Assembly (NCBI GenBank): GCA_963930775.1
Contig: OZ005694.1
Location: 3,782,001-3,846,000 of the forward strand
Source: Cliona cf. orientalis
Lineage: Eukaryota; Porifera; Demospongiae; Clionaida; Clionaidae
Reading direction: 5' to 3'
Length of the DNA stretch: 64,000 bases
Shown here: in pieces, positions 1 to 64,000 of the stretch
How positions within the stretch are numbered: the stretch's first letter is position 1
How the letters are laid out: every line of letters starts with the position of its first letter
Program-made: the position numbers and the translations under genes
The notes under the pieces: generated by a model
Told to the model about the DNA's origin: nothing
The model's input: only the letters and a program-made list of their open reading frames with translations
Databases searched by the model: none

Positions 1-3000
1 GCTCCATCACAACAGATTGTAGCTCTATCTGATAAACCCTGTTAAGGGTATAAATGGTCCCTGGTGTCACACCTTCTTTCATAATCATAGCTTTTTCTGA
101 TATACCCGTATAGTATAGTGGAAGACTGATATTTCTTGAAATGGTCTGACTTGTTGGGTTGAATACCATTGCTAGACCTCGGTCTTGCAGGTCAGGATTG
201 ACATGCAGAATGCAGTCAAAATCTGAAAAAATGTATTCCATTATTATCATTCTCTTTTAACCCAGTTCTATAGTAACTTCTCAGATTAGCAAAGGTATAG
301 GTTTCATGCAGTTGGCAGGCATGCATGCACCTTTTGTGGTAAAATATAATGTATAAAAGAAGGGCATACATTCCGCTGAGGTATTCATAAGAGCTATATG
401 TACAGCATGCAGACATAAATTTGTATGGTACTGTAGGTTAGCACTTGTATGGGAGTGTAGTATGTAGCTATAGGGATTTCGGAAGTATAGTACAATCAAC
501 AGCCACAGCTGGCAGTGTATGATTACCTTGCATATCGGGTCTCCTAATATGAACAATGTCACTTGTGAGAATATCACGGTAGGTCTTGTAGAAGCCTACC
601 CATTTTGTCACCAGACTTTGTACCTTATCACTGTCAAACAATCTATACACATATACATGAATATAGTATGCAGAAGCTTATGCAGTTACAGTGAGTACCA
701 GGGTATTATTGATATCGATGGAATTTGTGTGTGCATTATAGACATCCCATATTACATGATTATGTCTGGCTTACCTAAATCCTCTGTAACAAGCTTGAAC
801 TCCATATCCAAAGTATTGTGCCAGTCCCCACTCGTAGTCTTCATAATTATCTGAGAGTGGCTCAAACATTGCTTCATCTCCGCCTACAAACAAAATTATT
901 GTCTGAATATGCCATTATTGGGAAAGCACACTGGTTGATGCATCATGATACCTAGTGCTTACTGCAAATGCTTAGCATAATTATTAATCTGACTAACATC
1001 TCTGTGGACTAAAATTTAAATAGAAATCACGGCGGTATAATTATAATGCACAAGTTATCTAACCTTATAGCTAGTATTATGCAGTGTTTTCGTACTGGTG
1101 TGATGAAGAGAAATAGGAGGAATTGGAAATAGTACAGAGTAGAGTCACACTGCTTAAACTTACCACCATGATAGACCACTAATGGTAGAAACATCCATCC
1201 TTGTGTAGGAATGAAGTGGTATGTATTATCATACATAGTCTGTCTGCTCACACTCAGATCTTCCCATCTTGGAAGACTGTACTGATTTTCATTGTACCTG
1301 GACATAAATATAGGAGGAATTTTACTAAAAAACAGGAGTGATCTTTATAAGATCTCACCCCATTCCTGTCTTGCTTCCTCCCCAGTAGAAATAATTATCC
1401 GGTTGATTGATGAAGACATTCATTCTCCTTAGATCTGCATAAAGCTCACCCTGAAGACGGGTCTGCCAGTAAATAGAGTCCGCTTCCCCAGTGTGATGAT
1501 CATGTGTTTTGGAAGCACATGATCCGCCACCATATGGTCCATCAGTTTCAAACATTGATAAGCCAGTTCGGTTAATCATTTCAAAAATAATACCACGGAT
1601 TTTATCAACCCTATAATATTATATGCATAAAATAAAATTACCTTACATATTATTTCAACATATGCATACCAGCCTGAGGCAAAACAAGCATCCTTGGTGA
1701 AGCTACCATCAGTTGCACTGACAGCGTCCCACTGATCTCCTACGTTACCACCATATCCTCCATGGCCTCGCTCAAGATCAATCAGATCATAGCTACAGTA
1801 CAATGCACAGCATAGTGTTTTCAGCAAGGAGCTACGGTCATCTTCTATGCTAGCCTTACAAAAATATCATGTGCATAAAACAGGTCACTTACCCACCAAC
1901 TTCAATCCCTTTTGATTGAGCATACTTAATGTTAGCCGATATGGCCTCAACATTTGCGTCACTTAAATCTTCAAGTCGAAATCCAGATCCAAAGCTGTAG
2001 ATGTACATTTCAAATCCCACCTCTGCCATCTGGTCAACAGCACTGCGAAATCCTTCAGGCGTTGAGTTGGTACCATGAAAGAAGATAGGATTCTCCTGTG
2101 TTTGTGGAGCTAGGAGACGTGTCATTCGATGTCGACTCAGTGCTGTCCTCTCAAGGTCAAAAGTATCTGTAATCAGTTCTAGCACATGATATGTATCAAA
2201 TTCATTCACAATTGGACTAGCTAGAAGTTTATTAGAGTACTTTGCATGTTTCATCATACTTTGATGATGGGAATTCAGGCTCTTCCAATGGGTACCTTTT
2301 TCAAGTTCACTGGATTTAGTGCTGAGTACCACCCCAGGACCTGCTGCATATGTGCAAATAAGCAGTGGCTCATCAGCACCAGGACTATCAGGAAGACTAG
2401 GATCACTTCCCCAAGTGATGCTTGCACCATGAGGAATGCTGGCTTCAACGTACAGCCAGCTAACGGTTGTAGCAGTTGGATCATGCTCCCAAGGTTTTGC
2501 TTGAGGAGAAAGTCCTTGAGGAGCATATGGTTTGTTTGTTCCTAGTACTTCAATAGTAGTGGCAGTCACTTGAACTGGAGTGTCCATTGTGTTCTTCACT
2601 ACCATCCACTTAGCAAGGATGGGTACTCCTTGATATAGCTCATAGTTGATGTAAACTAGAATACCAGCATGTGATGGAGACGCAACTTTGGCAGGTGGCT
2701 TAAACAATACTGTTAGAGTTTTCCCTTTGGGTGGCCAACTGACATTGGTAGGAGAATGACGATATCCCGGTGTCCATGGATATGGAGCAGTTGGTGAGCC
2801 AATAGTGTAATTGACCATTTCAAATGCACTATCCAGGACAGAAATGCTTGAACGATTGATGAAGGAATGATGACCAGGCTGCGTCAGTCCCCCTATAGGA
2901 TATGTACTATTGTCTAAGACAATATACCCTTCTGGATTCAGACTACGTAAAAGTGATTTTTTGGCACACAAGCTGACATAATCTGTGGTACCAAATGCTG

Positions 3001-3525
3001 GATTTGTGATGAATTCGCGCATAATCAATCCATTGTCCATCACAATATTACCATTGGAATTTTGTTCAATTGTAACCTGTGGATATTATTAACATGACTT
3101 CAATCTGATGATCACATACTACTACAACACTACTGACACAGATTGGTTAAGAGTGTAGCTGATTAAGGCTTTCAAACTACCATTATGCGATTACTTCAAA
3201 CATTGAGTCTCATGGACAAGTTCCTTGCTCATTAAGCTGGCAAGCATGCAGGACGATAAATCATTCTTATCCCAAGCAAAGCTTAGTATCAAGTTATAGG
3301 GACACCCAATAAAAGCAACTACTGAAATCAATGCCACATGCAAATATAAATCACCAAGTCTACTATGATTGTGGATGGTTAGGCTTTGATCCAAATTTCT
3401 CTCACCATTGTGGTAGAAAACTGGTTGAGAAGCCAGTCTTTAGTGCATCCACATACCCCAATAGGAGGCATACATGAAACAGTGACTACACTGAGAATCA
3501 ACGTAGTAAGAAAGAAGTTCGCCAT
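1..3525 (-). CDS. Secreted GH36-like (melibiase-like) glycosidase, 3' end outside window
   Basis: Eight exons can be read on the minus strand: 3406-3525, 1893-3076, 1642-1849, 1359-1610, 1164-1297, 775-883, 527-630 and 1-222 (cut by the window edge), about 777 codons. The ATG at 3525 opens a typical signal peptide (MANFFLTTLILSVVTVS), so the product should be secreted or lysosomal. The large second exon looks like an N-terminal beta-sandwich. Later exons look like a TIM barrel (FEMYIYSFGSGF, FETDGPYGG, HGGGDEAMFEP), followed by a C-terminal beta domain (GLAMVFNPTSQ). That order resembles clan GH-D enzymes of the alpha-galactosidase type. The Asp in FETDGP is a candidate catalytic residue, by position only. 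All junctions keep frame except 1642/1610, where the 31-36 bp intron leaves the frame off by one base. It is transcribed divergently from the CABIT gene at 4510. The family call is moderate; the substrate is unknown. Confidence 0.72.
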
Positions 3526-4509
3526 CATTCAGTACTTGCAGCTCCAGGAAGGTGCTCCGTTCCGTAGGGTGGGGCTAGTATGTGGGTGGGATAGTGCACC
3601 ATTTAGTGGGTGGGGCTCATTTTAGCTCAAACGAATATTATTGGTCTCAAAGACGAGTACTACTTCCTCGCTACAGCTGTAAGTTACAATAATATATTTG
3701 TCATAGCACTTGTTATCTGGGAAAAGTGGTGGAATTTGACATGAGTTGGTTCAATATTATTGATGGAAGGGGAGTGAGGTTGGATTCATATAAATCTGCA
3801 AGGGTGTAGAGGGGCTGATTTGTGGGACTAGATAGTGATAATCTCGTCCCCATGCAGGCCCAATTGCTACCTAGGAACGTGGTAGTGGTAGCCCTTGCCC
3901 CATACACATTTAGCTTTTTTCAATATCGGCAGCTGGACAGGCTAGAGATAAGTGCATTTCATAAAACTAATAATATTATTAACAGATGTGATTATTAAAT
4001 ATCATCATAGATAATAAATAGATCTATACATTAAATATTCACCCGTGAGAGCACATATATAATTGAAAGTGGTGATATCTCTCTCATGATCATATCAAAA
4101 TCATGTGGTAATACAGCTACATAAAAAGTTATCTAGTATTGAGGCAGACTTTAGTTAATTCATGGACTGAGTTGTATTGATTTGCTAATAGATGATTAAA
4201 GACTATTTGCTCATATCCTAATGATAATCATTAAGATCAGGCATGTGATAAGCTGAAATTTAAGACCAAAGTCATGCTATAGGTGTTGTTGATAGTAGTA
4301 CTCGTACCATTTTATGAAAAACATGAGAAGGTCTAGATCCTGATGGCAGATGAATACCACTCAATAGAGGTCAAAAGGTGACTTTACAGTCACATTTCAC
4401 TTTACAGTATCATAATACTAGTAGTTACTCATCACTCAGCTAAATCATCCAGTAGACATAGAAATTGAATAAGGTGTGAGCAGGTGCATTTTACTTTGCA
4501 GGAAGAGAA
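3526..4509. promoter_or_regulatory. Divergent intergenic region with 5' leader of CABIT gene A
   Basis: These 984 bases separate two divergently transcribed start codons and must hold both promoters. A splice acceptor (TTTACTTTGCAG, ending at 4501) lies 8 bases before the ATG at 4510, so the right-hand gene has at least one non-coding 5' exon somewhere in this interval or in its flank. I see no convincing TATA box or open frame. The short antisense frame at 3713-3907 has no recognisable product. Confidence 0.45.
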
Positions 4510-7500
4510 ATGAGCGATAATCCTCCCGATTTACCACCATCAGCATGCATTCAAGAGACGGGATTGGAAGTCATCAAGAAGGCTCCAGAGGCACAAAATA
4601 CTAAGCCATCCCCAACCACTTCACTTAGCAATGGAATAACAAGCACTAAAACCAAGCTTGCTTTTAAAAAGCCACCACCTCCTTTGCAGGCAAAGCCGTC
4701 TCGCTTTCTTAAAACAAAATCTCTTACACTGTCCTCTCTTCCAAGGCTAGGGCACAAAAGCTCCAGTGCAAATTCAAAGGAAGGGAGTGAAGAGAACATT
4801 GAGGCTCTAATATCACAAGACTCTAAAGGGCAACAGCGAGAGTCACATCATTGGAAGCTACGTGGAATATCTTCTCTCAAAAAGAATAGAAGGCATTCAG
4901 CTGTGGAGGAGAATGCCTCTGTACCAAGTGATCAACCAAGAATATCGAGCACTCCTCCAGAAAAACGTACAGCTCTTATCACAGCAGTGAGCACTCCACC
5001 ACGTCAGCAACGTGAACTACCACCTCTGCCTACCATCCCTCCTCTTGGTGTTCCATTTCCTCTCAGCAGCTTGGAGGGCCAAAATGATACACAAGTGAAT
5101 ACGTTCCCCCAAACAAGTGGCCAAGATATTACTGAAGCTGTGCCTGTTCCAGCAGTGGCTGCAGATCACACTCTTGAAGCTGATGAAACAGATATTAAGA
5201 ACCACAGCACATCAAGCATTAGTATTGATCAGAATGGAACTCAATCTCACAGTTCTTTGTCATATTCTGCCGAATCTTTCACCCACCAAATAACAAGTGA
5301 TCCCCAATCATCTAGTACACCAAAGAGTATCCACAGCTTTGCTCCAAATGGACAAGTGGAGAAGACAGACACTATATGCAGCTTGATCCAAAAGTATCCT
5401 CAGTATATTCCAGTTCGAATCCGAGTATTACAAGGTTACTGCAGTGATACTGCTGATATAAACATATCCACTGGCGATCTATACGATATTCAGCAGATAA
5501 GAGCAACTAAAGTGGTCACTGTCAGGGATCAGGATGGAATGTCCTGCCGTGTTCCTATTGAATCTTCAATGAAATTTGGCCTTGTCTTCAACTTGAGCAG
5601 TAATTACGATGAGGGTTTGTGTGGGTATACGTTCAAGACAGTGTCTGATCTCACGTCACTGTCAATTCTGCCCAAAATTGTATGCACTATGAAAGCATAT
5701 GAAGGAAATGATGCACGAGGAAGTATTCAGGAGAATGAGATCCTAATGATTCAGCAAGCATTGAAGTCAAAGTTCCGGGGAAAGAAAGGGATAAAGGTCT
5801 ATAGCCTACTGACAAGAACTGAAAAAGTGCTACCAGAGGAGTGTGATGTGGGATTCTCTACCAACCCTTCACTTGTTAGGGTCCATCCTTCAGATATCAT
5901 TGAGCACATAGCCAACCCATTCCCTGCTCATGCTGTAATGTACCCTTCCACTGAAAGTACAGTTGAAGATCCCGGTAAGTATGGCTATAGGTGCAGCTTA
6001 CTAGTACATGGATATGGAGTATTATACCCTTGCTTACTGCTATAATCCATAATTACTAATGGGCGAGAGTCATTAAATAAATAGAATAAGATGGTGTGCT
6101 TGCTTGCGTGTCCATTCTACACCAAGTCCTAGTTTCTGTACTTGTCATGTATACCGAATTTTAATATGATTTATCTCTATAGGAACCCTATCCCGAGTGA
6201 TTACGATGCTTGATTACAGTACCAAACAATCTCTAATCGTATCCGCTGTTATTGGAGAAAATGACGACATAGCCACAGATGAATCATTGTTCTTTGAAAT
6301 TCCACTGGACGATGATATGAAAGACATAGATGTGTCAATTTTGAAGTGGACCACACCATCAGAGAGTCCTGAAATAACAATATCACCAAAAGAAGATGAG
6401 GCCACCAATGCTGGTACAAGTGATGATGATCATGTTTATGACGATACAATAAATCTCCTTCAAACTTCTGAAACACTACGTCATCTAGCAGAAAGTCGTC
6501 GAAGCTCCAATTCAATTGATGGATGTGGAAATGGAAATATGTCTGGTCGGTCCAGTCCTGTGGGCGTTTACATGGGAGGAACTCCACCCCTTCCTGACAA
6601 ACCTAAGTGGCTCTCACAGCATCCACCACCAAATGCAACTGATGCTAATTTTCTTGCCCCAAAGTATGACAATATTCCACCTGGCTTACCTGCAGCTAGG
6701 CCAGAGGGAAGGAGGATGGCTCCAATCTCACAAGTTTCTGAAGAGGAAGATCCTGGGTAAATAGACTAATCACTATTATAGTTGCCTCAGTAAGTAGCTA
6801 TAGGAACCTATAAGCCTCGTCAATTATCGTACATGGGTATTTTAATGGCTTCTTCCCCAATGGTCACTCTAATAATACAGCATGATTAATACTTCTGCAG
6901 GTATGACACAGTAGGTACTCACCTCCTAAAGAGAGCTAGTTCTCCTGCTGAATACAACAAACTACAGTATGAGGGATATGATGGTGGCGATCCAAGAATT
7001 GTTTCTTGGATGGAGGATATCCAGTCAGCCACAAACTCCCTTGAAAACAGATTGGTGTCATTGGAATGTCGCCATAAACAAGAAGCACAATCAACTGAAA
7101 TAAAACAGTGAGCTTAATACATTATTATTGTGGCACGAGGTACATGGCAATTGAATTTCATTCCATTGAGCCCAGTTGCAAATCTATAGCTATAATACCA
7201 CACCATGACAGTAGATCACGAGATTTCCAGGACTAATGGTTTGTAGGAATCATGCTTAGTTTATCACCTACACACTGCATGTTGCTGATTTTTAGCTACC
7301 TTGGTGTACAAGCATGCATGATTCCCTATCAAGAAGCTTGCTGCCCTTCAGCGAGCATGAATGTTCATTGATAATGCAAGCAATAGCATACAAATTGAAG
7401 AGTAATTATGCATAATCCTGGATATATAGGATGCACATAATTCTGGAGGAACTGACACAGAAGATTGAATCATTTGATTCACAACTCCAAAGATTGTCGC

Positions 7501-8429
7501 TCTCGAGATCCAACCCTCAACTACATGATACTGATCTTGATACAGTTAACCATAAACAGAGCTCAGATCAGCCAGCCTCAGATGAACAAAGTAACCAGGA
7601 CTATTTGAAGTCGTTGGATACCATGAAGGTGCATATTATCTAGATTTAATGCTAATGCTCAATTTATTGAATTTGCTTCTGCAGTGCACAATTGTGTACT
7701 GTAACTAGCTATTCATGTAACTAGGTATACGTAGTACCCGTGTTACTAACTAGTAACCATACATGTAAGAAAGGTTACAGCAATTTTTAGGAGTAGCAAG
7801 CTAGCTATCCACTAAGGTTTGAGGCTCCATGGCTGCAGTACATGAACTTACAGCGGTTAAAGTGCAAGTGCAGATACTCTCAAGATTAGTGATTCACAGG
7901 TTGATCGAGTATACTAGCTAAGTACACACTGTACTTTGTGAGGCTTCAATAATCATTATCCCAACACACACTAATGAGCACTGCTGGTGACTTATATACC
8001 GGTACTTCAACTACAGCTTAGATGTATACCCTTGATCATAGTATATAATAGCACTGAGCTTCATTGCTTCATTGACTAGCTGTGTAACTGTGATTCCACT
8101 TGCAGGCTGTTAATGTGTGGCTCAATCACTACAAATTTTTATATTCTTACCGCAACATTGTCATTATTATGCATAATTTATTCCCCTACTGATCATATAT
8201 AACTGCACTCTCCACGCAGGTATGTAAACTGATTGATGTCATGGGGCTTGGTCAGTACAAAAAGAAATTTATAGAAGAGCACATCAGTGGAGAGATCCTA
8301 GTTGAGTGTGATGAGCAGGTGTTACAGGACGAACTTGGTGTTCACTCAAGAATACATCGCATCCGATTAATGAAGGTCATCACTGGACTTCATTCCGCCA
8401 AGGCACTCCTTGATACAAACAGAGATTAA
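4510..8429 (+). CDS. CABIT gene A: GAREM-like CABIT + coiled coil + SAM scaffold
   Basis: Five coding exons, 4510-5974, 6183-6756, 6901-7107, 7430-7628 and 8220-8429, join in frame to 884 residues. Residues 1-290 are disordered, basic and proline-rich (KKPPPPLQAKPSRF, ELPPLPTIPP). A CABIT module spans about 295-480 (RIRVLQGY, then KVVTVRDQDG, then VPIESSMKFGLVF) and ends in LPEECDVGFST with Cys445. Next come an acidic stretch, GTPPLPDKPKW, and tyrosines in YDNI and VYDDT contexts. A coiled coil follows (about 730-770), and the final exon encodes a SAM domain (about 816-880). CABIT first and SAM last is the layout of GAREM, an adaptor that binds GRB2 and SHP2 downstream of receptor tyrosine kinases. 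THEMIS has CABIT but no SAM. All of CABIT lies in exon 1 without introns, unlike gene B. Function is inferred from architecture; the domain calls are firm. Confidence 0.87.
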
Positions 8430-8534
8430 AAACTTAGTCATATAATATTATATAAATCTTGATATAGCTATATAGTGGCACTACAATAATATCTGTATTA
8501 AAGTAGTACAAGGTGAAATCTTGTAAACAATGCA

Positions 8535-8540
8535 AATAAA
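8535..8540 (+). terminator. Poly(A) signal of CABIT gene A
   Basis: A canonical AATAAA lies 106 bases after the stop codon at 8427-8429. It is the first such hexamer downstream on this strand. Confidence 0.6.
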
Positions 8541-8565
8541 GATATAAATACTCAGCATAATAATT

Positions 8566-9775
8566 ATCCTTTCAGCTTCCTAGTCTTGTTATATAATAAT
8601 ATTATGTTAGTGATATGTGGACTCCAGTTCATATCTGATGTTATGGTTACACCAAGTTACTTGCATTCCGTCACTTTAATAAGTGATGTATATACCATCT
8701 ACAGTCAAGTTGGGTGGTACGTGCTACAGAATGAGCTCTCTTTCTTGAGATGAACACTTGGTTGAAGTTTAGATGTTTGCTTCTTGTACATGATGTGACA
8801 GAGTCTACATCTTGTTGTAGTTGAAGATAGTCAGCAGAAGATTTGATGAAGCATATATATCATCAGCAAATCAGAGTTACCAGAGATAACTTCATTTATA
8901 TAACAAAATTATAATGCATCTTTGCAGTACTGGTTTCCAGTTTAGTACCGGCATCTGGAGTGGAGTTTTGATTAAGAGACCTTACAAAATTAATATGAAG
9001 AATGATTGCTTACTCTTCCTATTAATAATGCTATTATTTGATTTCTCTTAGCAGTATATTTTGCTCAGTCAGCTGATTATGAGATATCTCACGGTTCATG
9101 CATGGAAAGTTCCTGCATTGGGGATGCTCATTTCAGAAATGATGTTTTCCAATTGGATCAGAGTAAGCATCCACATCATGTGATAGTGTAGATGACCATT
9201 AAATTTTGATAGAATCCAGTAGCGCTAGCTCCATAGCTCAATCGAAGTCAGTAAGTGCATACCTCCAGATTTTTCTAGTTACTGGCTTTGATTTCTTTGC
9301 ACGTAAACTGGCTGCTACAACCAGATGTAAACCAAGATGATCTGCATTTGCTAGAGGAGGAATAGTGGAACACAACTTAACTTCAACCGAGGATGATACA
9401 AAGATAAGATCAATAAGAGTTGAGGTGGTCTTGGAAATACGAGTTGGCTGAGTACCGTACCATCTGAGTAAGGTTAAAATTACAACAAAGATGAAGAATA
9501 TAAAAAGTCTACATTAAAATCACCAATTAGTAAAATTTTTGGAGGTTAGGGAAAATAAATTTTGCACAAAATAGAATTGTCAGAATTGGGGGATCTGTAA
9601 AACGACATTATAAAAATCAGGGCTAGAGTGGACTGATGTGTAATAATTCAGGATTTAATAATACCTTTGAACACAACAGAACAATCAATATGTGGTCAAG
9701 TCTGTAGATATGGTAGCCCTGAATTGCCACTTCAATGTCATCAATGTTGCCTGTTTCCTCAACATAGTAATGTCA
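8566..9775 (-). mobile_element. Decayed non-LTR retrotransposon (endonuclease + RT, Jockey/CR1-like)
   Basis: The minus strand carries pieces of a LINE ORF2 in the expected order. Endonuclease pieces are NIDDIEVAIQGYHIYRLD (about 9690-9770), LLIGDFNVDFL (about 9507-9545, the GDFN motif of APE-type endonucleases) and TLIDLIFVSSSVEV then ADHLGL (about 9300-9400). Reverse-transcriptase pieces are FADDIYASS (about 8850-8880, the catalytic YADD-like box), HLNFNQVFISRKRAHS (about 8740-8790) and LGVTITSDMNWSPHITNI (about 8605-8660). The pieces lie in different frames, with stops such as the one just before LGVT. Only about 400 bases separate endonuclease and RT, so the centre is deleted. It is dead. 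It was probably longer to the right. Confidence 0.82.
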
Positions 9776-9896
9776 GACTCATAGGCAACTCAATTACCAC
9801 ACACACCGGGTGGGGTGTACAAAACAATACTTGATAAAACAATAACTTAGATCAGGTACTAGTATGAAGTGACATCGTTCTCAGTTTCTATCTGCA

Positions 9897-10078
9897 TGAA
9901 ACAAACGAAGATTCTTTGCGGACAACTTAACTGTTCGGTAAAACTTGCCGACTCGCGTTTCGACTAGATGCTCTAATCATCCTTTTGCCCTGAGGATGAC
10001 TAGAGCATCTAGTCGAAACGTCGGCAAGTTTACCGAACAGTTATTAAAGCTGTCCACAAAGAATCTTCGTTTGTTTCA
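9897..10078. repeat. 182-bp foldback (hairpin) element
   Basis: Two arms starting TGAAACAAACGAAGATTCTT are inverted copies of each other and run almost to the centre, where ATCATCC pairs with GGATGA across about 11 loop bases. Arms differ at a few positions, for example an extra TCGCG on the left. No coding capacity. CAGGTACTAGTAT occurs at the right edge (from 10077) and again about 45 bases left of the left arm, which may be a trace of insertion. Confidence 0.8.
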
Positions 10079-10951
10079 GGTACTAGTATCTACAGATCTA
10101 ATGCGCGTGCGCAATCGAAACACAACCGCAGGCACGTAGCTACGCCCACGTAGATTTGTGATCGAGTATCGAGAAGCAACACGAGTCAACTTTCACCTCA
10201 GTTCAGAGTCTCCAGCAAACTCGGCTCGCTCGCGGCGTTCGGACGCACGCTCTCATCATCAAGTACTGAACTATCCTGATTGTGAGTGCATAGTTTTAAG
10301 GGCAAGCCGGGGCCAATCGCTATTTTTGGAACCATAGGAGCACCCCAGTAACCGACCTGCTTATTGTGGTCAATTTGTAGGCGCTATACAGTATTAAGGT
10401 AAGGAGAGCTCCTTATAAATAGAAGATGGATCCATGTACCAGATTTTGACTTTATATAAATGTACATGGGGTAGCCAGTATATCTATAGATCAGGCCAAT
10501 TAAGGCGCTGTCAGTGCAGGAGAAATCATTGTGGGGAAGCTTGGAAAGGAGGTTTTGTATGTAACATCCCTCTATTTGTATTGGATGCTGCTGAGAGTGC
10601 ATGGTCTAAATTGTGAGACTAAGTCATCTTGTTGCCATGATATTACATTGCATGGGGGGAGGCAGGGTGCCAGATATGGCCATGATGTTGAAGCTCTAGA
10701 GTATTAATGTATATATTTACATGTACGTGCATGTGTATCTCTTTATTTTTGTGTTAGTGTCATGTCTTCCTTGTTGACAGACACAGAAATAACCAACTGC
10801 ATGAGTAAACAATTTCTGCATCTATTAGGTATACATTATTTGTTGATCTGCATGACTAGATGCTTGTGCTGGAGCAGAAAATAACTTAGATCATAGCTGT
10901 AACAAATACTGCAATTTGATTGGCTACTGACAGGTATCTATATCTCATAGT
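10079..10951. other. Intergenic, no gene seen; short CpG-rich patch
   Basis: No supported gene. The part 10100-10260 is richer in CpG than its surroundings (CGCGTGCGCAATCG, CGGCTCGCTCGCGGCGTTCGG) and could be a promoter patch for a 5' leader exon of the downstream CABIT gene. This is a guess from composition only. The rest is AT-rich. Confidence 0.3.
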
Positions 10952-11864
10952 TAGTCTCATGACCCAGCCCCCTAAACGCACGCGAAAAGGGGTCTGGTAA
11001 CATTGTGTACAACGAGTTGTCGCAGCGGAATGCAATAATTGCGTACTTGCGGTTTCACATTTTAAATTCGAAAACTATTCTACTTTTTGCTGGCCAAAAC
11101 GACCTGTTTTACGATCGCTATCGTTTCTACGATAGTTTCGTTGCCTCTATCACTCACCATTTCGAAGTAAATCTTCAGAGTTCGAGCGGTCTCTCTTTTG
11201 AATTTGAAACTACAGTCAGCTTTTTGCGTCCAGGACTGTTCTATTTTTGCTTGCCATCAGTCCTTCGGATCGTTTTGTCGTCTTTGCCGCACACACTTCT
11301 CGAGTAGATCAGTAGATCTTCGGTGCTGGTGGAGCACGAGCTCAAGAGAAAAAAGACGCATATGTTTATAATACGCGAATATATAATTTTAGATCCTACT
11401 TGTAACAAATACTGTGATCTGATTGGTTAAACCAAAGTATCTATCCTTCATAGAAAATCATGTAAGCTCTGTAGAAAATCATGTAAAGCTCTGTAGAAAA
11501 TCATGTAAATTTTCTTGCCTATGGTTAGGGTTGTTGCTAGGCAGCAGTTTATGTGTCAAGCTTTTGGGCATTGTTGCTAGGATCTAAACATGTTAGACAC
11601 TGCTTAGTCGGTTTCTACGTGATTTAGAAGACCTCAGGGCTCAGTAGAACCCTCGCTTCGCTCGGGATTCTACACAGAGCCCTTCGGTCTTCTAAATCAT
11701 GTAGAAACCTCCTAAACAGTGTCTAACTATTATATAGCGATTTGATTGCAAATGGAGCGATCTGATTGGTCGCGCCACATTCCAGAGTTTGGGACAACTC
11801 GTTGTGCACAATGTTGCCAGACCCCTTTTTCGCGTGCGTTTAAGGGGGCTGGGCTACGAGACTA
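10952..11864. mobile_element. 913-bp non-autonomous DNA element with ~65-bp TIRs
   Basis: The left end TAGTCTCATGACCCAGCCCC and the reverse complement of the right end (TAGTCTCGTAGCCCAGCCCC) match with few differences for about 65 bases, through GGGGTCTGG and ACAACGAGTTGTC. The interior holds a 100-residue open frame (11005-11307) without recognisable homology, and a nested copy of the hairpin family at 11582-11732. Short direct repeats sit inside and beside it: GTAGAAAATCATGTAA three times at about 11450-11510, and CATAGTCACCTACAAG three times at about 11868-11925. A related 330-bp element lies at 39655-39990. Confidence 0.8.
11582..11732. repeat. Hairpin repeat family H, copy 1
   Basis: Inverted arms are built on TTAGTCGGTTTCTACGTGAT and TTTAGAAGACC, mirrored by GGTCTTCTAAATCATGTAG and GAAACC, around a centre containing TTCGCTCGGGATTCTAC. 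Preceding sequence (GTTGCTAGGCAGCAGTTTAT and neighbours) belongs to the same longer repeat. Further copies are at 11970-12126 and 27303-27456. The preceding part alone occurs inverted at about 22082-22150. Confidence 0.8.
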
Positions 11865-11969
11865 ATCTCATAGTCACCTACAAGCTTCTCATAGTCACCT
11901 ACAAGATTTTCATAGTCACCTACAAGTTTTGCCCCCTGGCTCTAGCAATACAAAGCTATAATAATATTA

Positions 11970-12126
11970 TGATCTAAACTTGTTACTAATAGACACTGTT
12001 TAGTCGGTTTCTATGTGATTTAGAAGACCTCAGGGCTCTCATAGACCCCTTGCTTCGCTCGGGATTCTATATAGAGTCCTTCGGTCTTCTAAATCACGTA
12101 GAAACCTCCTAAACAGTGTCTAACTA
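11970..12126. repeat. Hairpin repeat family H, copy 2
   Basis: Same hairpin as 11582-11732, including TTTAGAAGACCTCAGGGCTC and CTAAACAGTGTCTAACTA, with scattered substitutions. It lies about 240 bases from copy 1, just outside the TIR element that contains copy 1. Confidence 0.78.
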
Positions 12127-13165
12127 ATATTTATATATAGTGCCACTTGTGTGTGGCTGGTATTGCTACCCATTCACAAACACTTGACACAAAATTACAG
12201 GTTTTCTAATTGGTTATGCAAAGGTACATGTATACCTTCATAGAGTTATATTATATTCCCCTGATACTGTCAAGGGCTTATATTATTGAGCCTATAAGCC
12301 CTTGGTACTATAATATGCACCAATAACTTAATAACAATAATATTTATAGCACTGGGAAGAGGAGAATTCCACAATGAGAAGTAGAAATCATTATATTTGA
12401 GTTCCATAATGGGATATTCCTTCCAAGCATTGAAAGTTTGTACAACTTGAAGGCTCACTTTTTCATAAAACTGTTAACTATAGGCTGGATACTAGTAGGC
12501 TTTCAGTAGATAAGGCCATGTAACGTGTGATAATTGAACCTCTGTTGACTACGATTCTATTGTGCAGTATTCCTGGATGGATTTCATTTTCAGTAGTAAG
12601 GAGAGCTCAACAATCTCAGGCTCACTTCGTGGGATTCAACAGAATAGAGATATGCAATTATAGAGCCAGCATCTGTAATTGTAGCATATCAGAATATAAT
12701 TATAGGATCATTCTGCTGACAATAGAAACTGGAGGAGGGGGAGACTGTCAAAGAAGAAGGATTTTAAATAGTGTCAGATTGTTATTGGTTAGGCATTTGT
12801 GTGAGAGATCAAACATTTGTGATCAAAACCCATTATTATAATACTGTGGCCACTTTAGACAAGTAAGCAGAATAGTAAACATTCATTTTATGTAGAAGTA
12901 CAGTGAAATCAACCAGTCTTGATGGCAACGGTTTAGTGATAACTGTAGACAACAGACTATAGCTAGCTGGTATAATTATAAACATCAATTGATGTTTATG
13001 ATCCCTGGCCAAATAATATAATTCATGTGGATATCCCTTACTAGGCATATAAGTTATGATGGCTGCAAGTGTAGGAGTATCACATACTGTACATGTGCTA
13101 GTTACCACACCATAAACATAGCCATGTTGCTATTCACTACATGCACACAATGCAGACTCAACGTG
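12127..13165. other. Intergenic upstream of CABIT gene B, no gene seen
   Basis: AT-rich sequence with short open frames (for example 12527-12841 on the plus strand) that show no domain, biased composition or splice context. An upstream non-coding exon of the next gene could lie here but no distinct signal identifies it. Confidence 0.3.
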
Positions 13166-16100
13166 ATGAATGAAGATCACCCAAGTGAGGAGTATGAAGA
13201 GATAGAATTGGATCCTTCTGGTATGCCCCTTCTTGGTAGTTCACCTGCTCATGCTCGACCTGACCCTGTTGGGATGGTAGGTACTGCTGCAGTGTCTCCT
13301 TCACGTAGACCTCCCATGCCGTTGCCAGGATCCACTCCTCCGATATCAGGTGAGTATTAATGATATAATTGTGAGCTGTGAGCCATGCATGTAAGTTGGG
13401 GGTGTCTACATGGTAGAACTGAAGTACATGGATTGGTGGGCATGAGTGAACACTGTTGCTGTTGATTGGGTGAGGATCAATAAACTGTGTTGCATTTTCC
13501 CATATTAAAAGAACTGGCCGAGAGTGTGTCACAACACACGAAGATTTTGCTCCATAATTATAACGGTCTATTCCATGATATGATATTGAAGTTGCTAAAC
13601 CATTTTACCAAAGGCTTGTGACTGCACAGGTGAAAATAGTACCTCTGCTAATAACCCCTTTGGCACCGGACCACGCAGGTCCAATCCAGTCCAACGTGCC
13701 ATGAGCAGGTCTGCTGGGAAGAGACCACCTCCCCTCCCTCCACCAAACAAAAGCGTGTATGATTCTCTCACTGAAGGTCAGTTAATTTATTGTGCACTCT
13801 GTGTTATACACCAGGGCTCACCTTATGGCATGAGTATTGGGGGTGTTTAGTTACTATCTTCTATTATTATAGTCTCCTACCTTTATCAGTCGATCTTGTT
13901 ATTTCCTCTCACACTCACACACATGTATAGGTCCTCCCCTGCCCAATCCAAACAAAGGTTGGCCTAAGCATAGGCCTGCAATGTCAAGTAAGCTTCACAT
14001 AGGTGCAAGTAGATTCTGGTTAGTATTGTGATTTGATTGGCTCGATCCAACTACTTTAAGTACTTACTTAGTACTTATAACCCAGTTTTGATACCTGTAT
14101 GCATGTAGCTATAGGGTAACATGTTGGCTTAGGTATCCATAATAGTTTGTACACCCAATGCTGGTCCAGGAGTATAGGACATTTCAGAGCTTTCACAAAC
14201 ACAAACACTATGAATTATTATGCAAACACACTTTGATGTGTGCATTAAGTCTGTGCCACTATTATATGGGTATATGTATTGAAGTAATGAACTTGTAGTT
14301 GTATGCATGTGTACATTAATTCTGCACAATGAAAACATTGTAGATTATGCTGTTCCCAGAATACCTCCTGAGGTTCCAACCAGAAAGGTACGTGGTAAAG
14401 GCATCAGTCCCTTGGATCCTGATGCTCCACCTCTGCCTCCTAAACCGGTACGTTTCGAGCTAGCAGTTTGCATAATATAGTTATATTATAATATTACCGT
14501 ACCCTCGCGAAAGAGGGCCCCATGGGCGGTGAACATTACATTGGGCCAAGATTGGGGGATGGGCCGATATTCGAGGTATCAGTATTGTGTTTATACGCGA
14601 AAGAGCGCCCAGGTAAGTTATGCTAGCTTCATAATTAGAATAGTAGCAGCGGCTAATATTGATTTCAGCCTTATTCAAGCACGGTTACCAATCCAGAGCA
14701 AGGGCGGCCGCGATACTTCACCGTGTGTTGTTGCAGCCCTATTAAGTGGGCGTGGCTACGATCGCTGGCCGTATACGTTCTGCTGAAACGTGGCATAAAG
14801 CTAGCTAGGCTTAGTTTTACAGCTGTTTAGCACGATATTTATCAATCTTACATAGACTATTTCAAGTTCAGTCCTCACAAACCGGCCATTTGAGCTGCAT
14901 TTCAAGGGCAGCTACACATGGGCGCATATTCGAGTAAGCATTAGACCTTAGCAGGAAATTGAGCCCAAAGTGGGAGGTGGGCCGATATTCCGTAGTGGGC
15001 CCTCTTTCGCGAGGGTACGGTATTATTATTGCTCAATTAAAGGGTAGCCATGCAGAACCCACACGATAAGCAGCATCATAAGCACCAGTTGTGTGGTTTT
15101 CTAAACTAGGAGTGTGTAGATAGTAAACTGTGCAGTCAAAACCAGCTGCCTATCTACTAACATATATAAAGGTTACGGGATACATTTTACATGAATTAAT
15201 AATTAATGAGTATGCACTACTATTAATATTATATGGTATCATGTACAGTGTCATGTATAGTGATCATGATTACCGCGTGCACATGCGCAAGGGGAAAAAG
15301 GAATCGGTTGTATTGTTGTCATCGTGAGCACAAAATTGCCATATTGTATTGAGACCTAGGCATCTAAGCGACTCGTAAGCACAACGAATCAGTTGAATTT
15401 GGCGAAAACTGACCTCAATATGTTCAAATCGAGGGATATAGTCCACAAGTGTCAGAAATAGTGCCTTTTTGTTAGCCATCATAGCCACGCCTATGGACAG
15501 TGCCACATTACTAGTACATGAACTGGTAAAGATCATCGACATGATCTAAATATTTACTCGTGACTACACTGCTTGATTGCTATCTGCTGACTGAAAATTA
15601 TGTGTGAAACCAAACCTGACTGTAAGATGGCTATACAATAAAATGTACATGTAGATAGTAGCAGCTCATACCTTCCTAGTCTAGTACAACCAAGCCCGAG
15701 CATATCATTTCTACTATTCTTCCTAAATTCACAAAATTTTAACCTTGCACACAAAAGTATATCAGTGTACAAATTGTGCAATGTGCGCACGGGGTATGTG
15801 CTCTACAGAGCTCTAGTTTAACCACTGGTTAGGTTGATAGGTGGCAATTGAAGCTAACTAAACGTTTGTGTCTTGATCGTGCAAAGACAAGAGGAGCCTA
15901 TGTGATTACAATAATATTATTAATTTGTTCTGTGCACTGGCTTCGAGTTGCATCCTATTCAGACATGTGGTTTTGTACACTTGAATATTATATAGACAAA
16001 AGTATATTGTGTGTATGATCTGATGTCGCTTTCACTAAAATATTGCTCTGTCTGCTATATCATTTCATTGCCAAACACATACCCATTAATAGATTGATTT

Positions 16101-19100
16101 CAAAGAATTGGAAGAATCTCTGTCCCCAAAAGAGAGGAAACCAACACAGGTAATTAAGCTAGAACATCCTTTCATCTTTTGGGTATTGTAATATTGTGGC
16201 ATATTGCATGGAACCCAAAGGTGGTTTAGAGCTTATATAGGGCATTCATCTGAGGGATCTCCTATCTGTAATTCCTTGTGTGTGTGAATTTGTTTATAGC
16301 ATGTTATGATAATAAGAGAATCTATCTCTGCATGTGCTCAAACAATGAATCTGCTTTATCGGCTAAGCTCAGTGGTGCATGTGATTAATCTAGAACTACA
16401 AGTTAAGATGCTGTGACTAAGTTGCCGTTGGTATGAGATATTTGTCCACTAACAACAACTACAGACTAGAGCACTTATAGTTTCTTCGCTCACTCACTCA
16501 CTCACCAATGTTTGCATGTGTATATTGTCCAAATCTAAAGCAGGAGGTGAATCATGTAGATCTATTGTGATAGTAGAAAAAGGAACCTACTATGGTTGAT
16601 AAACATAGTATTGTTACTTGTTTTGTCACACAGACAACCGAGATTAAGGGTGGATGGGCAGCTGAAGGGTATAGCACTGGAGTTTTTTCTCGTGCGTGGA
16701 TTTGAATATTCTTGCTCATTAAAAACCGTCTTGGATCCAAGGCTTTTAAAATGATTGATTGTGATATATAGTGCAATATGCCCACTATTTATGCGCATGT
16801 GATCATGTCCACAGCTAGTTTAGCATTAACTACTCTTCTGAGTGTGTATCTGCTTGATGTGCATAGCAAGGTACAATTTTGGTTTGTGGACAAATTGGTT
16901 TGTGCACACCTGTTACAGTAGCATTATCATTACACTGCCTCCATGGGCCTATATAAACAGACGCATACCAGCTAGTACACACATTGTTAAACCAAAGATT
17001 GGGTTAGTGATTATATGTAGTTTTTAATAACAGGGAATGAGTATGTATACGTAGTCAGCACTACCTAGTTTCAGTACCTGATCTTGAGATTTAAGTGTCA
17101 GAAAAAACTGTTTTCTGAACACGTGACTATGCATAATGGAGCGCATGCTGCAGGAAGAGTTGCAAGAACTGTGATTTTCATGACAATTCTTAGGATCTGG
17201 CCATGTCATTAATTATACTGTGTGTGCAGGGTGCACGTATGTGGGCTCTAGTTTTGTTTCTTCCTCCTCAACTCTTGACAGCATGCAGTACCTAAGAATT
17301 GCCTCTAGATCAATGTGTGAAGAGGTGTCGGCTATATATAATAATATTAATGTGTTTGTCCTGTGTTTCTTTGTACTGTGTATTCATCAGGAGTACATAC
17401 TAGACTCAGAGGAGCTGTCCTTGGAGAACTTCATTTCCAAGTACCAAGATGAACTTCCTCTTCATGTTCGTGTCTGCAAAGGCTTCTATGGCCAGTCTGA
17501 AAGGACCTCCGTCTCTGAGGGAGACACCTTCAACATACATTTCATCAAAAAATCACAGGTACTAAATGAATAATTATTACACTTAATTGACTTAATAAAG
17601 CTAGCATTGGAGTTGCCTATAGGTAGTGGAACCGGGGAGTAGGGGCAGCCTGTCATAACTCTTTGATAACTTTCTTATTGGAATATTGTGCCTTCTCAAT
17701 GCATAAGTTCACCTTTGAGAGGAGGAATGAGGTTCGAATTTCGAATGAGGTGTGCATAATAATATTATGGTTTTAAAGTGCACATGATATTAATGCTACA
17801 CTGTAGCTTAATTTCCCAAGATTTCTTCCTCCATTTATGCATTGACATGTGTACACGTCCTAGTGTATATGCAGAATATTATGTTAATTAGATATCCTTC
17901 TCTGTAGGTGGTCAAAATTCAAGATGGCTGTGGCAGTTCATACAAAGTTGCTCTGAACTCGGGTCTAGAGTTTGGTATCATGTATAATCCAAACAAAAAC
18001 AGAGAAGAAGCTTTAGTAAGTAATGGGTGTAAATGTACTTAGTGTACCGCAGTGTCCCGTGGGCAAGCGCCCATGTACCACATTTCAAGGGGTCAATGTA
18101 GCAGCTTCTATACAAACGTATGGAAATTGTATCCTGGGTAAGCGCCCATGTGGGCCAAAATTGTGATTTATGCTCAAGTGCCCATGGGGTGGGATACTAC
18201 GGTAAGTGTACATACTATACTGGTGTAGGATATGGTTAGCTATAAAGTTTTCCATGCAATACTTTAATAATAAAAATCAGCTGGCTTGATGATAAGATAT
18301 GAATGTCATAATGTAGTAAGTGGAATATTACAATGAAGTTCCTTTGCAGTGTATACATGTATGCATACAAGTACATTTGTTGCACTGTGTAGCTTCAATC
18401 CACTATTATCACCTTCTCTAGGCTGGATTTAAGTTTGACAAAGTGGGGGAATTGTTTCAGCTGACAGTGCTACCCAAGATTGTGCGTGTGACTGGAGGCT
18501 GGAGAGGTCCAAACCCAGAGTCAACTGTTGACAGCAATGAGCTGCTGATAGTCAAGGGAGTTAAACGAAGAATAAATCACAAATATCTCAAAGCTATCAG
18601 CTTGGCATCTAAGGAAAAGAAGGAGCTTCCTGAAAGCTGTGCAGGTTTGTATAGGCTACACATGTAGCACTCTACGTGATATTGTTAGGCCTTTGATAAT
18701 GAGCTGCTTTGAAAGTATAATTTTCTCATAGCTAAACTGTCGACACGTCCATATGATGTTCGACTGTACCTTCCTGACCTGATGGAGATGGTGGACAACC
18801 CTCTACCATCCGTGGCTGTCTTGTTTGTCAGCTCTGACACTGCCCATGAGCTGCCACCCAACATTGTAACATCTGTTGTCACATTGACAGTGAGTTGACC
18901 TGCCTTTTGTGTAGTCTATTAAGTGTTAATGCATGGTCATGACCTCGCACTGTTACTTGACAGGGAGAGTGTAGCCAACAGTTTCGGCATGTTATTCTAG
19001 CTGTTACTCTTTTAGGTGTAGACTAGCTTGGGTTTATGCTGAGAGTTTAGGCCATCCCTCAGTTTGCCTTCATGGAGTGAGTGTAAACCCTTACGTATGC

Positions 19101-22100
19101 TCCAGAGAGTGGTCATGGTTACTGGTATTATTATCAAACCAGATGAGTTGAGAAGTTGATCCTGTTCATCGTGTAGTTAATTATGGTGCACTCGTGTTAA
19201 CTTGTCTGCAATAATAAACACCTTACTTGGCTCATGATTAGGGTATAGAGCTAGTTTAAAATATCTATACTTCATGCGTGATTAAATCTGAGCATACATG
19301 TATATGTGAGTCAGTGAACTACAGTGATTGACATGACAGCTCATGCATATAAGAACATACATGTACATGCTGTACTACAAGATACCAAAATTTAATGGCA
19401 TTGGTATCTCTAGCAGCATATACAAGAAGAATATTGTGCACAGACAATTAAGCAGGATCAATGAGGCAGTCAGTCCTAGCTCTCCACTTGTAGCAATTCA
19501 TTAAACCTGAAGCCATAAATAACATGAATGGGTACCTAGATCATGTTTGCTGGTCCATAAGCTTACCGTGGGTCTTGTACACCATAGCTAGTACCATAAT
19601 ATGGTGGATAATTTACTTGCATGGGGATACTTACATGTATATGTTCATGGCAAGTAAGAGAAAGCTCTCAGATGAGTTTAAATTTTTATGCCACATGTAC
19701 AAGTATAGGTGGCAGTAGTGAACGTTGCTTGCTAGCACTAAGGAAAGAGCTGGCAATCAACATTTCCATGCATGCATGCCCCTCACCTTGGTAGTATCAT
19801 AGATTATATAGGGGAATACACTGTATGTGACCTGCTGTGAGAAAAGGGACCATTTATGGATGATGATAGTGTTCAATTTTTATGCCAGGTCCTTCTTTCA
19901 ACAAAATTATGTACATGTAGCTAGTATCGAGTAGCTACAGCCTACGTTTGTATAGGCACAAACAGAGTGGATTAGCTACACGAACAGTACATTACTCCAT
20001 ACATGCAACAAGCTACATGTACATACTACAAACACACATACAGGCATTAACTTTAAATTAATGGGTGGAAATTTTCATGACTGTCAATTCAACCACGAAA
20101 AATTATGAAAATTAGCACCCCAAGCCTTTTAATTAACTAAAATTAATGGCACCTACATGTACATGTACATGAAAATTCAGTAGGTTTATCTTCTACTACC
20201 AATCCAAACCTAAGGGGAAACCATCCCACTGCCTGCTCAGGCAAACCTAATTTAAGCAAAAGGCAGAGCCACATAGGTGCCTAGCCTTGAGAACTAGGGG
20301 TGGTAGGTTGAAACTTTTATACGATATATTTCTCATGTTGAACAACCCACAATACAATACTATAGTGTGAGCATGTGTTTTCATAAGATTAAGTGCAGAA
20401 ATTTCCACACTTACGATAGTTGCTTGTGGAACTATATCTATAATCACTAATCATGTACAATAAGTGCCCTTGCCCTTAATTTGTATGGTTCAGATATATT
20501 ATGAGTATCAGGTTGTTACAGTAGAAGATAAATTGACCTTCATGTTAGAAGCATATTATATTTACTGATATTCTCTACACACAATTGAAGCAACTATCGT
20601 AAGTGTGGAAATTTTTGCACTTAATCTTATGAAAACACATGCATGCTCACACTATAGTATTGTATTGTGGGTTGTTTAACATGAAATATATCGTATAAAG
20701 GTTTCATAACACGAAAGATTCCAGATGTACGGTATATTGGACTGTTGTTTTCCCTACGTGTACCTTTCTGAGTGTCACTATGTATGGTGTGGATAAACTT
20801 CAAAACTAGCAGAAAACAGAGCACATAAAATAAACCTTGATCATTTACAAAAACATTCTCGTTGTTAGTTTATGGTCACTCATTTAACCGTATGTGCGTA
20901 TGTATTCATTGTACTAACCTGTGGCCTTGTTAGCATAGAAGCCAGTACAAGAACATTCAATTTAGCATTGTACTAGAGGAACTGTACCTAATCACTAGCT
21001 AGTCTCATGGCAGGTGCTCCACTTATTGATGTCTGCGAGAATCATGTCATGAATGTTTATGGATGTACATGGTAAACAACTGTTGAAAGTTTGTTCAACC
21101 TCCATCTATAAACTACATACCGGGTATATAAAGATCTATTCTACTGTACATAGTTATGTGGACATTTTACTATTGTGTTATCTTTGCATCTCTTGACTTG
21201 TTTACTGTTACTTAAGACTAGAATTTTATTGCCAAGTTTCATCTGTGAAACTATAAGTTATACCCTGGCCCCAAAAAAGATGATGGCCTGACATGTGCTC
21301 CACACTCAACTTTTAACTATGTAGTGCATGCTCCATCCATGCTCTCTCACTCTTTCCCCCGCACTTCATTCTTTCCCTCTTCTCTCTCCATCCCACTATG
21401 TGTCTGTGTGATCTAGAGTTTGTCTACGGAGACATCAATCATAGCCACCAGCACTCTTGTGGAGGACTTTGTTGAAGCTCCAATGGTAGACATACCAAAT
21501 GATCTGGATATCGAGGTATGTGCTACTTTGTTTATAATTATACAGATTAATATACGCTATCAGCTACGTTAAGCGGAGTATACAGGAAATTAGAGCTTAG
21601 TTATAAATACTGAAATCTGATTGGGCCTATATAATATCGCATATAACACTTATAGAATATTATAGTTACTCATGCCGAGGCCCATGGAATTGTGAATATA
21701 CTATCACCCATTAGCAGGTAAAGAGTGAATTGCTTACTACTCTCATGTGACGTTTCATCATATGCTAGCTTGTATACACATGTACTTGTTGGAATAGTAG
21801 GTAAATATACACGTCAGTGCTTAAGTATTGGATCTTGACTCGTGCTAAATCCTGGGGTCTCAACTGACAGGCTAGCCACAATTACTGATCTGATATTAAG
21901 AAAGCACCAGTTTTTCCAATGTAGCCTACTTGAATAAAAACACCTAGATATAGAGCACACAATATCATACTGTAGACTGCTAAATTTTTTGACTTGGGAA
22001 ACTGTATATTGTGACAAATTTGCATGTGCCTTACGTATAATATATTTTATATTGATGTATTTTAACCATGACTAACAGCTTTAGATCCTAGCAACAATGC

Positions 22101-25100
22101 CCATAAGCTTGACATATAAACTGCTGCCTAGCAACAACCCTAACCTAAACTTTTTATGAGTGTTATAAGCTGTTTAAGACCTCTGATTTGCAGGAGAGTG
22201 TAGCTCAGATCTGCCTAATAGTATGCTACAAAACTTCAGCTATTAAGAGAAGCTTTTGCTGTGGAATAACTTGGGATATTAGCTACATCTTTCCCTTGCA
22301 AGATGCCTGAGCCTGAGAAAGATTTCTATCTATTATACATGTAGCTACTCTTGACTGTGTGGATTGACATCCTGTATACTTGCATTTGTAGGTGCAGGTA
22401 ATGTGGCCAAAGAGGAAGGAAGACACCGAGCAGCTTTATGCAGACACGAGAACACTATTGGAAAACTTTAAACTCAGCAATGTTGCCACTTATATCACTA
22501 ACCCCCACTCAGACAACAATACTCAATCAGCAGTTTATGCCATTGTCAAAGAGGGCAACGAAATGGCTGGTGAGATAGATCTAATTATGAAAGATCACAT
22601 GCATGAACAGAATTGAACACTTGGGCTCATAGTAAGCTGCACATGCTTGATGCAATACTCAAATGATTCTCAAATTCACCATGGCCACTTGACATAATTA
22701 AGTTGCTACTTGCTTCCATTTACACATTATAATTTTCTTTTGCAGGAGTTGACTTGGTAAAGCCATCCACAATTTACTACAACACCAATGAGCTACTAAA
22801 AGGTTTACCACCGGCTGGCAAAGACCAGGCAGCACTCAGCCAGATAGGTCGGTCAAAGCTTGACTCGTCCAGTAGCGAGGAGAGAGGTACACCTTCCACT
22901 CCATCTGCTCCCACGCCAGCAGTCAGGCCCAAACCAACACAGCGCTCATTCTCCGTTGCCGGGGCTTCTCCAGACTCTGCATCGCTTGATCTTGTAGAAC
23001 CTACTAGAGTGGCAGTTCTAGAGGACAGAATCAAAGTGAGATTATGTGCACCTGATAGATGATAGCATTAAATTTTGGTATACTTTAGAGCCTTGAGTCA
23101 CGGTTCAAGTCAGCTGAGGAAGCATTGTCATGTCTTCCAAACTTCAGCAAGTTTGAGAGTGATGCTAAGAAAGTGAGTCGAGATATCACCTCAGCTCGAG
23201 CAGACATGAAGAGACTAGAGGGAAGAATAGTGCAGCACTCTGAAGATTTCGGTACTACCAAGATAGAGGTTACAAAATTAGGTAATTACCAGAAAGCTAC
23301 ATTTTTGTGCACTAGTTTTGTTAATTATGCAAGCCAAGCCCTTAGAATTAATTTTGTGGATTTAGTAACCAATCCAGGGGCGTGGTGCTGTGCAAATAAT
23401 GATGTAATTGATAGTATCATACATGCGCTTGATCTCACTCACGATTTCCTTTATCATTAAGCCATATCTGCAGAGACTTAGACAAATAGCATGAGATACA
23501 TGTAGAAGAGAGAAGATGGATAAAAGTAGCGATTGTTGCATACCTGCCAACCTGCGGATAGTCTTGTGCTTGATTTGGGGCATTTTTACTTGAAAATGCT
23601 ACTAGCTTCTCCAAAATGTATTAGCATATATGGGCCAGGTTCTCACAAAAAATGAGGGATTTAGTGATTTTTGTGAGGGATGGGTACCATTTTTGCTAAA
23701 CTATGTTATTGCATGCTTTATTGCTAACAGTTGGCCGCACTGCCACAATGTTTTGGCCACGCTCAATGATCATCGTCTATAGAGTAAGCGATTACCCGCC
23801 TTGCAAATTTGATGACCCTTTTCCAACTTCAAGTTAGCTTAGCATTTATGCTAACTGTTGCCAGTTGCAGCTCACTGATATCGTTCCAGCTGATGAGCCA
23901 ATGCTGATTATATCTGTAATTGTACTATTGTCGTTATTCCACTTGATTGACAAGGATGGAATCTATAATACATGCTTCCCTATCAGGTTTATCTCTGCAA
24001 GAAATCAAAGGATGGTGTGAAAATCTTCAGAAAATTGTCTCAGCACTTCAGGCGGGTGCACCCAGTGAACTAAATGGACATGGATCACTTTCTGGACCTG
24101 GCTATATGTAAGATATATTTACCGGTAGATTCTTTTGTTTCATGATCCAGAGTACGTACATCCATGACTGGGAGCTTATTGACGACCTTTACCTAATACC
24201 CTGGACAAAATTGATTGTGCACCTGAGCAATAAATGCCCTAGTCAATAAGCGTGGCCAAGGAAATGCACTGCTTGCAACTCATGGCGATTAGTACGACTT
24301 GAAGCATAATATATCATATTGAAGCCAGTTTTGCAGACTTTAATTTGATGGATTTGTTGTGCTTACGAGTCACTCAGCTGCACCTAGATCATGAGATCTG
24401 GCTGGTGATAGACAGATAAAAGCGATCAATGCACGTGTGCTGAGTAACTACACTTCTTATATATTGGTGAAGCTGCTAATGAGTAGGGTTATGAATTTAT
24501 ACTATTACTGGTGTGTATTGACAAGAAGTCAGTTGTTGTGCTCCATATATTATTATATCATGTCCCTCAAGAAGGCATGACATAATTGGAGCATAATAGG
24601 GTGATGTTGATCAGTGTACGTTGTAGTTTCATCATTATGTATGAGGGTTTCATCTAGCAACAAAAATTTGGGATGGAAGCATGCATGATAAATGAGTGGA
24701 TGTATTTAGCATGCCAAATTCCTTGGAACATATTTTAGGAGAATTTCTTTAATTCCTCCAGATTGTTTCAGGTAATTTTTAATCAAAACGCCTAGTGGTT
24801 TGATTTGGTGACTTAATTATTGTTATTATTATGATGTTTAATTTGGCAAATTCTTAGGAGGGGAAGCTTCCCCCTGTCCATCCACTGGATGAAACCTTGT
24901 GTATTGTATGTGCACATTATTACCGTAGGACGGGTTTTAATTGCGTAGTTTAATAATTGCGTTCTAGTTAAGTCAGGCCAAATTGCGAATCCAATAATTG
25001 CGATGGACGACCCCGTACCGTACTGTAGCATACGTGCACGTTTATGTTTGCAAATCTATTAATTGCGAAGCGTAGAAAAACTCACAATTCGCAATTAATA

Positions 25101-26798
25101 TACTTGCAATTAAAACCCGACCTACGGTATATAATTTTGTTCAGGTCATTAAATCTAAGAAACCAGAACTCTTCTCCTCGACATGGTGGTGATCCGGTCT
25201 ATTCAGAAGAAGCTTGCCAAAAGAACCGAGAATATCTTGGCACTCTTGACTCGATGCAAGTATGATACTCTAATTAAGTGCTATAAGAAAATTAATTAAG
25301 TATGCTGATATTATTGTTTTGTGATACTAAGCGAAGACATAGTAGGAATGTACGATATTCATGGTCCCCCATAATTACTATAGAAACTACTTACTCAGGG
25401 TTCTACTGTAGCGTTGTGAAAAATAGCTCATGCATGGATACTGATGTAGCTGTTAATGTGTGTTGTGTGCCTTGTAAGAATGAAAGGTCTAGAGAGCCCA
25501 ATAGCTATGGGAAATCAAAATGCACGGTTTCATAGTAGATATTCTGCCTAGATATCCATGTATCAGTATTCCATTTGGATTACCTGGTATTATTAATCAA
25601 CCCTTTCCCTCTTTGTGCATGTTAGCATTGGGGGAGGGTGCTTATATGCGGGATCCTTACATTTTCGTATGACGACCATTACCGACCATCGAATACCACG
25701 TGGGTGCATGAATTTCTCTGGCTGTTTGATGCAAGGGGTGGTCACATATATACCTGCTGTACTGACACCCACAACCGGGATCAAAATTTGATTGGGCTCA
25801 TTTTTGGACCTTGATTGCTCGATCACATGTACTACTAAAGAGCCGGCCTTGACCCTTGATTGCCAACCGGGGTGGGCGGGGTGTGGGTGGAGTCAAACCC
25901 ATCTTGACCTTGATTGAGTATAGTCAAAACGGACATCTTGATCACTTGATCATCTCACTTTGATCCCGGTTGCGGGTGTCAGTACAGCAGGTGTATATGT
26001 GCATGTGCATGACCATGCACCCCTTGTTGATGGGCATACTATGACACAAATAGCTAGTTTGCTAGCTGTAGCTACAGTTTTTATTGGCTTATGGCTCTAA
26101 TATTTTCATTTTACAGTCAGGGAGGGGGGGGGGGGGGGGGCTAATGCACGAAGATAAAACTACCTATGCAGGAACTTGAGCTAAAATTGCAAGAGGGGCG
26201 TAATTGTGGGATTCTATGGTACTATGAAAGTTTAATTACAGCGCCCTCCAATGTTAGCGCCACTTGGCATTGGATAGTATTATTATCGTTCTAATTGTAG
26301 CGCAAAGTACAGTCAGAGATATGAGAACTGCATGGCACCTTAAGTAATTTTTAAACATTCTAATGGAGCACCAAGTGCGGTTCTGAATTATTTTTTTGGC
26401 ACTGTAATTAGAACTTTTACGGTATATTATGCATTCCACCCTGCATGTGCAGGTGCTGTCCTTGCTTGAACAAATGGGACTGAAAAAACTCCAGGAGAAC
26501 TTTATGGCTGAGAGAGTGACTGGTGAAATACTCTTGGAATGTGATGATGAAGTGCTATATCAAGAATTAAAGGTAACCAACAATAGCAAATCTAAAGGCG
26601 GATGGCCCGCTGTGTTGGATCATGGGTTTTCACTGTGAAGATAATTATAGACGTTTAATTGCTGGTACCTCCCTCTCTACATAGATATCATCAAAGATCC
26701 ACCGTGTACGCTTGATGAAGGTCATATCTGGTAGACATTCAGCAGAGAGCATCCTTAAAGGAGAGGATCCCTATGTCTACACCTCACCTGTACCTTAA
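13166..26798 (+). CDS. CABIT gene B: intron-rich GAREM-like CABIT + coiled coil + SAM scaffold
   Basis: Seventeen coding exons join in frame to 811 residues: 13166-13349, 13630-13776, 13931-13987, 14344-14447, 16093-16149, 17391-17558, 17908-18015, 18422-18644, 18732-18889, 21417-21515, 22392-22569, 22746-23035, 23089-23281, 23987-24107, 25145-25259, 26453-26572 and 26685-26798. The N-terminus (MNEDHPSEEYEEIELDP) has an ideal Src-type SH2 ligand, YEEI. Proline motifs follow (KRPPPLPPPNK, GPPLPNPNKG, APPLPPKP). CABIT spans about 205-395 (LPLHVRVCKGFYG, FNIHFIKKSQVVKIQDG, LPESCA). A helical region follows (about 590-660), then SAM (about 735-805, GEILLECDDEVLYQELK). CABIT is split by at least three introns. 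The exon before SAM ends YLGTLDSMQ, matching YLKSLDTMK in gene A at the same phase-0 intron. The start is the first Met of the exon; an upstream exon is possible. Adaptor function is inferred. Confidence 0.85.
14495..15022. mobile_element. 528-bp MITE with perfect 26-bp TIRs (TACCGT family 1)
   Basis: The ends TACCGTACCCTCGCGAAAGA... (14495-14520) and their exact inverse (14997-15022) flank an interior without genes. If the two outermost bases at each end are host, TATTA is a 5-bp target duplication. The internal motif GGGCCGATATTC occurs near both ends. A degraded copy is at about 49983-50528. It sits in an intron of CABIT gene B. The perfect TIRs point to recent insertion. Confidence 0.9.
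18045..18204. mobile_element. 160-bp MITE, TACCGT family 2, copy 1
   Basis: Ends are TACCGCAGTGTCCCGTGGG and ...GGGATACTACGGTA. The interior has repeated motifs GCGCCCATG and GTATCCTGGGTAAGCGCCCA. Copies occur at 37705-37879 and 52144-52315. It lies in an intron of CABIT gene B. Confidence 0.8.
20313..20705. repeat. Large inverted repeat, arms ~120 bp, in a gene B intron
   Basis: The left arm (about 20313-20425, containing ACAATACAATACTATAGTGT and TTTTCATAAGATTAAGTGCA) is mirrored in the right arm (about 20588-20705). Arms are nearly identical, with about 160 unrelated bases between. No coding capacity. It is probably a MITE or an inverted duplication; its termini are not clear enough to assign a family. 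Confidence 0.75.
22082..22150. repeat. Partial inverted copy of hairpin repeat family H
   Basis: CCTAGCAACAATGCCCATAA and ACTGCTGCCTAGCAACAACC are the reverse complement of the segment that precedes the hairpin at 11520-11580. The hairpin itself is absent here. Confidence 0.65.
23368..23770. repeat. Dispersed repeat shared, inverted, with 44730-44950
   Basis: CCAGGGGCGTGGTGCTGTGC, then ATGATGTAATTGAT, GCAGAGACTTAGACAAATAG and CATGAGATA, read as the reverse complement of sequence inside the 44604-45046 element (CAGTGCCACGCCCCTGGACG, CATGCTATTTGTCC). GGCCGCACTGCCACAATGTT near 23730 matches the left part of the same unit. A degenerate second copy in a gene B intron. Confidence 0.6.
24921..25129. 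mobile_element. 209-bp MITE with TACCGTAGG termini (TACCGT family 3)
   Basis: The left end TACCGTAGGACGGGTTTTAA and the right end TTAAAACCCGACCTACGGTA are inverted copies with one or two differences. The interior repeats AATTGCG-like words in both orientations (TTTAATAATTGCG, CAATTCGCAATTAATA). It lies 15 bases before an exon of CABIT gene B. Confidence 0.85.
25608..26120. repeat. Dispersed repeat, interrupted by a nested MITE; second copy at ~43490-43715
   Basis: The flanks 25615-25735 (CATTTTCGTATGACGACCAT, TTTCTCTGGCTGTTTGATG) and 26035-26110 (CTATGACACAAATAGCTAGT) match, in the same order, one continuous copy at 43490-43715 inside the Death-ankyrin gene. The uninterrupted copy shows that 25752-25992 was inserted later. 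Confidence 0.72.
25752..25992. mobile_element. 241-bp nested MITE with ~33-bp TIRs
   Basis: The left TIR ACCTGCTGTACTGACACCCA continues to CCGGGATCAAA. The right end is its inverse (TTTGATCCCGGTTGCGGGTG, then TCAGTACAGCAGGT) with about two mismatches. TATAT-like bases flank both sides. The interior repeats TTGATC-containing words (GACCTTGATTG). It is inserted in an older dispersed repeat. Confidence 0.85.
26219..26424. mobile_element. 206-bp MITE, TACCGT-like termini (family 4)
   Basis: The left end GGTACTATGAAAGTTTAATT, then ACAGCGCC, is an imperfect inverse of the right end, GGCACTGTAATTAGAACTTT then TACGGTA. A second inverted pair lies inside (GTTAGCGCCACTTGGCATTG against CCAAGTGCGG). The right end lies 28 bases before the first SAM-encoding exon of CABIT gene B, so its boundary contributes to that intron's acceptor region. 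A run of about 18 G precedes the element at 26126-26143. Confidence 0.65.
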
Positions 26799-26998
26799 AT
26801 TATTCACAAAAATCATTTTTTTTATATTTCATGAACTGTATTATCAGAGAGAATATTGTACTCTGTAATTTTTAGATTGACATGATCACGTGCATAGTAT
26901 GTGACTAAATTGTGTTGATGCAGTAGAGAATGCACTATAATTCGTTTCAATCCTAACCTTAACTTACTACCCACAATAATAGTTGAAATTATACGACA

Positions 26999-27608
26999 AT
27001 GTCATATCTGCAACAGTTGTACCAGTCGTACAGGTTAAAAATGCTGCTGGTTGCTTTTTTCCTGGGAGCTGGAGCAACAATTATTGTGCCTGTTGGGGTG
27101 CGTATAGATAATTAGATCCTACTTGTATCAAATACAGTGATCTGAAAACTTCAGTATGTATCCTTTAAAAAAAACTTGTACACCCCATAAAAAATCTTGT
27201 AATAAGCTCCATAAAAAACCTGGTAAATTTTGTTTGCCTATGGCTAGTTTATTGCTAGGCAGTTGTACAAAGCTGTTGGCATATTATGGGCATTGTTGCT
27301 AGAATCTAAAGTAGTTAGACACCGTTTAGTTGGTTTCTACATGATTTAGAAGACCTCGGGGCTCTGTAGAACCCTTGCTTTGCTCGGGATTCTACATACA
27401 GCCCTTCGGTCTTCTAAATCATGTAGAAACCTCCTAAACAGTGTCTAACTATTATCTAAGCCACTATGATGTCATTGATATGGTATCCATGTATATATCC
27501 ATTACATATTCTTCCTACAAAGGTACAGTGTATGGTGCACCTGATAGTATTAATAATTTTTAGGTGGATGTGTACTTGAATTTCTTTGGTGATCCCCCAT
27601 TTGTGTAG
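26999..27608 (+). CDS. Possible 47-residue single-pass membrane peptide, two exons
   Basis: Exons 26999-27097 and 27564-27608 join at a phase-0 GT-AG intron. The product has a short N-terminal segment (MSYLQQLYQSYRLK), one hydrophobic helix (MLLVAFFLGAGATIIVPVG) and a short tail ending GDPPFV. The GAGA helix with a basic N-terminus is typical of tiny inner-mitochondrial-membrane assembly proteins. The N-terminal half is faintly reminiscent of UQCC3/CBP4-type factors, but this is too weak to assign. The intron hosts a copy of hairpin family H. An AATAAA follows at 27741. Without the intron the frame would end after six more codons. It could also be a chance frame; only the intron signals, the hydrophobic segment and the poly(A) signal support it. 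Confidence 0.4.
27303..27456. repeat. Hairpin repeat family H, copy 3
   Basis: Same hairpin as 11582-11732 (GGTTTCTACATGATTTAGAA, TTTGCTCGGGATTCTACA, CTAAACAGTGTCTAACTATT). Here it also carries the longer upstream part (from about 27111, GATCCTACTTGTATCAAATA), matching 11392-11580. Confidence 0.8.
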
Positions 27609-27740
27609 CCATTTCCAGTACTTATCTCTATCCTGTACATCTCCCTCATGGGTAATTATGCAATAATTACTAAGGGATGAAAGTCCTGTAGTCTAGTCAC
27701 AAGAAAATATTCTCCCATGGTACTTTGTTATCGGTTCCTA

Positions 27741-27746
27741 AATAAA
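27741..27746 (+). terminator. Candidate poly(A) signal of the 47-residue gene
   Basis: An AATAAA hexamer lies 133 bases after the proposed stop codon at 27606-27608. Confidence 0.4.
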
Positions 27747-28295
27747 TATTAAGCCTTATCTAATTAGTGTACTATTTGTACGTTCTCCATTATGTCAATG
27801 TATTCAATCATGTGATCTCATACTTTCTACATGCACTCCACTATTAAATGGACATGACTATGCAATATTATATAATTAATTTTTTCTTGGAACTTCAGGA
27901 TGACGCCATACACATAATACAGTATGTGGGTGCTTGTTTTTAATTAAATGTTTATGCTATGTCTTATACAAACTTTCACTGGCCACTAATAACTGATGAT
28001 TCCATGTGGACACAAAAATGTTGCACTATCACAGAACTAACAGGCAGCACATTTATCATTGATAAAACATAAACACTAGTCCATTTTCTTTATTTTCATA
28101 GCACTTTTAGCATACTGGTAATTCCAACGTATAATCACTTGACGGCTTAGGTCAGTTCATTGGTACTGATCGAATGCTGTATTTGACAAGAACGATCTGA
28201 ACTGGTTGGTGTGCAATTTTCAGTATACACTCGTCGTTGTTTAAGCTGCAGACATATCTCAAGTCATCCTCACTTTGAACTGAATATCAAGCATC

Positions 28296-31200
28296 ATGGA
28301 GGAAAGAGTAAGAGCACGAGCAAGAGATGATTCCTACCATCACCAAGGGCTTCATGCTGAAAATCTGAGTGACAATATGCGGGCAAGAACTCTTGAGAGA
28401 CCTTCTCGTATAAGAGCCCAAAAAAGGGGTATGTGAAGTCATATTAATGTACCTTGTATGTTAATGTTGTTCGTATGACAAATTCCACTGACCGCATGGA
28501 AAGTGGTTGGGTTTTTGGTGGGTGTACAGGGTCCCAATACTGTAATTGTAATTAATTTTCCTTTAATAACTACAGGGGGGGCAAGATATGCCCTCCTCAG
28601 CCCGCACGATTGAGGAGCTCAGCCCCCCAATTTGAAGTGCGATAATCAGAAGTTTGACATTAACATATAACCATTATTCATGACCTGATCTTTATCGCAA
28701 CCTATGAAGCTCCCCCTTTAATTATCATGATGATTAACTGTTACCAGTGTGAATTAAGGCTTGGAGGTTAATTATTTTTGAGGCTATTATTGGGCCTCTA
28801 AAATGAGATGCCACCTGGGGGACCCTGTACTAACAGGGACGGAGAAAGGTAGCTAATAATTGAATGGGGCAGGAGGGATAAGGGAAATTGAGAGCTTCCT
28901 TCACTCGAGAACAGAGCAGCTTTTTTGGAATAGCGTACGAGGCAAGTACTGAGTCTGCGCATGCGTGAACCCTGGTACACCCTACTTGCGCGCACCATAC
29001 TCCACCATTAACTTGGTTTAGCTAATTGTCATAAAACCTCATCTAAATATATATTATGTGCCTGTTAAGAGTAATAGTCTGTGTAGACAATAGACCTGCT
29101 ACATGTTATTTTCCACTTCAGATATTGAAGCTTCTCCACCACTACCACCATCAAGATCGGCCTCAATCCGTCCTGAGGCATCACCTCCAGCTGGTAACCC
29201 ACCTCGCCCTCCACGCCCACGTCCACAACCCAGGCAGACACCCAGAAATGATACCACTGCTGATACTTTTACCACTAATCAAGGCAATGAATCATCTACT
29301 ACAGTAGCTGCTCTCAGACAAGCAGTGTTTGGGGAGAAAAGAAGCGCTCATCCACCTGCAGTGCTGCAAAAGTCAATAACCAAGGCAGTTCCAAGGAAAC
29401 AAGAACAAGTGACTGATCCTAGTGCTGAAATTAAGGAAAAAGTATCTGTTTTAAAGCTTGCTGCAGTTCTAGAAGCTACCAAGCGTAGTAGTAGCATGGA
29501 AAATTCTGTGATTGAATCAACAGTCAAAAAAGAACCAACACCAGCTGATAGCAGGGAACATCACCTTCAGGGGAGATCCTCTTATCAGTCAACAGCACCA
29601 ACAACTATAGCCAGACAAACACAGTCAAGAAATGTCAACAAACTGTCAACCTTAAATCAACAATCTGAAGGTAGTATGCATCCATCAGGAGCACCATATG
29701 AGGTGCCCCAACAAGGCAGCAAGCATCAGCCATCTAGTGTGAGTGCCAGCAAAGTGCACACAAGCAACACTAGCAGTGAAAGGGATAGGATGATACAAAT
29801 TCAACCACAAAATCAAATTCAGTCTTCGTTATCTACCTCTTTACAAGCTGCATTAGCAAAGCGAACACTCAATAGAGAACAAGGTGCAACTTCCAACGAG
29901 GAAACACAGCTTAGCTCACTAGTTAATAATCCTCCTCAACAAGCAGAGTCTACTCTTCTTGAAAGGATTAGACAGCGAAAAGCAGCAAGAACTAATGTAA
30001 GTGTCCCAGTGGATGATAGCTCATGTGGAATATCACAGGATCCCACTAGTAGGGGCCCAGAATCCACACAAAACACTTCCTCTAATCAGACGGCAAACTC
30101 AAATAGAGCCATTAAAGATCAGATCAATATTAAACCTCCCTTACCAGACCCTTCAACAGGAAATAGCGGTAGAGGTAGCCATAAGAGTAGTCTACGCAGA
30201 TCCTCTTCAAACGTTTCTGCTAATAGAATCGGTGGTGAAAGTCCTCATGATGCTGGTCATAAACAAAATAGGCAATTACACCGCTCGCCTACTAGTGTTG
30301 CACAGTTATTGAAAGATACAAACACATCTGACAGAGCTGATAGTCATATACATGAAGGTCTTCAGAGAACACCATCCAGTTGTTCTAGACGCTCAGATGA
30401 CGAAAGTATTCCACAGTTGCCACCAAGATCTTCAGATGCTGATCTTAAAGGTATGAATCAGACACAACGCCAATTCACGGGGAAGCAAGTTTTGCCCAAG
30501 AGAAATAGCAGTGATACCGATTTATCAATTACACCAGCTAAAAGAATAAGTGAAGATTTAAATTTCAATGGTAGTAGTAGTAGTTACGCTGAGGGTAGTA
30601 TGGTTTTTGCTGACTTCATTTCAAAATGCTCAGGAGCACTACCTCTGGCAGTAAGCATTCAAAATACGGAGTCAGTTTCAAGTCAGCGTTTGGTTGCTAC
30701 AAGACAGTGCAGTAATTTCAACATCCATTTCATCAAGCATTCAAAGGTGGTGATTATTCATGATCACTATGGAGGAGAATGCTTCTCAGTGCCACTGAAT
30801 TCAAGTGTAAAATTTGGGTTAATATATGATCAGCCATCAGATAGCAACACTGACCATACCACTTACTTTGAGACCGCTGGTGAAGTCATGAATCTCAAGC
30901 AACTGCCGTACATAATTTGTGCTACAAAGCAATACGATGGAGGAGCACTAGAAAAATCAGTAGCAGCTGGTGAAATACTGTTCGTACGTGGCATTAAAAG
31001 AGCGAAGGCAATAGGAAGGGGAAAGTGTCTCAAAGTAAATTCGATTGATGGTGATGAAAAGCTTCTTGGTTCACGGTGCTGTGGAGGATTCACAACAGCA
31101 CCACATGAGTGCCAATTGAATCTACTGGTAATGATGCAGCATTCTATTCCTTTGCCACAGCAAGCAATGCTCTTCAGCAATACAGAAATTTTGTCATATC

Positions 31201-32777
31201 TGCCACAAAATATGATTGACAATCCAGTAACACTTGATAGGATTCAAGGTGAAACTTCAGCCATCATGACTCCTAGGGATGTTGATGAAGTTGAATCATG
31301 GATGTATGATGTATCAACCGAGATGAAGCTCTGGGTAAAGAAGGTACCACTAAGCGCAGAGGAGCAGGAAGATCTGAATGCTGAGACAAATGTCTTTTAT
31401 ACAACATTTGACCCACTTTACACTCAACACTATGCTGAAAAATTAGATGACAACGGGATAGCCCTGCAACATGTTTTAACCGTGAATGTAATGCCAGGAA
31501 AGGAAAAAGAAGGAGTGCATCTCTACCTACCTAGCACAAACATATCAGCAGAAACAAGCCGCTTGCTAGCAGATATCAACGCTGACTTGTGCAGGGGAAG
31601 GACAGGCATTCTAGATAATCCAGACGAGACTATGACTGATGAGACTGAACGCAATGCAACTTATGCATTACATATTACTGAACAAAGGTCAACGAAAGCT
31701 AGCAAACGTTCAGCAGATAAGCTGGAGGTAATTAGCATTGCCTCTGCAAACACTGAACACAGTGAAGGATCAAGCTACATCCCACCTACAGAAGATTCGG
31801 ATCCTGAGCAGGAATTTGATGACAATGATCATGAGCCTGAAGAAGCGTATGAAGAAGTGATGTCAGGAACAGTAAATACTCAAGAAGACTCAAGTGATCC
31901 TGAGCCTACAAGACAAAGAAAGCTTGTAGATATGTTCAAATCTGTCAAACAATCACTCACAAAGACTTCCAAGGTAATGGCAGATACTAATGTGACCAGT
32001 GAGAGAGCATCTTCCTCACCTGAACCTGAAGATTATGACCGAATCTCATTCACCGAAGATATCCCTGCAGATGAAGGTAATATGAGTGGACCACCACCAC
32101 TTCCTGATACGAATCAGATTATGGGCAGAAAACCACCACAGATGGCACCTCCACCTCCACCCTTTCAACAGACAGCCACTACATCAATTGCATTACAGAG
32201 GCTCATGGCTGCAGCTAAGATATCATCTGCAAGTGTTAATGAAAGTGAGCAGGACGAAGACCAGGAAGAATATCAGCCAGTAAGAGCAGATGATGAAATG
32301 TTTGAAGATGAGGAGAGTGGATATTCCGATGTCAGAAGCCTTGACTTAGACATACCATCCCTTATAGCAGCAAAGAAAACATCCATAGAAACTATGCTTG
32401 GCAAGAGAAAGCCCCCACTTCCCCTACCATCAAAGGAGGAAAGTCCAGAACCAGTATCTCGTAAACACACGCTGTCCAGTCAGACACCAGATAGAGCAGA
32501 ATCGGCAGCACAGAATATACAGCAGAGTAGCTCAAGACATTCATCAAGTGGTGGATCTACAGAAGGGGATTATTTGAAGTTACGCAGTCTCTACTCTGGG
32601 CTACAGACACAAGTGTCTCAGTTGATGGATGAGGTGAGTCTCATGAAGACAAGCATTGAACAGCTGTCGCAAATGGTTGACGAGTTAATACAAGCAAAAG
32701 ACAACAAACAAGATTCAGTGCATCCCTCAAAGACCAAAACTCTACCGCGTAGGAAAAAGTCGATAAAGGTCAAATAG
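28296..32777 (+). CDS. CABIT gene C: 1262-residue CABIT/coiled-coil scaffold without SAM
   Basis: Two coding exons, 28296-28428 and 29122-32777, join in frame (phase 1). Residues 1-540 are disordered, rich in Ser, Gln and Pro (ASPPLPPSRSAS, NPPRPPRPRPQPRQ). CABIT spans about 545-735: VFADFISKCSGALPLAVSIQ, FNIHFIKHSKVVIIHDH, VPLNSSVKFGLIYD, GEILFVRGIKR, LGSRCCGGFTTAP. A further block resembling genes B and D runs to about 800 (NPVTLDRI, SAIMTP, MYDVSTEMKLW). An acidic region with tyrosines follows (AYEEVMSG, DYDRISF, EYQPVRAD, GDYLKLRS), then SGPPPLPDTNQ and MAPPPPPF. Near the C-terminus a heptad helix runs from LQTQVSQLMDEV to MVDELIQ, and the chain ends in a basic tail (LPRRKKSIKVK). There is no SAM. 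The 3.6-kb exon holds all domains. A scaffold role in tyrosine-kinase signalling is inference. Confidence 0.87.
28524..28830. repeat. Possible MITE in the first intron of CABIT gene C
   Basis: GTACAGGGTCCC at 28524-28535 is exactly inverted at 28819-28830. The interior is non-coding, with a G/C-rich stretch (CTCAGCCCGCACG). Twelve exact inverted bases 307 bp apart suggest, but do not prove, a small DNA element. Confidence 0.45.
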
Positions 32778-32848
32778 CTAATGTAGTGACAGCAATGTAT
32801 ATTAAACTGTAGCATTAATTATAAGCTGTACTTTTCTTCTGCATTATG

Positions 32849-32854
32849 AATAAA
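32849..32854 (+). terminator. Poly(A) signal of CABIT gene C
   Basis: Canonical AATAAA, 72 bases after the stop codon ending at 32777. Confidence 0.65.
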
Positions 32855-33118
32855 CAATCATAGTTGATCTAGATATAATACTAATAATATTATTATTATA
32901 TTCTCACATAATAATAATAATATTATAGCTGTGTAGTTTTTACATCTGTATAATAATAGATTGAGGAAAGTGTTCAGTGGAGGAATTTCAATCAAGTTTG
33001 TCTCTACAGGAGCAAAATAATTGCATCTACTGGATATTGAAAATGCATACATACTATGCATAACTCGGTGAAGGGAGAAGGTTGGGCTAAGGAATGTAAA
33101 TATTGAATGCATTCAATC

Positions 33119-33314
33119 AATGGTAATCAACTTTGATCATAGCATAGACAATATCATATAATATTATTACAAACAACAACATTAATTTCGACCTCATGGG
33201 TCTTCATCAGTTTTTATCACCAGCTGATGAAGACCCTTGAGGTCGAAATGTTCTGTTGTTTATAATAATAATAATATGACATTGTCTATGCTATGATCAA
33301 AATTGATTACCATT
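33119..33314. repeat. 196-bp foldback element between convergent genes
   Basis: Arms beginning AATGGTAATCAACTTTGATC are inverted copies down to a small centre (GGGTCTTCATCAG against CTGATGAAGACCC). Differences are mainly in the AT-rich repeats of the arms. It sits between the 3' ends of CABIT gene C and the beta-helix gene. Confidence 0.85.
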
Positions 33315-33457
33315 AAACCACGTAGCAATGAATTTATACAGTATTGATTGCAATGATTATTAGGTTTAAGTTAGAGAAAGAGTGCATTAGCAGCGCGTAG
33401 AATATACAGACAATTCAATATGCAATAATGCTGCAGGTCACTGAGGGAGGAGTATAG

Positions 33458-36400
33458 CTAATAGAATTTAATAACTGTTGTTGTACTATCCCTTGGAAGA
33501 TCTATGAGGGGGTCCAGCTCAGGGTCTTCTATCCGTTCATGAGTGATCTCTTCACATATTGTCTCCCGTTTATGCCACCAGTTAGTGTTGAAACAGGGCT
33601 TAATCAAAGACCATACAATAATGACACAAAACTGAACAAACGCAAACCAAATTGACACTTCCAGCAATAATGTCTTTGATTTGATATCTTCCCATTTGTA
33701 TAGCACTCCAGTACTTACAACAATCAAGTTCATTAAGGTAATACTTTCAGAAACTCTCACATTCCTTTTCCTGTAGATGCTTATTATTGACATAAAGGAA
33801 AGGAGGAAAGCTATTGTCACAGATAAGAGTAACACGTTGAATTCTGGATATGTTGTTGAAGTAACTGTCAAAATTATCAAAAGAACTCCTCTAACAAGAA
33901 GCATTGTTCCGAACCAGTATTGGTGCTTATATTTCAATGGCGATAAGTAGGCATCATAGACAGGAGCAAGCTTGTTGATCCACTTGAGTGGCCTTAGATG
34001 AGACACTCTCCTCAAAGGCTGTATGAATAGAAGCAAGAGTGTGTAGGGAAGCCACAAGAATAAAAAAGTAGCAATGGCTGCTATGAAAAGGTAAATATGA
34101 GGGTGCTGGCAATGGCGTAGATTTCCATCAAGGTACCACACAGCGTAGGAGGTGTTCTGTGGGTACTGTGCTATCACTGCAACTGAGGTGGCATCCATTA
34201 TTGTATGAAGGAGCTTTATATAAGATAGCAGAAATAGCGTGGCTAGAAGAGGAACAGCTCTGCTACCAATGAGGTTAGTGAGGCGAGAGGAGTAGCGGCA
34301 AGCAACAATGATGATACCAGCAATTGCCCAAATATAGAAAGGGAAAAGAAATTGTAACCACATCTTCCAATATGCATTCAATCCAATAAAGAAGCAAGTT
34401 TCAATTCCAAAGTCCAAGTTGAGCCATGCTATAAAAACTTGAAGAAATAACAGCCGAAAATTCTCTTGTAATTCTGAGGGGAAAAGTATTGCTTTGAAGG
34501 CCCACATTATGTTAGAATAAAATATAAGCCCATTAATGAGTCCTTGAGTAACAGTGAGATTGATTGCAAGGATAAAGAACACAAGAAAGAAACCAGCAGT
34601 AACAAAGGCAATTACAAGTGATAGATTATGGTTATTCCTGGGACATTCTATGCACCGAGAAGATCCAATTGCCAGACTAAAGTTATCCATGCAGGAACCA
34701 CACAGGATACCAGTTCGATTAGAGGCACACTGCTTGCTGGGATCATCTCCAATGTTGACTGTCTTGTTACCTGACTTGCAGTAGTTTGCAGGACAGAAAC
34801 GATTGTAAATTATACCATTGCTTTGATTCTCACTGAAAGTTGCATTCACCCATACAGAAGTGGTCCATTGAAGGAAACCACTTTTGTTTTGTATCCAGCA
34901 ATTGAAATCATTATCAGTCAAAATAGCATAGCAGGTACAGTTAGTTGAGTCATCCTTTAATGTTAATCCTAGAGGGCAGTCTGGAAGTAGTGTGATATTA
35001 ATGAAAACAGGAGTTGTTAAGAGGTCTTCACTGATGCAACCTAACTGGACATGTGACGTATAATCAGATATATCACGATGGATGTTACTTTTGTATTGTG
35101 CAAAATTACTATCTCTTCTAGCGCTGTAAGCAGACAATGGTAAAACTGATGTCTGTAGCTGTAATAATTCTTTGCTTTCTTTTGTATAAACTGTATACTT
35201 TAAAGAAGTACACATTTCATTGCTGCTCACCAATTGATGGTTCTGTGATCGTTTTAGATGTGATGTTGGATAATTAAGGCTAGAATAGACACTACCAGTT
35301 GTTGTTCCAAAGTTATAGCCTACTACATGAACAGATATTGTGAATGTTTCACCACGATATATAGTGACACTGGGGAATATCAGTGAAAAATTAGCACACT
35401 GTGGTCTACCGTTTGAATCACAAAGACACACACGCCAAGGAAAAGAAGAGATTGATGACAATGTCTGATTCAGAGCTGGTTTAAAGGAGAAGTTAATGTG
35501 CTCATAGGATTCACTTTGATGCAAGCAATATGGTTTTCCCCGTTCATTGTCCAATAGTATATGCATTTTATCGCATTTACTACTTCGTATACTTGATCCA
35601 TAGATGTGATGACCCACACTGCGGTTTGCAGAGTTTTCTATGAAAGATATCTCAGCAGAATAATCATTTACACTGAATATACATGGTGCTGCAGTCTGCA
35701 GCCCAGAATATATAGCTCCTCCAACATCGATTGCTCTGTTAGTCACAAACTCAATACTGGACTGAAACCTTGCTTCAATTGCAAATGATGATGGAATGAT
35801 ATAGAGAGCACCTCCTTGTAAAGCAAAGTTATCGCTAAAAAGTAATTTGGTAGAGTTATCTACTGTTACAGTGCTGGCTGAGTGGTTAGCTGCTTTTATG
35901 TATATAGCACCGCCCTCAAGTTGAGCACTATTTTTTGCAAATTGCACAATACAATGAGTATTAATATACAAGAATCCATAATAGAAGTATATAGCTCCTC
36001 CTTGTGTAGCTGTGTTGTTATAAAAAAGAATATTAGCGAATCTGTCCACGTGAATTATAGAGCTGTATAAGTAAAGAGCTCCACCTCTCGGTGCATAGCT
36101 GTGGCTGATGATCACTCTTGCATTATTTTTAATATTCAATGCTCCATAAACCAGCTGAATTGCGCCTCCCTGATCATATGCACTACTATCACGTAATGTC
36201 ACACTTGCATTTGTGTCGATATTCAATAATCCATTGTAAAGCCAGATTGTACCACCATTGTAACGAGGTGCAGAATTGTGGGCAAATACAACAGTTGAAT
36301 TGACACTAATATTCATAGTTGCATCTTGTAGCCATACTGCTCCTCCTGACCAGTGAGCTATGTTTTGCAGAAACACTACATTAGCTTTGGCACCAACATT

Positions 36401-37336
36401 TATTACTCCGTTCATAATATATACTGCTCCTCCAAGACCACTACATGATAGGTTGACAAAGCGAATATTTGCACTGGTTGTGATGTTAAGACAAGATTGA
36501 ATTCCTATATGAGTGGTTTTAAGTAATACTGCAGTGCCATTTGAAGTATTAACATTTATGGCTCCTGTATGACTGTCAGTAAAACTTACATTCCCTGTTA
36601 GTGTGATATGACTGGAAAAGGCCTTTATGATGGAACCTATCCTGTGTCTGTAAGACTGAAACATGCTGTTACTTACAATGACACCAGCACTCATATTACT
36701 CACAAGAAAGCAGTTCTTCTTGAATATGCATTTTTCCAGTGAAGCCTGAGAACCACTACCTAAAATATTAATGAAGGATAATATTTTTTCTGTGTCTGGA
36801 TAGCCATAGAGATCTGAATTCTTCACAGAAATGAGACCATTTTCCAGCGTTATTGAAGGACAGTGAATTGTCAAGGTAGAAATCGTCACAAAGCTAACAT
36901 TGAAATAGTGAATAGTGGTACACTTGAAGCTGCCTTTTGGTGTTACAGATAGCATATTAACAATTGTATTGTCCTTAGAATCTATTGCTCCTTTCATGGT
37001 AAATGAGTGGAGATCTTGTATGGTCAAGTCTTTTGTATAGTTGTGGGCTCCACACAAGAATATTAGTGTTACATTGACATACCTTGGTGTAAAGAGCTTG
37101 CTGCTATGCTCCACTAAGTAGTTCATCGTGTGACATAGCTGATTGGGAGGGCAGCTGCTACTACTTCCAGGACAAGAACTTATTGGTTCTGTTGGTAGCA
37201 CATGGTAGACAGCACACTTCCTGGGCTCAGGTAGAATGCAAATGGTCACAGTGAAGATAAAGATGATAAAGGTGGTTTGCATCCTGAATGTTTGTACCTC
37301 CAAGAAATAGTATACTATGCCATGGGAAAAAAACAT
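33458..37336 (-). CDS. Beta-helix repeat adhesion-type protein with multi-pass C-terminus
   Basis: One uninterrupted frame of 1292 codons. The Met at 37282 (residue 19) is the better start, because MQTTFIIFIFTVTICILPEP is a signal peptide; the first 18 residues would bury it. The ectodomain begins with a Cys-rich segment (ISSCPGSSSSCPPNQLC). About 300-545 holds nine turns of a parallel beta-helix, each marked by GGA-[VIL]-[YW] (GGAVYIMNG, GGAVWLQDA, GGAIYFYYG, GGALYIIPS) with many N-glycosylation sites. A juxtamembrane Cys module follows (ASNRTGILCGSCMDNFSLAI, SSRCIECP), then from about residue 905 roughly eight or nine hydrophobic segments and an acidic cytoplasmic tail. The layout recalls large uncharacterised sponge and cnidarian surface proteins with polymorphic-outer-membrane-like repeats. 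Ligand and function are unknown. Intronless, unlike most neighbours. Confidence 0.85.
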   Translation of the reverse strand: MFFSHGIVYYFLEVQTFRMQTTFIIFIFTVTICILPEPRKCAVYHVLPTEPISSCPGSSSSCPPNQLCHTMNYLVEHSSKLFTPRYVNVTLIFLCGAHNYTKDLTIQDLHSFTMKGAIDSKDNTIVNMLSVTPKGSFKCTTIHYFNVSFVTISTLTIHCPSITLENGLISVKNSDLYGYPDTEKILSFINILGSGSQASLEKCIFKKNCFLVSNMSAGVIVSNSMFQSYRHRIGSIIKAFSSHITLTGNVSFTDSHTGAINVNTSNGTAVLLKTTHIGIQSCLNITTSANIRFVNLSCSGLGGAVYIMNGVINVGAKANVVFLQNIAHWSGGAVWLQDATMNISVNSTVVFAHNSAPRYNGGTIWLYNGLLNIDTNASVTLRDSSAYDQGGAIQLVYGALNIKNNARVIISHSYAPRGGALYLYSSIIHVDRFANILFYNNTATQGGAIYFYYGFLYINTHCIVQFAKNSAQLEGGAIYIKAANHSASTVTVDNSTKLLFSDNFALQGGALYIIPSSFAIEARFQSSIEFVTNRAIDVGGAIYSGLQTAAPCIFSVNDYSAEISFIENSANRSVGHHIYGSSIRSSKCDKMHILLDNERGKPYCLHQSESYEHINFSFKPALNQTLSSISSFPWRVCLCDSNGRPQCANFSLIFPSVTIYRGETFTISVHVVGYNFGTTTGSVYSSLNYPTSHLKRSQNHQLVSSNEMCTSLKYTVYTKESKELLQLQTSVLPLSAYSARRDSNFAQYKSNIHRDISDYTSHVQLGCISEDLLTTPVFINITLLPDCPLGLTLKDDSTNCTCYAILTDNDFNCWIQNKSGFLQWTTSVWVNATFSENQSNGIIYNRFCPANYCKSGNKTVNIGDDPSKQCASNRTGILCGSCMDNFSLAIGSSRCIECPRNNHNLSLVIAFVTAGFFLVFFILAINLTVTQGLINGLIFYSNIMWAFKAILFPSELQENFRLLFLQVFIAWLNLDFGIETCFFIGLNAYWKMWLQFLFPFYIWAIAGIIIVACRYSSRLTNLIGSRAVPLLATLFLLSYIKLLHTIMDATSVAVIAQYPQNTSYAVWYLDGNLRHCQHPHIYLFIAAIATFLFLWLPYTLLLLFIQPLRRVSHLRPLKWINKLAPVYDAYLSPLKYKHQYWFGTMLLVRGVLLIILTVTSTTYPEFNVLLLSVTIAFLLSFMSIISIYRKRNVRVSESITLMNLIVVSTGVLYKWEDIKSKTLLLEVSIWFAFVQFCVIIVWSLIKPCFNTNWWHKRETICEEITHERIEDPELDPLIDLPRDSTTTVIKFY

Positions 37337-37704
37337 TCCAATGTGTGATATTGTGACTGTTACATGTAACTCAGTTTATTGCCTGCGATAGTTCAATGCA
37401 TATTAACCATGCTATAAGGACTAGGCATGGGAAAACACCAGCATAGGGATTCATTAATTATCGTATCCCTTCTGTCCTATCAGAATTATTAATATACATA
37501 ATTATGGTGCCGTCACTAAATCGAATTTTATTAACGATAAAGTAAATATTATTGTAGGAAAAATGAATAATGTGGATACTGTTTCATGACAGATGTTGCG
37601 CACAACAGTTTGGGCAACATCATTCAGAAGTCTCAGTGAACGATGATAATATACAAGTCATTATGAGTCGCTATGAGAGACACAGAGGTCCACACAAACT
37701 GAAT

Positions 37705-37879
37705 TACCATAGTGTCCCCGTGGGTGCTTAAACGTAATTATAACTCACGATTTTGGCCCACATGGATGCTTACCCGGGATCAAAATCCCATACATTTGTA
37801 AAGAAGCTACAGTGGCCTCTTGAAATGTGGTACATGGGTACTTACCCGGGAGTTGGCGCTTGCCCAGGACACTATAGTA
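37705..37879. mobile_element. 175-bp MITE, TACCGT family 2, copy 2
   Basis: Ends are TACCATAGTGTCCCCGTGGG and GGACACTATAGTA. The interior matches copy 3 (CTCACGATTTTGGCC, CATACATTTGTA, GAAGCT). Short ORFs over it are chance frames. Confidence 0.8.
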
Positions 37880-38031
37880 CCTGCTTACAAGACTCAGTAA
37901 TTAAGGATACTATCAGACAACATACTCTTTATAGAACCATATTATTGCTTGAAAATAGGTTGTGGGATGCATCTTGTCTGTCATATGATTTGCCTAGTGA
38001 CAATTATTTAAGAGTAAAGTGAGGTTTATAC

Positions 38032-38415
38032 CTGGGCTCAATCAAATTTTTGTATGGCTTGTTGAGTGGCTTCTTCTTGCTTGCTACAAAGAGTCCTCCA
38101 TTGGCGACTCCAAGGATGTCAAACAAAGTGAGCTCCTTCCACGAAGAGAGATGGCAGCCACAAGTCTATGGTTGTCCTTGACTCTATGATCCACCAAGTA
38201 TAATTGTACATTGACCGTCGCCCTTCTTGGTGGACATCGATTTTTTGGTGGCAATAGGCGTCAAATATGGTTTTCTATCTTTGGAATTTTTACAGCGGCC
38301 ACATGGCTATAGTATTGCTGAACTCCTGAGCTCTATTGCGACATCTAAAATCTTCAATTGTTCTTGGCTTGAGCCGGTCTGGTCCTTTGATTTCACCAGC
38401 TGTAGAAAGTCTGAT
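38032..38415 (-). pseudogene. Possible decayed coding fragment, unidentified
   Basis: One minus-strand frame over about 128 codons has only three stops and protein-like composition (SDFLQLVKSKDQTGSSQEQL; SWKELTLFDILGVANGGLFV). I do not recognise the family, and the evidence is composition only. It lies in a repeat-rich gap and may be transposon-derived. Confidence 0.25.
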
Positions 38416-38466
38416 ACATGATGAAAGAATACATACACAAGGGTTATAATAGTATTAAGCTTGATT

Positions 38467-38469
<3 letters not shown>

Positions 38470-38501
<32 letters not shown>
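38470..38501. repeat. 32-base poly(G) tract
   Basis: An unbroken run of 32 G on the plus strand. It could form G-quadruplexes, and its length in the assembly may be inexact. Shorter G or C runs of about 14-18 occur at 26126, 43441, 46242 and 60461. Confidence 0.95.
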
Positions 38502-38502
<1 letters not shown>

Positions 38503-38580
38503 GCAGTAGCCTAGTTCCCTTGTTCCCCCTGGTTCCTACTCCACTGATATCCAATCAATAATGCTTTGCATGACTAAATT

Positions 38581-39025
38581 GTGACTGCATGCAGCAGGGA
38601 ATGATTACACACACTCACAAAAAGTATTAAACGTATACAACCATACACAGTGACACACATATTTTATAATACAGATGCACATTGTACTTATTAAACTGGA
38701 GTACATGAAATACATGGTCAAGTAATTTTATCCATGGTCAAGTGCACCCCTGGCCCAATTACCTGATGATCCCCTAGCTTTCATGTCATGATTCATCATC
38801 ATCATGTGACTGCATGCAGCAGGGAATGATTACACACACTCACAAAAAGTATTAAACGTATACAACCATACACAGTGACACACATATTTTATAATACAGA
38901 TGCACATTGTACTTATTAAACTGGAGTACATGAAATACATGGTCAAGTAATTTTATCCATGGTCAAGTGCACCCCTGGCCCAATTACCTGATGATCCCCT
39001 AGCTTTCATGTCATGATTCATCATG
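38581..39025. repeat. Tandem duplication, two copies of 225 bp
   Basis: The unit starts GTGACTGCATGCAGCAGGGA at 38581 and again at 38806, and runs to TCATGTCATGATTCATCAT in both copies. The copies look identical or nearly so by eye. No coding capacity. Confidence 0.92.
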
Positions 39026-39654
39026 TTCATAATTTAGGCTACCCTATATAATTATGATCACTACACTCATGCTCATCCTACTTCCAATTATTTTCCTTGC
39101 AAAAGCGCAAGTGAAAGGAAAAGAGGGTGGCTAGCCACCCTGTCCACCCCCACAGGTTGTAAAATCACTCACCAGATATCATAACCTGTGGACCAGCTGT
39201 AATTATGCAAGATTTAATTAGGGCCAGGGAGACCACCTGCACGTGACTGAAATTAACATTCCAGCATGAGCTCATGAGATGTTGAGGCCGAGGGAAGACC
39301 TACAGACGCAAATGTTAACTTTTTACGAGCAATAGATCGAGCCTGACAACGCGGACTGAAAGATCAATGAGGTATTAAAACAACTGCATGCTTAGTTTAG
39401 ACTTTAATACGTTGCATATTGGTGTTTGTGATATCTAAGGTCTTGGTGACTCATGGTACGCTATCCATATATTATATAAATCTATGACCTATCCGACCTG
39501 CTTTCACTGCATTTTGCTGTATTAATAAAACTTAAAGAGTAGATGAGTCTGTGCACCAAGGGTTTTGCACTATAGTAAGTTACTTGATTTAGATCAGAAT
39601 CTTAGATACAATTTTTATATACTCGTTTAATAGGGTTGACATAATTATTAGTTT

Positions 39655-39990
39655 CGTGCCCAGCCCCCTTCATGCGCGCACGCGCGAGAAAGGGTCTGGG
39701 GAATTGTGCGCATCCAGCGTGTCCCATGCCCGGTGGAATGCGTGACGTGTGCAGGACGTAGTCAATAATTGAATGTTTTTGGTCAACGTGCCATGTGCAT
39801 TGCAGCTCTGAACATTACTAACATCACGAGTGCGTGAAATGAAGTACATTCCGTACGTTCTTGAGCTGTCATGTGCCACGTATTGCAATCTGATTGAATT
39901 CCTAAATGGGGACAAGCCGGATGTGCACGATTCCCCAGACCCTCTCTCTCTCCCCGGGTACGTAGGAGAGGCTGGGTATGAGACAACTTT
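39655..39990. mobile_element. ~335-bp MITE related to the 10952-11864 element
   Basis: The left end GTGCCCAGCCCCCTTCATGC continues to AAAGGGTCTGGGG. It pairs with the right end (TTCCCCAGACCCTCTCTC and GAGGCTGGGTATGAGAC). The order CCCAGCCCC, CGCACGCG, GGGTCTGG is the same as in the TIRs of the larger element. No genes inside; the opposed short ORFs are chance frames. Confidence 0.7.
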
Positions 39991-40411
39991 TGTATTAAAT
40001 TGCATGATACTTTTTTAACAACCATCAAACTTTATTGTGAATTAAACGGTACAACAAAAATAAAGATAAATCCCAGATCTCAAGGTTGATACACCTGTGT
40101 GACTTATGGGGCATAATGTGATACTAAAGATGAAAAATACAGCATGTGTAATGCAGGTAAGACTGCATGTGAGGTTAATTGTTCAGGAGTGATTGGAACG
40201 TCCCTTAAAATGACTTGAAAACCACAGATTATAATATTATGTGTACTTTCTTTGCAGCTAAATCCAGAATTGAACTTGCTTCCTTCTTTGTCGAGCTGAC
40301 AATTCCTCATAACCCCCTCGATAGAATATACATGTATGTACCAACAAGCTCTAAGCAATCTGAAAAGTAAGGGTTTTATGGGAGAACTGTATACAATCGA
40401 AATAGGAACCC

Positions 40412-40965
40412 TTGACCATTGCCTTCCTACATACCTCACAGACATCCCCCTCCCTCATGAGGGTGACAGCATTCTGCTTGATGACGATGTCGGGGCGAGC
40501 TGAGGTGATGAGAATTGAGTACCATGGGGGTTATCTGAGGCTCTCATTCTTAGTAGATCTGTGTAAAGCACCATATCAGGCTCTAGATGATCGTAGAGTC
40601 CCCTCACCAAGCTCTTGTAGGGCACAGTCATGCCTCCAGGTGTATGTCTATCCTGCTGGAGGGCTTCTGGGCAATTAGAGAAGATGTGGTGGATAGTTGG
40701 TTATTTGCTCCCACAAAGAGAGCAGGTGAAACCCCACCTTCTTTCTCAAATTGAGTGGTGTTGGTAGAGTGCCTGTGCCAGCTCTGAGAAGAAATGGCAG
40801 CTGCCCACTAGAGAGACCCTGCTGCATGTACTCTTCCACACATTGTTTGCGTTCTCTGGTTCGACCACTTCAAGAGCCTTTGATTGGACAAATGGTTACA
40901 TTCCAACTTCTTGTGTGTTTCACTCGACCACTCCTTAAACTAGAGCTCTAGCTGTAGAGCATATA
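40412..40965 (-). mobile_element. 3' fragment of a second LINE-type retrotransposon
   Basis: Minus-strand frames read CVEEYMQQGLSSGQLPFLL, then RAGTGTLPTPLNLRK (about 40740-40850), TCSLCG with TIHHIFSNCPEALQQ (about 40660-40730, a CCHC-like zinc motif), and ITSARPDIVIKQNAVTLM (about 40455-40510). These match the region after the RT of certain sponge and cnidarian LINE ORFs. Several frameshifts and a stop after the CxxC show it is dead. It is a different lineage from the remnant at 8566-9775, which ends differently. Confidence 0.75.
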
Positions 40966-41270
40966 CCCCGCGTGCTCTGTAGTCACTATATTGAAACACT
41001 CTGCGGCATATTTTATGACTTAACAACCCTTTCCAACACTGAGCTTGTCACATTAGCATACGATTATGCTAAAAGAGTGGGTGTGGTCGATAAACCACAG
41101 GTATACTGAACAGAAAATGCACGATTTATAGCACTAGTAAGCCTTTTTGAGCACTTCGAAGCACGTACCGATATTTACTGATTGGTTAATGTTGTGCTTA
41201 CAGCACGCACAGATGCGTAGAACGCGAGATCTGGCGATTTTCGTGCCGATGACAACAGACAGACAAACCG
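40938..41270. repeat. Dispersed ~340-bp repeat, copy 1
   Basis: It shares ordered segments with 46645-46990: CTAGAGCTCT, GGTCGATAAACCACAGG, CATACTGAACAGAAAATGCAC (here TATACTG...), GATCTGGCGATT and GACAGACA. The end CTAGAGCTCTGTAGAGCACA also occurs inverted near 15795-15825. Non-coding. Confidence 0.75.
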
Positions 41271-41916
41271 AATGATCTTAACATCTATTAACAGTACATG
41301 CTCACAGAGTATAGTGCTGTAGTTTATGCACAAATAGCAGTTCGCACATGTCATGTGCAGATGGAAGTGGCCTGCTATTATTGCATAGGCCACACCCCTC
41401 ACTGCAAGCAGCTGTTTAAACTAAGTGTGCAATGGCAACGTTCTTGCTGTATTCGAACATTGCTACTGGACTATTGACAGGTATGTCAAAGAACAGACCT
41501 CGCCTCTCACTTCGCTTGATGCTCGGTGGCTAGTGCTAGCGCCTGCTCAGCAGGCCTCTCAAAGCACGTGGCGCTTTCATGCTGATCGTTCGACAATGCA
41601 TCGATCTCTAGCTAGCTCTATGGCCTGAGGCATTCTTCTTTGTGCACACGGCCCTACAGTTCTGATCAATCCTGAGCCTTGTAGTGTGGACTTTCTCTTC
41701 ACCCGTGCGTGCTGCGCGTTCATAGCAATCGGGCGCATCCAAGACGCGTATCCATGCCCTCATGTAATGACACTGACTATATAAGAAAATTAATTGTCTG
41801 AAAAATAGTTTTTGTTTGTATATAGTATAATTATTATCTGGAGTCCATAATGTTATAATGTACTTGTGTATGAAAACGTTATTATGTTTATGCAGATAGT
41901 CCTATACTGATGAGTC

Positions 41917-44900
41917 ATGAACTCAGAAGATAGGCTTGGAGCTCATGATAATGCACGTAGGTGACTACTTAATCTGAGTTTGTACTAAAGCACATTGTGA
42001 CAGTATGCAGCACATCAATAAATATCTTTATCATCATAATTTGTGGAGTGCTACATGTACATGTACCTCTTTGATATCGTGACTATTTCGTGTCTAAAAT
42101 ATTTTGTGCGATAATTTTTTGCATTAAATAATTTTCTGACAAATGGCCCTGTACTGCATTATCGTTTACAATGCACATTTATTTTCGCGCATTTAATTTT
42201 TACATAAGCCAGGCTCTCCGAAAATACTTTAACAACGAAATATTTGCAGTTTACAGCACTTACGATTGTAATGTTTAGGACCTAGGTGTTGGTGTACACT
42301 TTTCAAGCGTGGTTAAATGTGTGTATGATAAGTATCATGATTATATTCTGTAGCAATAAATTTATGGCTAGTTTTGAGTACAATTTTGAAGTGCATTTTA
42401 CCATTGTCGTTCTGAAATTTCTTCTGTTAGCTAATTAATACATTACTGATACTGGAGGCATAGTGGTTTTTGGCTTAAATGAGGTGATCAGAATCATCAT
42501 CATGTTTTAGTTTCTGTGTGTTTCATATATCATATTAATAGTATAGTGACTGCTATCACAATACATTACTCCCTTAGGCAAGAGTACAGATTACAGCTGT
42601 AATTGTGCTTTTACTCTGTAGTTAGTACCAGTACTTCTGCTTTAGCCTAGATCAAATTCTATACTATTGTCAAATAATCACACACTTTAATTCTCGTATA
42701 ATTAGGGCGGCAATAGTGCTCTTACTTGTATGAGTATCGTCAGTAATAGCACGAGCGATACCTCAGTTTGTGTTTTTCTTTTGTTTTAGCACCAGATTTG
42801 CGAAAAGTGATTAATGAACTTGGTTCAGTGGTGAGCAAGTGGTTTCAAATTGGAATTCAGTTGGGTATCGGTGAAAGCAGGCTTCATCAGATTGAAGCTG
42901 ACCATCGTACTGCTGACAGGTGCTTGTCAGAAGTCATCATCTTCTGGTTGAATGGAAATACAAATGCTGACGTAACTTGGGAGTCGTTGATTACAGCACT
43001 GGAGGCATCAGGTGTTAATGAGAAAGGACTGGCCAAAAGCTTGATCCAGAAATATGGAATTAATACAAAGAGTGAGTAATTGAGATTTACTTGAATTTAT
43101 ACTTATTTCTGATACTCACAGGAGAGATTTTTGATCTTGTCTCTTCTGTTGATTTACCTGAAGCAAAACGAAGAAAAGTGGAAATTGATACTGAATTGCC
43201 ACTCATTGACAAAGGTTTATATAAATATGTTCTATAGTACCACCAAACTACCCGAATTACACCATACATTTGTAGCAAAGATATTTGCTTGCTTTGAGGG
43301 TATGTGCATGCATCCTTGAGAAGCCCTACTTACATGCTACTAGCTGTCATACATGTACGTGTAGCTTGCAGGTAGATACATGTACAATGTCATGTATAGT
43401 GAGGTTCGAGAGATAGTGTAATAATAATCCCGTGATTACGCCCCCCCCCCCCCCCCATTTGTGCATAGCCTCGTACCCAGGCTCTAGGCTAACTAACATT
43501 GGGGCAAAAGTGGGGAGGGGGCTTATTCGCGGGATCGTTACATTCCGCGTGACGACCATTACCGACCGTTGAATGCCACATGGGCATGCGATCTCTGTAC
43601 TTTCTCTGGCTGTTTAATTGGAAAAACTCGAGAAAAACGACAAGTATGACACAAATAGCTAGTTGCTAGCTGTAGCTACTGTTTATATTGGCTTATAGAC
43701 TCGATTTACAGTCCCTCTCCGTGTATAGCTACAGATCCCGGTTAGGCTATACGGTTTGCCGTGCACGAGGGTTACATGTATACAGTAATAGTTTCGTGTG
43801 TATGTGTCTGTCTGTCTGTCTTTTACCAAGCTAGCACCTACATAATATTTTCAAGTCCAAAGTGCAGTGCTATAAGGTTACTTTTGGCATAATTTCCAAA
43901 GGCACAATTTGTGTGGATTTAGCCAAAAACGCTTTTAATTTATTCACCAGTTTTGGCATCATTTGCTGATTCTAAGCTTCTTAGCTAGTGGCAACACGGT
44001 ATGGTGTATACATACGAACCCTTGGTTCTTGCGTTGTAGGGTTAACAATAATCGTTGACGCTGGTCACCGTTGCCTTCCTTGCTCCCTGCAATGGCAAGC
44101 TTTCGACAGATGAAGCCAACGATAGTGGCTTCTTTTCAACTTTAAGGTTATTTATGGTTAACTAGAGATCCAACTACTAGTAGACGGCTGGCTCATCATT
44201 ATCTCGTGGACCAGACCACTCCCTCCACAGCGCTGGATGTATTGCATCACCAGCACGCAGGAGGGATGCAATACCGTCAATTTTGTTGTTAAACTGTTTT
44301 TGAATAGCTTGGCTTACATTAAATGCGCGAAATATGTGTGCAATTTAATGATAATGTGGTACAGGGTCATTTGTCTGAAAATTAATAAATATCGCATGAA
44401 ATATTTTGGACACCAAAGATTTACGGTACTAGGCATCCATGCAGTCCTGTGGAGGGAGTGGTCTGGTCCATGAGACTAGGCTCGTCACTGATTAGAGCAT
44501 ATAGTGGCAGCATACATAAATTATTTATGGTGGCATATAACCTTCTTGACTTTTAATAGTAGACTGCTGATTTGGCGTGGCACTACTGCCCACTGCATAT
44601 GGGTACCGTATGACGGATAATTTTGTGGGGTGCTAATTTTCATTATTTTCGCGATTGACTTGGCAGTCATGCACCCTCGAAAATTAATGCCTACTGTAAC
44701 AGTAATATGTGAGTCCATGATGATGGGCGTGGCCACAAACATTGTGGCAGCACAGCCAACACTTCCCAGTATTAGCAAGCAACAGTAGCCATTGTCATCC
44801 AGCTTATGGCGTCTTCAACACTAATATTCTTCTATCTCATGCTATTTGTCCAAGTTTCTGTAGGTATGGCTTAGTAATAAAGAAGATCACGAGCATGTGT

Positions 44901-47900
44901 ATCGATTACATCATTGTTTGTGCAGCAGTGCCACGCCCCTGGACGGGTTGCTGTCACGAAATTTAAAACCACGAAAATTAATTTTGAGGGCCTTTTCAGA
45001 CTTTACACGAAAATTAGCCCCCACGAAAATTACCCACCATACGGTATTTCACAATCACATGCCATGTACATTCTTGTGGTACCCTTTGACTCTCTAGCTA
45101 GTACATGTATGTCTTCTCCTTTACTCTACCCCTGCTTGAAGTGTTTTACTAGAGGGCTTCAAATTTATCATTATCTGTTTTTATACACACAGCACAAGAT
45201 CATGAAATATCTACATGTAACACAGTTTCTGAAAGGAAAGGTGATACGACTTCCACCAAGCTTTGCCTCACTTTTCCTTGCCTTGATCTGAAAAATATGG
45301 CAAAAGATGAGAAGGAGAAGCTTCACCAAAGACTCTATTCAGATTCCGTTAACATGATGTGTAAATTTCAGGAACTCTTTTCATCAACAACGAAGTCATT
45401 AAAGGAGCGCAAAATTCAGAAAACAGAGCTTCTATGTCACTTAGTGGGCATGGGTCCAATGAAACCCACTTATAATGATTTAAGCCTCCCACCATTCAGG
45501 TGCCAGCTTCCAGGACTTAAATCGGCCAAGAATTCTGATGATGTAATGTTAGTTATTGGCTACTATTGTTCTTTTTTTGACATACAAATGTTGGAGTGCA
45601 TTATTAACAAAGTTGGAGCTGAGCAGGATAAGAAAAATCTTTCCCAATATATGGAAGAATTTAATCAGTACGCTCAACGCCATGTATTCGAATGTCCATC
45701 TGATATTGGCAAAGTTAGTAAAGAAGAACATGTTAATATGTTTGTGATTCTAGATGAAACTTATGATAAGTGTACTGTCAGCCGATTACAACTATTCGTT
45801 GTTAAGCTTCGAGACATCCTCAATATTTCTCCGGGTGACGGGCTTAAACTTTGTCAAATCACTCCCGGCAGCTTGAGACTTATGTTTCAACTTCCTGCTT
45901 GTGTTGCTAATCACATATTTCCACTATCCAGTGAGCAAGAAGCAGCACTAGCTTGTGAGGGTGTGTATAAGCTGTGGCTCATTTACCAGAGAAAAAAGAG
46001 GTATGGACACTATAATAGCCACATTATGTGCAAATTTGTGCACGTAGTGCTTGCAAGTGTACAAATTTTGGATAAAAGGAAGTCAGATTGTTGAATTTAT
46101 GGATCTAGTATGACCATAATATCTTCTTCATTTTGAACAGGAAAAGGAGGAAACCGCTACAGAATCTTCTAGTAGTAAGTTCAATAATAAATAACGCATG
46201 TCTCAGTGGCGTAGGAAACGAGGAGGCTCCAGGGACTGGCGCCCCCCCCCCCTTGGACTGACATAGCCTCGTACCCAGGCCCTTTCTCCTGAGGTGTTTC
46301 TCCTCCTCCTCAAAGGGCCTGGGTACGAGGCTATGTCAGTCCATGTTCTCAGAGTAGCAAACCCTTGGGAAATTCTCTTAGCCGAGTATTATTATAACAC
46401 AGATTTCTTACCTGGCCTGATTAGGAATAAAATGTGCCTCAATAGCTGCCAAATCTATTCTACTCGACCTACAGTTCGTTTTTTCATTGAGATAGCAGCC
46501 TCGATCATGCAAAAATGGGCGTAGTTTGACACAAAGTAGGCGCGGTCATAAAATTTGAGTGCGCTTCGCGTGCAATTGTATATTCAGCCCCCCAATCTTC
46601 AGCATCTTCCTACGCCTATGTGTCTTTGTAAATCCTATTGTGAAACTAGAGCTCTGTAGAGCACATACCCCTGCGCACTCTGTAGCCGCTGTAGCGTAGT
46701 ATTGCATGCAGAGCTATTTTATGACTCGATGATCCTTTCCAAGACTGAGCTTGAGCATGCACAGTCGTATCAGCACATGCCAATACAGTGGGTATGGTCG
46801 ATAAACCACAGGCATACTGAACAGAAAATGCACAATTTGTAGCTCTAATAAGCCAAAGTGCGTACAAACCAGTTTTTCACCGATATCTACCGATTGGTTA
46901 TACTTACAGCACGCATAAATGCCTAGAACGCAAGATCTGGCGATTATTGTACCAACGTCAACGACAACAACGACAGACATATAAACCGATTGCTTTGCCC
47001 CTTGCGCATGCGTGCGGGATAATTATACTCATGTATGCATGAATGAATATACATGTAAGCAACTGGTGTAATGTACGTATTTTGTGTCCTTGAAGTTAAA
47101 GTGCTTCAGGTCCCCCTCCTTACATGGTATCGGGGGAATGGCAAGATACAACAGTGGCATCATCAGTCATTGCCACAGAATAAATAAGCAATAGTACTAA
47201 TGTTTTCCTCATCGCTACCATTGCAGAGTATATAATTGCTGCTCCCTTATCAGTACCTACCTCATTCTCTCCTCCTTTTCTAGGAAGGGTTTCTGCTTGG
47301 AGCCAGCATTTGCACAACAAGGGCTGAAACTCCGCTCTGCAGTGATGATACAGTGGAATCTCACTTAGCAGTCACTTAGTAAAGCAGTCAGCTTGCTTAT
47401 AGCAGGCAGCATGCAAGGTCCCCAAAAATTTACCAATGCACACAGTACATTGATGCACTTGTTACTATGGATAGCGGCCAGACCAGTGGTCCCAATAGCT
47501 ACAAAGATGGCTATACCTTGTCGAAAGTAGCGGTCAGCCCCATCAAGTTGTATCTCAGCCTTACAATAGAGTATAGCAAGAGTCTTTGGTCTTGGCTTTT
47601 CACAACAAAAAAGGCCAGGTACAAAGTTAATCTGTATCTGTAGACGTGGTGATCTAAATACAATAAAATTGAAATTTCATTGAAATGGGAGGAGCTCAAC
47701 ATGCTTGTATGCAACTCAGTAAAGCAGCCACCTCAATAATTATAGCAGCCAGCATACTCTGATCCCAAGCTATTAAGGTGACCGTTGTAACAAGGTTTCA
47801 CTGTAATATTGTGGCCCTCGCTCTGACTTTCCTCTCAATATATTAATTGCCCAGCACCTTTGCACGAGGCAACTTCACATCTGATTTTGTATGGCCATGC

Positions 47901-50900
47901 TATTATCAGCGGGTGGATTGATCTGTACTAAGCGAGCAATGCATAACAAATCTTACCAACAACAACAGTGGTCATACACAGGTCTTCTTTAGACATGTTC
48001 TTAGCTGGAGGGCATCAACCCTACTACTCGACATCGGCTACCACTTCTAGGCTACATGTAGGACCTGGTGCACATGCACGAGGCATGATGTATGTTCAGA
48101 AGAAATTGCCTATTTTTGTTTTACAACTCCGTCAAGATCTTTCTAAGTGATTTCTTTCGAGCTCTCCAGCCATTTTGTTAATGTTTCTCATAGTAATTGA
48201 TGGGGTGAGAACCAATATTTTCACTCTCAATAATATTATTTCTTATGGGGCTGAACTTCCAGGAAGTCGCCCGGATTATACCAATCATTTGCTACTTTCC
48301 ATGTTGAAATCACACATTTTATAAAGTCAGTGATCCCATAGACATATCACTGGATTCTTTGTTACATGCAAGTATATCAGTTAGTTCTTGGATTCGTGAA
48401 AATGAATCACTGCAGATACTAGCATCAGGCTGATGATAGCTCAGTAACAACCCCTTGGTGGCCTTTTGCTTTTGCTATCTCAAACATATTAATTTTAACA
48501 AGCTGGCCATTTAATCCAGTGGAATATGGGCATAGCTGCTTTACAATATCCACATGCACCTTAAAGGATGCTAATATCAGAGCTGTTAAACCATATACAA
48601 TGTATATTAGCTTTGTTCACAACGATCCTTTATGTTGGTTTCATCATCCGATTTAGCTGCATCAAGGAGGAGTGTTACAGTACCACTATGATCAGTGTGA
48701 CTGGCATACATTAGGGCTGTATATCCCAACGCATTTGTGGTACTGATTTAGCCTTTTTTAAGCAAAGCTGGACACTTTTCAAGCAACCATTAAAGAAGAA
48801 TTTCTGACTACTTCTTATTTGTCTATTTTGGGTCCATGCTTGAGTTGCAATTAACAAGTTCCTGTTCATGATATACAACTTCAAACATGTAGTTTAGAAT
48901 GTCTTGACCATGATCTCAATAACTGGTTTGAAACATTTGGCCATATCCCCAGCAGCTACATGTATATAGCTGCATATAGTTGTAATGGTACGTAGTCTAC
49001 ATTTGATGCCTCGATTGCAGAGATGAAGTTGGAGTGTGAGACCCTGGATAGTTACTAACAAGTCTGGATGCTTTAATCGCAGAGATGAACTTGACAGTAA
49101 ATATAGTAGATTGGTTGTGACGTGTGCATGGAACAATGAATATATAGTATCAATACCATCCGTATTTCGCTATATACCCTACGTCACCCCAGAAAACTTG
49201 TGAAGTTACAATGGCGGCACTTGTAACGTGGAACCTTTCAAGTATTCACTGGATATATATGGTGTAAGTCAATCTGTACTTCAGCAAATTTTCAGGTCTC
49301 TAACAAGCTCCTTTGAGGCCTATATCATTACGACATGGATTATCTCATAATTACATCACCAAGATCTCCTCTATGCTAGGTTCAAACTCTGGATCTTTCA
49401 TGCAAGCTACTTTTTGAAACACTCTTCATATGTAGCAATTTCATCATAGATTTCATCATAAATTTTTTTGTTGATTAGGACTTGGAATATAATGAAAACT
49501 TACACTACATCCCTCGTCCTCATGAGGTAGCCCTATCTCCAGCACAGTAGGCGGCCAAGAGGTGCAACCAAGATTTTGCGCATGCACAGTTTTTTAACGG
49601 TCAATGGGACGTCAGGGTGCAAGGTCTAAGTCTCAAATAGAATAGGGAAGCCCCCTCCCCAAGTGTACAAGTTTGCCAAAGAAAGTGAACTGAGAGAATC
49701 ACCATATCTCATCAATAGTCCATGATCTCCTCTATGCTAGATTCGAATTCTGGGTCTCAAAGAATCTTTCATGCAAGCTAAAGGTTTGAAACGGTCTTCA
49801 CTGCAATTTCATCGAAATTTCATCATGGATTTCATCATACATGTACATGTAGATTTCATCATAATTACCTTATAGGTAGGCTAGGCTAAATTTTTGTTGT
49901 TGATTGGGACTCATGCTAAGAAGACATGCTCCAGGACATGTACATGTAGATCTAGGCTGCGTAGATGGTTAGTGTACTTTCTGTACTGTCGCAAAAAAGG
50001 GCCCATGGGTGGTACACCTTGCATTGGATCTAGACTGGGGGATGGGCCGATATTCGATGTATTAGTGTCGCAGTTAGACGTGAAAGAGTGCCCAGGTAAA
50101 TTACCAACAGGGTCTTCATATTTGAATAGTAGCCATGGCTACTATTGACTTCAGCCTTACTCAAGCACAGTTACTAATTGAGAACTAGGGCAGCCGGTCA
50201 TTGGGCCGCCGTGTACTGTTGATGGTAGCCGTATTAAGTGGGCATGGTTACGGTTGCTAGCTGTGCGCGATCATTATTTTGTGCTAAAATGCGGCATAAG
50301 GCTAACTAGGCTGAATTCTACGGCTGTTTCACAGGTTACTTATTGATCTTCCTTGACTAGTTGAAGTTCAATCCTCATAAACCAATGATTTGAGCTGCGT
50401 TATTCCAGAGCAGCTACACATGGGCACATATTTGAGTAAGCAGTAGACCTCGGCAGGAAATTGAGCCCAATGTGGGGGGTGGGCCGATACACCATTGTAG
50501 GACCTCTTTTGCGAGGGTATATACAGTATTACCAAGCATGATCAGGAAGAATGTATGCGAGATATTTATATAATGTATTTTATAGGTGTGTTTTAAAACC
50601 CATGCCTATGGTATTTCAGTTTCTGAGGTCAAGGAAGTTTCAAGGAAAAATATTGATCACAAGTGGAGTTATGGACATTTTTGTACACTCCAGTAGATAC
50701 ATTTCTTTTTGGATAACGGGCGTTTTTAATCAAATTCTGTATTAAGTACATGTACATAATATTATATTTTGAGCCAAATTTCTCATGCCTGTGAAACATT
50801 TCCTCCTTGAAACTCTTAATTTAGCTCTTCCTAGTCTACCAAGCTAGACTCCTTTTCCCCTGACGACTGTTTATCCACTCTAGCCACACACAAAAAAGGG

Positions 50901-53607
50901 TCTAGCAATGGTCAGGTTGTCTGGCCAATCAGATTCAGTTTTTGAAATTCATGCAAGCAATTTATGCGTGGGTGTAGAGTAACATTTGGTAAAAATAGGC
51001 ACTAGACTATGCCTACTATGCTTTTATTTTTACTTTCAAACATAGTAACATCAGACTGGGCCATCTGCTGCTGTTTTCTTGTTTTTGAGCCAAGTGTGCA
51101 CTCATAATGCTTCACCAAATGAATTGCATTCCAACACTGACCTTTGTTGGACCCCTTTTTCGCATGTGGATAGAGTGGATATAGGTTGTCGGGCGAAAAA
51201 GGGTCCAACTTGATAGACTAAGCTCTTCCTAGTATCATTAATTGCAGCCAATTATGTGTTGGTAAGTAGTTAAATCTTATTATTGCTTTCCATAGTCTAT
51301 ACAAGGAGTGAGTGAGCAAAGCGAGCTCACTCCTAATGCTTCACTAGAACTGTTTTCACTCGACGACCGTTACTTACTCTATCTGAGTAAAGGTTGTCAG
51401 GCAAAAAGGTTGATTGATTATGGATGCACGTGTACATGCACATCCTAGATGATCATGTGACTTCAATTTAATTTTGCCCCGCCATCCTTTTGAAGTAGCA
51501 TACTTTAGTCGCTACTGGGGCCATTGCCTACTGTGTTGGTGGGCTCTCTGTTGTAATATTCCAAGTTCAGCGGTACCAAGAAAGAAAATGTTTTAGCTCA
51601 GATCCTTTGGCTTCCAGTCACCTCCCGCTCATATGTACGCATGATGAACAGACAAAAAATGCATGAACACCTCGTGTAGCTGGCAGTGGCGGATCCAGGA
51701 TTTCTAGAAGGGGGGTTCTAATATACTGTTGCGCGCATAGCGCGCGCGAATTTTTAGAAGCCACGCCCACTTTCGATCGTTTTTGAGACAATCTACCAGC
51801 TCTACCAGTCCAATCGATCTATTTTTTAACGAATTTCTTCTAAAGTATTCTAAGGTGAGCCACAGCAGCAGTTTTCTTAGTTCTGTAGCCAGAAAGGGGG
51901 GTTCCACTTACCTATCATCAGTATACTTCTTAGTGCTAGGTGTAGCCAAGGGGGGGTTCCTGTGCACCCCTGGATCCCCCTCTGGATCCGCCACTGGCTG
52001 GCCAAGGTTGAAATTCAGCAGTGAGTATTTTGATAAAATTTAATAATGAGATTGTTTTAATGTTAGCTAATGTATTCCTACTGATTATCACTTCTTGTGT
52101 CTAATAATATTATAGTCCAAACTGTTTAGTGGCAACGATAGTATTGCCGTAGTGTCCGGGTAAGCACCCAACATAACTCGCGATTTTGGCCTGCATGGGC
52201 ACTTACCCAGGATCAAAATTCCATACATTTGTATAGAAGCTGCTACATTTACCCCTTAAAATGGGGTACATGGACGCTTACCAGGGAGTGGGCACTTTCC
52301 CGGGACAGTACGGTATGAGTAGAATTGTTTTTATATTATTATCTGTTTTTGATAGCTGACATGAAGGAACCTGATGATGATGCCTCAACTACTGACTCCG
52401 CATTTGGAAGTTGTAGTGTTGTTACTGGATCAACATTCATTGGAACTCTTCATAGCCAGAAGTATCAGGAGGTGAGAAAGTTTGTAGTATGCCTAGAAGT
52501 TGCCATTGCATGTAAAAGGTACTACCAAATCTACAATAGCTAATATGATAGGTAGCAAAAGTAATCCAGTATCATTGTTTACCAATGCAGAAAGAATCTT
52601 CAGCTAGAAAGTTAGATAGCCTTTATAAGAACATGGAACGTGAGTTTGATATGCGAGCTAAACTCCTCTCTCCTAACGAATCCAGTAAATCATTCCCACT
52701 TCATGAAGCTGCATATGGAGGAGAATTGGGAAAAGTTAAGATATATTTAGAAGAAAATCAACATAATCCATTGCAAATGGATGGTTATGGCAATACTGCG
52801 GTACACTATGCAGCAGCTGGTGGTAGTTTACTTACTCTAAAGTTCTTTGTTGAAGAGAGGCAGTGCAGTGCAGCTTGTTTAAGTATTAATGGACGAACGC
52901 CACTCCACTTTGCAGCAGAACACAAACACTTTGACGTGGTAAATTATCTGATTGCTGATCAGCAAATGGATCCGATGATTCAGGATAAACATGGTGTGAC
53001 TGTTCTTCATTCAGCCTGTGTTGGTGGTGATATTCAGATTATCCGTTATCTAATAAAGGAATTGACCAAGTATAGCCCCCTCCATGCTATTGTCAACGAA
53101 AGAGTCAAAGCAGGAAATGCTCCTATTCATTTTGCAGCTCTCTACGGCCATCTGAATGTAATAAAACTTTTTATTACTGAATTTATTTGTGACCCATGCA
53201 TTCTGGGTTGGTGGGATAGAACCCCTCTCCATGCTTCTGCTCAGGAAGGACATTTAGACGTTGTTAGGTATCTAGTAGATCAAGAAATGTGTGATGTATT
53301 ATGCTATGATAAGGATAGAGTTACCCCGCTTCACCTTGCTGCTGCTAAGGGACAATTGGACACTGTAAAATTTCTTGCAGAAAGGAATGGAAATCCGCTT
53401 GTTGTCAACATAGTTAATGATACTGCCCTTCATTGGGCTGCAGAATTTGGCCAGTTGGAGGTTATAAAGTTTTTTGTTGAGACTCTCGGTTGTTCAGCTG
53501 AACTCAAAGGGCATCTTAACATGACACCATTAGAAATAGCTGGTAGAAATAGTCATAGTCATGTTACTCAGTATTTGTGTCAACTGTGCCAGGAATTAGA
53601 TTTGTGA
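41917..53607 (+). CDS. Death-domain / ankyrin-repeat protein
   Basis: Exons 41917-41956, 42790-43071, 43122-43214, 45193-46000, 46141-46174, 52356-52471 and 52591-53607 give about 797 codons. Exon 2 encodes a Death domain (LRKVINELGSVVSKWFQIGI; LGIGESRLHQIEADHRT), residues 15-105. Exon 4 encodes a helical domain of about 270 residues (HVFECPSDIG, VSRLQLFVVKLRDIL, PGSLRLMFQLPA) that I associate with sponge Death-ankyrin proteins. The last exon has nine ankyrin repeats (TPLHFAAEHK, TALHWAAEFG and others). Such proteins are expected to be cytoplasmic death or innate-immune adaptors. The join 46000/46141 is off by one base: exon 5 reads best as EKEETATESSS, which flows into exon 6, but exon 4 ends one base short of that phase. 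The first exon (MNSEDRLGAHDNA) is supported only by phase and donor. The intron 46175-52355 is 6.2 kb of repeats. Confidence 0.8.
42075..42255. repeat. Dispersed repeat, inverted relative to 44275-44425
   Basis: Segments such as TTTTCTGACAAATGGCCCTG and TTCGCGCATTTAATTTTTAC are the reverse complement of sequence inside the 44202-44475 element (AGGGTCATTTGTCTGAAAAT; ACATTAAATGCGCGAA). Both lie in introns of the Death-ankyrin gene. Confidence 0.65.
43490..43715. repeat. Uninterrupted copy of the dispersed repeat at 25608-26120
   Basis: CGTGACGACCATTACCGACC, TTTCTCTGGCTGTTTAAT and ATGACACAAATAGCTAGTTG follow each other without the 241-bp insert seen at 25752-25992. A run of about 16 C lies just to the left (43441). 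Confidence 0.7.
44202..44475. mobile_element. 274-bp MITE with 29-bp TIRs
   Basis: TCTCGTGGACCAGACCACTC at 44202 continues to CCTCCACAG and is inverted at 44447-44475 with one mismatch. The interior carries the dispersed repeat also found inverted at 42075-42255. Non-coding. Confidence 0.82.
44604..45046. mobile_element. 443-bp MITE with TACCGTATG termini (TACCGT family 5)
   Basis: The left end TACCGTATGACGGATAATTT (then TGTGGGGTGCTAATTTTCAT) pairs with the right end (AAAATTAGCCCCCACGAAAA, then TTACCCACCATACGGTA). A second inverted pair lies inside (CCCTCGAAAATTAATGCC against AAAATTAATTTTGAGGG). Its core resembles the repeat at 23368-23770. It lies about 150 bases before exon 4 of the Death-ankyrin gene. 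Confidence 0.85.
46254..46343. repeat. 90-bp near-perfect hairpin, CCCAGGCCCTTT type
   Basis: TGGACTGACATAGCCTCGTA continues to CCCAGGCCCTTT and is mirrored exactly on the right, with only about 25 loop bases rich in CTCCTCCT. Related CCAGGCCCTTT words, often with GAGGAGGAG, occur at 61558, 61915, 62170 and 63225. Confidence 0.85.
46645..46990. repeat. Dispersed ~340-bp repeat, copy 2
   Basis: Second copy of the 40938-41270 repeat, same orientation: CTAGAGCTCTGTAGAGCACA, GTCGATAAACCACAGGCATA, AGATCTGGCGATTATTG. It lies in the long intron of the Death-ankyrin gene. Confidence 0.75.
48238..48760 (-). pseudogene. Antisense ankyrin-repeat pseudogene inside the Death-ankyrin intron
   Basis: Minus-strand translation gives two ankyrin repeats in different frames: NALGYTALMYASHTDHSG followed by TVTLLLDAAKSDD (about 48630-48755), then YGLTALILASFKVHVDIV followed by KQL (about 48545-48600), and FEIAKAKGHQGVVTEL (about 48435-48485). 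Further left, WKVANDWYNPGDFLEVQP (about 48250-48310) is another protein-like piece. Stops and frameshifts separate the pieces. The repeats are not a simple copy of the host gene's ankyrins, so it looks like a different ankyrin gene inserted or duplicated here and then lost. Confidence 0.68.
49355..49910. repeat. Degenerate direct duplication of a ~130-bp unit
   Basis: GATCTCCTCTATGCTAGGTT (49369) and GATCTCCTCTATGCTAGATT (49729) start similar stretches that continue through TTTCATGCAAGCTA, AATTTCATCATAGATTTCAT and a final TTGTTGATT-GGACT, spaced about 360 bases apart. Non-coding. Confidence 0.65.
49983..50528. mobile_element. Degraded copy of the TACCGT family 1 MITE
   Basis: The interior follows 14495-15022 closely: GGGGGATGGGCCGATATTCG, CAGCCTTACTCAAGCACAGT, GCAGTAGACCTCGGCAGGAA, and the right end CCTCTTTTGCGAGGGTAT. 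The termini have decayed (left GTACTGTCGCAAAAAAGGGC), so it is an older insertion than the copy in gene B. Confidence 0.82.
50832..51220. mobile_element. ~390-bp element with imperfect TIRs
   Basis: The left TAGTCTACCAAGCTAGACTC, then CTTTTCCCC and TTATCCACTCTAG, is an imperfect inverse of the right TAGAGTGGATATAGGTTGTC, then GCGAAAAAGGGTCC and TTGATAGACTA. Its subterminal AAAGGGTC word recurs in other TIR families of the window. A related fragment may lie at 51355-51400. Confidence 0.6.
51684..51996. mobile_element. 313-bp MITE with CAGTGGCGGATCC termini
   Basis: CAGTGGCGGATCCAG at 51684 is inverted at the right end (CTGGATCCGCCACTG, ending 51996). GCTGG occurs immediately outside both ends (51679-51683 and 51997-52001). 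CAGTGG-type ends are common in hAT-like elements, which make 8-bp duplications; here only five bases match, so the superfamily is open. Confidence 0.82.
52144..52315. mobile_element. 172-bp MITE, TACCGT family 2, copy 3
   Basis: Ends are GCCGTAGTGTCCGGGTAAGC and CGGGACAGTACGGTA. The interior matches 37705-37879. Its right end is 40 bases before the splice acceptor of exon 6 of the Death-ankyrin gene, so it may supply part of the polypyrimidine or branch region. Confidence 0.8.
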
Positions 53608-55289
53608 GATGTTTGTATAATCAGTAAGGCATAATCACAATTTGTACAACAGTGCAATGTTTTTTTGTGTACACTATTAGTTGTTTATAAGAGTGAGTCT
53701 ATGTCTGTGCTGCATATTATTGTGCATGTGCCGTCGACGACCATTACCTACATACTATGGCGCATGCATGCACATACACAGAGGCACATACATGCCATTC
53801 TGGGCAATAACATTGTGTATGCTCCCCAGGAGATTCTGGACTTCTTGGTGGTTCTGGAGGATAGATAATAATAATAATAGTGTGTTTATCTCATTGCCCA
53901 TTTAGGATTTCAGTGTGGGTATACCGGTGAAGCAATGTGTATCAATATTTACTATGATAATGTGATTGGGTATCCTAAAGTTTGTGCCACTGGGTCTGAT
54001 GACAGTGGACCACGCCTGTGCCAACTCCCCAGTTTAATTTGACTACAGCAACCAGTATCATGTGTATAGAATCAATATTTTAGTATGTCCACCCACATAA
54101 TTCATAGTATGGTTTCCTTTATAGGACAACCAGTGATGCAACTAATTATGTCAAGTGAGGTTCATCAACGACGTTGTATACAAACAGCCCTGTCCCTGAA
54201 CTGGCTTTTGTTTATTAACATGTCTATCGCTAATTGATGTTAATGGCATCAGTTGCATGCTATAAATTCCACTGATCCTCAAGTGTGACTTTTTTCATTC
54301 TGTTGCTATAATATTGTAGTCAGAAGAGGCAAAAACACAGTCAGCCATAACTTATAGTGTTCAGCTGCAATATCTATACTGCTTAATTGCCAGTCAGAGT
54401 TTATGCTTCACACTGTGTCACTCCAGAGATCATTTTTTTGTCCGTGGTCAAGAAGATCGACAAATTAAGAGTGAGTTAATCATTACATTAAATTTTGATA
54501 TCTGTATCTGTGTAGTGTATGCATGTGCATGGTGTACATTTTGTAAGTGTCCTGATTTTCGGGTGTCTGTACCTTTTGAGTAGATGTCTCATAATAATAG
54601 TACAGGGCTCTCTTGAGTGATTCCATATTATAATAAGATAGCTAATTATCATCAGGGACAATAATTGGTTGATATAACATGACCACAGACTTAGCTGCTG
54701 TATAGTGGCAATTGCCATGGTGTTGTAGTTGCCTTGCCTCCTGTCCATATTCCATACCTGTGATATATCGGTCACTAATCATGCATGGACCATTAGGGTT
54801 CATGGGGTTTATGGCTGCCACTATTATGATCTTGGGCTATACACACCCGTGCTGGTCAGTGATGCAGACAGACTTGATGCATGCCAATAGCGTAGCTCAA
54901 ATAAAGGAAGTGCATATGACGGAGTACTCAGTGCATGCAGTTAACATACTTTGCTATTGTAGTTTTTGTTCTGCCTGCCAGGGGTGTAGTCGAGCAAAAC
55001 CTGTTGCATTGCCAAGTGCTACAATCATACTGTAAATGTGAGAATTTTGGCACTTGCAAGGTAGCTATCAGTTGAGGGAAGTGCTCTGTTGTCAAGAAAC
55101 CATATATTAATGGCTTTGTAAATGCTTGTCACAGTGTGGCAGTAAGTTTAACAGTAATGTATACAGTGTATTATATTATTGTAACTTTACTGTCTGCTAT
55201 CTATAGCATAGTAGCTATTGAACTATTCAGTGAATTTATTCTCCAATATCTACAGGAACATAATAACACTGAAGTAAGTATCTCAGAAT
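53608..55289. other. Intergenic between Death-ankyrin gene and CABIT gene D
   Basis: No supported coding gene. A splice acceptor (CTCCAATATCTACAG, ending 55256) lies 33 bases before the ATG of CABIT gene D, so at least one non-coding leader exon lies upstream in this interval. Short ORFs here, such as 54712-55035, lack any recognisable feature. Confidence 0.4.
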
Positions 55290-58200
55290 ATGGCTACAGC
55301 TGGAGCCACCAGTCAACCAGGCAGTAATCTCCAGCCACAGCAGCGGAGCATCACTGCACAACACTTGTCTAGACCACGCAGTCCATCTTCACCACAAGTT
55401 CTCTCAAGACCATCCTTGTCAAGAAGGAAGGCATCCTCTCCTTCTCCTATCCCCAGCAATTCATATAATGGCAGTGAACTAAGGGTAGGTCAAATGAGCC
55501 CGTCTCCACCAAAGCAGCAGGTCATTCTGAGGAGTATAAGTTCAAGGCAGCAGTACACTTCTACTGGCAGTCTTGGAATGAAACCACGTCCCATCCACAG
55601 TATGTTCAGTGTAAGTCAGCCACAGTTGAGTCTCGAACAGTTGGATGTAAACCTCCGTTCTAGAAGTCATACAGTGAGTAGCCATGACCAAAGGAATCGG
55701 TGGAGTACAGGCCCTGGGGAGTGTCCAGATAGCAGCTTTAATAGTGGATCAATAGCAAAAAACTACGATCTCAGCCTCACAAAGCGCTCGGTGGAAGACT
55801 TGCGTCCATTGCCAGTACCAGTAGTAGCTCCCAAGGTTCCTCCAAGACGAGGCTCTCGCTTAACTACTGTCCCTGATCGAAGACACTCAGAGCAGATTGA
55901 TAAAAGGTGTCGTGAAACCCGATCATGTGAAGATATACTTGAAAGTGTGTCTACTGAAGAATTAAAGTTGGAAAAGGCTATACCAAATGGTGGAAGTGTC
56001 ACCTCTCAAGCTCCACTACAGGCTCAGCAACCTTATCCCACTCACAGTCCCTCACCACTTGGCAATGTGGTTTATCATGCTGACTTAGAATCACAAGTCC
56101 AGTCGAGTCAAGGGGAATACCATACAGCCATTTTCAAGGATTCCAACCATAGTAAGGAAATGTTTCAGGCAAACAGAGACCCCGTAGCTGTTTCTACGTC
56201 ACAGAGAAACCATGTATGTACTAGTAATGCTAGTGACTCTGAAGGTAATAGCAGCTACTCAAGAAATCCTCATTCAACTCAAAATCAGTGGACACAGCAA
56301 AAAGATGATCAAAGTGTTGGCAACTCTATGAATCTGTCGGTAAATACACACTATGCCATCCAGCAAGCACAAATGCGGGATCAAATTATTGAAGCAAATG
56401 TGAGTAAAGAGCATTACCAGAGAAGCCCTTCCGTGCCAACGCCACACTCCAGCCACACAGCGGAATTCATCAACCAAAGAAGTGTACCAGTGGACAGTGT
56501 TTATAATTATGGTCCAGACACAAGCGTGACTAGACAACACAGCTCATCTGCACCTCCAATTGATGAGATTAATGATGCAAATTTGAGCGTGACCCCCCAC
56601 ACGCCATGCTCTTCTCCCTCCCCCTCTCCACAGGTTTATAGAGAAGGTACTGAAACAACCATGATTAACATGCCACAGAACTATCAAGCTTTTCAGGACA
56701 ACAAATCAACAACTGCTCCCCACGTACCACATTATGCAATCCCTACCAACTCCCCCAGTAGGCACATGCAGGAGCAAGTACAACAACCAAACAATAATTC
56801 TGTTCAAAACACTACCGTGGTTCAGAGTACACATCACTCCTACGGGCATGAACTTAATCATGCATCAAACAGACAAATACTGACTCCTTCAAACAACAAC
56901 AACAGTACCTGTCACCTTTATCACAGCCAGCCACAAGACATGCACAGTGCTGTGCATACAAATGAAGCACAGCAAGGTGGTTCCACTAATTACTCACTCA
57001 CTCAGCCGGCAGACACTAAACCGTTGCAGTCACCACGGGCAACGGAGGTACAGTCTCACAGTGTATCAAAGAAAGCTCAAGCTTTTGCTCGGGCATTTAG
57101 CCAGTGGCAGTATAATGGTACAACTGCTACTACAAAGAAGGAGCAAGGATCCACAAAACCAAATAGTCATAGTGTGAAGCCACCAGTCAAACCAAAGCCT
57201 GCTGGATTAATGAAAGGTGGCACTTTGAGCGTTAAGCGGGACAAAACCAAATCGCAAAAATCACCTGAAAGTAATACCAAAAAGAAAAGTGGCCAAAAGT
57301 ATATCTTTAAGCAGTCACAGTCACGTACCCTTCTCTCACGAGGTCGAACAGCATCCCAAGTCGATCCGTTGACTGATGTTGGAATGGATTCTCAGTATAA
57401 TAATTATACTCCACTGAACCACTCCCAGCCCCATTCTGGATCAAGCAGTGACTCAACCCTAAGAGGAGAACTCAAGTTCACAGAGAGTCAGAAAGGCTTT
57501 TCAGCTTCAGGCCCTAGTCCCAATTCATATGACTATGGCTCTCAAATGACTCCCACTGGAGATGCTACACTCACACCTTCCTCGTCGCCTGAGCTCTATG
57601 GCCCTCAAGGATACACTCATGATTTACAGCAGCCTGGATCGGTACAAAGCATCAGAGGAGAATTCCCTCGTACGTTGCAGCAACCACAAGTTGATGAGCA
57701 TTCTAAGGTTAATAATGCACCTTCTCCAAATGTTCATTTGCAAACATATCATAAAGGAAACCAATCTGCTGCAAACAATGTCACGGCTGCAAGTTCACTC
57801 CAATCAGCAAATGATACCCATATGAAACCACCATCACCTCACCCTTGTGCCAGCAATAATTATTCTCATTTTCCTACTCCATCTAATGGTCATACATCAA
57901 CTGTTCTTTCAAGTGAGCTGATGCCTTCATCACAGTTAGCACCAATTGCTGAAGCAACCCTGGAGAGTGAGCAATCGATGTCTAGCTTGCTGGATGCCAC
58001 TGAATCAACTGAGAATGGTGTGGCAGATACGAATGTGAGAACATCAGCCAAGCCAATTAATGTCAGCCAGGTAGCCAGTGTAAACAGTAGTTCTGGCACT
58101 AATGAAATTGATGGAAAATCAAGTCCAACAGTTCAGAGATCAACCACTCTTCCATCATCTTATAAGCGACCAAAGCCATATCGATTTAACACACACAAGT

Positions 58201-60140
58201 ACCAATCAATTGACATTCAAGAACAAGATGATAAGCCAATTGAAGATGATAATGCTTTCTCTTCATCAAGTATGAAGCTTTCTGATTTCACTGCCCTCAA
58301 TACAAGTATCTTCCCAAAGCAGGTCAAAGTATCTAGCACTCCCTTGTATTCATCTGGTAAAGCAGAGGTCTCTCAAGGGGAAGTGCTTGATCTTCACTTC
58401 GTTCGCCAAACCAAAGCAGTGATAATGATATCAAATAGTGGAGAAGAGTATGTCGTTCCTCTAAATAGTGCAATCAGGTTCGCTGTTACCTATGATCCTC
58501 TGAATACTGGTCAACTTGTTCATCAAGGTTACCACTTTAAATCCATTGGAGAGTTGATTGCAACAAAAGAGATGCCCTCAATTGTTGTGGCAACGGAGGG
58601 TTACAATGATCCTAAACCTCAGTCTAGTGTAGAAGCTGGTGAGATTCTTGTAATCTGTGGAATTGTAAAGCAGGGACAAGGCCGAGTACTAAAAGTTACC
58701 AGTGTAACACATGGAAGAAAGTTTCTAGAAGAGAGATGTACTGCTAACTTTTCAACTCGATCGGAAGACACTAAACTTTCACTCAATGATATGTTTAAGA
58801 CTTCAGTAAGATTGCCTCAGCAGGCAGTGATCTACCCACCTGCTGGACTTCAGCTACCTGATGGTCTAGTGAATTTGCCAGTGACACTGAAGCAATTTCG
58901 AGTCATCAAATCTGTAATTGCTACACCTGTATCACCTCAAACCTACTCTCCAACCTCCTGTATGGTCTATGACATCAATCTGGAGTTAGGAATTGAAATA
59001 CAAGAGCACAGTGAGATATCAGACCATCAGCTGATAGAAATGCGAGCAAAAACACAAAAATTGTATAGCTCATTTGAACCAGCCAAGGTTGTTCCATTTC
59101 TAAAAGACAGCGTGGGGAGTCAGGAGCAAGTCACAACCACTCAGTCTGCATTGCTGACCAACACTGATCAAAAGGGCAAGTTCCTCGGCATCCAGCTTGA
59201 GCTCCCAGAGTGGCTGGGACAAATGCGAATCTCAAAAGCCAAGCTGCATTCACAGAGAGAATCCTTAACTCTGCAATCAAGTCAAGATGAAGCATACCTA
59301 AGAGGTAGCTCCACACTCCTACCTTTGAATTCGTCGATGTCATTTCAAAGTACAGACCTTGATCAGAGGATGTTGCATATGGAAAGGCACTGTAACCTAA
59401 TGGACAAGAAACTAAATTCCTTAGTTCAGAGCTTTACAAGTGTAGTACATCAGCTCACTAAACTGAAAATGCAATCCAATCTACAATTTCAAATGAGTTC
59501 CGAACAACATCGTGCACATGATCAGTATGTTGAGATGATGCAAAATACAGAATCTGAAGAAGCTCAAAGAGTTTCTCTATCACCTCCAGGAGCAGCAAGC
59601 AAGGAAGCAGACAATCAGCAGGCACGTCAACAACTTGACGAAGAATTTATCAGAGTTAAAGAATGGCAGAAGAAGCAGGAAAAGCATATGCAATGGCAAC
59701 AGGAGCAAGTTCAGCACTGGCAGATAGAATGTGAGAAACAAATGCAAGACATGCAACAGAAGTTAGCGTTACTAGAAGACAGACAAATGAAATTCTTTCA
59801 AGAAGCACAACAGAAAATAAACCAGTGGAAAGATAAGCGACCAGAACCTACTGAATTTCAAACTAAAACAGCAGAGGACGTGAGCCTAGAAAGTATGGCG
59901 AAAATTAAGACAGAAGATAGCAAAAAGCCGCAATTGCCACCAAAACCATCCAGCAAGCTGCTTAGCAAAGCTGTGTCCCCAGCTAAGGATAAGACAAATC
60001 CAGAAGGCGATGAAAGTGCATCATCTGAAGCAGTTGATTTTGGTCTTGATATGATAGCGGACAACATAGCATCATGGTGCTCACAGATGGAATTAGAACT
60101 TGAAGAACTATACACAAACTCAGTAGAGACAAGTCAATAA
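55290..60140 (+). CDS. CABIT gene D: 1616-residue CABIT/coiled-coil scaffold, single coding exon
   Basis: One uninterrupted frame. The ATG at 55290 is chosen because an in-frame TAA lies 15 bases upstream and a splice acceptor precedes it, so the leader is spliced but the coding region is not. Residues 1-1000 are low-complexity, rich in Ser, Gln, Asn and Pro, with basic SH3-ligand-like stretches (PPVKPKPAGLMK, VPPRRGSR). CABIT spans about 1005-1195: DLHFVRQTKAVIMISNSG, VPLNSAIRFAVTYD, GEILVICGIVKQG, FLEERCTANFST with a Cys near 1149. The post-CABIT block follows (LPVTLKQFRVIKSVIATP, VYDINLELGIEI, LYSSFEP). Two coiled coils lie near 1360-1390 and 1445-1515 (WQKKQEKHMQWQQEQVQHWQ). PQLPPKPSSK is a further proline motif before the acidic C-terminus. 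There is no SAM. At 1616 residues it is far longer than GAREM or THEMIS. A signalling scaffold role is inferred. Confidence 0.87.
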   Translation: MATAGATSQPGSNLQPQQRSITAQHLSRPRSPSSPQVLSRPSLSRRKASSPSPIPSNSYNGSELRVGQMSPSPPKQQVILRSISSRQQYTSTGSLGMKPRPIHSMFSVSQPQLSLEQLDVNLRSRSHTVSSHDQRNRWSTGPGECPDSSFNSGSIAKNYDLSLTKRSVEDLRPLPVPVVAPKVPPRRGSRLTTVPDRRHSEQIDKRCRETRSCEDILESVSTEELKLEKAIPNGGSVTSQAPLQAQQPYPTHSPSPLGNVVYHADLESQVQSSQGEYHTAIFKDSNHSKEMFQANRDPVAVSTSQRNHVCTSNASDSEGNSSYSRNPHSTQNQWTQQKDDQSVGNSMNLSVNTHYAIQQAQMRDQIIEANVSKEHYQRSPSVPTPHSSHTAEFINQRSVPVDSVYNYGPDTSVTRQHSSSAPPIDEINDANLSVTPHTPCSSPSPSPQVYREGTETTMINMPQNYQAFQDNKSTTAPHVPHYAIPTNSPSRHMQEQVQQPNNNSVQNTTVVQSTHHSYGHELNHASNRQILTPSNNNNSTCHLYHSQPQDMHSAVHTNEAQQGGSTNYSLTQPADTKPLQSPRATEVQSHSVSKKAQAFARAFSQWQYNGTTATTKKEQGSTKPNSHSVKPPVKPKPAGLMKGGTLSVKRDKTKSQKSPESNTKKKSGQKYIFKQSQSRTLLSRGRTASQVDPLTDVGMDSQYNNYTPLNHSQPHSGSSSDSTLRGELKFTESQKGFSASGPSPNSYDYGSQMTPTGDATLTPSSSPELYGPQGYTHDLQQPGSVQSIRGEFPRTLQQPQVDEHSKVNNAPSPNVHLQTYHKGNQSAANNVTAASSLQSANDTHMKPPSPHPCASNNYSHFPTPSNGHTSTVLSSELMPSSQLAPIAEATLESEQSMSSLLDATESTENGVADTNVRTSAKPINVSQVASVNSSSGTNEIDGKSSPTVQRSTTLPSSYKRPKPYRFNTHKYQSIDIQEQDDKPIEDDNAFSSSSMKLSDFTALNTSIFPKQVKVSSTPLYSSGKAEVSQGEVLDLHFVRQTKAVIMISNSGEEYVVPLNSAIRFAVTYDPLNTGQLVHQGYHFKSIGELIATKEMPSIVVATEGYNDPKPQSSVEAGEILVICGIVKQGQGRVLKVTSVTHGRKFLEERCTANFSTRSEDTKLSLNDMFKTSVRLPQQAVIYPPAGLQLPDGLVNLPVTLKQFRVIKSVIATPVSPQTYSPTSCMVYDINLELGIEIQEHSEISDHQLIEMRAKTQKLYSSFEPAKVVPFLKDSVGSQEQVTTTQSALLTNTDQKGKFLGIQLELPEWLGQMRISKAKLHSQRESLTLQSSQDEAYLRGSSTLLPLNSSMSFQSTDLDQRMLHMERHCNLMDKKLNSLVQSFTSVVHQLTKLKMQSNLQFQMSSEQHRAHDQYVEMMQNTESEEAQRVSLSPPGAASKEADNQQARQQLDEEFIRVKEWQKKQEKHMQWQQEQVQHWQIECEKQMQDMQQKLALLEDRQMKFFQEAQQKINQWKDKRPEPTEFQTKTAEDVSLESMAKIKTEDSKKPQLPPKPSSKLLSKAVSPAKDKTNPEGDESASSEAVDFGLDMIADNIASWCSQMELELEELYTNSVETSQ

Positions 60141-60379
60141 TTTCACAATTGTCAATATGTACAGCATTCATGCATGCGCAGCCAAGCAGTATAGGCCTAT
60201 AGTAATCCAGATCGACACTGTAACCAATTAGAGTTTCAAGATTTTATTCTAAAATTTATTTTGTAATAATTATGATATATTATTATGATAGGTCATAGCT
60301 ATTAGTAACTGTATAACATTATTATAATAATAATACCAGAGCACCAGATCCTTCATAATAATTATCATCTCATCTACAT

Positions 60380-60385
60380 AATAAA
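60380..60385 (+). terminator. Poly(A) signal of CABIT gene D
   Basis: Canonical AATAAA about 240 bases after the stop codon. Earlier AT-rich sequence contains no exact hexamer that I can see. Confidence 0.55.
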
Positions 60386-60646
60386 GAGTAAGCCCAGGGC
60401 AGCCACCAGGAATAATAATAACCCATAATATTATTATTCTCTAGACTCCTACGCCTACTGCCCCCCCCCCCCCCCCCCACAACCCTCATACCATCACATA
60501 TTAATTACCTGAGCCCTCCAGCCTCCCAAACTAGTGCTCAAGGTGTCCACCTGGAAACCAAGCACAGTAAAAAATTAATATACCTTCATGCACGATTATA
60601 TGACATTGTATTCATTCATTCATGCATTGCCAAACTGTACTATATA

Positions 60647-63600
60647 CACTACTGGACTAGAATAGTCTGAAAAGCAACTTGATAGTGTCTTATGTGTATC
60701 TTAAAATGTGTCTGTGAAAATGATCTCACTGAAAAGTGTCTAAAAAGAGTATGAAGGTCTCCGGCTAGGACTCTGGAAAGAGTCTTAAACTTCTGCATGG
60801 TCTTGAGTTATTTTAAGATGTAGTCTTAAAGGAGTCTTAGCAATCTGAAAAAAGTATGAAGTTGAAAATGGTATTTTAAGATGTAGTCTTAAAAGAGTCT
60901 TAGAATCTGAAAAACGCTTCGGAATTTGAAAAAGGATAGAAAATCATAGCAATCTGAATAAGACCTGAAATTGTTAGAAATTAATGCTAATTTAAGATAT
61001 AGTCTTAAAAGAGTCTTAGCCAATCTGAAGAAGTCTGAATGGCAAGCATCTGAAAAGTATCTGACTTTTTGATACATGTAAATATTATTATAGTGCGCGG
61101 CGCGGCGCCAGTATCACGTGAGGAGGGAAGTTTTGAATTGGATCCATGGAACGGTCTATTTAATATGGTTGGGTAGCTATTATGACGGACTGTTTGAAGA
61201 AGGCTGTGAAGAAATGGACGCTAATAAGCGTCGAAAGCCTCAAGATTTTCATTAAACTGTCCAACCGATACAGATAAAAAGCGCAGTCGACGGTCACTGC
61301 TCAGCTTCTAGGAGGTTGATTTAGCTGGGTGATAAGAAGGCTCTGGACCGAAATCAACGTTGACATCATCAGTTACAAGCCAACAAGTACGTAAGTAACG
61401 TAAACACGCTAACAATCCTCAGTCAGCTCCGAATTCGTTATACTTTGTCCTCTGTTTTTCTAATTAGTGCCCCCCTCTCCCTCCCTCCCTTGCTCCCTCT
61501 CTCTCTTTTCCCCGGTATGCTTTCCTTGGCTTTAATTCTTGTGATGGAATACCACCCAGGCCCTTTGAGGAGGAGGAGGAGAAAGGGTCTGGTTTATAAG
61601 TACTGTGTGCGCATGCGTTATTTTCCCAGTAAAGCTGGGAATTCGTATTTTTGTCCTTGACCTAAGAAATAAGCCTAAAAATCATTTGTTGTCAGTGTTT
61701 TGGGCTGTTATGACCAATTTACCTATCATAAGTGAGCAATATCGACAAATGAACAATAAAATAGCTATGAGAAGGACATGTCTAGACTTCACCGACTTTG
61801 GATGCTTAGTATACCTTGTCCGTATGTGTCTGACCGCATGGTAGTGATAATATACAGCGAATTATACTAGGAAATCCTCTGTAAATTTTGCACATGCACG
61901 TACAGTGTGTACCAGGCCCTTTCTCCTTATCCTCCTCAAAGGATCTGGATACAAGGCTATGTTGGTTCTCTGACTAATAACATTAATTTTTTTATCTTGT
62001 AGGGAATGAAGGAATGTCTGCTGGGAAAATTTTTGCAGTGGCACTAATTATGGTGTGACGACAATGATTTGATGAGGAAGGTGATACCAACTGAAGGTAA
62101 ATTGCATACTGTATTATCATCTAAGTGGATGGGGAAAGAGAAGGGTCTGGTAGCTACTAACCTCATATATACCCAGGCCCTTTGAGGGGAGGAGAAAGGG
62201 CCTTGTACCTATTGCACCATAGATATTATAGACTACGTAAACGGGATTGGAAACCGCTCACGTGAGCAATAGAACGTGTACACGCACTCCGTGTTATGGT
62301 TTGCATTCTTGGATAGACCTGTTGCTATGACAATTTGAGCAAAAAAATGGCTGAAAATGGCGACCGCAGTGCACTTATCAACTAATAGCAGCGAAACAAA
62401 CAGTAGTTTTGAACTTAAACAAGGCTTATTTCAGTGAAGGAGTCCTTACTGTAAACGTGGCCAGCAAGTTTGAGTTTCTGAAATCTCTCTGCTCTACGCT
62501 ACAGTCCCACAAAGTCCAAGAAGCAAGAATGGCCGATTTTGGCCCTTTTCACGGCCTGCTTTCTCACAGAAGACAGCGAAATCAGTGTTAAAACTGTCAT
62601 AAATAAGACAGCACATCCCGAAATGGTGGCAAGGGCAAAGCCACTGCACCGATATACTGAAATAAACAGTTTTCAACTGTTCTTGATCAGCCATTTTTTG
62701 CTTCTTGGACTTTGTGGGACTGTAGCGTAGACCAGAGAGACTTCGGAAATTCAACTTTGCTAGCCACGTTTAGAGAGGGACTCCTTACTGGAATAAGCCT
62801 AGTTCAAGTTCGAAACTACTGTTACTTCACTGCTATTAGTCGATAAGTGCACTGTGGTCGCCATTTTCGGCCATTTTTTGCTCAAATTGTCATAGCAACG
62901 GGTCCATCCAAGAATGCAAACTATAACATGGAGTGTGTGTACATGTATACGTACGTTCTATTGCTCATATGAGCAGTTTCCAATCCCTACCTGTATGATT
63001 GCACGCATATGTACCAACTACCCCAAGAAAACCTGGGTTGCTGCGAACAACTGTATGCTTTTTCACCCTCCTCCCATGGGCAAGGGTACAAGGCAATGTC
63101 ATATCGGTGCAGCCTTGTACTCTAGGCCGCAGGAGGAGGGCAAAAAGTGTACAATCATTTGTGGCATCCCAGGTTTTCCTGGGGTAGTTAGCACATGTGC
63201 GTGCAATATCTTTTTCCTCCTCCTTCCGGGCCTGGGTACAAGGCTAGGTAGCTACACATTGAATGTTCATACAACTTCCTCTGTAAATTTACTGTGGATT
63301 CTATCTTTGGCTAACAGATTGGAAAATTGAAAAATAAAGAAAAGAAGAAATTTGAGAGAAAACACAAACAATGAGACTCTAGTAAGGAATGTTCTTAGGA
63401 TTAAGTTTAATCTACATGTATATGTATATTATATTATAGTGCTGACTTTAGTATTAATTTTTATACTTTGTTTAATTTTGTGGTTTTATCCTTAACTTTA
63501 ATGTTAATCCTTATTGTTTATTCCAACTGCTATTCTTTATTCTTCATTCTTACAATAATTTGTAATTAGACCAATATCAGATTACTTTAAGATACCTCTA

Positions 63601-63839
63601 GTATTTGTGCATGTCAATACTTAAGACCAGTTTCAGTACCTTCTCATGAACTTTTTAGACTTTTCGTCAGTCTGTTTTCATACCCTTTTAAGTCAAAATT
63701 GGGCCAAATTTTTAGACCAATTTCATACCATTTTCATATACTATTGAGAAACTTTTCAGACTTTTTATGTCAGATGCTTTTTCAGAGACACAATCCAGAC
63801 TATTTTAAGACTACTTTAAGACCACACTCTCCAGTAGTG
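60647..63839. mobile_element. 3193-bp non-autonomous CACTA (EnSpm-like) transposon
   Basis: The ends are CACTACTGGA (60647-60656) and its inverse TCCAGTAGTG (63830-63839), flanked on both sides by ATA, the 3-bp target duplication of CACTA elements. Subterminal regions hold many degenerate repeats in opposite orientation: AGTCTTAAAAGAGTCTTAG and ATCTGAAAA words at 60660-61080, TTTTCAGACT, TTTTAGAC and TTTAAGAC words at 63580-63815. Such arrays are typical transposase-binding regions. No transposase frame is visible. The interior holds a 750-bp palindrome (62242-62988), several CCAGGCCCTTT hairpin pieces and a CG-rich patch at 61093-61110. Confidence 0.82.
62242..62988. repeat. ~750-bp palindrome with ~295-bp arms
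   Basis: The left arm (62242-62534: GGGATTGGAAACCGCTCACG, TGCATTCTTGGATAGACC, AAAATGGCGACC, CCACAAAGTCCAAGAAGCAA) is mirrored in the right arm (62690-62988: TTGCTTCTTGGACTTTGTGG, GGTCGCCATTTTCGGCC, CCAAGAATGCAAACTATAAC). Roughly one base in ten to fifteen differs. About 155 loop bases lie between. It is nested in the CACTA-like element. Confidence 0.85.
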
Positions 63840-64000
63840 ATAGAGCACCACAGATGCTGTTGGGTATGTATACTTATAGTATGGCAACACAATTATTATA
63901 ATACTATTATGGGAAATGTAGCTTAATTATGCCAAAACTGGCAATATTATTATTATCAGTAAAAGTATATGGTAAAGATTATTATTGATGGAACTCTGTC
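63840..64000. other. Right edge, no feature seen
   Basis: AT-rich sequence outside the CACTA-like element. No gene, repeat or splice signal is recognisable. Confidence 0.3.

Follow-up and report, generated by a model that had tools for sequence, protein, structure and literature searches.

A genomic cluster of CABIT genes, many paired with a SAM domain, in the sponge Cliona cf. orientalis

Results

Four CABIT genes in the window

The stretch of DNA analysed here, referred to as the window, comprises 64,000 nucleotides (C6:3782001-3846000; contig OZ005694.1) of the Cliona cf. orientalis assembly GCA_963930775.1, which totals 216.8 Mb in 149 contigs. It carries four genes, termed A, B, C and D, each of which encodes exactly one CABIT module (Table 1). 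A preliminary description made from the sequence alone had placed four CABIT genes here; the modules lie on the plus strand where it had put them, and our gene models fit its outer coordinates, which had served as the starting points for these models. The model of gene A is one of four open solutions that differ only at the 5974/6183 junction, and that of gene C is one of five; for gene B, there are 192 in-frame combinations upstream and, with the upstream exons fixed, 20 open solutions towards the 3' end. The protein encoded by gene B begins with a proline-rich N terminus containing the peptide EEYEEIEL, which is followed by the CABIT module and then by a SAM domain. Two open frames of the window run to 1227 and 1620 codons, against 210 codons for the longest frame in 60 Markov shuffles. 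A repeat search in genes A and C returned nothing of use. The table also lists other open frames of the window.

Table 1. Features of the window and related loci in the genome (window positions unless a contig is named)
Feature	Position	Strand	Description
Gene A	4510-8429	+	CABIT-SAM protein; 5 exons, 884 aa; GT-AG model
Exons of A	4510-5974, 6183-6756, 6901-7107, 7430-7628, 8220-8429	+	GT-AG
CABIT core of A	~5374-5949	+	Single exon; matched by C (E 1.8e-20) and by D (E 1.2e-14)
SAM domain exon of A	8220-8429	+	SAM_1 40.9 bits (cut-off 23)
Gene B	13166-26798	+	15 exons, 773 aa; GT-AG model
CABIT core of B	17391-17558, 17908-18015, 18422-18644, 18732-18889	+	Four exons, GT-AG, open
SAM domain of B	26453-26572, 26685-26798	+	Two exons; SAM_1 34.9 bits (cut-off 23)
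Gene C	28296-32777	+	Exons 28296-28428 and 29122-32777; 1262 aa
CABIT of C	30597-31355	+	PF12736 37.1 bits (cut-off 24)
Chlam_PMP repeat frame	33458-37375	-	Between C and D; 1305-aa open frame with Chlam_PMP repeats, which are of the beta-helix type (46.5 bits, cut-off 20.6)
Death-domain-like frame	42750-43076	+	Under cut-off (19.0 bits, cut-off 22.6)
Frame without Pfam match	45153-46091		313 aa; after the death-domain-like frame
Ankyrin-repeat frame	52552-53607	+	5' of D; 351 aa (Ank_2 173.4 bits)
Gene D	55290-60140	+	Single exon, 1616 aa; open frame
CABIT of D	58266-59015	+	D vs C E 1.6e-35
CABIT loci on C6, in order	C6	X1 -, X2 +, X34 -, X5 -, X6 +, X7 -, A B C D +, E -	Found with B as query; X5 is C6 locus L010
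Cluster span	C6:3,288,965 (SAM of X1) to 3,852,405 (start of the frame of E)		563 kb
CABIT loci off C6	H (C8), F (C11), I (C12), G (C14)
CABIT frame of I_C12	C12:~6411.1-6411.9 kb	-	Locus L018
SAM 3' of X6	C6:3633713-3633871	+	Locus L070; open
Papain-family peptidase frame arrays	C16:190-198 kb and 4848-4863 kb; C19:4508-4580 kb		At least 116 matches genome-wide

Homology of the CABIT modules

The modules of C, D and A are readily aligned with one another in tblastn searches of the window (E 1.9e-34 between C and D, 1.8e-20 between C and A, and 1.3e-15 between A and D), and when the 217 Mb genome was searched with C, both D (E 1.5e-31) and A (E 7.3e-17) were retrieved. The divided module of B was recovered by a profile built from A, C and D and run against the six frames of the window, which matched its four exons at E 1.3e-13, 4.2e-9, 1.3e-7 and 6.1e-6, the next match being at E 1.1. 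Full-length BLASTP among the four proteins gave E-values from 1.5e-16 to 1.7e-40 (3.5e-32 for C vs B), with similarity extending past the core, and the four genes are true paralogues, as had been supposed. On these comparisons the four CABIT modules are demonstrably homologous.

The landmarks that the preliminary description had given for the module can indeed be aligned, but they are looser than it had claimed: the corresponding segments read DIQQIR, VPIESS and NEIL in A, VALNSG and NELL in B, and DLHFVR in D. Its final motif, C-x-[GA]-F-[ST]-T, does not hold; the four genes have C-x-x-x-[FL]-[ST]-T instead. The aligned cysteine column is kept in 14 of the 15 CABIT copies found in the genome (see below), including all four window genes, and this residue presumably corresponds to the core cysteine of THEMIS. 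The sole copy without it is X5, which has valine in this column and a SAM domain about 11 kb on its 3' side.

The Pfam profile PF12736 (cut-off 24 bits) recognizes this family unevenly. Among the window genes, C scores 37.1 bits and B 20.8 bits, while A and D are unlisted at E up to 10, so that one of four translations exceeds the cut-off; the preliminary description had stated that scores below threshold in two or more of the four would speak against its reading, and to the letter this is what was found. Across all 15 cores, seven lie over the cut-off (C, F, G, H, X34, X1 and X2), three lie under it (B; X6, 21.7 bits; I_C12, 23.7 bits), and A, D, E, X5 and X7 are unlisted; a genome-wide Pfam search for PF12736 yielded only three places. 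However, F scores 42.4 bits and E, which shares 88% identity with F in the core, is unlisted, and thus the profile is insensitive here and a poor test of membership. For this reason the objection based on Pfam scores was set aside.

Structure prediction was limited to one AlphaFold job on an alignment of C, D and the core of A, from which B was omitted because it is spliced. The resulting low-confidence model (mean pLDDT 41.7, pTM 0.35), of too low a quality to rely on, contains four strands and one short helix in the part with pLDDT of at least 50 (85 of 343 residues). A search of the PDB with a sequence profile gave no match at E≤1.

Size and layout of the family

Searching the genome with B revealed at least 15 CABIT loci, each at E 2.5e-6 or better, of which 11 are contained in 563 kb of C6; searches with C, D and H added no CABIT locus to those found with B. 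These counts are lower bounds, and X34 and X6 are each taken as one gene, an interpretation based on exons that stand in the right order with long gaps between them. The proposed local cluster is thus borne out and is larger than the four genes first described. Six members, from X7 to E, are packed into approximately 75 kb: a clear CABIT match of X7 on the minus strand ends 2 kb to the left of the window, and the SAM domain of E, also on the minus strand, starts 0.25 kb to its right. The shared orientation that had been pointed out for A to D holds inside the window; however, the one-strand pattern is an effect of the window, since the family extends beyond it on both sides and on both strands. 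Introns are absent from the cores of A, C, D, E, F, G, H and X5 and split the remaining ones.

Association with SAM domains

A and B share the CABIT module, the tail and the terminal SAM domain, and their SAM ends match at 51% identity (E 8.6e-24). A whole-genome search with the SAM domain of A gave at least 11 places at E<1e-3, with B counted once, and the SAM domain of E recovered the same places. In ten of the 11 the SAM domain lies on the same strand as, and within about 11 kb on the 3' side of, a CABIT locus (A, B, X1, X2, X34, X5, X7, E, G_C14 and I_C12). Ten of the 11 also score over the cut-off of SAM_1 or SAM_2, the one under it being I_C12. Two further matches, C13:5153k and C3:6931k, were excluded from the count (E 0.024 and 1.33, respectively, with the SAM of A; 0.0017 and 0.089 with that of E). 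In the same genome searches no SAM domain was found near C, D, F_C11 or H_C8, and a profile of the A and B domains run against the six frames of the window gave no further match under E 1. The initial assignment of A to D as CABIT members stands, but the SAM ends of A and B and the flanking members of the family had been missed. Because a SAM domain ends both A and B, GAREM rather than THEMIS is the right comparison for these two genes, whereas C and D, for which no SAM was found, are classed as CABIT genes and not as GAREM.

Two loci have an unusual arrangement. The SAM domain of locus L070 belongs by sequence to the CABIT-SAM family and lies 57 kb on the 3' side of the nearest CABIT exons, those of X6; it may be part of a long X6 gene or an orphan SAM. 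At I_C12, the CABIT frame changes at the conserved cysteine, and this locus is possibly a decaying copy, although an overlooked intron or an error in the assembly would be possible readings as well.

History of the duplications

A tree was built from the 15 CABIT cores of the Cliona genome only, without an outgroup. Three groups are supported, C+D (98/97), E+F (100/99) and X7+X34+I_C12 (99/97), while nine of the 12 inner forks are open and the terminal branches are long, at a median of 0.87 changes per column. A clade uniting A, B, C and D is absent from the best tree and is not rejected (p-AU 0.138), and the same applies to A+B (p-AU 0.127). The local duplication suggested for the four genes is consequently supported for C and D, because they are both sisters and neighbours, but not for A+B+C+D as one clade. 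Neither C nor D has a detected SAM, which is most simply explained by one loss, and their common ancestor had probably lost the SAM end.

Over 438 codons, the DNA of E and that of F share 89% identity (NG86 dN 0.073, dS 0.283); F thus appears to be subject to purifying selection, even though the genome searches found no SAM near it. All other pairs of cores share 22-46% identity and the introns differ, and most of the CABIT duplications are therefore probably old. We infer that repeated rounds of local duplication enlarged the family, a copy being dispersed now and then.

Sequence motifs outside the CABIT core

Tyrosine and proline motifs were counted outside the CABIT core and compared with 2000 shuffles; these were many tests, uncorrected for multiplicity, and C was represented by its 1227-codon frame. 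Tyrosine motifs occur at shuffle level in A to D, the lowest value being that of A with one Src-type site (151/2000). In B, proline motifs exceed the shuffles, with four class-1 SH3 motifs vs 0.62 expected (3/2000) and 12 PxxP motifs vs 5.58 (16/2000); class-2 SH3 motifs in C are at the margin (3 vs 0.75; 75/2000), and the proline motifs of A and D are not above shuffle. By general binding preferences, the peptide EEYEEIEL in B reads as a Src-type site; it is suggestive, as are KYDNI (gene A) and AYEEV (gene C). Disorder and coiled coils of the four proteins were assessed by eye.

Other features of the genome

The mitochondrial contig has 19,633 bases; its cox1 is open with TGA read as tryptophan, and 19 tRNAs are present in the 10 kb read. 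It also encodes atp9 (ATP-synt_C 48.6 bits, cut-off 24), which among animals is known as a mitochondrial trait of demosponges and homoscleromorphs. No match over the cut-off was found for innexin in the genome (best E 0.377), a result compatible with a sponge but no proof of one. In a search for silicatein among the papain-family peptidase frames, 12 loci of the at least 116 matches were fetched, and the six cathepsin-like frames that were read all have a cysteine at the active site, which left the search without bearing on the nature of the organism.

Discussion

Comparison with known CABIT proteins

CABIT modules are known mainly from growth-factor and T-cell signalling of mammals, which have five CABIT genes, and the family has been traced to cnidarians (PMC4082722). 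CABIT is likewise described as conserved among metazoans and "through protozoa" (PMC3931654), so that a member in a sponge is unsurprising. In GAREM, one CABIT module is combined with a proline-rich region and a SAM domain (PMC4082722; PMC8086153, Figure 1 legend); a proline-rich sequence serves to bind the Grb2 SH3 domain, and an ITIM-like tyrosine, once phosphorylated, serves to bind SHP2 (PMC6852768). SHP-1 is a partner of the CABIT modules of THEMIS, which are reported to favour oxidation of the catalytic cysteine of this phosphatase (PMC10987373).

Genes A and B resemble GAREM1 and GAREM2 (FAM59A/B) in that a CABIT module is followed by SAM, an arrangement suggested for ten of the 15 loci by the SAM on their 3' side. 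Unlike the two GAREM genes of mammals, there are at least 15 CABIT loci here, most of them clustered, and C, D, F and H have no detected SAM; C and D are GAREM-like only in the CABIT module and the proline-containing parts. GAREM1 also has an ITIM-like site at Y453. With THEMIS, THEMIS2 and THEMIS3 the sponge proteins share a CABIT with a conserved cysteine as well as proline-rich stretches; however, THEMIS has two consecutive CABITs (PMC4082722), in contrast to one per window gene and a SAM in A and B. A link to the self-markers described for Halocynthia was considered and dropped; the paper mentions Themis-A and Themis-B as polymorphic loci tied to Ciona self-sterility, and its text does not use the word CABIT (PMC6916515).

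Among the matches listed in a search of the open-licence literature there was no paper on sponge CABIT genes or on a CABIT cluster. Sponge CABIT proteins may well exist in sequence databases.

Interpretation and alternatives

We consider it probable that the four window genes are members of a family of GAREM-type scaffolds that is old and has been duplicated locally, and whose proteins have one CABIT module, low-complexity proline-containing stretches and, mostly, a C-terminal SAM domain. That the module might be an unrelated all-beta module, or resemble CABIT by chance, is very improbable. Such a reading could draw on the fact that A and D are unlisted by PF12736 and on the low confidence of the predicted model, but it is contradicted by the matches of the Pfam-positive C to A and D in both the window and the genome, by the kept cysteine and by the pairing of the same SAM with the module in most members. 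It is less easy to dismiss, though still rather unlikely, that the paralogues are ancestral, having split before the divergence of sponges and been lost for the most part in other lineages, in which case the cluster would be a relic and not a lineage-specific expansion. The low identity of all pairs other than E/F, the long end branches, the intron positions that differ among copies and the failure of A, B, C and D to form one clade in the best tree are what such a history would leave behind; on the other hand, the linkage of 11 of the 15 loci, the sister relationship of C and D and the recent origin of the pair E/F argue for continued duplication in the Cliona lineage. The local expansion proposed in the preliminary description is partly supported, in kind and on an enlarged scale, while its lineage-specificity and the adaptor function are presumed.

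A role of the family in tyrosine-kinase signalling would be expected by analogy. We give about the same modest chance as to the relic to a further alternative, namely that this signalling has been abandoned and CABIT serves as a generic scaffold, so that the layout no longer implies binding of Grb2 or SHP, above all in C and D. The SH2-type tyrosine motifs of A to D are not enriched, C and D have no detected SAM, and CABIT also occurs outside the tyrosine-kinase setting, in RDE-2 of C. elegans, which is entered as CABIT domain-containing in the glossary of PMC11094273. Against this stand the proline motifs of B above shuffle and its Src-type EEYEEIEL, together with the KYDNI of A and the AYEEV of C, read by general binding preferences.

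If the family of GAREM-type scaffolds acts as its mammalian counterparts do, the proline-rich stretches would bind SH3 adaptors such as Grb2, by analogy to GAREM1/2. Activation of a receptor would then lead to phosphorylation of tyrosines in the flexible parts and to recruitment of SH2 proteins, possibly including a SHP2-like phosphatase, while SAM would add protein contacts. A phosphatase may be held in check by binding to the CABIT module, which has the conserved cysteine, as described for THEMIS and SHP-1, and separate members may serve separate receptors or cell types. It is a more speculative idea, which we regard as improbable, that a sponge-specific array of SAM and SAM-less GAREM-type scaffolds diversifies tyrosine-kinase/phosphatase control, for example in contact or self recognition, in an animal without adaptive immunity. 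If this were true, the CABIT-phosphatase principle of T cells would be older than lymphocytes.

So large a CABIT-SAM family in a sponge would suggest that the GAREM layout is ancestral and that the two-CABIT THEMIS is probably a later derivative. The paralogues with and without SAM, and X5 without the cysteine, would constitute a natural panel for the roles of the CABIT cysteine and the SAM domain.
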